From Argopecten irradians (Eukaryota > Mollusca > Bivalvia > Pectinida > Pectinidae): a DNA stretch of 64,000 bases. Made by a program: the position numbers and the translations under genes. Location: NCBI RefSeq assembly GCF_041381155.1, contig NC_091142.1, positions 4,405,778 to 4,469,777 of the forward strand, written 5' to 3'. Below, one piece after another: positions 1-64,000 of the stretch; positions within the stretch are counted from its first letter, which is position 1, and every line of letters starts with the position of its first letter. The notes below the pieces were generated by a model that was given only the letters and a program-made list of their open reading frames with translations, had not been told where the DNA came from and searched no databases.

Positions 1-1424
1 ACTTTCCATTTTCTAATTGCTTGTCCAAATTTTACTATTTGTAGATATCTTTATCTTGCTCATTTACTTCCTCTCGCATCTGTGGCATATTCTTTTTCGG
101 AGATCCTTCGTTACCACAAGTGGAGAACGAAGCTATATTTGACAGTGTCCAAACATTTATATTAACAACTAAACGATTTGACCCATAAGTTTCCGTTATC
201 TTATACTATATGTCATTGGTGCCTCTCAATCATTCTTCAGGTCTTCTTACTCCCATTGTCAAAATTTAACTATTTTAATTATTATTGTAAATTACCCATT
301 TGCAGTACCTATAGTACCTATAATTTTCATTTCATTAGTGTTGTTGTACGATGGAAGTCCTCTGTTAGCTGGATAATTAACAGTTCCTTATCGAACACAT
401 CATGTGATATCCTCCTCCCCTTTTTCCCCATTGCCGATCCTTTCTTGCACCTTTCCTTGAATCCTCTCTCTTCCCCAATACCCTTCCATTTCTTTCTTTT
501 CTTCCTTTAGATAAGTATGCTGCCCGCTAGTTACATTCAAAAGGGGACATATTTACACTAATAAAACTGTGTAAACACTATTTTTTCTGAATCCTTTTTA
601 TGTTTAATGTGTACCTCATTAACTTTTTTTCAAATAAAAAATAAAGTTTAAACTAAACTCTAAATAGTCCATATAAATTAGATATTACACATATGGTAAT
701 ATTATTGCAAAATTAATGTTATTGGATTTGAAAAAATGTAGTTATATAGATTATATATAGTCTTGCGGTTCATAATTCCATAAACGTATAAGTCATATAA
801 GATTACAAGTCAAATCTTTCATTTACACTATTTTACACAATAATGTACATTTTAAACCAAATGAAAACTGAAGGGATGTCGGAGGAAGAGATAATATAAT
901 GGATATAATATAATGGATGATTCTGTTACATGTATATGCATATATGCATGATTAAATATACATGTATGTACATTTAATTGATGGTTATGTCATAATGAGT
1001 GAAGATTTTTGATATTTAAGATAAAAACAATTACTTGTATGACATAAAATTTGGACGATTCTTGATCTTATATATACAATGTATATATTTATACAAGTAT
1101 GGGACAAGGAAGTAATCCCAACCGCGAGGACAAAGACAATTGTAAAATTTTCGAGGCGATCTGCCCCTTTATCAAGACATACAAAACGAACAAGATTACA
1201 TTATAGGATACGAACAGTAATACGGGACAATAAGGGTACAAAGTAAGGACAACAATAGGACAAGCAATGGAAAAATCTAGATCACAAAAAAGTGGGAACT
1301 AGTTTGTGATGCAGATATTACTTAGAAATAATAAGGGTCAAAGAAGTGATATCAACAGGATTTTCCAGATGACACGGGAACCAATCAAACGTAAGTATGT
1401 TGGATACGCATTACTTCAAATGGT

Positions 1425-1577
1425 AAATATGGGACAGGGACGTAATTTCAACCGTGTGGACAAAGGAAATTGTCAAATTTTCGAGTTTCGAGGTGATCTG
1501 CCTCTTTATCAAGACATACAAAATTTGACAATTTTCTTTGTCCACACGGTTGGAATTACTTCCTTGTCCCATATTTA
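1425..1577. repeat. Inverted repeat, ~60-bp arms
   Basis: The arm at about 1425-1484 (contains ATGGGACAGGGACGTAATTT and CAACCGTGTGGACAAAG) is repeated in reverse complement at about 1519-1577 (contains CTTTGTCCACACGGTTGG). A related single arm lies near 1097-1185. This looks like the end structure of a small DNA element. Confidence 0.7.
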
Positions 1578-4112
1578 CCAGAGACACCAGACATCACATC
1601 CACCCGGGTCACATTGTATTGACAACGGGCAAAGCAGCCGTCCCATTCACAATATGCTGAGCGTTGAGCAGGATAAGAAACTACAACATTTATAGATTAT
1701 GGTTTGTCTTTGCCAGGGGATATAGTCCAAAGCATTCTTCACAGGGGCGAGCGTTCAATGCCGAAGCTGAAGTAGCCCGAGAAAAAAACGATAGGATTCA
1801 AACTAGCGACCCAGGCTGGACAGTTTGTGGTAATTTGTCCGGATATTATCTTAATCATAAGCCCACGGCGGCCTCAAATAGTTAATCAAGTAAAAAACGA
1901 CATTTGTTTTCTTGATAATGCTAATTTTGCATTCGTTGCTCATTATGAAAAATGAGGTTGGCAGTAAAAATGAAATGCCACTTACCATTTACACAGGGTA
2001 ATCCATAAATAACTAATAGGAAGACCTTCATAACTGCAATATTTTCCATTTTAGGTAGGAATCTGAATAAGATCATAATAACATTTATAACATTCATAAC
2101 TCTTTATGGAACAATTGATAATTAATTTACAACAATTTATACACATTTAACATAATCATGTATCTATTTAAATACAACTTGGTGTAAAAATTATACAAAC
2201 TTATGTATTTTGTTTCACATTGTAAAAGACAAATGTGCGTTCACTACAATCTTGATAACCATGTTTTAAGGTTTAAAAGGCCCTTATAACGTTTCCGAAG
2301 TAAAAATTAAAAGTTTTTACAAAACAATTTTGTATGCATGGCCTCAAAGTCCCACTAACCACTACCTTTCCAAAGTATAAAATTATCGAATTCGTTTTAC
2401 AATTACATTTCAAAACTTCAAAACGGTTTCGGTTAAGGTGTGAGTGCCTTTACCAGTTAAGTTGACATGAGCAATTAAAGGTTATAGTAGTTTTCAAAGG
2501 CAGATTTTTTTACTGATTCATTAAAGTAAGAAAAAGTGAATAGATAGTGTTCTGCACTTGTATCGGCATGCTTATAAGAACCATGATGGAAAAGATTTCA
2601 AGTGATCAGCAAACGGATAGTATGTCAATAATTTTGAGTTTCTGACCGACATTTGATATTCGATTGAATCAAAAGGCTAAAAGAGATAAAATTGAAAAAG
2701 GCAAACTTAAGAGCAAACAAATTAAATTTCTGAATTGAGACCGTACTATGACGAGTTCGTTCATTCACAACCAGGTCATAATCAATGTGCGTTAAGTACG
2801 ACGCACAGACACAACACTTATTTGCCCATCCAGAAAATCTAGCTATTGGATTTTACAGCTGAAATATCTATACCTATGCATGAATTGCTACACTACGTGG
2901 GAAAAGTGTAAGGCTCGCGGTTCTATATAAATGATCTTGTTCCTGCATTGGTATCACACCTTATCTGGGTAATACAGAAATAGTTGTACTAATGTCTTCC
3001 GATGTCTTGAAGTGATGTCATGAAGTATCTTAAAACATAAATTGTATACGGTTTGGTTTTTAGTGGAATGTTAGATATTCTGAGACCATTTAACATCGTA
3101 ACATAGTATTAACATGAAAAGAAGCAATTTTGCCTGTTGTTTTAAAAAATCATACATTCATATGTGCATTCAAAACCAGACGTGTATTTCTTTCATCAGC
3201 ATATCACTCCAAACATGATTTGTTCTTCTAATTATGCCTACAGCATCTGAATATTAGTGCACTTTTACATATTATCAACGTTTTCATTCTGTGTAACCAT
3301 TCAGGAGTATACTGAAATCCCGTTGACACATACAGGTGGTATATATGCCGATCGTAAAAATGGCAAAGTTATCATCTTTTTTAGCTATTTGGTATACTGG
3401 CAACCCCTAGACACAGATAGGGTACATGTCCGTCTCTATTATAAATGTTTGGGGTTTTATGTTTCGTATCCTTACCTTGAATTGCTTTCATGAGTCACCC
3501 CTGCATAGAAATTAGGTTAGATTCTTTATCGATAAAATTTATTATCTCAAATCCATCACATTATAAAATACTTTCTTGTAAAACTACTTACCTTGCTCTG
3601 AGTCTTGGTCAAGATTCGTTTAAGGTCTTTATACGAATACAGTTATATTCGTAAACATTCAGGGATATTTACTTACATTTTACCCTATCGATACGCATCA
3701 CCGACTTTTACAGATATCCGGGATGGAGGCTTTATATACCTGTTTGCCACTTCCGTTTCGCTCTGTTAATTTTTGGGAACATTCTGGAATCTCACAAATG
3801 TTTCTCAAAGTGACAGATTTCAATTTGCATATGACAAAATATCAGGCGTGTTTATCATAACAAAGGATTTTTTTTATAAATTGAGATCATATATAGACGT
3901 GTAGACAGTCGCGTAATCGATCATAATCTCACATTTAGCCTACACGAAAATGAGGTTGACTTATGCTGATCTCATATCGCAGATATCTGGAAGTAAAGAT
4001 CAAGAGGGAAACTTGTAACTGTCCCACATAGTTTTAAATCTCGCGTTGGAAGTGAATGGCTAATGATGACGTATCGGCATACCTCAACATCTCAGTCACA
4101 GTATCCCATACA

Positions 4113-4165
4113 GATGCTCCACTGCCGACAAAGCATAAACGATACTCATTTCAACTATAATAGGT
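4113..4165. mobile_element. Truncated copy of the GATGCTCCACC-end MITE
   Basis: About 50 bp beginning AGATGCTCCACTGCCGACA match the terminal part of the complete copies at 4475-4841 and 13401-13764. The opposite end is not present nearby. Confidence 0.55.
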
Positions 4166-4474
4166 ATTTAGTTGTGAATATAAAGTACTGTAAATCTCAA
4201 AATGATGGTAATTTTTGGTACTAACAAAAAATCAAAAGCTTATCTTGAATCGAGAATATGAAAATTATGAAACTTAAATGAGTGTTATAATGTATCTCTA
4301 TGAGAGAGTTAGGTTGCAAATATGAAATCACCATATTTTTATCAGAAATTGCGTAAAACAAGTTTTCAATCAGAGACACTGAAATTCGTCCTTAACTCTG
4401 CTTGTTTTAGATGAAGATAAATGAAACAACTTCTCACTTGTCTTGTAACACCCTTCCTGGTATTAGTTATGTTA

Positions 4475-4841
4475 TTTAAAGATGCTCCACCACCGACAGA
4501 GCATAAATGATCCCATTATTTGAACAATAACCGGTGTTTTATAGTGTATATATATGTGTGTGTCTAACACAAAAATAATATGAAATAATTCATTTTACTT
4601 TTGGCGCATGCACTATCAGTACTTCATTCCATATAGGATATAGTGCAATGGATTTTTTTCGGGATGCAATTTATTACTTTTAATTTTTTTTTTCTTGAAG
4701 TAAAATTTTAATCTCAAACTTTTCAATGGTGGCATTAGTGTAAAGTAAGTAACTTTTGTAACTGAAGAAAAATACTAAATCGTCTGCTCATGTTTTTGAT
4801 AGAGAAAAAACACCATTTGTCAGCGGTGGAGCATCTTTAAA
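4475..4841. mobile_element. MITE with TTTAAAGATGCTCCACC termini, copy 1
   Basis: This 367-bp AT-rich element starts TTTAAAGATGCTCCACC and ends with its reverse complement GGTGGAGCATCTTTAAA. Its interior matches the copy inside a NOC4L intron at 13401-13764 in the opposite orientation, including the segment TTCATTCCATATAGGATATA. There is no transposase frame, so it is non-autonomous. Confidence 0.8.
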
Positions 4842-6047
4842 AACGCGAATGACATTGTAAATCTGACAGGGTACTGAATAAGGCTTTATTTCGTCTGCTT
4901 TGTTTTAGTAGTTTTAATGACTTTAAATGAGTTATATTCTTAATTAGTATCCACCATATGTGTTTATATTTTGTATTGGTTTATTTCAGAGTTAGCTGCC
5001 CTTGTTGTTAGGTATTGATTGTGACGTCATTTGTTTGCGAGCTATACGCCATATGATTAAGATAAAACGACGTGAGATTTGCTCACAAAAAATGAAGTCA
5101 CAAGGGGAGGAAACTCTACAATATGTAACACGAAATAAACTACCACATACTCCAAATGTGGTTAATTTCGCGAGTGCTTAATTTCGCGATTTCCAGATGT
5201 AACCGGGGGATGTTGTTGGGGTAGAAATATAACGCCAATCCGGATTTCAGTAATTTCGCCAATTTATGAATGGAATTAGTAAATCTTCACTTTGCAAGAG
5301 GACTTTCCATGTAGTTCAGAGCCCAAACATGGCTAGACCACCATGACCATAGTCACCGGTAATACCTGGCTGGGGATGTTATAATCACATACGTCCAAGT
5401 CCAGGTTGTCTTAATTTCACCAGACGATACAACGTCTGACCAGTATGAATGGCGGAAAAACCCAAACCAAAGCCGAACTGACCACCAACCCCTGGGTAAA
5501 CCAGTAGACCATCACATATCCCTATACAGGTATATTATAAGTATAAAAACGGCGGGAATATTTAAAATATTAAAATCAACAATAATAGGTATTTTCACGC
5601 AAATCTTTATGTGTAGCAATATTTACATCATTCAAAATAAGCAGCATATCTATATAATTCAAAAGGTAATGATGTACATATATTATATATCGACCCTATT
5701 ACACAGGTGTAAACCCTTTGTGGTGGTGTTATTGTTCTTATAGATATAAATTTTCAGACTTTTAGCAACACAGCTCGTACATAAACAAAAATAATACCCG
5801 ATGAGGAAATTCTCGCGGTAAAATGGTCTTCGTGAGAATTTCCCCCTCGCGTAAATCCCTATGTTTACAGTAAGTACATCATAAACATATGGGTGTGCGT
5901 GGTGTCTTAAAACTACAACCTGGTAGTAAATTGATGATAATATTGCTTAATTTTCTAGTTTTAAAATTTGTTTGATGGGATATAATTTTATTCCAATTCT
6001 TCAGCTATATCTATATCCAACTACATCGACCAATAGGGGGAGGGGTA

Positions 6048-6153
6048 ATCCGAGATACTCTTGCACTGACACCAGACTTAGACATTATGACAGTCACCAG
6101 ACATATATATGTCATATGTCCATGTCTGGTGTGTGAGTCAGAGTATCTCGGGC
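6048..6153. repeat. Hairpin inverted repeat
   Basis: CGAGATACTC near 6050 pairs with GAGTATCTCG near 6143, and ACCAGAC pairs with GTCTGGT inside. The result is an interrupted foldback of about 105 bp of unknown role. Confidence 0.6.
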
Positions 6154-7004
6154 TAGGAGGGTTGTTTGATTGAATTGTATGTTTACCGCTAACACCGGTA
6201 ACATTGATGGGTTAATGTGTTGAGAAACAAGATACTTTAAGTGATTTAAACCATTTTTATTTAAAAAAGCGTTTTGTTGAAAAATTTCTTTATTTCATTT
6301 GAAAATATGGGGGAAATTTGGTACGCCAATGGGGTACGCAAAATAAATATGCCCCAATACTTCATTCTCATGCTGTACATCATAACCCCTGGAGGTATCT
6401 TAGATATAAAGGTAACTTACTTCAGATATATGAAAAGATTTGTGACCAATTACTTCCCGTAATTTGTATACATCATTTAGCACGCTTAATGATAATTTTA
6501 ATTTTACAAAGTTTTTCTTTTACCCTGATTTCTTTGCATATTTTGTTTTTGTTTCCTTGTGCAAGGTTTTTTCCTATTACGAACTTCCTTCTTGGTAACA
6601 AAGAGTAGCCTCGTAACACACTGTATTTGCACTCATAACCAGATCGAACTTCTAATATTGCAGTTACCAATTAAGCCTAAAGCAGGTAAGATTGTTTTGA
6701 AATACTAATATATTGTCTTTTAAAATATTATCTAAAACTAAACGTAGTTATAGGCTTACATAATGTGTCATCAATATTGCTGAAATAATTGATATTCCAT
6801 TAAATCGTATGTTCTGGTAAGAACTTCATATATAGATATCAAAACTACTGAGATTTTTGAAAGTATTTCGCATTTTAAGTGGGTTTGTATTGATTAAACA
6901 AGAATAAAGTCGAATAAAGTTGTTATTCATGATAATTTTAGACATAGCATAACCTTACTGAAACATACCTTATTTTCATATGCAAATAATTATTTCTATT
7001 TATC

Positions 7005-7415
7005 ACATAATCCGCCTGAGATCCAGTGACTTCGCCCGTGTAATATTTTGTGTGCATATCTCACTAGTGTAATACGACATGGAGCGAAGTTCATTGGCTA
7101 AATAAATCTTCTAACGTCATGACAGAAACAATATAATGACGTCAGGAAAAATGACGTGAAGTAAGGATTTTCATGACGGCGGGACAAAATGGCGGCTATG
7201 ACTGGATTTTCGCAATTCGTTTTGATGTGAGATTCTTCAAATTGTAGGTTGTCGTAGTAATGTGATAAATAGAATCATAATTTGTGTTATTTCTTACCAG
7301 ATCTTAGGAAAGTCGTTTCGAATTTTTAATTTTTGCTCTCCAAGACTCGTAAAAGAAAGACTTCTTAACACTCTTTTAATAAAATATGTTATGAAATGAG
7401 CACTCATTGAATATC
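7005..7415. mobile_element. Interspersed element G, copy 1 (upstream of otopetrin)
   Basis: About 410 bp share extended similarity with 22500-22912. Common blocks include the TTCATTGGCT segment, repeated GACGTCA motifs, an ACAAAATGGCGGC-like block and a 3' foldback. It ends only about 65 bp before the otopetrin start codon, so it may supply promoter or 5'UTR sequence. Confidence 0.65.
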
Positions 7416-7480
7416 CTATTTATTCTTATAAGCAGTGGATTATTATTTCCTTGTTTATTTATTACAGACTCGTTTTAAAA

Positions 7481-9034
7481 ATGGACTCATTCTGTGGCAA
7501 GATATTGACATCTATGTTTATTCTACCGTTTACGGCCGGAAATTACCGGAGACGGCCGAATGGCTCCTGGTGTTTTGACTGCACCATTGCTTCCCGGGTT
7601 TTGTTCCTAATCGTTTTGGCAACCATAATAGTGTTAACAGCCAGCAAAGACATCCACAAACATGCAGATGTAAGACTTGCAATTGTTGTTATTCTTCTGT
7701 CCTTATCCATGTGTGCCGGCGTTATTGGAATCTACATTTTGGGTTGTTTCGTGAAATATCATGGCCAGCAGTATATTGTAGCCTCAACGCGTAACACTCA
7801 TACCTCCAAACTTCAAGTCATCTTCTTGTGGGGTTTCGGCCTGGCATCTGGTATACGATGTATTTTATCTGCGGGTAAACATATTGAATGTACAGCGAAA
7901 GCATCACATAGTGCATATTGGACATCAATGTTTTGTTTTTATACCTTAGTAATCGTATATCTGTTTTCAGAAATGATTTTCATCACTTACTGCTCAACAT
8001 TCAAGCTTAAAAAGACTCTTTTTGTGAATTATGTCATGCTTATGCTATTAACTGCGAATGTCTCTGTCATTGTGTATATCCACTTCTTGCATGATACATT
8101 CTCGTATTTCACTAAAAATGATAATGATGGCCAACTGTCTTCGTGCCTATTGAACAATAGCACGATCAGTCATCTCATGACGAAATCACAACCGTTTTTG
8201 TATCCAGCATCTGTGGAATATTCCCTTCTTTCAATTACAATCCTTTTGGAGATTTGGTCACCAACAAAACTACGCCATGTTGTAAATGAACAGATAACTA
8301 GTCCACAGGAATTGGAAAGCGTACCTTTAGTTGCAGACGACACCTCAATTGAAGACATGAATTCCGAAAATAGAAGCGGGAAAACTGTGTGCCAGATGGC
8401 GACATTGGCAGGTAGTTTATCAGCAGGAATCGGCCTCATTCTCTGTAATGTTATTCTAGCCACTGGTATTGGAGAAAACGAATACGTGAGGTACGTCGCT
8501 GGCATATATGAGTTCACTCTTAATGGGATGATGTCGCTTGCAATCTTTGCTGGATTTTATTGTTTGGTGAAGTGTTGTACTCCGGACAGTGTACCGAAAG
8601 GTCTTGGTTCCCGGGAATATGTATATCTACTCTCCGCGTTTGGTCTGTTTATGACGAACATCGCAGAAGGAATAGGAAATGACGTTTCTACTCAACCGGA
8701 AGCCAGACTCTTCATGTACAGAAGCATATTCTCTGTCTTCCAAGATTATCTTCAAGTCGTGTTCCTGTTGTTAGCTAACAGGTGTAAGAAAGTCGACCCC
8801 CGATCTAATATCCATCCACTGGAGTCAGCGCTGATATTCATCATGATCAGTAATTTTGTTCTCTGGTTTAACGACAGTGTGCTTTTATCAAAGTTCCCTA
8901 ATACACGGTCGCTGCATTACCAGACCGACAATACCACATATACCATGTACGAGGATTTGCTGCCGGTGGCTGTTTTCTTTCGTTTCACGTCTTTTATGGA
9001 ATACTATACAACCTTCGGCAAATATACTTCTTAG
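7481..9034 (+). CDS. Otopetrin-like proton channel
   Basis: An uninterrupted 517-codon frame encodes a polytopic membrane protein with 12 likely transmembrane segments and short loops. Otopetrins are proton-selective channels of plasma membranes. Family hallmarks seen are FLYPASVEYSLL (sixth segment), NFVLWFNDSVLL (eleventh) and the terminal LLPVAVFFRF block. The first helix lies at about residues 36-55, and a hydrophilic acidic stretch with VADDTSIEDMNSENR separates the two six-helix halves, as in the family. The ATG at 7481 is chosen because the frame upstream lacks another ATG and a splice acceptor (TTATTACAG) sits 13 bp upstream, suggesting a non-coding 5' exon. The length is at the short end for the family. 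The single coding exon suggests an ancestral loss of introns or a retrocopy. Lineage-specific otopetrin expansions are known in invertebrates, so no vertebrate orthology is implied. Confidence 0.82.
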   Translation: MDSFCGKILTSMFILPFTAGNYRRRPNGSWCFDCTIASRVLFLIVLATIIVLTASKDIHKHADVRLAIVVILLSLSMCAGVIGIYILGCFVKYHGQQYIVASTRNTHTSKLQVIFLWGFGLASGIRCILSAGKHIECTAKASHSAYWTSMFCFYTLVIVYLFSEMIFITYCSTFKLKKTLFVNYVMLMLLTANVSVIVYIHFLHDTFSYFTKNDNDGQLSSCLLNNSTISHLMTKSQPFLYPASVEYSLLSITILLEIWSPTKLRHVVNEQITSPQELESVPLVADDTSIEDMNSENRSGKTVCQMATLAGSLSAGIGLILCNVILATGIGENEYVRYVAGIYEFTLNGMMSLAIFAGFYCLVKCCTPDSVPKGLGSREYVYLLSAFGLFMTNIAEGIGNDVSTQPEARLFMYRSIFSVFQDYLQVVFLLLANRCKKVDPRSNIHPLESALIFIMISNFVLWFNDSVLLSKFPNTRSLHYQTDNTTYTMYEDLLPVAVFFRFTSFMEYYTTFGKYTS

Positions 9035-9084
9035 ATCCTTTTATGGAATACTATACAACCTTCGGCAAATATACTTCTTAGATC
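8991..9084 (+). repeat. 47-bp tandem duplication across the otopetrin stop codon
   Basis: The segment beginning CTTTTATGGAATACTATACA at 8991 is repeated perfectly from 9038, so the last 15 codons and stop of the otopetrin frame are followed by a second, non-coding copy. The stop codon in the first copy keeps the protein unchanged. Confidence 0.9.
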
Positions 9085-9099
9085 CTTATCGTCGATATT

Positions 9100-10780
9100 T
9101 GAATCTTATTAATGCTTAAATGTACGTCAAACTTCTCTAAAAGACCACCCAGTGGACAAGAGAGAAGAGTCATCTAATTTTGTGTTATGAATAACTATTT
9201 GGAGTCCTTTGAATGTGTTCTTAGTAAACAAATGGTATTTATACATAGGCGGTGTAACCGTAGTTGTTGAAGTTCAAAAACGCAGTCTAGAATATTTCAA
9301 TTATTTGGTTGTGAAGGATATATGGCTTATGATTAAGAAACAAACCAAATTTTGGTTTAACAGACCATGAACAGGACTAGTTATGGAGGCATTGATACGT
9401 CACAAAACTTTGAAATTGTTTATTTTGTCGTAATCACTTCTTTTGTGCAAAAAAGATTATCAAGAGATAGCACATACCAAGAGGACCTCCATAACGATAT
9501 ACAAAAGTACACTGTATGTCGCTCATGGTTTAGACGTGAAAACCCCGGTAAAATGATATTATAACAAAACTGAATATTTTGCAGTATCAGATAACTGCAC
9601 GAACTAATTATTGATAATGATTTCATATTTTTGTACGCTTTTGCTTTGTTTTGTTTTGCGAATAAGACGTCTTTGTTTCGATTTCACGTTTATTTTGAAA
9701 CATTTTCGCGGTTAATTATTTTCACGAATTTGTACGGCCCACAAATTGCGCGAAATATAAGCGCGCGCGAAAATCAGTTGCTTTACAGTATTTATATTGG
9801 AGTATATATTATACTTCAATCATGATCAGTTTACGATTCTTGACCCAAATAAGTCTGAATGCATTCGTGAATGCAAATTCTCACAAAATGATGCATTTGA
9901 ACTGAAATAATCCTATACAGAATGCACTCCAAATTTGTTGAAAAACACAGTATCTATCGGGTGGGGAGCCACTAGTCCAATCGGACTAATTCATGACAAT
10001 TGGCACTAGTTTGGCCGTAAAATTACTAGTGGTGGTCATCCGACTAGTGGTTGAAGTGGTATTTTGAGTGCTAGTTACTATAAACCAACTTTCTTTCGCG
10101 GCTATCAAATTTAGCAGTTTCCATTTCAAAACATTTCGCGGATTTAAAATTGAATGGGAATACATTTAAATTTAATGGTGAAAGAATTGTGGAAGGTTTT
10201 AATTCCCGAATTAATATGGATCGCGAAAATAAATCTCAAGCGAAAGAGAATTGCTTTATACAGTAATCGTTTCTTTGGCGCAGTTGAACAGAACTAAATT
10301 ATCAAAAGTTAGTATACGTTAAGACCTCAATTTTAATGGCTGATAAGCGAATAAGGTATAAACTTTCGTTTTCCCCCAAAGAATCACACAACTGCTTAAG
10401 AATAAATCTGGTTAGAACAGAACACATCACCAAAATTCAAGAGCGTTCCTTTACTTAAAATGTCTCATAGAAAGTATTATAGTAGTTACCGAAAAGTTCC
10501 TTAAGATTGATTTCTTTCATGATGTTTCCTCTAGGTCTTCGTTCCAAACTAGATAAAGGTTTTTGAGATTTTTTAAATGATTTTTTCAATATTTGTAACA
10601 AGTTGTCATATGCAAAAGTAATCTAAAATTTAGACTTCCATTTTTCTATTATCGATTTGTATATACATGTACAGGGATTTTAATCAATGATTTCAATAAC
10701 GTTTACTTAAGACATCATTGCGACAACATTTTTGAGCTGAATCAAGCCAACTTTTGCTCTATCTTTACAAGGTTCATTTT
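9100..10780. other. Intergenic, no gene recognised
   Basis: AT-rich sequence with short open frames lacking coding character. Local repeats of ACTAGT/CGACTAGTGG type occur near 9970-10070, and there are GCGCGCGAAAAT and TTCGCGG blocks like other dispersed repeats in the window. Confidence 0.55.
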
Positions 10781-10841
10781 AATTAAAAACAGATCCCAGA
10801 CGGATCTTGGCGCCAACCAAAGATTGATCTATGTCTGATGG

Positions 10842-11880
10842 ATCCTTTATTGCTTTTCAAACTTCAACTATCAAAATCCAAGATGGCGGCCTATTGGCCA
10901 TCTTGGTGACTGATCGGTCCCAAAATGCACTATGCACAACTAGGGCCCAAGAAGAACCTATATATGGATTTTCAGACAGATCCTTGCAGTACTTCCTGAG
11001 AAATAGTGGTAAAAAACTTCAACTATCAAAATTCAAGATGGCGACCGTTCAGCCAACTTGTTGACTGATCGGTCCCAAAAGTCAGTATGCACAACTAGGG
11101 CCCAAGGGGAACCTATATATGTAATTTGATAACGATCCCTTCAATACTTTCTGACAAATAGTGGTAATATTTTAATACCAAAATCCAAGATGACTGCCTG
11201 AAGGCCATCTTGTTGACCAATTGGTCCGAAAATGCTATATGCACAACAAAAGCCCTAGGGGAACATACATATGAAATTTGAGAATGATCCCTTCAGTACT
11301 TTCTGATAAATAGCGATAACAAACTTTAACTATCAGAATACAAAATGGCTGCCTGGTGGCCATCTGTTGGCCGATTGGTCCCAAAATGCAATATGCATAA
11401 CTAGGGTCCTAGGGGAACCTACATATGCTATTTGAGAATAATCCCTTCAGTGCTTTTTGAGAAATAGCGATAACAAACTTTAACTATCAAAATCCAAAAT
11501 GGCTGCCTGGTGGCCATCTGTTGGCCGATTGGTAGGTCCTAGGGGAACCTACATATGCATTTGAGAATAATCCCTTCAAATAGCGATACAAACTTTAACT
11601 ATCAAAATCCAAAATGGCTGCCTAGGTGGCCATCTGTTGGCCGATTGGTCCCAAAATGCAATATGCATAACTAGGGTCGTACTTTTTGAGAAATAGCGAT
11701 AACAAACTTTAACTATCAAAATCCAAGATGGCTGCCATCTGTTGAGCGATTAGTCCCAAAATGCAATATTCATAACTACGGCCCTAGGGGAACCTACATA
11801 TGAAATTTGAGAGAGATCCCTTCAGCAGTTTCTCAGAAATAGCGATAACAAAAATTGTTAACAGACGGACCATGGACGAA
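10842..11880 (+). repeat. Tandem array, ~155-bp unit, about 7 copies
   Basis: The unit is recognised by ACTATCAAAATCCAAGATGG, GGCCATCTTGTTG, GGTCCCAAAATGCA and AGGGGAACCTACATATG blocks. Starts recur at about 10858, 11017, 11170, 11325, 11476, 11592 and 11707; the later units are internally deleted to about 115 bp. The array ends in AACAGACGGACCATGGACGA, a GACGGAC-type tail shared in style with the other arrays in this window. Confidence 0.8.
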
Positions 11881-11899
11881 AGGTGATTTGAATATTGTG

Positions 11900-12720
11900 A
11901 TTTTAGTACTTTTACTAAAAATATACTTTGTCAAATAGGTATATTAGAGTGGCAATAGCTCAAAAACAAACACACACGTTTTTGTTCCATTATCCTCTAT
12001 ATTATGAACTAAAAAAATATTAATACAGGAAAATTTTGATTTCCGAGAGTTGCACAACCCTAACTTCTGTAATGCTTTTCTATGGAGAATTTAAAGTTTA
12101 ATAAGGAATTCCTCAAAGTTCAGGAAGGTTCCTAAACACGGTCCATACCTTAATGAATTCCATCATCAATTTGTCTTCATCAGGATGTTGAAATATGTTT
12201 AAGGGATAAAATTCCTTCAATCGAATATAACACACATATGGGTCCCTCAAAGGTCGAAATGATTTCCTTAACTTCCTGTACAAAATTATACAAAATAACG
12301 TATGAAAAGAATCAAAATCACAAAAAAACTATGCATATTGTTTTAGGATTTTTAATTTCACATACATGTATATATAGTTCAGATTTTTCTATTGCCGGAC
12401 AAATTGTACAAGTAAAGGTAATACAAAGGGGCATTTCCTGGATCAGAAAAAAGAAAAATCACTAGTGAAACTTTGGACTTGTTAATATTTTCATGTGGAT
12501 ATCAGTGTCGGAAATCATTAAATGAAAGTCTTGTAATAAAGCGAAAATTAACAGTAACTCACAAGCATTCCATTTATCTTGATGTATTCCTTGGTTCCAG
12601 CCAAGCTCTATATTCGAAAATTACATTTGAACTCTGACTCTGATCATTCAAATAAGATTGGTCCAGCCAACTTTGAGATAACAATGCACACCAGTGGTAA
12701 TTTCCATTGACCTTTCCACT
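11900..12720. other. Intergenic between array and NOC4L 3' end
   Basis: No gene recognised. AT-rich sequence lies downstream of NOC4L. Confidence 0.5.
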
Positions 12721-12730
12721 TTTCCTGTAA

Positions 12731-12736
12731 TTTATT
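12731..12736 (-). terminator. Candidate NOC4L polyadenylation signal
   Basis: TTTATT on the plus strand reads AATAAA on the minus strand, about 100 nt downstream of the NOC4L stop codon. Position and sequence fit a poly(A) signal, but the cleavage site is not determinable. Confidence 0.5.
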
Positions 12737-12836
12737 GCAACTCCATCTCTCACCTTTCTTTCCACTCCACAAACTCTTTCGTCTATACAATTTTTAAATA
12801 TCTTCAGTTTTTTTGGGTTTTTTTTACACAAAGAGA

Positions 12837-15800
12837 TCATTCTAGTCTCCAACATAATTTCATTCGATCAGATTTTGATCCAAGAAGTCCTTTTGGGTTT
12901 TCAAAGTTCACAGGCACAAATTTTACTTTCTTACGAGTTTCTTTGTCAAAAAGCTGAAATCAAAAGAAAGGACACTTTCAAAATTAGCTATACCAAATCC
13001 ATCTCTTAACTAATTAAGTATCCATCACTTCAGTCAGAAAATAAATGATTACAAGTCAAAATAATACATTTGTGAAAAACCTGCTTAGGTTTGCTAGTTT
13101 TTTATGGGGGGGGGGGGGAGTTCAAATACTGAGTTATTACAAATGTTAAGTAAAACATGTTTGTAACAAATATACTTACAACAAATTCATGTTTAACAGA
13201 ACTTTTCAATTCCTACCAAAGTTCATATTATATGTTTCTAATATAGTTCAAAACTATTAAGATTTGTTAAACCAAGTATAATAACAGAAGCTTATTTTTT
13301 TTAACCTTTTGCAAATGTTCACCTTTGAATGATTGAATGAATAATTCCAAAACTTTGGCTAAATTACACAGCATATTTCCTTTGGATAATTCAGGTATAC
13401 TTAAAGATGCTCCACCACTGACAAATGGAAATTTTTCACTATCAAAAACAGGATCAGACGATTTGGTATTTTTCTTCATTTACAAAATTTACTTACTTTA
13501 CACCATTACCAATATTGGGAAGTTTGAGCTTCTAATTTTACTTCAAGATAAAAATAGTAGAAATAATTATTTGCATCCCGAAAAAATTCTGTGGCAGTAT
13601 ATCCTATATGGAATGAAGTTTTGATTGCACATGCACCAAAAGCAAAATAAATTATTCTATTTCATTTTTTGTGTTAATTAGACATACATACACACGATTA
13701 AACACCAATTGTTGTTCAAATGATGAATATCATTTATGCTTTGTCGGCGGTGGAGCATCTTTAAATGAATAATTTCAAAACTTTGGCTCAATTACACAGC
13801 ATATTTCCTTTGGATAATTCAGGTACACTAAAGTATCATAATAATATCTTACATCATCATAAGATGTTTCGTAAAGGTCGGAGAGATCCGTTTCCGTCGT
13901 CTGTATTTCACCTTCAATTCTCTGTGCACTTCTAGCCACATCAGGATGGTAATGGGTCTGTAGAGTCTGCAACGAAAAATAAATAATCAGTTAAAACAGT
14001 CCATATACTGTATAGTGGTTAAATTTTGTGTGTGATTTATTTTCGCTGTAATCTGTGAATTCTATACACCAGGGAAATATTCATATAAATTTGTTGACGT
14101 ACCTAAGATAATATATATAAAATAAGTTAATACTTCCAAACAATTGTGCTAATAAACTTAAGTATTACACAAATACCCCCCACCGGAGGAATGGATTTCC
14201 TTACAGGTGGATTTGTAGTTAACATCAGAAACATTGTTGAAAATTGCATTACCTTGAGTTCCCACAGGCTACTCTCCATAGCTCGACACTTTGTTGGATC
14301 AGGCTCTTCAGGGTCATAGGGGTCCTCAACAACCTCTGAAATCAGCAAAATTATTCAGAGGATTAGACATTTAAAACTAGCAAAATAACTGTCAATTACA
14401 GTACCATATTTTTACCTATAATATGATATGAACAAAATAATTACCTCTAAAATCAGTAAAATCATTCAGATAACAGTTCTCGACCTCTAAAATCAGCAAA
14501 ATCATTCAGATAATTAGTCAACTTCCTCTGAAATCAGCAAAATTATCCAGAGAATGGTTATGACTCATGAACTAAATTGTACTTTATTTTGTTTTGTTTT
14601 GTGAAACCACAGCAAGCTTACCTGAAGGTCCGTCTGTACGGTGGAGTAATATCCGACAGTTTGGATGTCTGTGAATAAGGTTATAGACAAAAGGTATGGA
14701 CACAGTGAGACCAGATGGAGGCGCCGTCAGGGAAATTCTGGCAAGTCGTTTGGCAAACGCTCCTACCAAGTAGGCTGGCAAGTGACTGCAGAAAAAAAAA
14801 TCCTTTGTGACCATAGCTGTATTTTTCTTTAAAAATTCCAAATGTTTAGTAAAAGAAAATACTTCCGACAGTAAAACTTCTTAAAATCTGACACACAAAA
14901 TGTACATGGGATATAAACTAACTAATATAAAGAACATCAAAAAATAAGTGATGCATCTCTTCTGCCAGGTACTGAATGGTATATTCTAAGTTCATCTGGT
15001 GCAACTGGTTGCTGACTTGTTTCAGCCTTAAAGGCAGGCCGTCATCAGGGCACATGTTTACAGGGTGTATAAGAAGTACAGTACAACAATAGAGGTTAAT
15101 AGAGAGAGTTAATGATTTAAAGAAGGCATCAAATTTGTTCTTTATACCATTAAGATAAACATATTAGTATCAAATTCTGATTAGTAACAGCATCACGGAT
15201 TCAGTCAGGTAGAGTTAGATGCGGCACCCTGATACTGTGAAGTGTGAAATCATTTTTATGGGGGTTAATTCATATTTTCTTTTTTTTAAAGTGAATAGTT
15301 GAGCAAGGGAAGGCTAAAGTCGGTAAAAATGGTGTTGATATATCCAGGATAATTTCTTATAAAACTAGAAAAATAAAATTTCCTGTCAAAATCGCTCTAC
15401 ATGAGAAGTTGATTTTTATTATAGAAATCCTAACATATCCTCCCGACTGGCTATGTTCGTATTGACACTTCCACGCAGCCTCGCTTTCAATAAGTTATAT
15501 TTGAAATGTGCTAAATTTTCACAGGGCTTTTCCATATTTTCAAAGGTCAAAACTGGAGAATGTAAGCAGAACTGGACTGTCGTCTTGAAATGTAAGGACT
15601 TAGGAAGGCCAATGAACGCATTTAGACTGGTTTTATTTGCTCTACTATTCACTTTCACCAAAATCAACTAATTTACATCCCCATGAAAATTGAGTTTAAC
15701 GGAAATAAACGACTTCACAGAAATTCTTTTGGGCATTGTTTTGATTGCATATTACATAGTGATAAGTGTTATTTGTTGGCTATGGATGTGAAATTACTTA

Positions 15801-18800
15801 AGGAAATAAAATAAGAAGGAAATGCCTTTGGTTGTGTATTAAACAATCGAAAAAGCACTGACCTCTAATAATTGGACAATTTTATACAAACTTACGTGGA
15901 GGTCAAAAACAGGTCAGCGAGGTAAAAGAAGCGTGCTCTGTACTTAGCATGGAAAATTGACGGCTCAAATAAAGCATACAGTTTCCCATAAAAGTCAGGA
16001 TAATCCCTAAAAATAAAATAATAATCTTAAGTTGTAAAGATGTATAATTTTATGGTTATAAAATTACTTAGTTCATTCTATTCTCATTTGCTAAAACATT
16101 AAAATATTTGATTTTACTTGGTTTTGGTGCTTTACACTCTTTACTTGGTAATGTTAATAAATAATAATGTTATGGAGGAAGCTAGAGTTCTAAGAGAAAA
16201 TTCTGCAACCAACATGTATTGTCAGTACCTGGTGACTGTTGAATGATTGAGTGAACGTAGCAGAATATCAGTCAGTAACACAATTATGGCTCCATAAAAA
16301 ACTTTCATCATGTCCAATATTCCAAAGCCGAAAGATATAATTCTTGGTAATTTTTTTCTAATAAATGGAAGAAAAACGACTAACAACTAAATACTCACAG
16401 ATTGTATTTTTGGACGAGCACAAAGATTCCATTGAGAGCCAGCAGACTGATGGCACCACCTACAAAAGTCAATTATCTGCATTTTTTCAGCTATTGATGG
16501 ATGATTTTATTGAATAATAGTCAAAAGGATTTAATAATGGGAAACCCTATACAAATATTTCCGTATGTTGAGTGTCTTAAATAGAATTGAATAGGTCTAA
16601 ATATCCATATTGGTTTTTTTTTATAGATTTTGAAATGAAAATTTTACAACAAAACTCAGGGGAGGTAATTACAACTGTTTTATAGTAGGCCTTAAACTCT
16701 TGTTAAGATTTTGTTCAATTTCAGAAAAATCGAAGAAATATTATGTTGTTGCTGCAATTTAATAACATTAGTAAAAATTTCCAATATCTTTCAGGTATTA
16801 AAACAACAAGTATTTGTCTCTTTAAAGTTGATACCATATTCGACCCAATAAGCGCCCAGGGCGCTTAAAAAAAATTGAAAAAAAAATGAAAAGGTGCTAA
16901 TAAGACGAAATTATTGCAAATCTATACAGTTGAGTGTAGTTTTGGTCTTTATTTATGTCTGGACAATTGAAATTGAGGCCTCAAAAAGGGGTATGGGCGC
17001 CTATAGGGACATGGGCGCTTATTGGGTCAAATACGGTATTATAAAAGTGTGGGACACATGCCATCACCTTGACATCATAAACATTAACATGTGTGAAGAA
17101 GAGACGTTTTCGTGGTTGAGTGGTTGGTTATTTATACTATTAATCATAAGTCATACTCCTTTTATTGTGAATTAACTTTCTTTCCTGCGCATTTTACTTT
17201 CACGAATTCCGTAATCAAAGTAAATTCACTGAAGTTTATTTCAAAAAGTCTTTATTACCTGACTTGTATTGAAAGTGTAATTTTTTTTAACTGTGAAATA
17301 TTTATCTCCACAAGAAAATTGGCTTACAGTAAACAACTGGATGTTCAATTTAGCAGAAGTATAAACATTTTTATAGACTATGGTGTCTTGGCAAGGGGAC
17401 AGAACCCAGAGCCTACCTTGTAGGGACGAGTGCTCAACCGAAGGCCAAAAGTATCAGAGGTGATGTCATTTTTTCATGAATCTGTGACTTACCTATATTG
17501 TAAGACTCTGTGAGGAAATCAGATAGCACTAGAGGGCTTGTCATAAACGGCATCACATTCTTATGAAGAATAATTAGAGTGCGTCGATACAGGTTGGTTG
17601 GTAGCTGAAATATCAAAATACCTAATTTTCATTTCTCAAAGAGTTGAATTGGGATGGACAAACAAGTAACATTATAACCCACATCCCATTGAAATTCCAT
17701 GGTGGGAAAATTAAAAAGGAGTCAAAATTTGAATTTCAAACTTTCTTTTAGCTTTTCCTGTCGGAAGATAATGGTAAAAGTTTGACGACTTAAATCTCAA
17801 GTGGTCTTCAGTTAAAATGGAGGTGAAAGGTCACTTTACCATCGCTTACCTGGAAGGCCAAGAACGTTACCCAGGAGGTTGTAAATAAACGTTTCTGTTC
17901 TTTCAAAGATGACATTTTTAACTGGACATCTTCATCTGAAAAGTAAATATAAGTAGAGATATTGATAAGAAGCATATAATCTTTTGCATCATTGATTTTT
18001 TACTACCAGTAAACTCTCTATCATGAATGATTAAAAACTAAAAGGTACGTGCACATACAGTATGATGTATCTGATATCAAATAGATTATTATTCCTTACA
18101 AATATCTTTATTTTAGCATATTATGTCTAGAACATATTATGAATGACTACAATCACTGCCAAGATGGGACAGAAAACTTTTGCGAGACTCTTTTCTTTTA
18201 AGTGGACAGAGAAAATTAACAAGCAAATTCATGGAATTTCCATCCCCCGCTTTCAGGACATATTGTAGGTAAACGTTACTGAGGTTAGGTTTAACCTTGG
18301 TTGAAACATGAAAAAATAAACTGATGTCTTATTCGGAAATAAGATGTGTAAAATAATGTCCGCTGAAAGTGACTGTTAAACTTGGCTGATCCCTAAAGGC
18401 ATTTAACTTTGATACTAACTTTTAAGCAAATCGGTTTACATTTGTTACAATTATTGCACACGGAATGGCCAAAAATGATGTTTTTCGTACATCAAAGGGC
18501 CATAACTCCACTACATAATGTGGGCCAAAAGTGGCAATCAAACCTGGCCAGGCACTTAAAGCATTCAACCTTGCTACCAAGTTTGAAGAAAATCGGTTAA
18601 TATTTATTACAGTTATTGTACGAAAGTGGCAGAAACTGACTTTTTCTTATTTAAGCACAGGGCCATAACTCCGCTAAATAAGGTCCGTTGAAAGTCGTGA
18701 TCAAACTTGGTTGAGTCCTTCAGGCATTTAACCTTGTTACTAAGTTTGAAAAAAAAATTGGTTTACATTTGTTACACTTCTTGCATGGAAATGGCAGAAA

Positions 18801-21800
18801 ATAACTGTTTAGTAATTCAAAGGGCCATAACTCCGCTAAATAAGGTCCATCAACAGTCCCGATCGAACTTGGCTGAGCCCTTTTAAAAGGCATTTAACCT
18901 TGTCACCAAGTTTGAAGAAAATCGGTTAACATTTGTTACAGTTATTGCACGGAAACGAAGTGTTACAGACAGACGGACAGACAGACAGGCGGGCAAACCC
19001 AAATTAATATCCCCCGATTCGGAGAAAGCGGGAGATAACAAGTAGAACATATATTTACCTGGCACTTTGGTTAAAAATTTTGTCAGCTTTTCTTCAGCCG
19101 TATCTGGAAATGATACACGTTCCAGAACAGCAAATATATTGTTTAGATATATGTCTCCTGGGACCTGCAACATAGGCATGATTTACCTTTACAAAATCTA
19201 CATCAAGCATGCTATAGGCTCAACATGTTGTGTTGCAGTCATTTATTCTTTTCTTCCCAGCATGCTACAGTATAACTTGTCAAATCTGGTCCCTATCTTA
19301 TCAGAATCCATGTGTATTACAGCATAATTGTATGGCATTTTCCTTCTTAATTTGTAGCAATTAAATCCTTTATAATCAGAAAACCTGGTTAAACAGGACA
19401 AATATGCTGTTTACAGTGATATCAGATTTAGACGAGTTATGCTAAACTAGTCAAATGAATAAGTTGACAACATACCACATTTTCTGGATAAGTTACATCT
19501 GTGTATAAGTCGCAAAGGCCTTTTTTTATGATTGTTTCAATTTCCGTACACATATAAATCACACTGGTAATTAAGTCGCACCTAAAAGTTAGGCCAATGT
19601 ACCCATGTACACCCTCTGTGTAACGATCGATCTCTAATAAAGTACGGTAATGATTACCGAAGGATTAGAATAATAAAAAGTATAATGATTTTTTCTGTAA
19701 AATGGAGTGGAAATTTTCATTCAGCATGCCAGACTCAACATCAGGGCCGTTTTTGTTTATTCGGAACAACATGGTTCGACCGTTGGTTTAAGTAATTATT
19801 TCAAGTATAAATCCTGTCGGACCTGCAGTTTTTGATACAGGCCTGCGATAGCTTTGGCAAGGCTTGTCTGAAAACAACATAAAATCAAAAGGTCCGTTTT
19901 TAATTAATAAACGAACAACTAGGTCCAACCAGTCAAACAGTATAATCGAAAAATACCCAGGTCTCTGGTTTTCATGGCTACAGAGAAAAGGAAAAGTTGA
20001 CAACTAGAATTATAATTAAACAACTTACAGTGTTTTTTCTTTCTTTAAGGTCCATCATTGTGGATTTTAACACATGGAATCGCACATCATCGTAGGTGAG
20101 GTACTCTTCAAATTTCCCTATAAGGTCCTGTAGATTCTTTCCTGTATCCATGAGCTGCTTCATAACTTTCTGTAAATAATCCATTTAATGTATATCGAAA
20201 TAAAACTAGAAGTATGTCTGTTAGACATTAAGTGCTCGCTAACTACTTCCGAAAACCTTGATTTCCAGAACGATATGCATCTACATGTATAAGGCTTCTG
20301 CGGTGAGATATTTTGCACGCTGAAAACTGTAAAACCTGATTTATAAATAACCCGCAGATATACATATATACTCACAAGCCTATGTAAAATCATTCTCATA
20401 TAGCCTAATGCCTTTCTGGGTACATTAGATCTAGAGCTCAGGCACCCGGACTGATATATTGTATAATGTTTTTTTTTATTCTGTTTCTCTAACCCAAGGC
20501 TGGGTATTTTTATAAATATATATTTGAACCGTAGCAAATACGGTCTATGGTAACTGGGGTTAGTAAGCGATAGTACAATGTATATGTATACCTAGGATCT
20601 AGGATGATGTGAAATAAATTAAATATAATCTGCTGAGTAACACTGTAAATGTCTTTGGTCGGTACTAAAACTTTTATTGACTACATAAACCTGATTCGCA
20701 TTGTATTGTTCCAGAGGTTTCCAAAGTCGATCAGATGCTTAGAACATCATGACCGATGCAAGAGTTTGTATGGTATGTCGCTTGAAGTTTACATAAAACA
20801 AATGTTTTTAGCACTGTTTAATGTCACTGTTGTTAATTTACAGAAGAACATCGCTGATAGATATATCTTATTTTTGAAAGGTTGGTGTCACTAAATCACC
20901 GCGAAATCTATTAAACAGTATAAGACAGTGACTTCCGGTATCACGTGCACAGTTGGAACCTGCGCATAGCAGATGTACACAGACTCCACCCCCCACAAGG
21001 AAAACAATAGGGTGAGAGTATGCTCGCTCTAAAAATCATTCAAACCTATAATTCAAATTTTGTTGTTGCATGGATAAAAAGTCAATTCATTTTTGTATTC
21101 AAAGGGACAATTCAGTGAGGCTAGTTTTGTTACATAACCATGAAACAAAATATGACATTAATGTATTGTTCTATATTCCTTATGAAACATATAACAACAA
21201 ATATTGACAAATATCACAACATTGTTAAGTATTTTGATTGATACCATTGAATTTCCAAATCGTTGAACTTGATCAATACGATTAAGCAGGTATAACACGT
21301 ATGCTGTACCCATACCCGAGCCAAAGTCATGTAAGTTAATCAAATGCAATACATAACCACTGAGGTGTTGGTAAAATTACATTTAAACAAGAACATGCAC
21401 CTAATAACGTTTACACTACTGTAAGAGTGATTTGAGTATTTCTGGACAAAATTTCTTCACTACACTGGAAAGGGTCAGGGTTCAGCATACAAGACGTCCG
21501 ACAACAATGTGTAATGGTGGACAGCAAGCAAGTTGGAACATTTCACTACAGTGGGCTTTTCTGGCATATCACAGTAAAACCAACTAATCTAATTTCCATT
21601 AGAAATGGTTTTTTTTTCGATATACATGTATATTCAAATTTTCATGTACTCTTAGACTGAATTGTCCCTTTAATGTCTAAATGAGTGATACCAATATGAA
21701 CTTACATTCAATGTAAACTTTTTTATCACAACTTCATGTTGTTGCATAATTGGCTGCTACAATAATTTTCAAGGAAACACCATCTAAGATCTTTAGGAAC

Positions 21801-24800
21801 ATACGATCCCTTACAATCAGCCAGCGGCAATGTTTCAACCTACCATAAACAAAGCTACTGGAAAGTGTGATTTCTTCCATGATATTTTAGTTACTGGATT
21901 TTTCCCTTCAGTCTCCACAAACTTCATCAATGTGCAAAGAGCCAGCTCCTGCAAATTAAAAGATTATATAATGAGTTTATTAGTCCTAATAACTGTTTTG
22001 ATGACATTTTTAAGTGTGCATTAATATGAAAGCAATTTAAAAATGAACAAATATGGGTGGTTTTTTTGTATCAAAATTGTTGTCTAATGTACAGTACTTC
22101 ATAAAACTCTTATCTTACATGTCAAAACACCTAATATATCACCAATTTTTCCACTTAAACAACTTTAAAAAAAATCGCCAAAATTTTTGAAAGCTGTCTG
22201 TGGTTAAGCCTTATAAGGTGACCTACCATTCTATTAGTAGCTCCATACCTCTCCATTCTAAGTTAAGAGTGATTTAATATATCATGGCTGTATTTGAGAA
22301 ATGAAAATTTACTTAATCAGCAAATAGCAATAATGTTTTTGACATGGAAAACTCCCTCACTGTACAGGTACTTACCTGTATGGACGAGTGGTCAGAGTGT
22401 AGAAGCTGGACAAGGCGGTCAATTGAGTCCTGATAACGATCCATCAACCAAATCTTATACTGAACTTCTTTGTTAAGGCCTGAAATACAATAGCGATATT
22501 TATAATTATCACACGATCCACCTGATATCCAGTTATTTCGCCCGTGTAATACTTTTGCGTATGTCAATAGTAATATGACCTGGAGCGATTCTCATTGGCT
22601 GGAAATTCGTGACGTCAGACAGAAACAATAAAATGATGTCAGGAAAAATGACGTGACGTCAGGATTAAGAGGTCGACGGGAAAAAATGGCAGCCTCTGCT
22701 AGATTTTTGAAACACATTTTGATGTGAAATTCTTTGTTATGTAGGTATTTGTAGTTATGTGATAAAAAGTATCTTAAATTTGTGTTCATTTCATACGAGA
22801 TTTTATGAAACTCCTCTTGAAGTTTTAATTTTTGCTCCCCAAAGCTCGCCAAAATAAAAACTTCTTAGACTCGTTTCATAAAATCTCATATGAAATGAAC
22901 ACTCATGTAAGAACCTATATTTAATCTATAACTCCAAAGTTTTGTGACAGTCCAACTGTCACTACATCACTTTTAACTTCTATTAAAAGTTAATATTTAA
23001 CATTTAACAGAAACAAGTCATTATAAAAATATTAATAAATCTTCTGACATTTTAGCAGTCACGAGTGTACTTTGTCTTAATCTATGTTAAATGCAAACTG
23101 AAAATAGAATCCAATACCACTTAGTTTCTTGGTATTTCAATTCTTATGCAAAGTGGTTTACTTTTGAAACAAGAGGCCCAGAGGGCCTGTATCGCTCACC
23201 TGGTTTTTTGTTAGTAATTATCACAAGACTCTGACAATTAGAAAAATAAGCAAAATTGACTCCCAAAGTTTAATTTTGAATCACAACCATACAATGATGC
23301 TATTGATACCAAACAAATATGCTATCCAATACATAGGTTCAGAGACAAAGTAATTTATATGAAAATAGTAGCCTAATTGACCCTTTTTGACCTCGCATAT
23401 ATTGCCGTTTAAGGCCAGGGGGTAAGCCCTATCATTTGTACTATTTCAAATCCCAACCCTATAAGGATGCTACCATTGCATTATAAGTGCTCTTCCATTC
23501 TTAGTTGCAGAGAAGAAGTCGTTTATATGGAAATAGCCAAATTGACCCCTTTTGACCCCACCCTTCAGGCCCCCGGGGGGTCAGCCCCATCATTTTGAAA
23601 AATTTTGAATCCAAACCCTATAAGGATGTAACCATTGCATTATGAGCGCAATCCCATGTTAAGTTGCAGAGAAAAAGTCATTTATATGGAAATTGAACAC
23701 TTTTGACCCCGCCCCTCAGGTCCCCCGGGGTCAGCCCTATCATTTGCTCAATTTGGAATCCCCAGCCTACAAGGATGCTACCATTGCATTATGGGTGCTA
23801 TACCATGCTTAGTTGCATAGAAGAAGTCATTTATATGGAAATAGCCAAATTGACCCCTTTTGACCCCGCTCCTCAGGATCCGGGGGGGTCAGCCCCATCA
23901 TTTGCACAATTTGGAATCCCCACCCTATAAGGATGCTACCATTGCATAATGGGTGCTAGGATGCTACCATTGCATAATGGGTGCTATACCATGCTTAGTT
24001 GCAGAGAAGAAGTCATTTATATGGAAATAGCCAAATTGACCGCTTTTGACCCCCCCCTCAGACCCCCGGGGGGTCAGCCCTATCATTTGCGCAATTTTGA
24101 ATTCTCACCCTATAAGGATGCTACCATTGCATTATGGGTGCTATACCATGCTTAGTTCAGAGAAGAAGTCATTTATATGGAAATAGCCAAATTGGCTCCT
24201 TTTGACCCCCCACCCTCAGGCCCCCGGGGGGTCAGCCCCATTATTTGTAAAATTTTGAATCCCCACCCTATAAGGATGCTACCATTGCATTATGGGTGCT
24301 ATCCCATGCTTGGTTTCAGAGAAGAAGTCGTTTTATATGGAAATAGCCAAATTGACCCCTTTTGACCCCGCCCCTCAGGCCCCCGGGGGTCAGCCCCATC
24401 ATTTGTACAATTTGGAATCCCAACACTATAAGGATGCTACCATTGCATTATGGGTGCTATACCATGCTTAGTTTCAGAGAAGAAGTCACGTTTATATGGA
24501 AATAGCCAAATTGACTACTTTTGACCCCGCCCCTCAGGCCCCCGGGGGGTCAGCCCCATTATTTGTACAATTTTGAATCCCCTACCCTATAAGGATGCTA
24601 CCATTGCATAATGGGTGCTATACCATGCTTAAGTTGCAGAGAAGAAGTCATTTATATGGAAATAGCCAAATTGGCCCCTTTTGACCCCGCCCCTCAGGCC
24701 CCCGGGGGTCAGCCCCATTATTTGTACAATTTTGAATCCCCACCCTATAAAGGATACTACCAATTGCATTATGGGTGCTATCTCACGCTTGGTTTCAGAG

Positions 24801-27146
24801 AAGAAGTCGTTTATATGGAAATAGCCAAATTGACCCCTTTTGACCCCGCCCCTCAGGCCCCCGGGGGTCAGCCCCATCATTTGTACAATTTTGAATCCCC
24901 ACCCTATAACGATCTAATCAAACATGAATCGTGAAAGGTCCTGTTTTTAAGTGAAAAATCCGTCCAGCGGATTATGGAGAAGAATCGATTGTTGACGACA
25001 CGGACGCTGGACGCCGACGCTGCGGTAGCCCATAAAGCTAACAATCAAACGTGAATCGTGAAAGGTCCTGTTTAAGTTCGTATTCAATGTCCCCTCAATT
25101 TCTAAGCATCCTAATCCCATTTTTGGGATGAATATGAGTTATACTAGGTATTCAGTTATACACTTCCCTCCAAAAATTCTGTTACCTATGTTAAAATTTC
25201 CTGACAATTTATCTCCAAGAAAACTCTAGAAAATGTAAATGAGTGAGAGAAGATGAATAAGCTGATAATTAATATATGCCTGTATTAACAAGATCTATAC
25301 TTAATGTATGTTTGTATAAATGCATGTGTGACACAAGTTTTGGAGGGCAGTGTATATTTAGACTTACCTTTGTCCTTTTTATCAGAAGGTATTGTTTCTA
25401 GATACATCTCTCCTGTAGTCAAAAATTTGACGAAAATTTTATGAAATGCTCGAACACATGCTAGTATAACATCCTTATCGGTGGACTGAAATAAAATGGA
25501 AAAACAAATTGAACGCATAACTAATTGACACAAGAGTTAGATATGTTCATATATGGAAAATTCATCAAAATTGATAATTGCATGTTGAAATTACTTCAAA
25601 CTTTGAAATTACAATCTGTTTGAATTTTAGCATTTTAGGATAGTCAATTTACAATTGTTTTTTCCTTATGTAGTCTGATCACTGAACCATTTGTTAAAGC
25701 AATATATGCTAGTCTATGAAGAATAAATATCTGTAGACAGATCCTCATTCAAAGGTAAGTTATAGACGTTATCATGAGCAGCAACATTCCATGAGAACTA
25801 GTACACAAAAAAACAAACATACGATTCCTGTTGAGTGCCCTGTCAACCAGTAATCGAACTCAGGTCTCTGATGTGAAAAAATTACAGCTCTACCGACTAT
25901 GCTATGAAGCATGCTTCATCCACATGATTTTTAAAACTATTTACACAAGTACATTGTATTAATGTTTTCATTAGTATTAATGTTTTCATTAAATCAACAC
26001 ACCTAAAAGACAAATGTATCGACCTTATTTTCTTAATTATAACAATGATATCTTATCATGGTAAATAAAACAATTATCTTTAACAGGAGCCTAATTTATA
26101 ATGGGACTTTTAAATTTAATAAATTGTGTATCTGAAAAGTCTTTGATAACTAAATAAAGTAAAATTTAATGTCATATCAACCTTAATTTGCTAAATGAAA
26201 CTTGTCTAAGAGAACTACAGTCATTATTGTTTTGTAGGTAGGCATTTTCAATTGAAATAAAGCATTACTGAAAACAAATTGAATTGATTACTGAATAATG
26301 ATAAGGACTAGCCAGGTCTGATACAATAAAAGTATTAATTATCTGTAAAAAGAGCGGGTCAATGTGGTTTGTAGATGTATTAGATATATGGTCTCAGTCA
26401 CTCAGCTGAAGGAAAGCCGTAGTTTTTCCATCCTTGAAACTCCAGGGGTTCTGATCACTTACACTCTCTACACCACTGGACTATCTCATAGTAAAATTGG
26501 AGGCAGCTCAGCGTAAAACATCTGAACCAATCACAGGCCTTGAAACATTTCCTTTGAAGACTACAGAGCGACGCCCAACATCAACGCCACACATATAGTC
26601 AACCACTGTGTATCGTTATACGTCTCTTTCGATGTACATCAAACGACCAAATAACCTGTTGTTCTGTTGTCTTTGATTACTATCAGATAGTCCAGGGGTG
26701 TAGAAATCGTAAATGATCGAAACCCTGGAGTATCGAGGGTGTAGGTTTTCATACAGGAGACCCAGGTTCGATTCTTGGTCGGGGCACTCGACAGGAATCA
26801 TAGGCGATTTTTTTTCGTTCCTCTGTGCAGATATAACTATACATACGAAATAAATAAGCATACTAATATTTTGGATTGATAATTTCACATTTTCTTACTC
26901 AAAGTAGCACATATTTGCTCATAACTGAAAATGTAAATAAACCAAATAACAGGCTGGTTTTCACAACTTGCTTTTGTCATTTTATTCCTTCTGAGGAGCA
27001 TAACACTTAGAAACGTATACCTCAGCATATGAAATTATGTCAATGAGCGTGTTTGATTCCTTTCTGCTTTCTGTACATTTTTTCGTGCTAACTTTAATCT
27101 CATTTACAATATCCGACTTCAGTCCATGTGCTTTCTTTTCCGCCAT
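12837..27146 (-). CDS. NOC4L: Nucleolar complex protein 4 homolog (NOC4L), complete, 15 exons
   Basis: Coding exons in transcript order: 27021-27146, 25368-25485, 22376-22479, 21844-21948, 20029-20169, 19823-19867, 19059-19164, 17850-17935, 17493-17604, 16399-16459, 15896-16006, 14622-14785, 14253-14335, 13853-13966, 12837-12953. All joins keep phase and total 1593 nt (530 residues), close to the vertebrate protein. Noc4 pairs with Nop14 in nucleolar 40S subunit maturation. The C-terminal half carries the CBF/Noc domain; diagnostic blocks are GGAISLLALNGIFVLV, DYPDFYGKLYALFEPS, KYRARFFYLADLFL, HLPAYLVGAFAKRLARISLT and SSLWELK. The N-terminus MAEKKAHGLK follows a CpG-rich promoter. All junctions are GT/AG; exon 6 is only 45 nt and has a weak donor (GTCCGA). 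Introns hold MITEs, two tandem arrays and SINEs. The next gene is divergent, 928 bp from start to start. Confidence 0.93.
13336..13828. repeat. ~65-bp direct repeats flanking a MITE in NOC4L intron 14
   Basis: The segment at 13336-13400 (AATGAATAATTCCAAAACTT through GATAATTCAGGT) is repeated with few changes at 13764-13828, on either side of the MITE. The length is far greater than any transposase target duplication, so the element probably inserted at the junction of a pre-existing tandem duplication, or recombination created one. Confidence 0.8.
13401..13764. mobile_element. MITE with TTAAAGATGCTCCACC termini, copy 2
   Basis: A 364-bp element with terminal inverted repeats TTAAAGATGCTCCACCACTG and GGCGGTGGAGCATCTTTAA. 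The interior is the reverse complement of the copy at 4475-4841. It lies in the last NOC4L intron and carries no coding frame. Confidence 0.82.
14333..14552 (-). repeat. Fourfold repeat of the NOC4L exon-13 splice acceptor
   Basis: The block CCTCTGAAATCAGCAAAATT, which contains the minus-strand acceptor TGATTTCAG of exon 13, occurs at 14333-14360 and again at 14444-14470, 14484-14510 and 14525-14552. Each copy also forms a CTCTGAA/TTCAGAG-type hairpin. The extra copies keep AG in the acceptor position and could act as decoy 3' splice sites. Confidence 0.7.
15288..15655. mobile_element. MITE family F, copy 1
   Basis: A 368-bp element in a NOC4L intron. It begins AAAGTGAATAGTTGAGCAA and ends TTGCTCTACTATTCACTTT, giving about 18-bp terminal inverted repeats. 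The interior matches 53124-53490, for example CACAGGGCTTTTCCATA and TTTAGACTGGTTT. No transposase frame. Confidence 0.8.
16831..17039. mobile_element. Short MITE with ATACC...GACCCAATAAGCGCCC ends
   Basis: A 209-bp element in the NOC4L intron between exons 9 and 10. Its left end ATACCATATTCGACCCAATA is mirrored by the right end TATTGGGTCAAATACGGTAT, about 26-bp imperfect terminal inverted repeats. Confidence 0.75.
18360..19035 (+). repeat. Tandem array, ~162-bp unit, about 4 copies
   Basis: The unit contains AGGGCCATAACTCCGCTAAA, AACCTTGTTACCAAGTTTGA, AAAATCGGTT and TTACAGTTATTGCA blocks; unit marks recur at 18496, 18658 and 18820 (period 162), with a partial first unit. The array ends in GACAGACGGACAGACAGACA and a GGGAGATAACAAG tail. 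It lies in the NOC4L intron between exons 7 and 8. Central tandem repeats of about 160 bp resemble the pearl-type elements described in bivalves. Confidence 0.78.
22500..22912. mobile_element. Interspersed element G, copy 2, with 30-bp terminal foldback
   Basis: Similar to 7005-7415. It contains GACGTCA repeats and an AAAATGGCAGCC block. Arms at 22782-22811 and 22873-22902 are 30-bp inverted repeats (ATTTTATGAAAC versus GTTTCATAAAAT at their inner ends), and the spacer continues with GAAGTTTT/AAAACTTC pairing, giving a long hairpin. It lies in NOC4L intron 2. Confidence 0.72.
23168..25075 (+). repeat. Tandem array, ~158-bp unit, about 10 copies, with head and tail
   Basis: The head contains AAGAGGCCCAGAGGGCCTGT followed by ATCGCTCACCTGG. 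The repeated core (CCCTATAAGGATGCTACCAT, GAGAAGAAGTCATTTATATG, CCAAATTGACCCCTTTTGAC, GGCCCCCGGGGGTCAGCCCC) recurs about every 158 bp from about 23458 to 24901, with one short internal duplication near 23957. The tail holds GACACGGACGCTGGACGCCG and a direct repeat of TGAATCGTGAAAGGTCCTGT. It occupies most of NOC4L intron 2. Open frames on both strands here are a consequence of the repeat, not genes. Confidence 0.85.
25818..25915 (-). mobile_element. tRNA-derived SINE fragment
   Basis: The reverse complement has a tRNA-like A box (TAGTCGGTAGAGC) and B box (GAGTTCGATTAC), followed by GGGCACTCAACAGGAATC. The body is too diverged and unpaired to be a functional tRNA. Confidence 0.65.
26700..26815 (+). 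mobile_element. tRNA-derived SINE fragment, second copy
   Basis: It contains the B-box-like GGTTCGATTCTTGG followed by GGGCACTCGACAGGAATC, the same tail as the minus-strand copy at 25818-25915. The A box is degraded. It lies in NOC4L intron 1. Confidence 0.55.
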
Positions 27147-28060
27147 TGTGGTGATCTAAAGAGACAACCAATCAGAAAAGCTTTAACAAAAGATAAAGTC
27201 ATTTGGGTTTCTCGGACGTTTACATAGTACTAGATAATAAAATCAAGCAGACAAAATTCCGAAAGTTTCACCGTGTCCATATCTGCGCATGCGTATCCTA
27301 ACTTACTAGTCCTTGCAGCCAGAGATGCGTCATGGCTTAGATCCCGTGACTTGCGACAAGAAATAGTTGCATCGAAATTTATGTGTTTTATTTTTGAGGT
27401 TGTAGGTTCACTGTATCAAAATGTTCAGATAAATTGCTGATAAGGTTGGATTGAGGGTTTTTGACCAAAGATGGGTGGTTTTTCATCGTTAAATCTGTAA
27501 CTCAAAATTCAGGTAAGCAAATAATGTATTCATACCAATATGGCGGAAACGCGACTCATGGGAAGGCAAGAATGGCGGACCGCATGCGCGCCCGAAGGCT
27601 ACCGGTACCGAGCGCGTAAATTGTTGCATTAATAGCCGTTGACGTCGGATCTATTAATATACTTTTATATCAGAATTTGATAAATGTTGTGCTTTTATAC
27701 GTAACGTTGTCTTTTAACAATGCCAATAAAAAATAAATCTTTTTGCTAAACTAGATCGAGTTGCATGGGTGTCGGAATCGACTTCATGCATTCACAAAAG
27801 AGACTATAAAAAGCTTTCACCATTATACAAATACATGGTATAAAGAATCACATTCATAATGTATTCGCATATCTGTGGAAATGGCAAGTTTAGCATGCAT
27901 ACAGTGATAACTTCGAGTCATAGTCATTTCCACTAGTAACTGAAACTAATGTATGAATACTGTATTAAAATCCTTCATTGAGTATAAAAAGTTGTATCAT
28001 TTTCTTTTACATGAATCACAACAAGATTGTCATAAAGCTGTAATATTGTATGTTTTTAAG
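27147..28060. promoter_or_regulatory. Divergent promoter region between NOC4L and the SWR1-class ATPase
   Basis: Start codons of the two genes lie 928 bp apart, head to head. The segment contains NRF1-like palindromes TGCGCATGCG at 27284-27293 and GCATGCGC at 27582-27589, ATATGGCGGAAA and AGAATGGCGGACC motifs (YY1/ETS-like cores) at about 27538-27578, and TGACGTCGGA near 27639. A donor-like CAG|GTAAGC at 27512/27513 could end a non-coding first exon of the plus-strand gene, spliced to the acceptor at 28060. Transcription start sites are inferred, not seen. Confidence 0.6.
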
Positions 28061-28073
28061 GTGTTGCAAAAGT

Positions 28074-31000
28074 ATGCAACGAAATGATGCAAACGATGTG
28101 AAGCAGCGTCGTGGCAGTGGTCCAAGGGACCAGAGTGGGCAGTCACCACAACAAGAGTCCGTCCAGCACTATGTGTTGACCGGCCAGTTACAGGCTATTA
28201 CGGGTACAGGAAGGCAGACCACACTAGGTACTGAATGGGGCCAGGACTGAAACACAGTTATAACTTTTAACGCACCTTCAGGAACCAATAAAATCACTTC
28301 ATTATAAACAATTAAAGTATAGTTCCTAATATTATAAGAACATCAGGGGGAATACATATTGCTACGTTATAATTATTAATTTGTTATAGGCGTGTTCTTT
28401 ATAGATGTGTTTTACTGTATGTCTGAATCAAGCCTGCTATAGTTGTTCCATTTTATCACTTAAAAACATGAGGTTTGTTTCATCTTGTGAAGTTTACCAT
28501 TTTAATTAAAATTTTATCGACATCACTATACATAATCAAGCACAACCATAGTTGGTCAGAAATCTGGTCTTACTCCAGGGCCTTGACCAGGTAACCTGTA
28601 TTGAGAATTGAACATTGATAATTAAAATTTGCACCTTTGCAAAAGTATACAACAGAGAACTTCAAATCTTAAATACTTTACCCACAGATCATAATATTTA
28701 CTGGTCATTGACACTGAATTGGTCATCCATGTACCGGGTATACAGTCCGTAACACTTAATACAAGCATTTGAAAGAAGTAATCATAGTTGAGACTTAAAC
28801 AAATACTGGTACTTCAGAAATTTAACTTTTCTTCATATTTTGAGGTCAAATTAATTAATTCACCTTTGAAAATTAATAATGAAGTATTCCAGCCTTTGAA
28901 TTAGATAGTTCAAATGTGTCTTCAGAAGTGATGGAGGCAATAAGGTTCTACTATGATAATTTCTCAATATCGCTTTTAAACCTTGGCTATAATTGAACAA
29001 CGGTAGATTTTGTTACTCGCTAATCACTTGGTTAGTTTAACTCAACAAAATGATAAAAAACAACACTAATACCGCAATCCTTTCAGTTTTGTCATTAAAT
29101 GTGGATGATTTTGACAGGTACAACTTGTTTGCTTGATAGGTTTGCTTCCATCAGCGTCCCCGGGTTCATCCTTGGGAGGCTCCAATGTGGCAACCCCAGT
29201 TGGTTCCAGTACACCTCTCCAGCACCAAACTGTCGTTGTGTCCTCGCAAGACTTGGAACGCATTTTCACTGGAGGAGGTACCCCTGGGCCTACCACGGTA
29301 GCAACCACACCTGCTCTGTCTGCTCAAGCTCTGCAGAGACAACTAAGTAGTCAAGGTGATTATTTATGCTATTCAAAATTTATACTAATTGTGCCTTAGA
29401 GGCTTGGGTACTGAGAGTCCATTAAAGATATTGATTACATATTTAATCCAATGTAATTAAAATTAGACTTGTAATTCCTCTCAACTACAATGCCCTACAA
29501 TACACTTCAATGTAAAACAACACTCTGTTTGGAGTTATCTCGGGACATACAAATAGCCATACAGGGAGTAGTCCGCTAAAACTGACCATAATCGCAGGCT
29601 CAAAATTCTGACTGATCGCCTGTTTATGGTCAGCTACCTACTGCTCTTAAAAAGTCGGGGATTGTAGTACAAATCTGGCGACAGCGATTATGGGACTTCT
29701 GTAGGTTTAATTGGGGTCAGAAAGGTATTGACAGTTAAAAGAAAACATTTGGCACTCACTTTAATACATGTCACATTCCAACTCATCACATAAATGATGT
29801 TATGTCCCTAGTTATGGTCGAGACGTCCTAGAATCAATGTTTGGGTAGCCATCTTTGAAGACTGAAAGTTAATTTTAACACCCAATCAGACAGCTGGGAT
29901 CGATTTCCGGTGAAATTGACGATTCTAATTGGCTGTTAAAATTAACTTTTGGTCTTCAAAGATGGCTACCGAAACACTGATTCTTGGACGTCTCGAACAT
30001 AACTAGGGACATAGCATCGTTAATGTGATGAATTGGGATGTGACATGTATTAAAGAGAGTGAAACACGTTTTCCTTTAACTTTAAAGGCATATTTGACCC
30101 CAAACCAACATGCAGAATTCTCATAATCGCTGTCGCCAGATTTGTACTACAATCCCCGACTTTTTAAGAGCAGTAGGTAGCTGACCATAAACAGGCGATC
30201 AGTCAGAATTTTGAGCCTGCGATTATGGCCAGTTTTAGCGGACTATACAGGGAGTTGTTAGATCTTGTATTGAAGCATATTGAAGTGGAGTGGAATTAAA
30301 AGTCTAATTTTATTTTGATTGATCCATGAATAAATTGATTCTTGTAGAGCATTGAATAGACAATGAAAGGGTTGATTACCAAAGCTAAAGGAGATTTAAA
30401 GACCTTTGAGCCGTGACTTCAACCCAACATAAACTTCCAGTGATAACACTAATGCTGTTATTGCTGGAGACAATTTCACAAGTTTACTTCATTACTGGAG
30501 CAGGATTTGAAATTATCTTCCTGATAAGACTATAAGAACTCATCTTAATTAATGGCTAGCTTAAAAGCTCACATTTAAATTATTAACATGGAAATGAACA
30601 AATGAAAGGTTTTAATGAATCTTGCATCAGATTTGATACCATTTCAACATTGATTTTTTTTTTTAAATTGTCAATAAAAAGCATGATGTGGGTATTAAAG
30701 GAAAGCAAGTTTTCATAATGCGGATAAAAAATAGTTTAAAATACCTAGCTTTGAATCCATAATCAATTTCCTGTATGAAATACATTTCACATATGATAAT
30801 ATTCCCTGTATGAAATACATTTCACATAATGATAATATTCAGGATTGCCCATTTTATAGTTGGCTACTTGCTGGTCATTACTCCTTGTTTATGTTTCCAA
30901 AGTTGATTACAAGCACCAAAATCATAATATTTCACATTGATTAAGGGTTGATTACCAAAGCTAAAGGAGATTTAAAGACCTTTGAGCCGTGACTTCAACC

Positions 31001-34000
31001 CAACATAAACTTCCAGTGATAACACTAATGCTGTTATCGCTGGAGACAAAATCTTAGCTTAATTAAAAAATGTTTTTGTGGACGTGGTCGAGTGTTTTAA
31101 AAATTTCACCAATTAAGCATTTGTTGATGTTTTTACAATGAGTGTACTTGTTTGACGAAAAAAAATAGCTATACTATGTCAGATTTCAAAATATGATAAT
31201 TCAAGTGAACAAGCACTTAATTTTCATTAACAGTACTCCCAGTTAAAGCTTGAATTATCTATGTAACTCTTGTAAAAAAAATGGAAATCAAGGCCAGTTA
31301 CAATAAATCTTTAGTTAAATTTTGATTTTCCCATTGATAAATAACTGAGAACGCAAGTCACTCTTTCTCTCTGCTTTGGTAGGTATAGTTGGTGTGATCA
31401 GCCCTGCTGTATCCAGACCAATAACTGGATCGTTCCCAGGTGGCGCCACTACAACCCTGATCAGACAGACAAGTGCCACTCCTTCCGGACCCGAGATGCA
31501 AATTCCACCAACACTGACCCTGGTGACTGCGACCACACCCAGTGGGGCCCCAGGAGTGGGGACTTTGAGCGCCAGCGGAGCCACAGTGCACCATCATGGT
31601 CTGAGCCCTTCACGGGGGACCCCACCAACCCCTCGAGCCAACCTTCAGCAACCATCTCTAAATATGAGTGTTCAACCTACTGGACAACAACAAACTCCAA
31701 AGACTAATGTTGGAGCAGGTGCTACAGCGCCAGCTTCTGCAACAAACCTAGCAGTGGTTGGGAAAGTTTTACAAGAAACGAAACCCAGCATAACACCTCT
31801 TGGCCTCACACATACCTTTCCCAACCTAACAGCACTAGCCAACCAATCCGCTATGGGGCCGTCTCCAAAGAAGAAAGTAAAGGTGGAGGAGAAAGCGCCC
31901 GCTACTGCAGAAATCGCCAACAGTAGAAAACTGATTTTAGACCAAAAGCACAAAGAAATGAAAGAGATAAAAGAGAACTACATTGAGTTCCTGACGGAGC
32001 TGTTCTTCCTCCAGAACAGTGGAAACATGATGGACTATCACACCTGGAAGAAGCGACCGACACCTCAGCTAGTTCACTTCCTGAAATCTGGGAATCTTGA
32101 TAGTGATGAGGAAGATGATCATGGACAAGAAAGAAAGATCAACAATGAAGTATGTTTTCTTGTTAAAATATCTACCTGTCCTTATTGATAGAAGAAAACA
32201 TTTTCTCTTGTGGGGGGGGAGCATGTTGTTCCCTAGAAAATTACATTTTGAAGCATTTAATACATTAAAAAAATATCTGAAAGATAATAAAATAATGCTG
32301 ATGCAATATAAGACAGACTTACACTGATCATATCTTTGATTCATCTGTAAGTGATTCCACTTCTGATTCTATGAAGTGAAATTAGACAGATTGAGATATA
32401 ATTCAGAATTAAAAATACTGATTAGCTAAAGATTATGAAAGCAAAGTAGCAAATAGATATAACAAATAATTTATTCAGGTTTTAAAATTGTCCTCAAGTT
32501 GTGAAAATGAAGCGAGATAGTTAACAGAGAGATGTTTTACTTCAGGTAAAGGTATTTACCTGCAGTGGTAGCAATGTTCCTTTGGCAACACCAGTGGCCA
32601 TTTCTACGACCCTACCACCGTCTGTAGCAGCCCTGAATCAACAAGGTAAGATATTTGCTTTGGTGGCATGGTGTGTATAGCTTCATGTTCACATTGTAAG
32701 AAAATAGTAAAGCTTGCATAAATATTCAACGCCATCTATCAATTTCCATATAGTAACCATAACCAGATGATTGATCATTTTGTTTCCATCTTATGAATTG
32801 TAATAATTATTAATCTTGAAATAAAAAAAGAGATTCACTCGTAAGCATGTTTTGTTAAACCAGCATACAAAATAGATTTATATATATTGCTGAGATTTTG
32901 TATAATTATTGAAACATTATCACGCTTTCAAAATTCTTTCATTTTCTGTCTTGTGTGCCTGAATATGTGACTGCTCATCAAGTTCAATGTTGCATGTTCT
33001 AAGATCAACTGTGTTGCACATTTCTACTTTTCATTTTTCACACATCATTTTATAATGCAACTACAAAAAAATATTCAGTAATGGACTTACTGTATGAATC
33101 ATTGAATATTGACCAATTCATTTCAAATTTTGAATAAAAAACATATCATTGCATATGTTTGCTATGTATTCCATTTACCTGTGAATTTCACCACATATTC
33201 AATTTACTGTGGTCCAGACCCATTAAGATATATTTGTTGAATCATTTACAAATGTCATGGCTTTCAAAAACTGAAAAACAGTGAAGTTCTGCTTATGCTT
33301 TCAAACAAGAGGCTTGTCTGCCAATGAAAGATGAATGATTGTGTCTGTTTTAAAGATATACAGTTCATATGAATTGAACAGATTTATAAATACTTAATAT
33401 GGTACACAAAAAATGGAAAACAAGCATGTTAGTATTTTATTGATTATTGTACTCTGTTTAATATCAGTAATTTCTGTTGAATGTTTAATATCAGTAATTT
33501 CTGTTGAATATTTTACTGTATGTTGACTTTGTGTTTTAACTAATATTGTTAAGTTCATTTTCCTGTAGAGCTGTCGACTAATTGTGACTGATTTGATGTA
33601 TAAATCAGTGAAAATATCTTAATATTTCATTATGAGCTTGAACTTTTCCAACACATGAGTTAGTGAAATAATCCATTATTCAATTTGTTAAAGATTTTTA
33701 GATCGAGAAATATTTGCATCTCTTGATGAGGTCAGAATTTTTTTTTAAATTTTACCACATTCTGACCTTTTACTTCTCATTATTATTTCTCTTCAGGAAT
33801 TTTAGTACTTAGCGAGTTTGAATAATATTATGGAAAACATCTGTTGCCCTGACAAAAGGGCAGCTTTGATAAGTGGTAATTAAATGTTAAAGATGAAAAT
33901 TGGACCATAAAATTTATGAGGGATAACACATTGATGATTTTTGTTATACTATTTTTATAATCACTTGAATTGTTTTTATTGCAGTCAGTACTTGTTTGCA

Positions 34001-36524
34001 TTCACTTTGAATTTATTCTTCAGTTTACATTATTTTAATTTATTGTACAGGCCTTCTGATTTTGATGTTGTGTGCTTCAAATGATGTTTGTATATACACA
34101 CTGTGCCTTCTGTTAATTTTCAATCTTTTTATTTTGCCTGTGCTCGGCTCACCGTGGATTGTAGCGAGTAGACTGTATTCCCAAACCTTTCTTTATTACC
34201 CTGCCTGTGGACTTATTTAGTTTATTACATGACTCTTTTTCATTAAGCATTCCATTATTGACCAGTAACAAAAATTATGCGGGACTAGTAAGGGGCCTTA
34301 TATATTTTAGCGTGTAACCTGAATGGGTGTTGTGGCTTTGCATCAATTAAGTATAGCTGTATTTGCGGTAGTTAAAAGAATGCTGTTTTAACAATGTGCT
34401 AAATTTGCTATACTTGTGATAAAACTACTTTCAAAAAGTCTCTGCTTTTGTTTATAAAATATATTACATTGATATATTATAATATATGCAATTGATGAAA
34501 TAATGATAATCTGCTTTAAATTTTCTTTGTTAATGGCAAAAAAAGGAATAAACATTAATATCGTGAAACATATCATCAAAATCTGTAATATGTAATACAG
34601 TAGTCTATTAATGATGATTAATCAGTTGGGAGAATGACTGTATCAAGGGTCTAGGTTACTGTTTTATTCTCCTGTCTCAGTTGTGCAAGCAAAAATGTCC
34701 CCAAAACCGCATATGTTTTCACAAAATAAGATTAAAGTACACAATGGAAATCAGAAAAGGAGGATTGAAGTCTGAAGCATCAGGGGCAGGGGGAGGGGAA
34801 TGATCTGACCTTTTTTAAAAACTTACGGCAAAGCCAAGACTGATTCATGGTCATTGTCACATCTTTACCTGTTTAAATTATATATGGAGTAGGAATCGTG
34901 GCCTATGGGAATAAAGCTGATGTATACATCAGTTTTGAGATACCAACACAACCTTCTGGTGATTATGATGCCACAAAAATCATATTGTAATTACTGGAAG
35001 GTAGAACTAATGTATAATGTATTCACTCAGGTCGTTCTTGTGTTTTAAAACCCTCGTATTTAGTAGGGCTGTTAACAGAGCTTCTGGAATAGAATTGGGA
35101 TAATCATGAATTTCCTTAACACTCTTTGACAAACATAGGTTTCTGACTTCTTTATATCCAGCTACTTTGGCAGCCATCTGTAGAAATTAGGAACCTAGAC
35201 CCTTGTTACTGTAAGATTGTAAGTGAATAAGGTGTTTTGGTCCTGCAGGTTTTGAAACTCGGCGGCCGGGAGGTCGACATGGTATGGTGTTTGGCCATGT
35301 ACAGCCGGCTTTGGCCAGCTCCTCCTTGTGCTCCAGTGTGACTTCCATGCCACACAACACTCCCATCTCCTCCTCTTCCTCCTCCTCCTCGTCCCTACAG
35401 TCCACAGTGGTGCCGGCACATATGGGCCCAACTCAAACAGGTGCTTACCAGTTCATATATATTTAACTCGGGATTTCCGCCAGTCCTGCCATCTCCATAG
35501 TAGCTATAGACTTTCATCGGCTTGAATTGGCTATGCTAAGGTTCTTTGTTATTGAATTGTAGTCTTTTTCATCCAAGTCATCTAGTGTCGTGTAATGCTG
35601 CAATATTTTTATTTTATTATGAAAAGGTAAAATAAGGATTATATCATGGCTGGTTTGATCAAGAATCGAATGATATGGTTACTATGCAGATGGTTCATCA
35701 AATTACTGTTCATTCCATCATGCCAATTCAGCCTCTTGTATCGTTTATTCTTGTGTTCTAGATCCATTTCTTGATAGCACATAATTTTGATACAATTCTA
35801 AATATTTACCGTCTACATACATGTCCATTGAAAGACAAATCATCTCTTGTGGTCTAGATCCATTTTGGGATCTACTTGATGGCTGTAGAGCATGATGGAA
35901 TGAATTGGGACACAGGCTAGCATGGGATATAGCACTTACTGATTTGAGGTCTGTGGCATGCTACCATACAGAGCCCAAGCTTCAATCCTGTACAGAGTAC
36001 AATGTCTTTCTTCTTCCCAAGCTCAGATCAGCAGTGTTAAGTCAGAGTTAGATGATAGATTAAAAATAAAAACTGTTTGAGAGAAAATGATAGTAAAATT
36101 GTCATATTTATCAAACTTAGAACCAGGTTTTAGGTGGGGATGTCAAAAAGTATGTTTCTCATTGTTGACAAAGGGTTGAAGAAGCCATACTGTATGTTAA
36201 GTGTCCAAGATACCAGCAGAAAGTCTTGCTGTAATACAGTAGTAAGTGACTGTCCCATGCTACAACCTGGCCCATATTGTGAATTTTTAATGATTGATGG
36301 TAATGATACAAAATATTTAGATTTTTGAATTCCACCAGAAGGCACTTTGTGTATATATTTTTGTATCATTTGTTAGTTCACATTGAGCTCGCCTTGTGCA
36401 ATAATATGAGCCTGTCATATCATGCTGTACAGTCTTATGTTATCCATTCTTCATTGTTCTGGTAATCAATAGACAGCATTTGTAAAAAAAAAAATTGTCA
36501 TTGGACAAATAACAGATTGATGAA

Positions 36525-36558
<34 letters not shown>

Positions 36559-39500
36559 CTCTGGGTTTTTTTTCTCTCAATTTTTCAAGATAGTGCTAAA
36601 TTGATAAGAATAGATTTAGCTTATATTTGATAAAGCAAAACTTTAATTAACGAATAATTATATTTGTGTCAAAGGCATACATTTGTGCTCCAGGAAATCT
36701 GATTTACTGAAAATACACAAATTTGTTCTATAAAATTGTCATTTTCAAAAATAAGTCGGGCTATTTAAACAATGACTCGGTTTTATCTGAAATCAGCAGA
36801 AGTCATGAGATTTCTTTTGATAATAATGACACTTGCAGTAGTGTTACATTGATTTGGTGTGATTTATAGCTCCTAACCAGAGGACAGCAGCCAGTACGAC
36901 CACCAACAGTACGACTACCCTGACAACGTCCACGGAGGCTGCTGTGTCTATGTCACTGTTACAGAGTCAGATGTCCAAAGCTGCAGATTCAAAGCCCCCC
37001 GCCGTACACACGACACACACAACAAAAGTCACACACACTATGTCAACGTAAGTACCAGCAAAAGTTCCCCGCCATACTTACAACAAAGTTCATATGAAAG
37101 TCACAACATAGCTATCACATGTAAGATAATCGGCATTTTTTTTGCTGCTCTACCAAAGGTCATAATTTCATTTTCATATCAGAAATTGCTTATTGTTGAA
37201 CGTTCTATCATAAGACAATGTTTCTTATCCTGCATTTACCACAAAATTCTGATTTGTTATTTGCTTATTAAGATGTAATTGATGAAAGAATAAAACTTAT
37301 GCCCATTTAAGGATAAATAATGTCTTTGAATAAATATTGACATTTAGTATTGCAATGAATTAATAGAAAAATGAATTTTACTTTATATAAGTCGGCTGTA
37401 TGTTACCGAGACATGAGTCACCAGGTCACTTGTCTGTAGTGTCGCTGGTGCTAATGTAACTCGGAGATAAACTGCAGCTCTATGCGCCGGTGCTCTTAGA
37501 TAGAGTGGCTGGTCACCAAATTGCTGGCTACATTCTATATCATCCTAATCAAAAGTCAGTAATTTAAACATGAGTTTTTTGTTAGAGCTGATCTAGTAAA
37601 AGATTTCCTTAACATTGATTTAAAGATTTTGTTTAGGAATTCCACTCATGGAATGTCAATTTCATAGGTGTGATAATAACGAATCCAACACTTGCTAAAA
37701 GTTATTTATTTGTAGTCCTTGGATCAGTTAGTATTTGAAAATTTCATAGCATTTTTAAGACATTTGTCTGATAAAAATGAAAATGAAGAAGTCAGATTTT
37801 AGGTCAAGCCTTCACTTTTAAAGTGGATAAAGAGCTATAGTTTTGTTGTGTCTTTTTGTATTTCTGAATGACAACACTATTTTGGACAAGAGTACGACAA
37901 TTACAAAGAGACTCAACAGGAATTTACTTAAGTCTTGCAAAACATAAATGATAAAAGATATTCACAACAAATTGCACATTCCAACATAAATATCCTTTGA
38001 TTTTAAGTTACCGAGACATGAGTCACCAGGTCACTTGTCTGTAGTGTCGTTGGTGCTAATGTAACTCGGAGATAAACTGCAGCTCTATGCGCCGGTGCTC
38101 TTATGTAGAGTGGCTGGTCACCAAATTGCTGGCTACATTCTATAAAAATTAGGGAGTATCTCAATATGTCCCTTAAACCCATAAATGGTCAAATGATAAT
38201 CCAAACCCAAATGTAAACAAAAAGTTGCCTCTTTATTTAAAGTTTAGACATGAAAACATGAGACTTGAGTAAATTTTTGGTGGGGGTATAAGTTTCATTG
38301 TGATTCAATAAAAGTAAGCTGAAAATTGAATTCTCAATTGGAATTGTGGTTCAAAGTAAATGATCCAACAAGAAACAATTCTTATCATAGATCACTACCT
38401 TTTGATAAATAATGTGGTTTATATTTTGACAGATCAAGCCAACCACAGTCAACAGTTCGTACCACCAAGTCTCCCCCAACATCCCCTGGTGGAACACCTC
38501 GTCTTCACACGCGACAACACACCATATCCAATATCTACGATGGTTCTATTGGTTCACAGGAAGCTATTGTGGAAAGAGCAAAGCAGGTCTGTGTATATTC
38601 CATTACTGTCTGGGCAGTAGGGGGTTCCAGGTATTCTGCCTGGTGTTTAGTAATGGACATTGTCAATCCACTTGACAGCAGTAGGGTCTGGATTGTCCGG
38701 TCACTTGCTGTACACTTTGTGTGAATGTGGAAGATAAAGCTCAATTCTGCTTCCATATATGGTCACCAATACCATCTGTGGCAATGGAAATTGGAACAGT
38801 TATTATATTATTATAAAGAATGAAACAAAGTTGTATAAACACCATTTATTTGCCCATCATGCTCTTGATGTTAGTTTTATTAATTTGATATGGACTCGAG
38901 AATAACGATAAGCCCAGCTACCTGTCACTTTCAATTCATTTATATTATCATCAGATTTGTGTTTTACTCCGTGCCAGTGCGGATTTAACTTTAAAATGAA
39001 TTTGCTGTCATTGCTGAGTGATATTCTCCTCTATTAATTGCAATATGCTTGATTTTACACAGGAGGCTCAGGTAATGCAGCGAGTGGCAGAACTTCGTAA
39101 GGAGGGCCTTTGGTCATCCCGCAGACTGCCGAAGGTGCAGGAGCCGCCACGAAACAAGAGTCACTGGGATTACCTGTTAGAGGAGATGCAATGGCTTGCA
39201 GCTGATTTCCAGCAGGAGCGCAAGTGGAAGAAGGCCGCTGCGCGAAAGGTATCTAGTGTTTTATTAATTTCATAATCTTTCAAAATAATTGGTTCCACTT
39301 AGATTCTTAACATTTACCATTGTGAAATGGGAACTTGATATAGACATCATGAAATCGTGAGGCCTATAATGTTACCTACATCCATTCTGTTCTGTTCCTG
39401 CACCCACTTGATGGAGCATTCATGTCTTTTTCCAGTCATCATTTCTATGCTTTTCAAGGTCCTCTGGCTAGGTTTTCCAAGTATACAACAAAACATGAAT

Positions 39501-42500
39501 GTATCGAGACATAGAGTCACCAAGTTACTTACCTGTAGTATCTTAGGTGCTAATGTAACTCGGATATAAAAGCAGCATTTTGCCCTGATCACTCTTCTTA
39601 TAGAATGATCAGTTTCCTATTGGCTGGGTACATTTCATGATAGAAAAAAACTGAAATAAGATAAAATCAAGAAATTAAAAAAAAAACTGAAATAAGATAA
39701 AATCAAGAAGTAACCAACTGAAATTTCACAATTCTCTCTTGATACTTATTATCAGTTATCTTTCTTGCTAATCTTTTTCATTTTGTTGACTAGGTTTAAG
39801 TATGCAGAAAGTACTTTGATCGTGAATATAATGAAATTGCTTTGTTTTTATGCCCTGCTATGAATGGACAGGGATATAGTGGTTCCCACATCCATCCTGT
39901 CTGCATCCCATTTTGTTATACGGAAGTGGGGGCATTGATATCTTGCAGACATTTCTAGTATTCTTTTTCAAAATTCTCCCTAAACAAGAATACTGATTAG
40001 GTTTGCCAAGTACACAACAAAACAAGTTTACTTTTATACCATTGTTTGCACTTCTCTTTAAAAATGTTATGTTCAAATGAAAACAAAATGTAAAAGTTTC
40101 GAGACATAGAGTCACCAAGTTACTTGCCTGTAGTATCTTAGGTGCTAATGTAACTCGGAAATAAAAGCAGCAGTTTGCCCTGATCACTCTTCTTATGGAA
40201 TGATCAGTTTCCTATTGGCTGGCTACATTTCATGATAGAAAAATAGATGAAATAAAGTCATTGAATGTTTCTAAATACATGCACAAAGGCTAAAACTTTT
40301 GAATTGTCGACCAGGTGGCAAAGATGGTGTCCAAGTATTTCCAGGAACTTGAGCAGAAGGAGATTAGAGCCGAGAAAGAAGAAGCCCAGAAACTGAAAAG
40401 GATAGCAGGACAAATAGCAAAACAGGTCCGCGAATTCTGGACAAATGTAGAAAAGGTGAGCTACATAAAGACTGAATGTTGAGTTAATATTCCTCAGTTT
40501 CTTTATGCTTTTGAAATTAATGGAATGTGTAATCAGTTTCAAGTTTCCTTAGTAAACAGAACAGCAACAAAAATTCCTGAAGGTGTGTGTTTGCTATTAA
40601 AAAACATTTTGATCATTGCAGGTTGTGCAATATAAACAACAAACAAGAAATGAGGAAAAACGAAAGAAGGCTTTAGATCTCCATCTGAACTTCATTGTTG
40701 ATCAAACAGAGAAGTATTCCACCTGGTTAACTGAGGGGTTGAAGAAGGACAGCAGAACAGGATCATCTATAGCGTCTGGGGGCACCACTCCAGACCACTC
40801 GATTGATGGCGGGGATCGTAAGTGTCTTATCAGTTCAAACTAATGCTGTTCTCAAATATTTTCAAATAAAAGATTCCTTTCTGAATCAATATTTTCCTCA
40901 AAATGATGTAACCCAAACTTTATTGAAATCGATAAACTGTTTAAAATGACAAGTGTCTGGATAAAAATTAGACAAATGCTTCATTTTCTTCACATGTTAT
41001 TAAGTCAAGAATATTTCCATATCTCTGTCTGTATAGGCGAGTTTGAGCCAGAAGCAGATGAATCTGACGATGAAGAAACCATAGAAAAAGCAGAAGCCGA
41101 TATGGATGAGGTAAGGTACAAAACTGTCGAATAACACAGTATGCATGAATATCAAGATGCAGTGAACCAAAACTTGGAGTCCTTTTAAATCAAGTCGGAT
41201 AACTTTGATTGATGGATCATACTCTTGTTCTTCATAGGTGAAAATATGTTTTAAAAAGACAATATAATTGTAAATGGTGATGTCCGATATCTATAGTATT
41301 CTATACTAATGTGTTAATGATACTTATTAAAGACATCAACCAAGGCAGAGTTAGATGCACTACAAAAGGAGGGAGAAGTTCCATTAGAGGAATTGCTGAA
41401 GTCACTCCCCCAGGAGGTCTTATCTGGAACAGCCAGTCTTACTGAGGAGGTCAAAGAGGAAGTAGATGATCATAAGCAGAATAAGGTAAGATACTCACAA
41501 CTATCACTCCAAAAAATACACGATATAGAAGGCTACCCAGAAAAGGGTAAATATTGGTATGTTAATTATGCAAGAAAAGTACTCAAGAATGAATAACAAA
41601 TAATAGAAACAAACCCTGAGCTCACAACTGTTGGTGAGATCTTATTTTCACTGAGAGAATATAAATCCAGGGAATATAAAGTAAATTCCTACTTAAAACA
41701 CTTTAATTGCTGCTGGTGCAATTAAAACTCCTGTCGTAGGAAACAAAACAAAAGATCTTTGGGCAATGTGTAATATATATACATATATGTAAAGGTTATA
41801 AGATAAAGAAGATTTATATGATCCTACATCTGTAGCGTATCCTGTTAAGTTGCCTTTTACCAACTTTCGACTCGTGCAGCACATGCAATAATATAATGTT
41901 ATAATGTAATACTACACTGCCATCAGAGCAAAATCAATTTGAACAATAATTAAGGTATTTACTTTTAGCACATGGCAATCATGCAGTATTCTATTCAACT
42001 AGGGGCAAATTATTGAGATATTTCTTCAGGATACAATTGATGATTAACTTAGATCTTGTGTATTCTGATTTCTGAAAACAAATAAGAAGTTCACGCTTTT
42101 TGTTGTTGATTCTTGTGTAAAAAATTTTGCTCTTGTTCTAAGTGTATAAAAATGCTGATAATTGTCTTGAACTTTAAAGCAATCCTTTTCAACAGAAACA
42201 GTAAAATTTTACTGGGGGCCTCCTTTTGATCTCTTAAAGTATATATTCAAATTCAATATTCATTTGAGAATCGTGTGTGTGAATTTCAGAAATATATTTT
42301 CAAATATAAAAACACTAACCCTGAGCTCACAACTCTTGGTGAAATCTGATGTGTTCACCGAGAGAATACAAATCCAGGGCATATAAATTCCTACTTAAAA
42401 CACTTTAATTGCTACTGGTGCAATTAAAACTCCTGTCGTAGGAGACAAAATAAAATAACTTTGATCATGGTGTACTATAAGAATATACAAAAATGTTGAG

Positions 42501-45500
42501 GCTTATAGGAGTATGTATCTATCTAAAATAAATTGTTATGGTGCAAGTTGGCTTTCTTTACTTTTGAACTCCATCATCACATTCAATAATATTTAAAAGG
42601 TAACTACAAGTTTTCTGTGAAGTTAACATTTAAATCAAATATTCAGTAATCATGTGTTTAGAATCAAATAAGTACTTTTAATTTACCCCTGGGCTCACAA
42701 CTGTTGGTGAAATCTATTTTCACTGAGAGAATATAAATCCAGGGAATATAAAATAAATTCCTACTTAAAACACTTTAATTGCTACTGGTGCAATTAAAAC
42801 TCCTGTCGTAGGAGACAGCTTCCTTAATTGGTTTAAGTCCTAATTACAAAATTTTACTCGTTGCAGTATTATATTGTGTGAAATTAATATTCAAATCAAA
42901 TTTCTAATATTCATGCATGTAGTAGAATCATAATTATTTACTTAGAAATTTAACCCTGAGCTCACAACTGTTGGTGAAATCTTATTTTCACTGAGAGAAT
43001 ATAAATCCAGGGGATATCAATTCCTACCTAAAACACTTTAATTGTTATTTGTGCAATTAAAACTCCTGTCGTAGGAGACAACTTATTTATTTATTTCAAT
43101 TGTCTTTTGAATAGAAGTAATAACCTTTACACTGTGTATATAGGAAATTTGAACTCTACATCTTCTATTGTACGATGTTGTTTAGGAGGATGACGAGTTT
43201 GCAGCGAGCGAGGAGGAGGAAGTGGATGTAGAGGAAACTATTGAGGAACAAGAAAAACTTGACAAGAAAGTCGACTACAGCAAAGAGCTAGAAGATCTAC
43301 AGAATGAAGGTCAGTGTGATGTTTAGCCAACTGAAAATTGACAGATCGTCAGGCAATCTGAAGCTACGCCTCATGCTCGCATACACAGTTGTTTCCATTC
43401 AGTGTTGGAGCAAACATTGTAGCATATACAATACAGAATGCAAAGTCATGTGCAGTTTGATTGACAGCTGGCGTTCCGTCTATACTGTAGGCAAATTTAG
43501 TGTGCCTATTTTATTTTCTTCTGCTTGATATTTTGTGGCGTGGCAGACAGAAAAGGGGGGCAAGTTTAGATAATGAAAAATATAACATTATCATGAATGA
43601 GACAGTAATCATTAGTCATGATTAAAAAAAAGAACTTAGCATGAATCAGTCCCCACTCAATTCAGTAATTCGCTTGACTTGTAGACAAAATACATACAAC
43701 AATAAAAAAGAATGAACCAGGTGTTTGATTGACAATTGTTTCATGTTCAGGCGATATGGACATGGAGGAACTGTACAAAAAGTATGCAGGTGCATACGAC
43801 AGTGACTTTGAAATGCCAGAGAGCGAGTCGGGTACAGATGATGACAGCGATGATGATGAAGATGATGACGAGGAAGACAGCGAAGAGGAAGAGGAGTCTG
43901 AAGGTAGGTGTTGTGCTGTTATAATTAAGAAATGTTAGGAATAGTGCAGATTTCTTTGTCTGGGTTGCATTGTCTAATGGCTAATACTCAAAAGATATTC
44001 ATTGTGTGGAAATGGAGGATAATTGGAATAAGACAATGATGATTTGTCATATAATACTCTAAATATTTAAAATACATGGTTAAGTGAACAGCTTAAACAT
44101 TAATGATAAAATTATGAACTGGATGCTGATGGTGTGAAATAAAAGCATTTAGCCTAGTACAAATTTACATGGCCAATTCTAATGGTATATACTAACTTTT
44201 AGGTGAGGAAGAAGAAGAAACAGAGGAGAATGTTGACAATAAGGAGGAAGAAGTTGGACTGGACTTTCTGATGACATCTGATTCTACTAATACTAGTCAG
44301 GATACACAAGCACAGGTATATACTCATTCTCATTAATCTCGTACATATTGGTTCCATGTAAATGTATAGGAAGACTCATCAGCAGAATCTTGTACATACT
44401 GGTTCCATATAAATGTATAGGAAGACTCATCAGCAGAATCTTGTACATACTGGTTCCATGTAAATGTATAGGAAGACTCGTCAGCAGAATCTTGTACATA
44501 CTGGTTCCATGTAAATGTATAGGAAGACTCATCAGCAGAATCTTGTACATACTGGTTCAATGTAAATGTATAGGAAGACTCATCAGCAGAATCTTGTACA
44601 TACTGGTTCCATGTAAATGTATAGGAAGACTCATCAGCAGAATCTTGTACATACTGGTTCCATGTAAATGTATAGGAAGACTCATCAGCAGAATCTTGTA
44701 CATACTGGTTCCATGTAAATGTATAGGAAGACTCATCAGCAGAATCTTGTACATACTGGTTCCATGTAAATGTATAGGAAGACTCATCAGCAGAATCTTG
44801 TACATACTGGTTCCATGTAAATGTATAGGAAGACTCATCAGCAGAATCTTGTACATACTGGTTCCATGTAAATGTATAGGAAGACTCATCAGCAGAATCT
44901 TGTACATACTGGTTCCATGTAAATGTATAGGAAGACTCATCAGCAGAATCTTGTACATACTGGTTCCATGTAAATGTATAGGAAGACTCATCAGCAGAAT
45001 CTTGTACATACTGGTTCCATGTAAATGTATAGGAAGACTCGTCAGCAGAATACAAGTAGATAATTAATAGTGTAGATATGGACATTTTCCTGTTAAGAAT
45101 TATCATTTCACTGAAGATCAGTAGTTTTTTGCATGGTTATTACCATTGTAGATATTGGAATTATCTTTCTCAAATTTCAAAACAGTCATTTCAATGAAGA
45201 TCAGAAGTTATTTGACATCCATTTTATATGGTATTTAAAATCTGTGAGAGATTGAGGATGAAGCTCAAGCTGAACTGGTGAATATTGTCTATTTAGGGTG
45301 ATGCAGAGGAGAAAGGTCCTGGTAAAGAGCTTGTTGACATCGCAGCAGAAGCCCAGAGTTTACAACCAAAAGGATACACACTTCAGACCACAGAGGTAAG
45401 ATTGGAATCTGGCATCCTGAAACAATATTTGACTGAATTAAATTTTTGCTACGCCACTCGGAATGACTTTCATGTTGTGTTGTCTCTGACTGGCAAAATC

Positions 45501-48500
45501 CAACATTAGAACATTAAAAGTCGAACTTCATAAGATATTGTTTCATGACCTTAGGGCCAGATATACAGAGTGAAACTCTGTATATTTGTAGTGTGGTGTT
45601 GTCTCTGACCGGCAAAGTCTAATATTAGAACTTTAAAAGTCTAATTTCATAAGATTTTGTTTCATGACCTTAGGGCCAGATATACAGAGTGAAACTGGGG
45701 AAATATATTTCTTACACACTTTCAGTGAAGAACAATTATTAGTTGATAACTAAATTGTTGATTTAGATTACAACAATGGGTATGCAGGAATTTCAAAATT
45801 TCTGGTCTTTTGAGCTGGATGACTGTTAAGGCCTTTGGGTCTCTTGTTTGAGCTTACAAGATGCATCATTACTAAGCCCTCTTCTGAATATCAGCATAAT
45901 GAGTTTCAATGTGGCAAGATACTGTTAGCCCAGTCCTTGTCTACACCAGGTAAATTCTTGTGTCTTTTTCCCCAGGTTAAGACAAAGGTGCCATTCCTCA
46001 TCAAACACACTCTCCGAGAGTACCAGCATGTTGGCTTGGACTGGCTGGCCACCATGTATGAGAAACGTCTCAATGGAATCCTTGCTGATGAAATGGGTCT
46101 GGGGAAAACCATCCAAACCATAGCTCTTCTAGCCCACTTAGCCTGTGATAAAGGTAAGGGAGACCTGTACACTGTGAATAGCTGGTAGTCTGTAGATGTA
46201 GCATTATACATAGGATATAACATGAGAAACATTAATGATACACTTGTGATAAGCAAACAAATGTCATTGGACAAAATAAGATATTCTGTTCATTTGTCAG
46301 TCTATCTGTTTGTAAATATTGACCTAGGTTTAGTAAGTCAATCGTTTTGATCAATTGTGAAACCTATCGGCCAATTTGTCAAGCAATCACTTCATATCAA
46401 AATTCTTCTTACTATGAGAAATATGCATTTGAAATAAAACATGGGTGTGACATAACGCTAGCAATAGGCAGAGCTCATGTTGACATTAACTTGGGACGTC
46501 TTCCTGACTGTAACTAACTAATTTGTTATAGGTATTTGGGGACCACACTTGATTGTTGTGCCAACCAGTGTGATGCTTAACTGGGAGATGGAAATCAAAA
46601 AGTGGTGCCCGGCCTTCAAGATTCTCACCTACTATGGAAATCAGAAGGAGAGAAAATTAAAGAGACAGGTACGTCTTATCAATGTTACCTTCAGTCTCGC
46701 TAGGCATTTCATGAGCAATGACTATCTGAATGTACATTACTTAAGTCAGAAAGGTTTTTGGATAGGAATAATTATGTACATGATACCAGATAATGTTTGT
46801 GCAGAGCTATTATTTCTATTGGTAGTGGAACGACACTTAAAGATGATATCCTGCGCTAACATCATTTCAGTGGGAAGATTACAAAGAGTCACATTCCAAC
46901 ACCACTGGAGATACTAGTCCAATACAAACATTTTCTGATATCACGTGGTACAGGAATTAGTTCCATTGTACAAAGAAAGTTTTAAATTTAAGAATATTTT
47001 TATTTGTGATGACTTTATTTTCTATTGCATTGTAGGGTTGGACTAAAACCAATGCCTTTCATGTGTGCATTACCTCATACAAACTTGTAATCCAAGACCA
47101 CCAGTCTTTCAGGAGGAAGAAGTGGAAGTATTTTATTCTTGACGAGGTACGACTCCTTGACATACACATATTTCAGTTTTAACATTTAATTTCATATTGT
47201 CAACATAAATAAATACACTTATGAGACAAATGATAGCCCACGTTGTCTGATGTGATACTGTGGATTGAGTAAGTCTCGTATATAAAGTTCTGACGATAGC
47301 ATTGGATGCAGTATACTGTATTTAGGCTAGAATCAGAAACAAAATGTTGATATAGAATAATTATATGGAATCTACCAATTAACTGTTTTCAGTAAGCTGT
47401 GTTGATTCTAGAATACAGAAACATCAATGTCTGTTGATTGGACATTATAAAAGTAAAAATAAAAGTTTTTTAGTGATGTTTAACACAGCAGTTTAAATAA
47501 TCTAATGTTGTTTTGCAGGCCCAAAATATCAAGAATTTTAAGTCCCAACGTTGGCAAACATTGCTGAATTTCTCCAGCCAACGCCGCCTGTTGCTGACAG
47601 GGACGCCTCTTCAGAATAATCTGATGGAACTCTGGTCCCTAATGCACTTCCTCATGCCAAATGTGTTCCAGTCACATCGCGAATTCAAGGAATGGTTTGC
47701 CAACCCTCTTACGGGTATGATTGAAGGGAGCCATGAATACAACGAAAGCCTCATCAAACGTCTGCATAAGGTATTAAATATCGGACATATTCAGTTTGAA
47801 ACATTGCTACTTTTAATGAGACAAATGATAGCCCACGTTGTCTGCTGTGATACTGTGGATTGAGTAAGTCTCATACATAAAGTTCTGAAGATAGCATTGG
47901 ATGCAGTATCCTGTATTTAGGCTAGAATCAGAAACAAGCATTCTACTTGATATGTTGTAATACTTTGTCTCAATATTGACAGGCAAGCAACTTTTTGATA
48001 AACATGGATTATTTGTTTCAGGTGCTACGACCATTTTTACTGCGAAGGTTAAAAGCAGATGTGGAAAAACAGATGCCAAAGAAATATGAGCATGTTGTGA
48101 TGTGTCAACTATCAAAGCGTCAACGCTTCCTGTATGATGATTTCATGTCACAGGGAAAGTAGGTGTTTTTACGCTCTTCATTATATCATAAACTTGTTCA
48201 AATCTCTGTTGACCATTTGATCATGCAGACGTGTTTTGATAACTTTATCTTTCCAAATCATTGTATGGATTTTCATTTGTATAACCTTACTCGTGGATAA
48301 AAAATAAAAATAAAATAAGAAATGCAGTATAAAGCTGAATTCAGGATTTTGAAATATTTATTTGAATTTTTAGCTCGTCTATTCGAAGAATAGGGGGAGC
48401 TAATGTTGTCACGTCGGCGTCAGCGTTGGCATCCCATTTCACGTTAAAGTTTTTGAGCAAGTTTCTGTTTCGTCAATTGTTTAAGCTTAAGTCATCATAA

Positions 48501-51500
48501 ATGTTTATGATTTTATTTTCCTAATGTGTATGGATGCTTAACGTGATAATACAACCAATTTGGGGTCCTTTAGGGGGGTTTTGAGTCTGTTAATTTGTCA
48601 TATTTCCATGTTTAAATAGTAAATACTTGAACATCAACTTCTGAATAGACGAGCTTTGTTGCTTTGTTTCAACAGCTCTTGTTGCAAAAGCAATCTGTTC
48701 AGTATTTTAAGCCTTCTAAGATTTTCAGCAAATCTTTTGTTTGAAATTCCATGTTTTACTAACAGAAAAAGCCATCCTCTTTTGACTAGCTGTTGATAGG
48801 TTGGGTCTACCGACCATTTCATACATAATTTCTCTTATTCTGATCACAGGACAAAGGAGACGCTAGCCAGTGGACACTTCATGAGTGTCATCAACATTCT
48901 CATGCAGCTTCGTAAAGTCTGTAACCACCCCAGCCTGTTTGATGAGCGTCCAATTGTGTCTCCATTCCAGACAGAAGGAATCACATTCCATACCTCTTCT
49001 GCTGTTGTACATATGTTGGACTATGATCCTTTCAAAGTAAGAGCAAGTAATTAAAACAAAACTATCCACTGTAAATTTTAGATTTTGGATAGTTATGTTA
49101 TGTTTTTCGGTAATATTCTTATAAAGGTAGCAGTAGTGTCTTTTGAGTTGATAGATAGGAGTATGATATACAGGTATTTCACTAGTCTCTGAGCTCAACA
49201 TTAATACAATCTGAGTCCCTTATATTTTACAACAAATATGAAAGTGTCGATATATAAGAGTCACTGAATACTGAAAAAATTTCTAACGTACACACCGAAC
49301 CTGAAGTATCGAGACATAGAGTCACCAAGTCACTTGGCTGTAGTATCTTAGGTGCTAATGTAACTCGGAAATAAAAGCAGCATTTTGCCCTGATCATTCT
49401 TCTCATGGAATGATCAGTTTCCTATTGTCTGGCTACATTTCACGATAGAAAAGATTGGAAATAAAGTCTTTGAATACTACTAACAACATGTTAATCTCAC
49501 ACAAGGAAAAGATTTCACAATGCTCTCTTTGAGACTTTGCAGGGGGAATTGTTCCTGCGCTGCCAATTTCTATTAGTGATAATCAATATAGGTTTTAAGT
49601 TTGCAGAAATCACATTAACTGTGAATATAGTGAAATTTAATCTTAATAATCTAAATTTCATTGTTACGCCTGGCCATGGGAGGGATATTGTGTTGCTCAA
49701 GTCCATCCTGTCCTGCCCTTCAATCCTTCTTTGATGTATGACAGCATGGCATTTATGTCTTGTAGACATTTCTAGTTGTCATAAACTAATCTATGCTCTT
49801 CATGGTTCTTTCTGAACAAGAATACTGACAAAGTTTCTAAGTACACAACAAACCTGAAAGTATCGAGACATAGAGTCACCAAGTCACTTGCCTGTAGTAT
49901 CTTAGGTGCTAATGTAACTCGGATATAAAAGCAGCATTTTGCCCTGATCATTCTTATGGAATGATCAGTTTCCTATTGGCTGGCTACATTTCATGTTCAA
50001 AAAGAGTATGATTTTGCGTTGAGAAAATTTTACAATTCTCTCTTGGATACTCATTACTCTTGCATTGCCAATTGTAATAAGATTCTCAGTTTCTATCTAG
50101 ATTCAATTTGTTCAGAAATCACATTAACTGTGGACATAGTGGAATTTTAACTTCGGCCATGAATGGGGAGGGATATTGTGTTATTCTAAGTCCATCCTTT
50201 CCTGTCCTTCCATCTCGCTTTCATATGAATGCATGGCATTTATGTCCCCAGACATTTCTAGTTTGTCATGAATAAATCTATGGTCTTCAGGATTCTCTCT
50301 GAACAAGAATGCTGACAAAGTTTCTAAGTACACAACAAAACATAAAAGTTTCGAGACATAGAGTCACCAAGTTACTTACCTGTAGTATCTTAGGTGCTAA
50401 TGTAACTCGGATATAAAAGCAGCAGTTTGCCCTGATCACTCTTCTTATAGAATGATCAGTTTCCTATTGGCTGGCTACATCTTCAAATGGTATGATCATC
50501 ACAATCATATATTTGCAGTCAATGTCTAAAACTGAAAACTCTTGGAGTTTGTACAGACAAACTGTTATTACACTCAAAGTGATATGGACTGCCGTGAAAA
50601 TACTAGTTGTCCGAGTACCCAAGTAAGGTATAATTTCTTAATTAAAGTGTAAAGTTTGATTTGGACTAACAAATTAATTTTCTTGGTTTAGGATATTGAC
50701 CTATTGAGGTATCCAGGATTAGCAGACATGGAACAAGATCTCCCCGCATTTGTGGCACATCGTGTGAAGCGTCTTCAAACATCACGCCAACTCATAGAGG
50801 AAATAGACGACCAACCTGATCCTCCACCTCGCCTTAAACCTGGAAAACTGAAACCTGTCAACTTCAGGAGCATCTCTCCTCTGGTAAGTATCCCTGTTTC
50901 GCAGTCAATAAGTTCTTGTTTACAACGAATTATTATTCAAAGTGGTTAGTTAGTTATTCATTCATACTGTCAATTTTTATCTATTTAAGTAAGTTGTTAG
51001 AAGATTGTTTTTTCACAATTTTCTTAATTATTTTTAATTAGCACTTCATTGTGCAAATTTGACATCACCAATTTACTAGTATGCCATTGTTGGTGCTTTT
51101 CTTTGAAAATGTTATGTTAAAATGAAAACAAAATGTAAAAGTTTCGAGACATAGAGTCACCAAGTTACTTGTCTGTAGTATCTTAGGTGCTAATGTAACT
51201 CGGATATAAAAGCAGCATTTTGCCCTGATCATTCTTCTTATGGAATGATCAGTTTCCTATTGGCTGGCTACATTCATTAAAAGAATTTCTGATGAATGTT
51301 ATGTATACTTAATTTTCTTTGATTGTAAGTGAATTTTCAATTTATAGTCGAGGAGTGTTTCACCACTGACAAACCAGACCTCTGCTACCAGTGGTACAGA
51401 AAAAGTCAAACCAGCGACTTCTGTCACCACATCCTCGGCTACCACTACAGCTGCTGTGGGCACCACCATTACCTCAACTACACCAACAACACTTACAGCT

Positions 51501-54500
51501 GCAGGTAAGCATACCCTTTCTTACGCTGGGTCTTCAGATGTGAAGGAGGAATTATCAACTCTGAGTAATATTAAAGTGCAGAATTGATTCTGAAGCTGTC
51601 ACAGATTTAACAGCATTTCAATATATCACTAAGATAAACAACCAATCGACTTCTTCACCTTTGTAGACCCCTTTGGGCTCTTCTAATTCAAGGGATGGAA
51701 TGGTCCGTTATATTTACTCAGGGGTTAATGGTAAAGAGATAAGCTGCATTCAATATATACATTTTAATAGTCTATCTGACATTTTGGAAACATTGCAACA
51801 TTTAAAGGCCCATTACCTTTCCAAAATGGCTTTTAATTTTTAAAATGGGAATGTAAAACGAGATCGATAATTTTGTAGAGTCGCAAAAGTTATTAACTCA
51901 TCTTTACTACTACACTCATCATCATCTTCAGAAAAATTTGATTAAAATAATAAAATGTTAATCTTCATAACGCAGGTCGTCTTATGTTTCCCGCCGTCGT
52001 CCTAAATACCGCACAGTAGTTGAATACTACTGCGCCAGACGACAAAACAGCAAAATGACTCTCCACTGTTATCATATATTTCGGAGAAAATCTTCCATAT
52101 GTTTGGTCTTGTTAGCTCATTTTAGGCCATGGATAGGCATTTTCTTTTGTTATTAATATTTTAAGAAACCTTTAAATTTTGCTTCGGAAAGGTAGTGGGC
52201 CTTTAATGAGACATGATAGCCCACGTTGTCTGCTGTGATACTGTGGATTGAGTAAGTCTCTTACATAAAATTCTGACGATAGTATCAGATGCAGTACACT
52301 GTGTTTAGACTAGAATCAGAAACAAAATATTATATGTAATTAACCAATTAATTGTGTTCTTATAAATATATTTCACACCTCAACTTCACTCGTCTATACT
52401 TTTCTATGGCTATCGTCTTAAGACTCAGTTATGAGTTGATGAGCCTCTCTTGGAATAAAGGTTTTAAAACTTTCCAAGAAATCTTAACAAAATCCTTTTC
52501 TTCCAGTAGTGCCAAGGACACAATCTACAGTGACCATGACAACTAGCAGTGTAACACAGCCACTATCGGTCACCTCTGTGTCCAGTGTTAGTGTGGCCAG
52601 CACACTGACCAGTACTGGTGTGACCACCCCACAGGCTAAGGTTGGACCAATCACCACAGCAACGGTCAGCCTTCCCTCCTCATCCGGTCAGGTGGCCACC
52701 TCTCAGCCAATCACAGTACAGATACAGCAGACGGATCAGGGAGCACGTCTTATGATACCAGCGGGCCAGCTGTCCCAATTACCTGGTGAGTTACAGTTTT
52801 TGTCCGGGACTTTTATATGAGAGTCTCTTGATACAGCTTGTCAACAATGGTCTGAATCCCCTTGGGATCTAGTTGAAAGACTAAAAAATTCATCAATAAA
52901 TTTCGAATGTAAATGAGATAATGAATGAATTCAGGTTGCTAAACTTTGCTGTTATCTTGTAGTTGTTATTAAAAAAAAGATGGTAAAATAACGTATCAAT
53001 CTGGTTTGGCTGGCCAAATAATAGAACCATAGTTGGCAAGGGTATAACCTAGATTGCTCCTTTGATGAATAAAAACATAGAAATTGACAATGATGTCATG
53101 AAAACATTGATTTTCTCTTTATATTTAAAGTGAATAGTCGGGCAAAGGAAGGCTAAAAGTTGGTAAAATGGTGTTGATATATCCAGTATAATTTCTTATG
53201 AAATAGGAAAATAAAACTTTCATCAAAATCACTCTGTATGCGAAGAAATTGATTTATATTGCAGGAATCCTAAAACGTCCTCCCGGCTGGCTATGTCCGT
53301 GTTGACATTCCCATGCAGCCTCGCTTTCAAAATTTATTTTTAAAACAGTGCTAAATGTACACAGGGCTTTTCCATAATTTCAATGGTCAACACTTGACAA
53401 TGTTAGCAAAACTTGACTGTCGTTTTGATATATAAGGGATATTGGAAGGAACATTTAGACTGGTTTCATTTTCTAACTATTCCCTTTAAATGACAAAGTC
53501 AGCAGTACAATACCGAGACATGAGTCACCAGGCCACTTGTCTGTAGTGTTGTTGGTGCTAATGTAACTCGGAGATAAACTGCAGCTCTATGCGCCGGTGC
53601 TCTTATGTAGAGTGGCTGGTCACCAAATTGCTGGCAACATTCTATATCATCCTAATAAAAAATCAGTAATTTAAACATTGCCTCTTCTTTAGAGATGATC
53701 CATTAAAAGTTTCACCTGAACCTTGATTTTATGGTTTTGTTGAAGAATTCCACACATAAGAATGATAGAAATGGGTCCAACCCTGAAAAAAAGTGGATCA
53801 GTAAGATATTAGATATGTCATGGCAGCACTGTAAACAGAGTTTCTTTGGATGCTACACAGAGAAATTCTTTTCAATATACTCTACTCATGAAAGTAGTTT
53901 TACAGTATCTGATAATCTTTTGGCACTTTTGAGACATTTGATCAGATTAAAACTGAACTAAATAGATTCAAGGTCTTCACCACTTCCGAGTGGATACAGA
54001 GCTGTAGTCATGTGCTGTATATTTGTGCTTCTGAATTACTTTACAAGACTATTACAAAGAGACTCAGCACAAATTTACTCCGGCCTCGCAAAATATAGAT
54101 GATAGAAGACATTCACAACACAATTGCAAATCCCAACATAAATATATCTTAAGGAATTCTTTTGATTTTAAGTTACCGAGACATGAGTCACCAGGCCACT
54201 TGTCTGTAGCGTCGTTGGTGCTAATGTAACTCGGAGATAAACTGCAGCTCTATGCGCCGGTGCTCTTATGTAGAGTGGCCGGTCACCAAATTGCTGGCTA
54301 CATTCTATAAAATCCCAATTAGAACTAAATAATTCAGACATGAGCTTATCTTTAGAGTTTATCAGAATTTCAATTTCATAGAAATGAATCAAGCCCTGGA
54401 CAAAAGTATAGTTCTTGGACTGAAATACTAATCAACTTTCTTTGGGACTACTAAATTTTGTGACTCCCATTTCAAGATAAGTTTGCGAGATAAACATTAG

Positions 54501-57500
54501 ATTCAAAAGTTGAATAGAAAATCCTATCAAGTTTGCGAGATAAACATTAGATTCAAAAGTTGAATTGAAAATCCTATCAATATATATGGTGTCAATATTC
54601 ACAGAGATAAACTTTTGATCTAATTTTGAAATTTACTGTATCTATTGTCACTTTTGACATTTGACCAGAAAATACTTGAACCACTTCCGTGTAGATATGT
54701 GTTGTACATTTGTACTTTTTATTTGTACATTGTAGAGTTCCACTATTACAAAGCAACTCAACACAAATTTACTCCAGTCTCATGAAACATAGAACACATT
54801 CACAACACATTGCCAATTTCAACATTTCGGTAATTGATGTTAAAGTTACTGAGACATGAGTCACCAGGCCACTTGTCTGTAGTGTCGTTGGTGCTAATGT
54901 AACTCGGAGATAAACTGCAGCTCTATGCGCCGGTGCTCTTATGTAGAATGGCTGGTCACCAAATTGCTGGCTACATGCAAATTCTTAAACAAATTACAGG
55001 TAAATTTCGGACAACTTTTTTCTTTTTTCAATTCGTATGTTTTATGTTTACAGCTGGCTTTATCCAGATTGTTCAGACGTCCATGGGGCAACAGATTATT
55101 GCTTCTTCAGTGGCAACAACTGCTCAGCAGCGAGTGGGCTCTCCTTCAATTACAACCACCAACAGTCGGGCAACTACCACCAGTAGTGCAATAGGTTGGT
55201 ACATATCAATTCTGTAGGGCTTTGTGATAACACAACTTTGTCATTCTGAACTTAATGAACGAAGATTATATTCTTAGTATGGAGGTATGTTGGCTGGAAA
55301 ATCAACCATCCTGCTCACAAGTGCAGTTTGGTCTTTGCAACCAGCCTAGATTACTACCAAACAATGTAAATTAAATTTACAGACTGTCTTATTGGTCTGT
55401 AAAGTTTTATTTGATTTTTGGTGACAAAATACAAAAATGATGTTATTTTGATAGCCAAATTAAAATTTCATTCTTTAGATATGCAGTTACATTTAGCTGT
55501 AATTTTCTGTAATAAAAAAAAATTTTGACATGCTCAAATTGTGAAGTTTTACCAAAGTTTATAGATTGAAAATGTTTTCATTGGAATCTATGTAAACTAT
55601 TAAATAGCTTTATATAACATCATAATTTAGTGTAAGGTTTTTGTCAGGATTAAAAAAAAAACGGGATAAAATGTGTTAATACCTTGAAACTAATTGAAAA
55701 AGGACATGAAAATCTCTTTCCCCAGTGAATGGTTTGCCAGCCATTACCACCATCGCTGGGTCTGCCGCCAGTACTACACTGACAACTGTAACATCCCAAG
55801 TCAAGCCGGCAATGTCTGTACAGCTCCCGCTGGCTTCTACTCAGGCTACACTCAAACCTGTCATGAAGGTCTCGCCAATGGTAACAGCCTCAACGTCCAC
55901 CACAAACGGTAAGGAGTCCTAATCAGAATGTATTTTGTAATCTCTAGAATTACCCTAAATGTAAACTTTATTTGTATGCTATCTCATAGACACCAAAACT
56001 TATGCTGTTCTCATTTGATAGTACAGTTACCAAAACAGAATCTGTGGTAGATTTGAATGAACTTTTCATAAATTTGTTGATAAAAGTTTATTAAATGGAT
56101 CCTTCATACTGTTCAAGAGATAACCCTTAGGTAACCATATGTTACAAAAATATACAAAGTGTTTCTCCGAGATGACTCCTGTATAACTACTTGCTTGATG
56201 TTTGAATACAATTAAAGTTTGTTCAAATAACACCGCTATTCAAACCAATTTTGTTGATGAATCTATAAAATTGTTTGTAGTGGTGAAAACTGGTGTGTCC
56301 ACCACAGCATCTAGTACGGATATCAAGACAACGACTGGTCATTCCACTCGCTCTGCTGTGAGGAAAGTCAAACAGCGAAACAAGTCGGAGCTCATACTTG
56401 TAAGTTTGTGTTTAATTTATTAGCTCACCTAGTCACAAAACCATTTGATGTTCAATACTTCTGAGTGACTGCAAATCTTCATGTTTATTAAAGTATGGTT
56501 TTATGACCGAAAATTGATGATATTGCTTGTTATTGATAGTAGCAGACTTGGAAAATAATACAGCTCGATGTAATCATAACACATACAGGACTCTTGGTCA
56601 TTTGCTAACATAGTAAAACAGTAGTTGCTAGGCAAATAAAATATTTGATAACCATGTTTTTCCTGTTCAGTTCTGTTTTACCAACATTTTAGTCTTATTT
56701 TATTTCTTTGAAAAGTTGTTTAATTGAAAAATGAAGAATTTGGTTCGTTGAAAAGTTGTTTAATTGAAAAATGAAGAATTTGGTTCGTTTATAATTCTCT
56801 GTTCGATTAACAGCCAGAATCATTAAAGAAAATGAATTTCTTAAAAATCAGATTATAATGTGTGGTCATAGCATTGTGGCTACAGGTTGTTTTGAGCATT
56901 TCTGATAAATCACAATTATTATTGTTCCAGGATTCTTTGTGTGATAGGAGAGATTGCCGACGCCAAGAAAAGTTGGAGTACATTGCTCGTATAAACAAAC
57001 TACATTGTGAGCGAAAGCCTGTGTATGGGCAGGACCTGCGTTGTACTGTGAATGTGATGAAGACCTGCGTTCGTGATAATACTTGGCCCTCGCTCGGCCA
57101 TATACATTGTACAAACATAAACTCATGGAGTAATCCACACCGTCCAGAGATCTTCTGGAATCAAACCAAAGTGCTTTCAAATCTGGTCCATACCCCTTTA
57201 CAATACCTGCAGGAACTAGAAGACATTTTATCTAGGTATGTCTCAATGAAAATTGGGCTTACTGCTGTGAATATCGACTCGCAGATAATAGTGTATTGAT
57301 CCATTAATGATCCATTTATGATATCAGTTTGGTGTTTTCCCACTGGTGTAGTTCATAAAAAAAAAGTTGAAATCTTTTGAATTGAATATTTTAAGTGTGA
57401 AACTAGAAAAGATGCCAAAAGGATTAGTTTAATAAATGCCTTTTGCAAAAGGTGAATCTTTTCTTATACATTTAATATTGTCACAAGAGGTTTAATTGGA

Positions 57501-60500
57501 ACCATTAATATTATATCTGAACAAATCAAACAATTTTTCTTTTAGTTTTCATTCAATGGTATTAAAAAAAAACTGATCATAAAAGCACCTTGCCAATGTA
57601 ACAAATCTGTTTGATTAAGAAGTACTGGTGTTTGTAGACAATTGATGATAATGGTTGTGTTCCTCCTCTGTATATCAGGTATGTGTTTGCTACACCACCT
57701 GTTGTCTCACCGTGCATCAAAATGCATGTGTCTCATCCTCGACCCTCTAATGTGATGAATGAGCAATGGCGGGACTTCATCCTCCACAAAGACGTGTCGC
57801 CCAAGGCGAGCTGTCTACACAAAATATCCACCAATAGGATGGTGCAGTTCCCAGAGCTTCGACTAATACAGTACGACTGTGGTAGGTGTTCAGTGGGTTA
57901 GAGGAGAGATGTGACGCTTGAAGATTTCACCATCAAAACATCTCATTCTTAATTCAACTTAAACAAATAGTAAATCTCTATTTAGAATAAATCTCTATTT
58001 AGAATAAATCTCTATTTAGAATAATATCTATAAATGACCATTGTTGTGATTTTAAGTTTCTTGTTTATTTTCATTTTTGTGAAAAACTGGACATCTGACT
58101 GATTAATATTATAACTTATGCTTGTTGTATCTTAGTACTCAAGGCACGTCTTTGCTATTTAAATCAGACACTTACAATTATATTTTTCATTACAGGTAAA
58201 CTTCAGACTTTGGATCTGCTTTTGAGGAGATTGAAATCCGGGGATCACCGTGTTCTAATATTTACACAAATGACAAAGATGTTGAACATTCTTGAATCTT
58301 TCCTTAGTTATCATGGGCATCGCTACCTCCGTTTGGATGGAACGACCCGTGTAGAACAGAGACAATTCCTCATGGACAGGTTTAACGCTGATAAGCGTAT
58401 TTTCTGTTTCATTTTATCCACACGTTCAGGTGGTATCGGTGTGAATCTGACAGGCGCTGACACTGTGATATTTTATGACAGCGACTGGAATCCAACAATG
58501 GATGCACAGGCTCAGGACCGATGTCATCGTATCGGACAAACTCGTGATGTCCACATCTACAGGTTAGTACACATAGCAAAAATAATTTGTTCTTCCTGAA
58601 TTCTGTGATTACTAAATTAGATATGCCATGAAATGGGGGAGCATATATATAGTGTTAACCATGTCTGTTGGACGCATCCTGTCAAGTCTTCCTTTCTGAA
58701 TGCATGGAAGCATTGACGTTTTAAATTCATTAATGGTTGCATACATGCATAGTTAGCTCTGTCAGCTGCTGAAGCAGAGTTTGACATTATGGCTGTAGAT
58801 ATCATCCATACTTCTGTGTGCAATATGGAATTAAACATCAGCCAAGAGCAATACCAACGTACGAACCATGCAATTGTTTCCATCATTGTATGGCCCCAAA
58901 AATTGGTTACAAATATTGTAAAAAATGAAGTATCCAAATATCTCTCTACAGCTTAAAAATAACTTCGAGTTACTTAAGACAGATAGAGCTTTTTAGAATA
59001 TTATCTATACACTACTTTGTTGTCACCTTTGATTAACAATTTTGAACTTAGTGAAGATCTAATGTACAGTAAAACATGGTTATAATGAACATCTGGGGAC
59101 TAGCAAAATGGATATGTTATAAGCATAGTTCATTATTCAAATAATGCATATATCTAACAGGAGCCTTGACAGGGAATTAAAAGCACTATGTTGCAAGCGT
59201 GTTCGTTGTAAACATGTTTTACTTTTAAAACATGTTTCTTTTATATAGAATGGATATGTTGATCGTGAAGATACTATAGGTATATTTAAAGCATCATTTC
59301 TAAAAACTTGGAACTTAGATCAAGATTCTTGGCTGTTGATCCACTGCACCACTGTATGTTGTTCAGTTCTACATTCAGCCATAAATTAACAACTGTGTAT
59401 ATGACTTAACAGTACCCAGTGTCTGTATGGTCTCGGTGCACAGGTAATACATACTGCATAAACCCCTTTAATTTCACAATAAACTTTCCCAGCTTTAGAA
59501 TTTAAATTAATATGATATATTATATCAAGGGGTGAGGTAGCTATTTATTGACCCCGGTAATTTCCTAATGATGCTTTTAGCCATTTACTTACTGTCACAT
59601 TCTCTCTTTTGTAGACTGATCAGTAAAAAGACTGTAGAAGAAAACATCCTGAAGAAGGCCAACCAGAAGCGTATGCTGGGCGATATGGCCATTGAAGGAG
59701 GCAACTTCACCACAGCCTTTTTCAAGGAGGTATGGAATTATTGCTTTAGTGTTGAAAATAATGTCCTTTAATGTTAATTCACTTTCTAAAGCAGTCAGTG
59801 TGGGTGGCCATCTTAGCTGATCAGTAATAGGCTGAATTTTGCCTATTCTTTTTTTCCATCAAGAAGAGATACCAAATGGTTTGATGCTGTGAATAAGATG
59901 ATAAATTTGCATTTGTCATCATTCTTTGTCATCAATACACCAGTACTTCTACAAATCCTGAAATGTTTCTAATCATTATTGTTTGATAGAACACCATCCA
60001 GGAGCTGTTTTCGGAGCCATCAGGGCTGGATTCCCTGGTGGAACAACCCAAAGTGATAGAGGTCAAGACAAAGCCACAGGTGGTGGATGTCAAGGACAGC
60101 AAAGCCCTCGGAGGTGGGGACGAGAAGCCAACACAGTCAGAGAAAAGCATTGTAGCTCAATTTGAGCAGGTATGAAGAACATTTATCAACTCCTGTTACA
60201 AATAAAATTTCGTGTTTTAATGCCAGATATTGCAATTGTCGACTCAAATTCTTCCAAATCAATTTTTCTTTCATATCATTTTACTCTTAATTTACATGTA
60301 ATAGTAATTGTACTAGTGAAATATGATCCCTAGTACTTGATTCTAGCAGTCACTGGATAGATCTGATGTCTTGTGAGATGGAATTAGATCGCCAAACTGC
60401 CCAAAATTTGTCAATCATCAGTGTAATCATTAAAAGAAAAAGAAAAATATGTAGTGAAACTTTTGATGTTGGATGATGGAAAGTATAGACATTTAAGCCA

Positions 60501-63500
60501 ATGTTATCTTTTAGGCTCTTGGAAAAGCTGAAGATGAGACGGACGTAGTGGCCGCCAATCTAGTGAAGGCAGAACAGAAAGCAGAGCTTGCCGAGTTTGA
60601 TGAAAACATTCCATGGGACGAGCGAGAGGCCGAGAAACGAAAGGAAGAAGAGGAAATGTCCAAGGCAGAACAAGAGCTAGCTATGTTGGACAAAGAGGTA
60701 GTGTACGAACGTTTGGTCAACCTAAGATTCTTTGTTTAGATCAGTCATTGGCCAACAACCATAGCAGAAATACTAATATTTTCTGCTTCTTGGCAAGCAA
60801 GATTTATTGACCTCCGATCTGTTTTCATGTTAGGTCAGGTTTTGTTGAAAACCCCATAATAGATATTTTACATTAAAATGATTCCCACAACCAAATGTTT
60901 AAAATTGATACTATATCTTAACAAATTGATTTGACACTAACCCTGAGCTCACAACTCTTGGTGAAATCTGATGTGTTCACCGAGAGAATACAAATCCAGG
61001 GCATATAAATTCCTACTTAAAACACTTTAATTGCTACTGGTGCAATTAAAACTCCTGTCGTAGGAAACAAACGATGATAATTGAATTGATCTTAGGCTAA
61101 TTATAAGTCTGTTAACATCCATAAACTGCGACTTTAAACAGTTTGCATGGGCGCCAGGACCCCAAACTTTTATTTAGAAGTACTTCCCATAGAAGTTCTC
61201 TTTATAAATCGCATTAAGTGGTTACCCGATGAATCATTGGACAAAAGGGATAATATGTACAACAAAAATTGTCCTTTTCATGGTTCTATTGCGACTATGA
61301 AAACAAGTTTCTACAGAACAAAAGTAGTAAATAGTGAATGATTTGTTTGGGAGTCCCAAGGTCTAGAAGATATTTCCGTTTGAACTTAATGTATTCTGTT
61401 GTATATTTCAGCTGTCTCCAATTGAACGTTTTGCGGTGGCTTTTATGGAAAATGAGATGAAACCTGATGATGATTTGGAGATTTCTGTGGTAAGATGATC
61501 TGTGTGATTAAAGTTATTGTTCTACTTTTGAGAAACCAGTTAATCTCCTCTTGAGAAACCATTTTATAGAGCAGTACATGTAGCATGTCTTTATAAGTAA
61601 TGAAAGTATAAAAGGAATACTTACATTACAATAGTCATAGACTAAAAACTGATTAAACTGTATTTAACATCCTGAACTACCAGTGGTACTTTATATATTT
61701 GTTAAATCTTAATGAAATATTTGAATTTCTTATAGAAAATAAATATTTTACATTTGTACTGAATGTCTGTACCTGTATCAACAGGAGGAGATCGCCAACT
61801 CTAAGAAGGACTGGGAGCTGGCTCGATTAAAGGCACTGAAGGAGGACGAAGAACGACGCCTTGAACTAGAGGAGGATGAAATGCTGTATACCTATCTTCG
61901 TGATGACTCCTTCAACCAGGTTAAGAAACGTTCCAACAAACAGTCTAAAAAGGCCCGTGGCAACCTCACTAGTCCTGCACGCCAGGCAGCTAGTCGAAGG
62001 TCAGGCGGCAGGGGGCGTGGTAAAGGTGTACGTGGCCAGAATGTGGCCGAGAATGTAGTTATAGGGGAAGAGGGGGATCCAGTCGAGGGCGATATTGTTG
62101 TGGATGATGAGACTGGTAGTGAGCCATTGTTAGATAGATTAAAAGCGGCAAGGAGTGCCATGAAAAACCTGGCAGCCAAACTCACTACTTCACCCAAGAA
62201 GAAAATGCCTGTTAAGAATATAACCACGGCAGAGGATGTAGAAAAACCATCACCTAAACCAGTTGCTGCCACCAAAAAGGTGACGGCTCGCCAAGCTAAG
62301 GCTGCATTACAGAAACAACTTAAAGGAACCAAGGTTCCTCTGAAGGTTCCTACTCTGACCCCTCCCAAGGTCACCATCCCTACTGTCTCCACTTCAGGCA
62401 CACCTCCAAAGCTTGATAAAAAGACAGCAGGTCTCACTGTGCAGCGGCTGGTTGCCAAACAGGCATTACAACAACACTTGTCTAATGCAGTATCGCAGGG
62501 AAATTCAGAGTTCACCTCCTCTCCCGCAAAGCTGCCTGGATTGAGCACGCAACCTCAGCTGCTTACCCCATCCCAGTTACAGCACCTTAAGCAAATTATT
62601 TCAAAGGCACACCACAACATCAAGCAGACGCCTGTCTCTGGGAAGGGTTCAGTCTCTCAGGGTGTGCAGGGTTCCGCCGACCAAGCAACATTCACCTCCC
62701 TCCCCCAACAGGCTATGTTACAAGTGACCCAACCCCGACCCTATCAGATAGTAGCTCCCCAGGGTCAGGTCCCTCAGACCATACGTCATGTTCTCCCTCA
62801 GGGCATCAATGCACAACCCATACAGCATGTGGTTAAGCAGATGCATGCGGTTCCCCGGGGCCAACTTCTGTCCCAAGGCCAACCCCAACTCCAGTTTGTT
62901 TCTCAGACCTCTGGAATACCAGGCACTCAAGCCATACAACTTGTGGCTCAGAATCCGCAGCTGGCAGGTCAAGGAGTACAGCTAGTCACACAGGGAACTC
63001 CAGGTCTGCCAGTTGTGACTCAAACCCAGCAGATTCTCACGCAGACTCCAGGGGTGCAGCAGGTAATTGGTGCCCAAGGAGCGGGAGGCCAGCCCACGAT
63101 CTCCTTCATCAAGGTCAGTGGCAACTCCACAGTAACACAGCAGCCTGTTCTACAGTATTGTGTGAACCAAATAGGTGGCCAAGGCGTGCGACTACAGGCA
63201 GCCAACCCTCAGATTCAGGGAGCTAATCCTCAGCAGCAACAGCAGGGTGTTGTTTTCCTACAGATTGCTGGAGGGAAGGCTATTCCAATGTCAGTGGGTG
63301 GATCGCCTGTAACAATGCCAATGGCAAGGATGATTGGCAACAAAATAATTCAGGGCAACACCATCCCCACTCAGAGACAAGTTGTTACTACTGCTGCCCA
63401 AGCCCAACCAATCCAAGTCATTCAAAATCAAAACCCAGTAACCACTTCAGTAACAACCCCTCGTCTGTCCATGCCATTGTCTCGGTTCCAAACTCCCAAT

Positions 63501-64000
63501 CATGTTGTCAGAGCCACTAAAACTATCCCCAAGGTACCAAGTGTACCTATGGCTACATTGGGACCAACAGAACAGGTCTTGAACAGAGCACCACCGGTGG
63601 CCCTTGTGGGGGCTAAACGCTTACCTAACACCAACACAACTTCCAGCTTATCCGTTCCTCAACCCTGGTCCAACCCAAACCTTGTTATCCGTACAAGGCG
63701 GGCAGTCATGCAGGACAACTCTCCTGCTGAAAGCAAACCTGATGCTGAGGTTAGCATGCCAAATAATGGAGTCCCTGCAACTGCTGGTACTGTCCCAGTG
63801 CCAACGCAACAGACTTTCACCGTTGGTACTAACCCACAGAACCCACAGTTTATCAGTCTGATCAAAGCAGGTAGCAATCCGGTGATCCCTGTAGGTGCCA
63901 ATGTTACCATTAAGAATGATGCTATTCCATCTACAGTGGAGACCGTATTTCAGCCTTTTAATATACAAGGCATTCCCACTGTGGTGGATGGCACGAGTAA
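28074..64000 (+). CDS. Domino/SRCAP/EP400-type SWR1-class ATPase, 3' end beyond window
   Basis: Catalytic subunit of a SWR1/TIP60-type complex that deposits histone H2A.Z. Coding exons: 28074-28227, 29140-29355, 31383-32149, 32546-32645, 35249-35440, 36870-37046, 38433-38586, 39063-39248, 40315-40455, 40622-40817, 41037-41110, 41333-41485, 43186-43309, 43751-43903, 44203-44315, 45297-45395, 45976-46153, 46532-46668, 47036-47146, 47519-47770, 48022-48158, 48850-49036, 50692-50883, 51348-51504, 52507-52785, 55054-55194, 55726-55908, 56281-56399, 56931-57235, 57679-57881, 58196-58562, 59615-59729, 59990-60169, 60515-60697, 61412-61489, 61785 to the edge. About 2,906 residues. HSA domain, then a split SNF2 helicase with intact motifs. 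The start ATG follows a 5'UTR acceptor. Invertebrates usually have one gene for SRCAP and EP400; the ATPase core is SRCAP-like. All joins keep phase except exon 6 to 7. Confidence 0.93.
29140..29355 (+). other. Remodeller coding exon 2
   Basis: A phase-1 exon of 216 nt with acceptor CTTGATAG and donor CAAG|GTGATT. It encodes a Gly/Thr/Ser-rich segment with [12 protein letters not shown]. It shows how the coding frame continues from the first exon across an 0.9-kb intron. Confidence 0.8.
29569..30245. mobile_element. Foldback DNA element with 9-bp target-site duplication
   Basis: A 677-bp element whose two arms, each about 300 bp, are near-perfect reverse complements. The ends are TAGTCCGCTAAAACTG and CAGTTTTAGCGGACTA. 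It is flanked on both sides by TACAGGGAG (29560-29568 and 30246-30254). Long inverted arms with a 9-bp duplication fit a non-autonomous Mutator-like or foldback element. No coding capacity. It lies in intron 2 of the remodeller. Confidence 0.88.
30367..30475 (+). ncRNA. Candidate intronic H/ACA snoRNA, family D copy 1
   Basis: 5' hairpin GGGTTGA/TCAACCC with an inner AAAGG/CCTTT stem and opposed 10-nt pockets TTACCAAAGC and AGCCGTGACT; H box ACATAA at 30427-30432; 3' hairpin CCAGTGATAACA/TGTTATTGCTGG; ACA at 30470-30472. The 3' hairpin has no open pocket, so only the 5' one could guide. Second copy at 30943-31051. Confidence 0.5.
30943..31051 (+). ncRNA. Candidate intronic H/ACA snoRNA, family D copy 2
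   Basis: Almost identical to the copy at 30367-30475. H box ACATAA at 31003-31008, ACA at 31046-31048. The one change in the 3' stem turns a G-U pair into G-C, which preserves pairing. Confidence 0.5.
36524..36562 (+). repeat. Poly-T tract
   Basis: A run of about 38 thymines inside a remodeller intron, upstream of exon 6. It could be the poly(A) trace of a minus-strand retroposed insertion, but no retroposon body is recognisable. Confidence 0.6.
37405..37535 (+). ncRNA. Candidate intronic H/ACA snoRNA, family B1 copy 1
   Basis: 5' hairpin closed by CCGAG/CTCGG with inner CACCAG/CTGGTG stem and CACT/AGTG tip; H box AGATAA at 37465-37470; 3' hairpin with GCAGC/GCTGGC base and CCGGTGCTCT/AGAGTGGCTGG upper stem; ACA at 37530-37532. 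Intron between exons 6 and 7, host sense strand. Confidence 0.78.
38010..38140 (+). ncRNA. Candidate intronic H/ACA snoRNA, family B1 copy 2
   Basis: Same structure as the copy at 37405-37535 in the same intron. H box AGATAA at 38070-38075, ACA at 38135-38137. Differences are confined to a few positions, for example the CGTTGGTG side of the inner stem. Confidence 0.78.
39063..39248 (+). other. HSA domain exon of the remodeller
   Basis: This 62-residue exon encodes the core of the helicase/SANT-associated domain: [45 protein letters not shown]. In SWR1/INO80-class remodellers the HSA helix is the landing platform for actin and actin-related proteins. The following exon (40315-40455) continues the basic helix. 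Confidence 0.92.
39503..39635 (+). ncRNA. Candidate intronic H/ACA snoRNA, family B2 copy 1
   Basis: 5' hairpin CGAG/CTCG with CACCAAG/CTTAGGTG stem (one bulge) and TACT/AGTA tip; H box ATATAA at 39564-39569; 3' hairpin with a TGATCA/TGATCA upper stem; ACA at 39630-39632. Intron between exons 8 and 9. Confidence 0.78.
40099..40231 (+). ncRNA. Candidate intronic H/ACA snoRNA, family B2 copy 2
   Basis: Same fold as the copy at 39503-39635. H box AAATAA at 40160-40165, ACA at 40226-40228. It ends 83 nt before exon 9. Confidence 0.78.
41613..41748 (+). ncRNA. Candidate intronic H/ACA snoRNA, family A copy 1
   Basis: 5' hairpin closed by CCCTG/CAGGG with upper stem TTGGTGAGA/TTTCACTGA; H box ATATAA at 41674-41679; 3' hairpin TTCCTAC/GTAGGAA with a 9-bp TTTAATTGC/GCAATTAAA upper stem and open pockets TTAAAACAC and ACTCCTGTC; ACA at 41743-41745. 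First of four copies in the exon 12-13 intron. Confidence 0.78.
42318..42450 (+). ncRNA. Candidate intronic H/ACA snoRNA, family A copy 2
   Basis: The upper stem of the 5' hairpin is CTTGGTGAA/TTCACCGAG instead of TTGGTGAAA/TTTCACTGA: both strands changed and pairing is kept. H box ATATAA at 42381-42386, ACA at 42445-42447. Confidence 0.78.
42686..42820 (+). ncRNA. Candidate intronic H/ACA snoRNA, family A copy 3
   Basis: Same fold as the other family A copies; 5' base CCCTG/CAGGG. H box ATATAA at 42746-42751, ACA at 42815-42817. Confidence 0.77.
42953..43083 (+). ncRNA. Candidate intronic H/ACA snoRNA, family A copy 4
   Basis: H box ATATCA at 43014-43019, a variant that still fits ANANNA; ACA at 43078-43080. 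The 3' upper stem is TTTAATTG/CAATTAAA with a larger loop. It ends 102 nt before exon 13. Confidence 0.75.
44340..45052 (+). repeat. 51-bp minisatellite, 14 copies
   Basis: The unit begins GGTTCCATGTAAATGTATAG and ends ATCTTGTACATACT. There are 14 near-identical copies with a few point variants, in the intron between exons 15 and 16. Because 51 is a multiple of three, long open frames exist on both strands (up to 257 codons on the minus strand), but they encode only the repeat and are not genes. Each unit carries AG sites that resemble weak splice acceptors. Confidence 0.93.
45474..45697 (+). repeat. Direct duplication, 119-bp period
   Basis: Two copies (about 45474-45577 and 45592-45697) share TTGTCTCTGAC, TTCATAAGAT and TTTCATGACCTTAGGGCCAG blocks in the intron between exons 16 and 17. 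They lack a consistent H box and 3' stem, so they are not called snoRNA. Confidence 0.75.
47222..47344 (+). ncRNA. Candidate intronic H/ACA snoRNA, family C copy 1
   Basis: 5' hairpin GAGAC/GTCTC with CCAC/GTGG inner stem; H box ATATAA at 47280-47285; 3' hairpin TTCTGA/TCAGAA with TAGC/GCTA and ATGCAG/CTGTAT stems; ACA at 47339-47341. Intron between exons 19 and 20. Confidence 0.68.
47817..47939 (+). ncRNA. Candidate intronic H/ACA snoRNA, family C copy 2
   Basis: H box ACATAA at 47875-47880, ACA at 47934-47936. Stems are as in the copy at 47222-47344. It fills half of the short 251-bp intron between exons 20 and 21. Confidence 0.68.
48372..48655. mobile_element. MITE with AGCTCGTCTATTC termini
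   Basis: A 284-bp element beginning AGCTCGTCTATTC and ending GAATAGACGAGCT, in the intron between exons 21 and 22. The interior contains GTCACGTCGGCGTCAGCGTT, a common theme of invertebrate repeats. No coding frame. Confidence 0.78.
49308..49440 (+). ncRNA. Candidate intronic H/ACA snoRNA, family B2 copy 3
   Basis: H box AAATAA at 49369-49374, ACA at 49435-49437. The 3' upper stem is TGATCATTC/GAATGATCA. First of three copies in the intron between exons 22 and 23. Confidence 0.76.
49862..49991 (+). ncRNA. Candidate intronic H/ACA snoRNA, family B2 copy 4
   Basis: H box ATATAA at 49923-49928, ACA at 49986-49988. The apical loop of the 3' hairpin is 3 nt shorter than in the sister copies; the stems are intact. 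Confidence 0.76.
50350..50482 (+). ncRNA. Candidate intronic H/ACA snoRNA, family B2 copy 5
   Basis: H box ATATAA at 50411-50416, ACA at 50477-50479. Same fold as the copy at 40099-40231. Confidence 0.77.
51143..51275 (+). ncRNA. Candidate intronic H/ACA snoRNA, family B2 copy 6
   Basis: H box ATATAA at 51204-51209, ACA at 51270-51272. Upper stem TGATCATTC/GAATGATCA. Sole copy in the intron between exons 23 and 24; ends 72 nt before the next exon. Confidence 0.77.
52207..52327 (+). ncRNA. Candidate intronic H/ACA snoRNA, family C copy 3
   Basis: H box ACATAA at 52263-52268, ACA at 52322-52324. The inner 3' stem is TAGT/ACTA where sister copies have TAGC/GCTA, a paired substitution. Intron between exons 24 and 25. 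Confidence 0.7.
53124..53490. mobile_element. MITE family F, copy 2
   Basis: Ends TTTAAAGTGAATAGT and ACTATTCCCTTTAAA. The interior matches 15288-15655 in the same orientation on the plus strand. It lies in the intron between exons 25 and 26, next to a family B1 snoRNA copy. Confidence 0.78.
53512..53642 (+). ncRNA. Candidate intronic H/ACA snoRNA, family B1 copy 3
   Basis: H box AGATAA at 53572-53577, ACA at 53637-53639 (context GGCAACATT rather than GGCTACATT). First of three copies in the intron between exons 25 and 26. Confidence 0.76.
54175..54305 (+). ncRNA. Candidate intronic H/ACA snoRNA, family B1 copy 4
   Basis: H box AGATAA at 54235-54240, ACA at 54300-54302. CCGAG/CTCGG base intact; the upper 3' stem has GGCCGG in place of GGCTGG, which turns a G-U pair into G-C. 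Confidence 0.77.
54481..54580 (+). repeat. Tandem duplication, ~50-bp unit
   Basis: Two adjacent copies of a unit containing GTTTGCGAGATAAACATTAG and TTCAAAAGTTGAAT, differing at one position, in the intron between exons 25 and 26. Confidence 0.85.
54848..54978 (+). ncRNA. Candidate intronic H/ACA snoRNA, family B1 copy 5
   Basis: Base stem CTGAG/CTCGG (one G-U pair). H box AGATAA at 54908-54913, ACA at 54973-54975. The upper 3' stem has lost one pair (AGAATGG). It ends 75 nt before exon 26. Confidence 0.72.
56712..56790 (+). repeat. Tandem duplication, ~40-bp unit
   Basis: Two copies of a unit containing GAAAAGTTGTTTAATTGAAA and AATGAAGAATTTGGTTCG, upstream of exon 29. Confidence 0.85.
57679..59729 (+). 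other. SNF2 ATPase lobe 2 exons 30-32
   Basis: Residues about 1793-2022. Exon 30 has [11 protein letters not shown] leading into [20 protein letters not shown]; motif [31 protein letters not shown]; motif [21 protein letters not shown]; motif [18 protein letters not shown]; then [20 protein letters not shown]. The match to SRCAP-type ATPases is unbroken. Exon 31 (367 nt) carries most of the lobe. Confidence 0.93.
59990..64000 (+). other. Remodeller C-terminal exons 33-36, open at the window edge
   Basis: Exon 33 opens with TIQELFSEP, which follows the ATPase in this family. Exon 35 has [14 protein letters not shown] and exon 36 starts with a charged helix, [19 protein letters not shown], more like EP400/Domino than SRCAP. 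Exon 36 is at least 2,216 nt, open to the last base, Gln/Pro/Thr-rich, with an AT-hook-like GGRGRGKG near its start and KKK-containing basic patches. No SANT domain is seen up to the edge; if this is a Domino-type protein it may lie beyond. Confidence 0.85.
60940..61072 (+). ncRNA. Candidate intronic H/ACA snoRNA, family A copy 5
   Basis: Nearly identical to the copy at 42318-42450 although 18 kb away. H box ATATAA at 61003-61008, ACA at 61067-61069. Same CTTGGTGAA/TTCACCGAG paired variant. Intron between exons 34 and 35. Confidence 0.78.

Follow-up and report, generated by a model that had tools for sequence, protein, structure and literature searches.

The SRCAP gene and its intronic elements

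The window, by which we mean the whole stretch of 64,000 nucleotides of Argopecten irradians DNA that was analysed, carries the last 35 exons (34 introns) of a gene whose exons, joined by GT..AG splicing, give 2854 codons without a stop. The predicted protein includes an HSA domain and is, as judged from sequence similarity, an SRCAP orthologue. The earlier note on this DNA had recognised a chromatin-remodeller gene, and this description stands with the identity now given as SRCAP; EP400 was rejected as the host on the basis of phmmer comparisons with PDB proteins, in which its scores were about half those of SRCAP (495 bits vs 970 with human SRCAP, and 258 vs 489 in a further comparison). The earlier note placed SNORA30 in introns of human SRCAP and SNORA49 in those of human EP400, and neither family was present among the 25 Rfam matches listed for the window at E up to 10. 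Among the best-ranked matches (the top 12–20 of each list) in the open-licence literature, we found no paper dealing with snoRNAs of bivalves, with SRCAP as a snoRNA host or with these two human pairings in a way that would settle them.

Box H/ACA snoRNAs are stable RNAs bound by dyskerin, NHP2, NOP10 and GAR1, and consist of two hairpins with an H box (ANANNA) at the hinge and an ACA three bases before the 3' end. Their guide pocket is an internal loop complementary to rRNA or snRNA, about 14–16 nt from the H box or ACA, and in animals they are usually, though not always, intronic and in the sense orientation. The earlier note had described 21 elements of this type, and 21/21 were re-found on the + strand and within introns of the spliced SRCAP model, with ACATAA, AGATAA, ATATAA, AAATAA or ATATCA providing the ANANNA motif at the hinge in every copy (Table 1). 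The conserved block ends at the 3' side with an ACA in 21/21 copies, and the predicted RNA end would lie three bases past it. Two hairpins are seen in the consensus folds of F2+F3, F4 and F5 and in single-sequence folds of F1, where the 3' hairpin of copy b is without a pocket, and some single-sequence minimum free energy folds of F2 and F3 copies are rearranged across both domains. Base-pair changes on both sides were found in 4/33 pairs of the F2+F3 consensus fold, representing a single F2-vs-F3 contrast counted over copies, in 2/41 pairs for F5, one of which falls where the third sequence aligns poorly, and in none for F4.

Table 1. Host gene, H/ACA-type elements and added candidates, with positions in the window.
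Feature	Positions	Strand	Basis or remark
Host gene (SRCAP orthologue by similarity)	29140..64000	+	stop codon at about 64029, just beyond the window
F1 copy a, intron 1	30367..30473	+	sequence group, boxes
F1 copy b, intron 1	30943..31049	+	99% identical to copy a; fold
F2, intron 5	37405..37535	+	SNORA3-like 5' hairpin, Rfam SNORA3 41.6 bits
F2, intron 5	38010..38140	+	Rfam SNORA3 40.3 bits
F2, intron 24	53512..53642	+	Rfam SNORA3 42.7 bits
F2, intron 24	54175..54305	+	Rfam SNORA3 36.5 bits
F2, intron 24	54848..54978	+	Rfam SNORA3 35.3 bits
F3, intron 7	39502..39633	+	ceN100-like 5' hairpin, Rfam ceN100 35.1 bits
F3, intron 7	40097..40228	+	Rfam ceN100 35.9 bits
F3, intron 21	49307..49438	+	Rfam ceN100 35.4 bits
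F3, intron 21	49861..49989	+	Rfam ceN100 32.9 bits
F3, intron 21	50349..50480	+	Rfam ceN100 34.9 bits
F3, intron 22	51142..51273	+	Rfam ceN100 34.8 bits
F4, intron 11	41613..41746	+	genome search, boxes
F4, intron 11	42318..42448	+	genome search, boxes
F4, intron 11	42688..42818	+	genome search, boxes
F4, intron 11	42953..43081	+	genome search, boxes
F4, intron 33	60940..61070	+	99% identical to 42318 copy, 18.6 kb apart
F5, intron 18	47219..47342	+	genome search, boxes
F5, intron 19	47816..47937	+	genome search, boxes
F5, intron 23	52204..52325	+	genome search, boxes
Added SNORA1-like candidate, intron 6	38664..38801	+	scan, Rfam 27.2 bits, 3' pocket fits 28S Psi4441
Added candidate, intron 25	55290..55429	+	best energy in scan
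Added SNORA33-like candidate, intron 30	58787..58914	+	Rfam 47 bits, scan -25.7 kcal/mol, 3' pocket fits region of 28S Psi4966

By sequence the copies form five groups (F1, n = 2; F2, n = 5; F3, n = 6; F4, n = 5; F5, n = 3), and the four families originally proposed hold only when F2 and F3 are pooled, because these share a common 5' hairpin and differ in their 3' pockets. The 21 copies occupy 11 introns (1, 5, 7, 11, 18, 19, 21, 22, 23, 24 and 33), six of which (1, 5, 7, 11, 21 and 24) contain two to four units each; the maximum of four copies per intron given in the earlier note is found in intron 11, with three each in introns 21 and 24.

When the two strands of the window were scanned for two-hairpin units, 4174 ANANNA..ACA candidates were obtained, of which 201 passed, and 17 sense rows beat the best antisense row (-29.9 kcal/mol). 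Fourteen of these rows correspond to 13 listed elements, two to unlisted places (55292 and 38666), and one, at 56845, has its ACA inside exon 28. H/ACA-like layout is therefore found on the sense strand more than would be expected by chance. It should be noted that the scan missed 8/21 elements (both F1, all five F2 and the F3 copy at 39502) because its single-hairpin filter is limited, and that a further candidate at 58789 (-25.7 kcal/mol) ranks below two antisense rows. The count of 21 is probably an undercount, since there are further candidates at 38664–38801 (the 5' end of which is uncertain, with the Rfam SNORA1 match beginning at 38701), 55290–55429 and 58787–58914, which would give 24 units in 14/34 introns. 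All three are also intronic and in the sense orientation, with ANANNA at the hinge. A 119-nt tandem pair at 45456–45693 was rejected as H/ACA as its fold is without the H/ACA layout, and scaRNA identity was rejected as no UGAG was seen in the terminal loops on inspection by eye.

Related snoRNA families and predicted rRNA targets

When the elements were searched against Rfam, a check suggested in the earlier note, H/ACA families were matched for F2 and F3, with every score below gathering; among all 24 units of the locus, the gathering score was reached by none. All five F2 copies matched SNORA3 (E 3.5e-5 to 2e-3; best 42.7 bits, gathering 51) and all six F3 copies matched ceN100 (E 0.0025 to 0.013; best 35.9 bits, gathering 80), and as these scores are under gathering, we refer to both groups as SNORA3/ceN100-like and not as members. 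Their 5' hairpin resembles that of SNORA3/SNORA45 (RF00334) and Caenorhabditis elegans ceN100 (RF01607) in the AGAGUCACC .. GGUGCUA pocket core and in the closing CGAG..CUCG stem, whereas the 3' hairpins depart from those of the two families, to a greater degree in F3 than in F2, and 11 copies are found here in one gene. A covariance model of F2+F3 recovered only these 11 known copies in the window, with the next best matches at 12.2 and 8.9 bits, and a search of the 20 kb that follow the window gave, among Rfam families and with E limited to 1, a single match, to the irrelevant psbNH (0.52).

The candidate at 38664–38801 scored 27.2 bits with SNORA1 (gathering 70; E of 1 for the window and 0.0097 on 314 bases). 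It has the 3' pocket UGCUUCCAU..GUGGCAAUG in common with the consensus of this family (RF00408), whereas its 5' hairpin aligns poorly. The candidate at 58787–58914 aligns over its full length with SNORA33 (RF00438; 47 bits, E 1e-4, gathering 74) and its 3' pocket CGUACGAA..CCCCAAAAA fits the Psi4966 region. The third candidate, at 55290–55429, matched no Rfam family with an E of 1 or less.

We compared hand-drawn pocket arms with 99 known human pseudouridine (Psi) contexts using shuffles as the null. The rRNA used was human and entered by hand, not that of A. irradians, with 1/196 letters in disagreement (28S 4975) and the 3'-end 28S stretch anchored by hand; an exact 32-base 28S pattern had no matches in the scallop's own genome, and other 28S patterns had none in viral and genome contigs. 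The comparison covered 14 pockets from 16 hairpins (all but the F1 3' and 38664 5' hairpins); five of them fit a known human site at p < 0.05 and nine do not, including both F5 pockets and the F4 5' pocket. The 38664 3' pocket fits 28S Psi4441 with 6+10 pairs (0/1500 shuffles) and is the only one to exceed its 12 shuffles when compared with all rRNA uridines; of the two tests on known sites only that with 99 contexts counts for it, because the site had entered the smaller, yeast-based set on account of the all-uridine scan. The SNORA1 site is given as 28S U4471 in PMC12288042, and the 30-base offset of the newer numbering (PMC9941101) makes this the same as Psi4441. For the 58787 3' pocket, Psi4966 is the best of the 99 sites (p = 0.010), with the register uncertain by one because the adjoining base scores higher when all uridines are considered; depletion of human SNORA33 leads to the loss of 28S Psi4966, as described in PMC10454564. 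Both of these predicted targets are well supported. Those of F1 (5' pocket, 28S Psi1847, p = 0.041), of the F2/F3 5' pocket (28S Psi3899; F3 p = 0.011, F2 p = 0.137) and of F4 (3' pocket, Psi4522, p = 0.163 with the 99 contexts and 0.032 with the yeast-based set) are tentative, and no target is assigned to F5. We note that the p values for the F2/F3 5' and 55290 5' pockets are optimistic because the arms were drawn after the all-uridine scan.

Conservation and origin of the copies

Element identity ranges from 90.7 to 99.2% across 37 valid within-family pairs (the F4 pairs 42318/42688 and 42688/42953 were excluded as their windows overlap), and pocket arms vary little within families. Flank identity is at or below 70% in 61/74 values, compared with 63.5 ± 3.2% for unrelated intron stretches, and at 75–86% in 7/74 values, which points to DNA-level duplication. 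A genome-wide DNA search (846 Mb, with very common words skipped) covered 19/21 copies, those of F2–F5. The F2 query found 11 matches (five F2 and six F3), the F4 query five and the F5 query three, all in the SRCAP gene and all on the + strand. The earlier note had warned of ordinary SINEs or MITEs in random orientation across the genome; no such pattern occurred for F2–F5, and a dispersed element in both orientations was rejected. Most units are local duplicates that have stayed intact while much of the nearby DNA has diverged.

We consider it very probable that the 21 elements are intron-encoded box H/ACA snoRNA genes, producing dyskerin-bound guides and amplified in cis. The layout, sense intronic placement and local amplification on which the earlier note had based this interpretation all hold, with F2–F5 copies in one gene only and some pairs sharing flank, and two further lines of support are the sub-threshold Rfam H/ACA matches and the complementarity of some pockets to known Psi sites. 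SRCAP pre-mRNA would be transcribed and then spliced, the two-hairpin units would bind dyskerin and its partners and so be shielded from the exonucleases trimming the debranched intron, and the 3' end of each RNA would lie three bases past the ACA; the internal-loop pockets would then pair with rRNA, where one U would be converted to pseudouridine. The locus appears to have been built by repeated copying inside one gene, during which the five groups multiplied while the SNORA1-like and SNORA33-like guides are single in this gene, and this copying was probably at least in part DNA-level duplication because some pairs still share flank.

A variant within this interpretation accepts real H/ACA RNAs and holds that the amplified copies are mainly redundant and kept alike through gene conversion, so that as guides only the units present once, together with one representative of each family, matter. 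We regard this as a serious possibility, somewhat short of even: the 42318 and 60940 copies of F4 are 99.2% identical with flanks at baseline, which fits conversion, F5 is without a target match, and redundancy among snoRNA copies is known (PMC11028025), yet no copy of the 21 has lost its H/ACA boxes and the near-constant pocket arms within families fit selection. It is very unlikely that a mobile element (a SINE or MITE, or mobile snoRNA retrocopies) multiplied in SRCAP by chance and without guide function. The 99% identity of the F1 copies within unrelated flanks is what element-only copying would leave, and snoRNA retroposition has been described (PMC3412847), but F2–F5 occur nowhere else in the 846 Mb and never antisense, the 75–86% flanks point to DNA-level duplication, and the elements are conserved far more than their flanks; inspection by eye of the F1 surroundings found no target-site duplications or A-tails. 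Least likely of all is that structured intronic repeats act in cis on SRCAP splicing and not as guides, for although PMC11028025 takes up cis roles for snoRNAs that lie in introns and 14/34 introns carry units when the added candidates are included, the pockets of the SNORA1-like and SNORA33-like units match the published targets of their relatives and the H and ACA boxes are intact in 21/21 copies.

Under the favoured interpretation of amplified H/ACA guides the kind of RNA is already known, and it is the copy number per gene and per intron that is unusual. The locus is a dense natural experiment in guide RNA multiplication and divergence, with F2 and F3 combining a common 5' guide with different 3' guides as duplicates within one host gene, and it offers annotators a lesson in that so many units can yield no Rfam match at gathering score. 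It also makes the processing of multi-unit introns testable, as well as whether SRCAP recurs as a snoRNA host across animals. More speculatively, and we think this rather improbable, SRCAP may have become, in this lineage, a dedicated pseudouridylation-guide gene in which multi-unit introns escape the one-per-intron rule through H/ACA-capped sno-lncRNAs or endonuclease-separated units, F2/F3 gained a new second 3' guide by divergence, and the production of guides is coupled to that of a histone-variant chromatin remodeller. Animal host genes mostly carry one snoRNA per intron (PMC11028025, PMC1821038), and two in an intron can give an RNA capped by snoRNAs at both ends, of which SLERT is an H/ACA case (PMC11028025); for SRCAP such a product is only predicted, with six introns having two to four units. 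The host of human SNORA33 is RPS12 (PMC10454564), whereas the SNORA33-like unit here is hosted by SRCAP. Multiple copies of one snoRNA are also found in the introns of the protein-coding Drosophila minifly (mfl) gene, as four C/D copies with one per intron (PMC1821038), compared with 21–24 H/ACA units and up to four per intron in SRCAP. Cis-duplicated H/ACA snoRNAs within one protein-coding gene are likewise described for sponge RPL13A, where Suberites sponges have two copies in adjacent introns (PMC3412847) in comparison to the 21–24 units seen here.

The host gene and its intronic elements

The window lies at C9:4405778-4469777 in the 846-Mb assembly, and splicing 35 exons picked by eye at AG/GT borders gave 2854 codons without a stop, in a frame that closes at about 64029, just beyond the window. 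The chromatin-remodeller host described earlier can be narrowed to an SRCAP orthologue, because its two conserved parts, when compared with solved structures, score much higher with human SRCAP than with EP400 (970 vs 495 and 489 vs 258 bits) and the HSA domain is present in the host protein. Human SRCAP is presumably the host of SNORA30.

The 21 elements of the earlier note were all re-found on the sense strand across 11 introns, with the claimed maximum of four copies in intron 11, three each in introns 21 and 24, and two each in introns 1, 5 and 7; all 21 carry an H box of the form ANANNA and have an ACA at the end of the conserved block. The alignment yields five groups with sharp ends (F1–F5) rather than the four families proposed, with F2 and F3 sharing a 5' hairpin and differing in the 3' pocket (the internal-loop arms predicted to pair with rRNA at a pseudouridine, Psi). 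Consensus folds of F2+F3, F4 and F5 have two hairpins, with double-sided pair changes in 4/33, 0/32 and 2/41 pairs, respectively, where the four in F2+F3 amount to one contrast between F2 and F3, and one of the F5 pair changes falls in a doubtful alignment stretch.

The earlier note named genome-wide occurrence in random orientation, as for ordinary SINEs or MITEs, as counter-evidence. This pattern was not seen with F2, F4 and F5 queries in a DNA search which skips very common words, as these detected 11 (five F2 and six F3), 5 and 3 places in the whole genome, with all 19 in the SRCAP gene and in sense orientation. The best reading is that the elements are ordinary H/ACA guide RNAs which would be set free from SRCAP introns.

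Additional candidates and predicted guide targets

The suggested Rfam search produced matches to H/ACA families, but none reached the gathering score. These sub-gathering matches include SNORA3 for 5/5 F2 and ceN100 for 6/6 F3 copies (E 3.5e-5 to 0.013), SNORA33 for the 58787 unit (47 bits, E 1e-4), and a weak SNORA1 match for the 38664 unit (27.2 bits; E 1, or 0.0097 in a search of 314 bases), while F4 gave chance-level matches only (SNORA75, E 4.1; SNORA27, E 1.4, one copy). A two-hairpin scan, which does not recover F1, F2 and one F3 copy, placed 17 sense rows above the best antisense row, including 13 of the 21 elements, the unlisted places 55292 and 38666, and one overlapping an exon; the 58789 place ranks lower. 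The 55290, 38664 and 58787 units are listed as additional single-copy H/ACA candidates, two of which have family similarity (SNORA1 and SNORA33). Where the SNORA1-like unit begins at its 5' end is uncertain because extra hairpins overlap it.

Coordinates of additional features
Feature	Intron	Position	Details
Open frame upstream of SRCAP exons		7451-9034	527 codons; Otopetrin match, 74.6 bits
Long imperfect inverted repeat	1	29536-30246	Beside F1 copies; outer limits by eye
Inner part of inverted repeat	1	29814-30000	Sub-threshold MIR8706 match, minus strand
Stretch repeated upstream of three F2 copies		37896-37969, 54047-54120, 54741-54814	82% and 62% identical to the first
Two further hairpins (by eye)	6	38593-38720	Directly upstream of and overlapping the 38664 unit; second followed by ACA, no ANANNA visible
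38664 unit	6	38664-38801	SNORA1 match, 38701-38801
51-base array	14	44333-45050	About 14 copies; several reading frames open; unrelated to snoRNAs
119-base tandem pair	15	45456-45693	86% identical; H/ACA layout absent from fold
55290 unit		55290-55429	
58787 unit		58787-58914	SNORA33 match, 58789-58914

Hand-entered human and yeast rRNA sequences stood in for those of this animal, agreeing with published modification tables at 195/196 letters (human; PMC6182160) and 50/50 checkable letters (yeast; PMC8307265). Hand-drawn pockets from 14 of 16 hairpins were scored against 99 known human Psi contexts and shuffled arms. The 38664 pocket fits 28S Psi4441 with 6+10 pairs (0/1500 shuffles as good); this is U4471 in newer numbering, for which PMC12288042 lists SNORA1. 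The 58787 pocket fits Psi4966 (p 0.010; a register one base off scores higher), a modification reported as abolished on SNORA33 depletion in human cells (PMC10454564). The F3 and F2 5' pockets fit Psi3899 (p 0.011 and 0.137) and the 55290 5' pocket Psi4263 (p 0.0093, one side only two pairs), p values which are too kind as these arm limits were set after an all-uridine scan. By sequence Psi3899 equals yeast Psi2416, whose guide is given as snR11 (PMC8307265). The F1 pocket fits Psi1847 (p 0.041), and F2 3' to Psi4606 (p 0.061) and F4 3' to Psi4522 (p 0.163) are suggestive only. The F3 3', F4 5', both F5, 55290 3' and SNORA33-like 5' pockets had no match among the 99 contexts. Against all rRNA uridines, the 38664 3' pocket alone exceeds its shuffles.

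Duplication within the gene and other intronic repeats

Across 37 valid copy pairs, element identity is 90.7–99.2% and flank identity (250 bases each) is ≤70% in 61/74 values, against a baseline of 63.5 ± 3.2% for unrelated introns at the locus; the element has thus been preserved far better than its surroundings, through selection or gene conversion. Seven flank values reach 75–86%, so DNA-level duplication gave rise to at least some copies. The upstream flanks of F2 copies 38010 and 54175, in different introns, are 80% identical, and the stretch repeated upstream of three F2 copies marks duplication between introns 5 and 24.

Several snoRNA copies within one protein-coding host (PMC1821038) and cis-duplication (PMC3412847) are known, and animal hosts are described as having mostly one snoRNA per intron (PMC11028025). 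What stands out here is the extent, with a predicted 21–24 units in one gene and up to four per intron. As two units per intron can give sno-lncRNAs (PMC11028025), introns 1, 5, 7, 11, 21 and 24 provide a clear test case for such output. Among the other intronic repeats, the inverted repeat of intron 1 resembles a foldback/MITE insertion.
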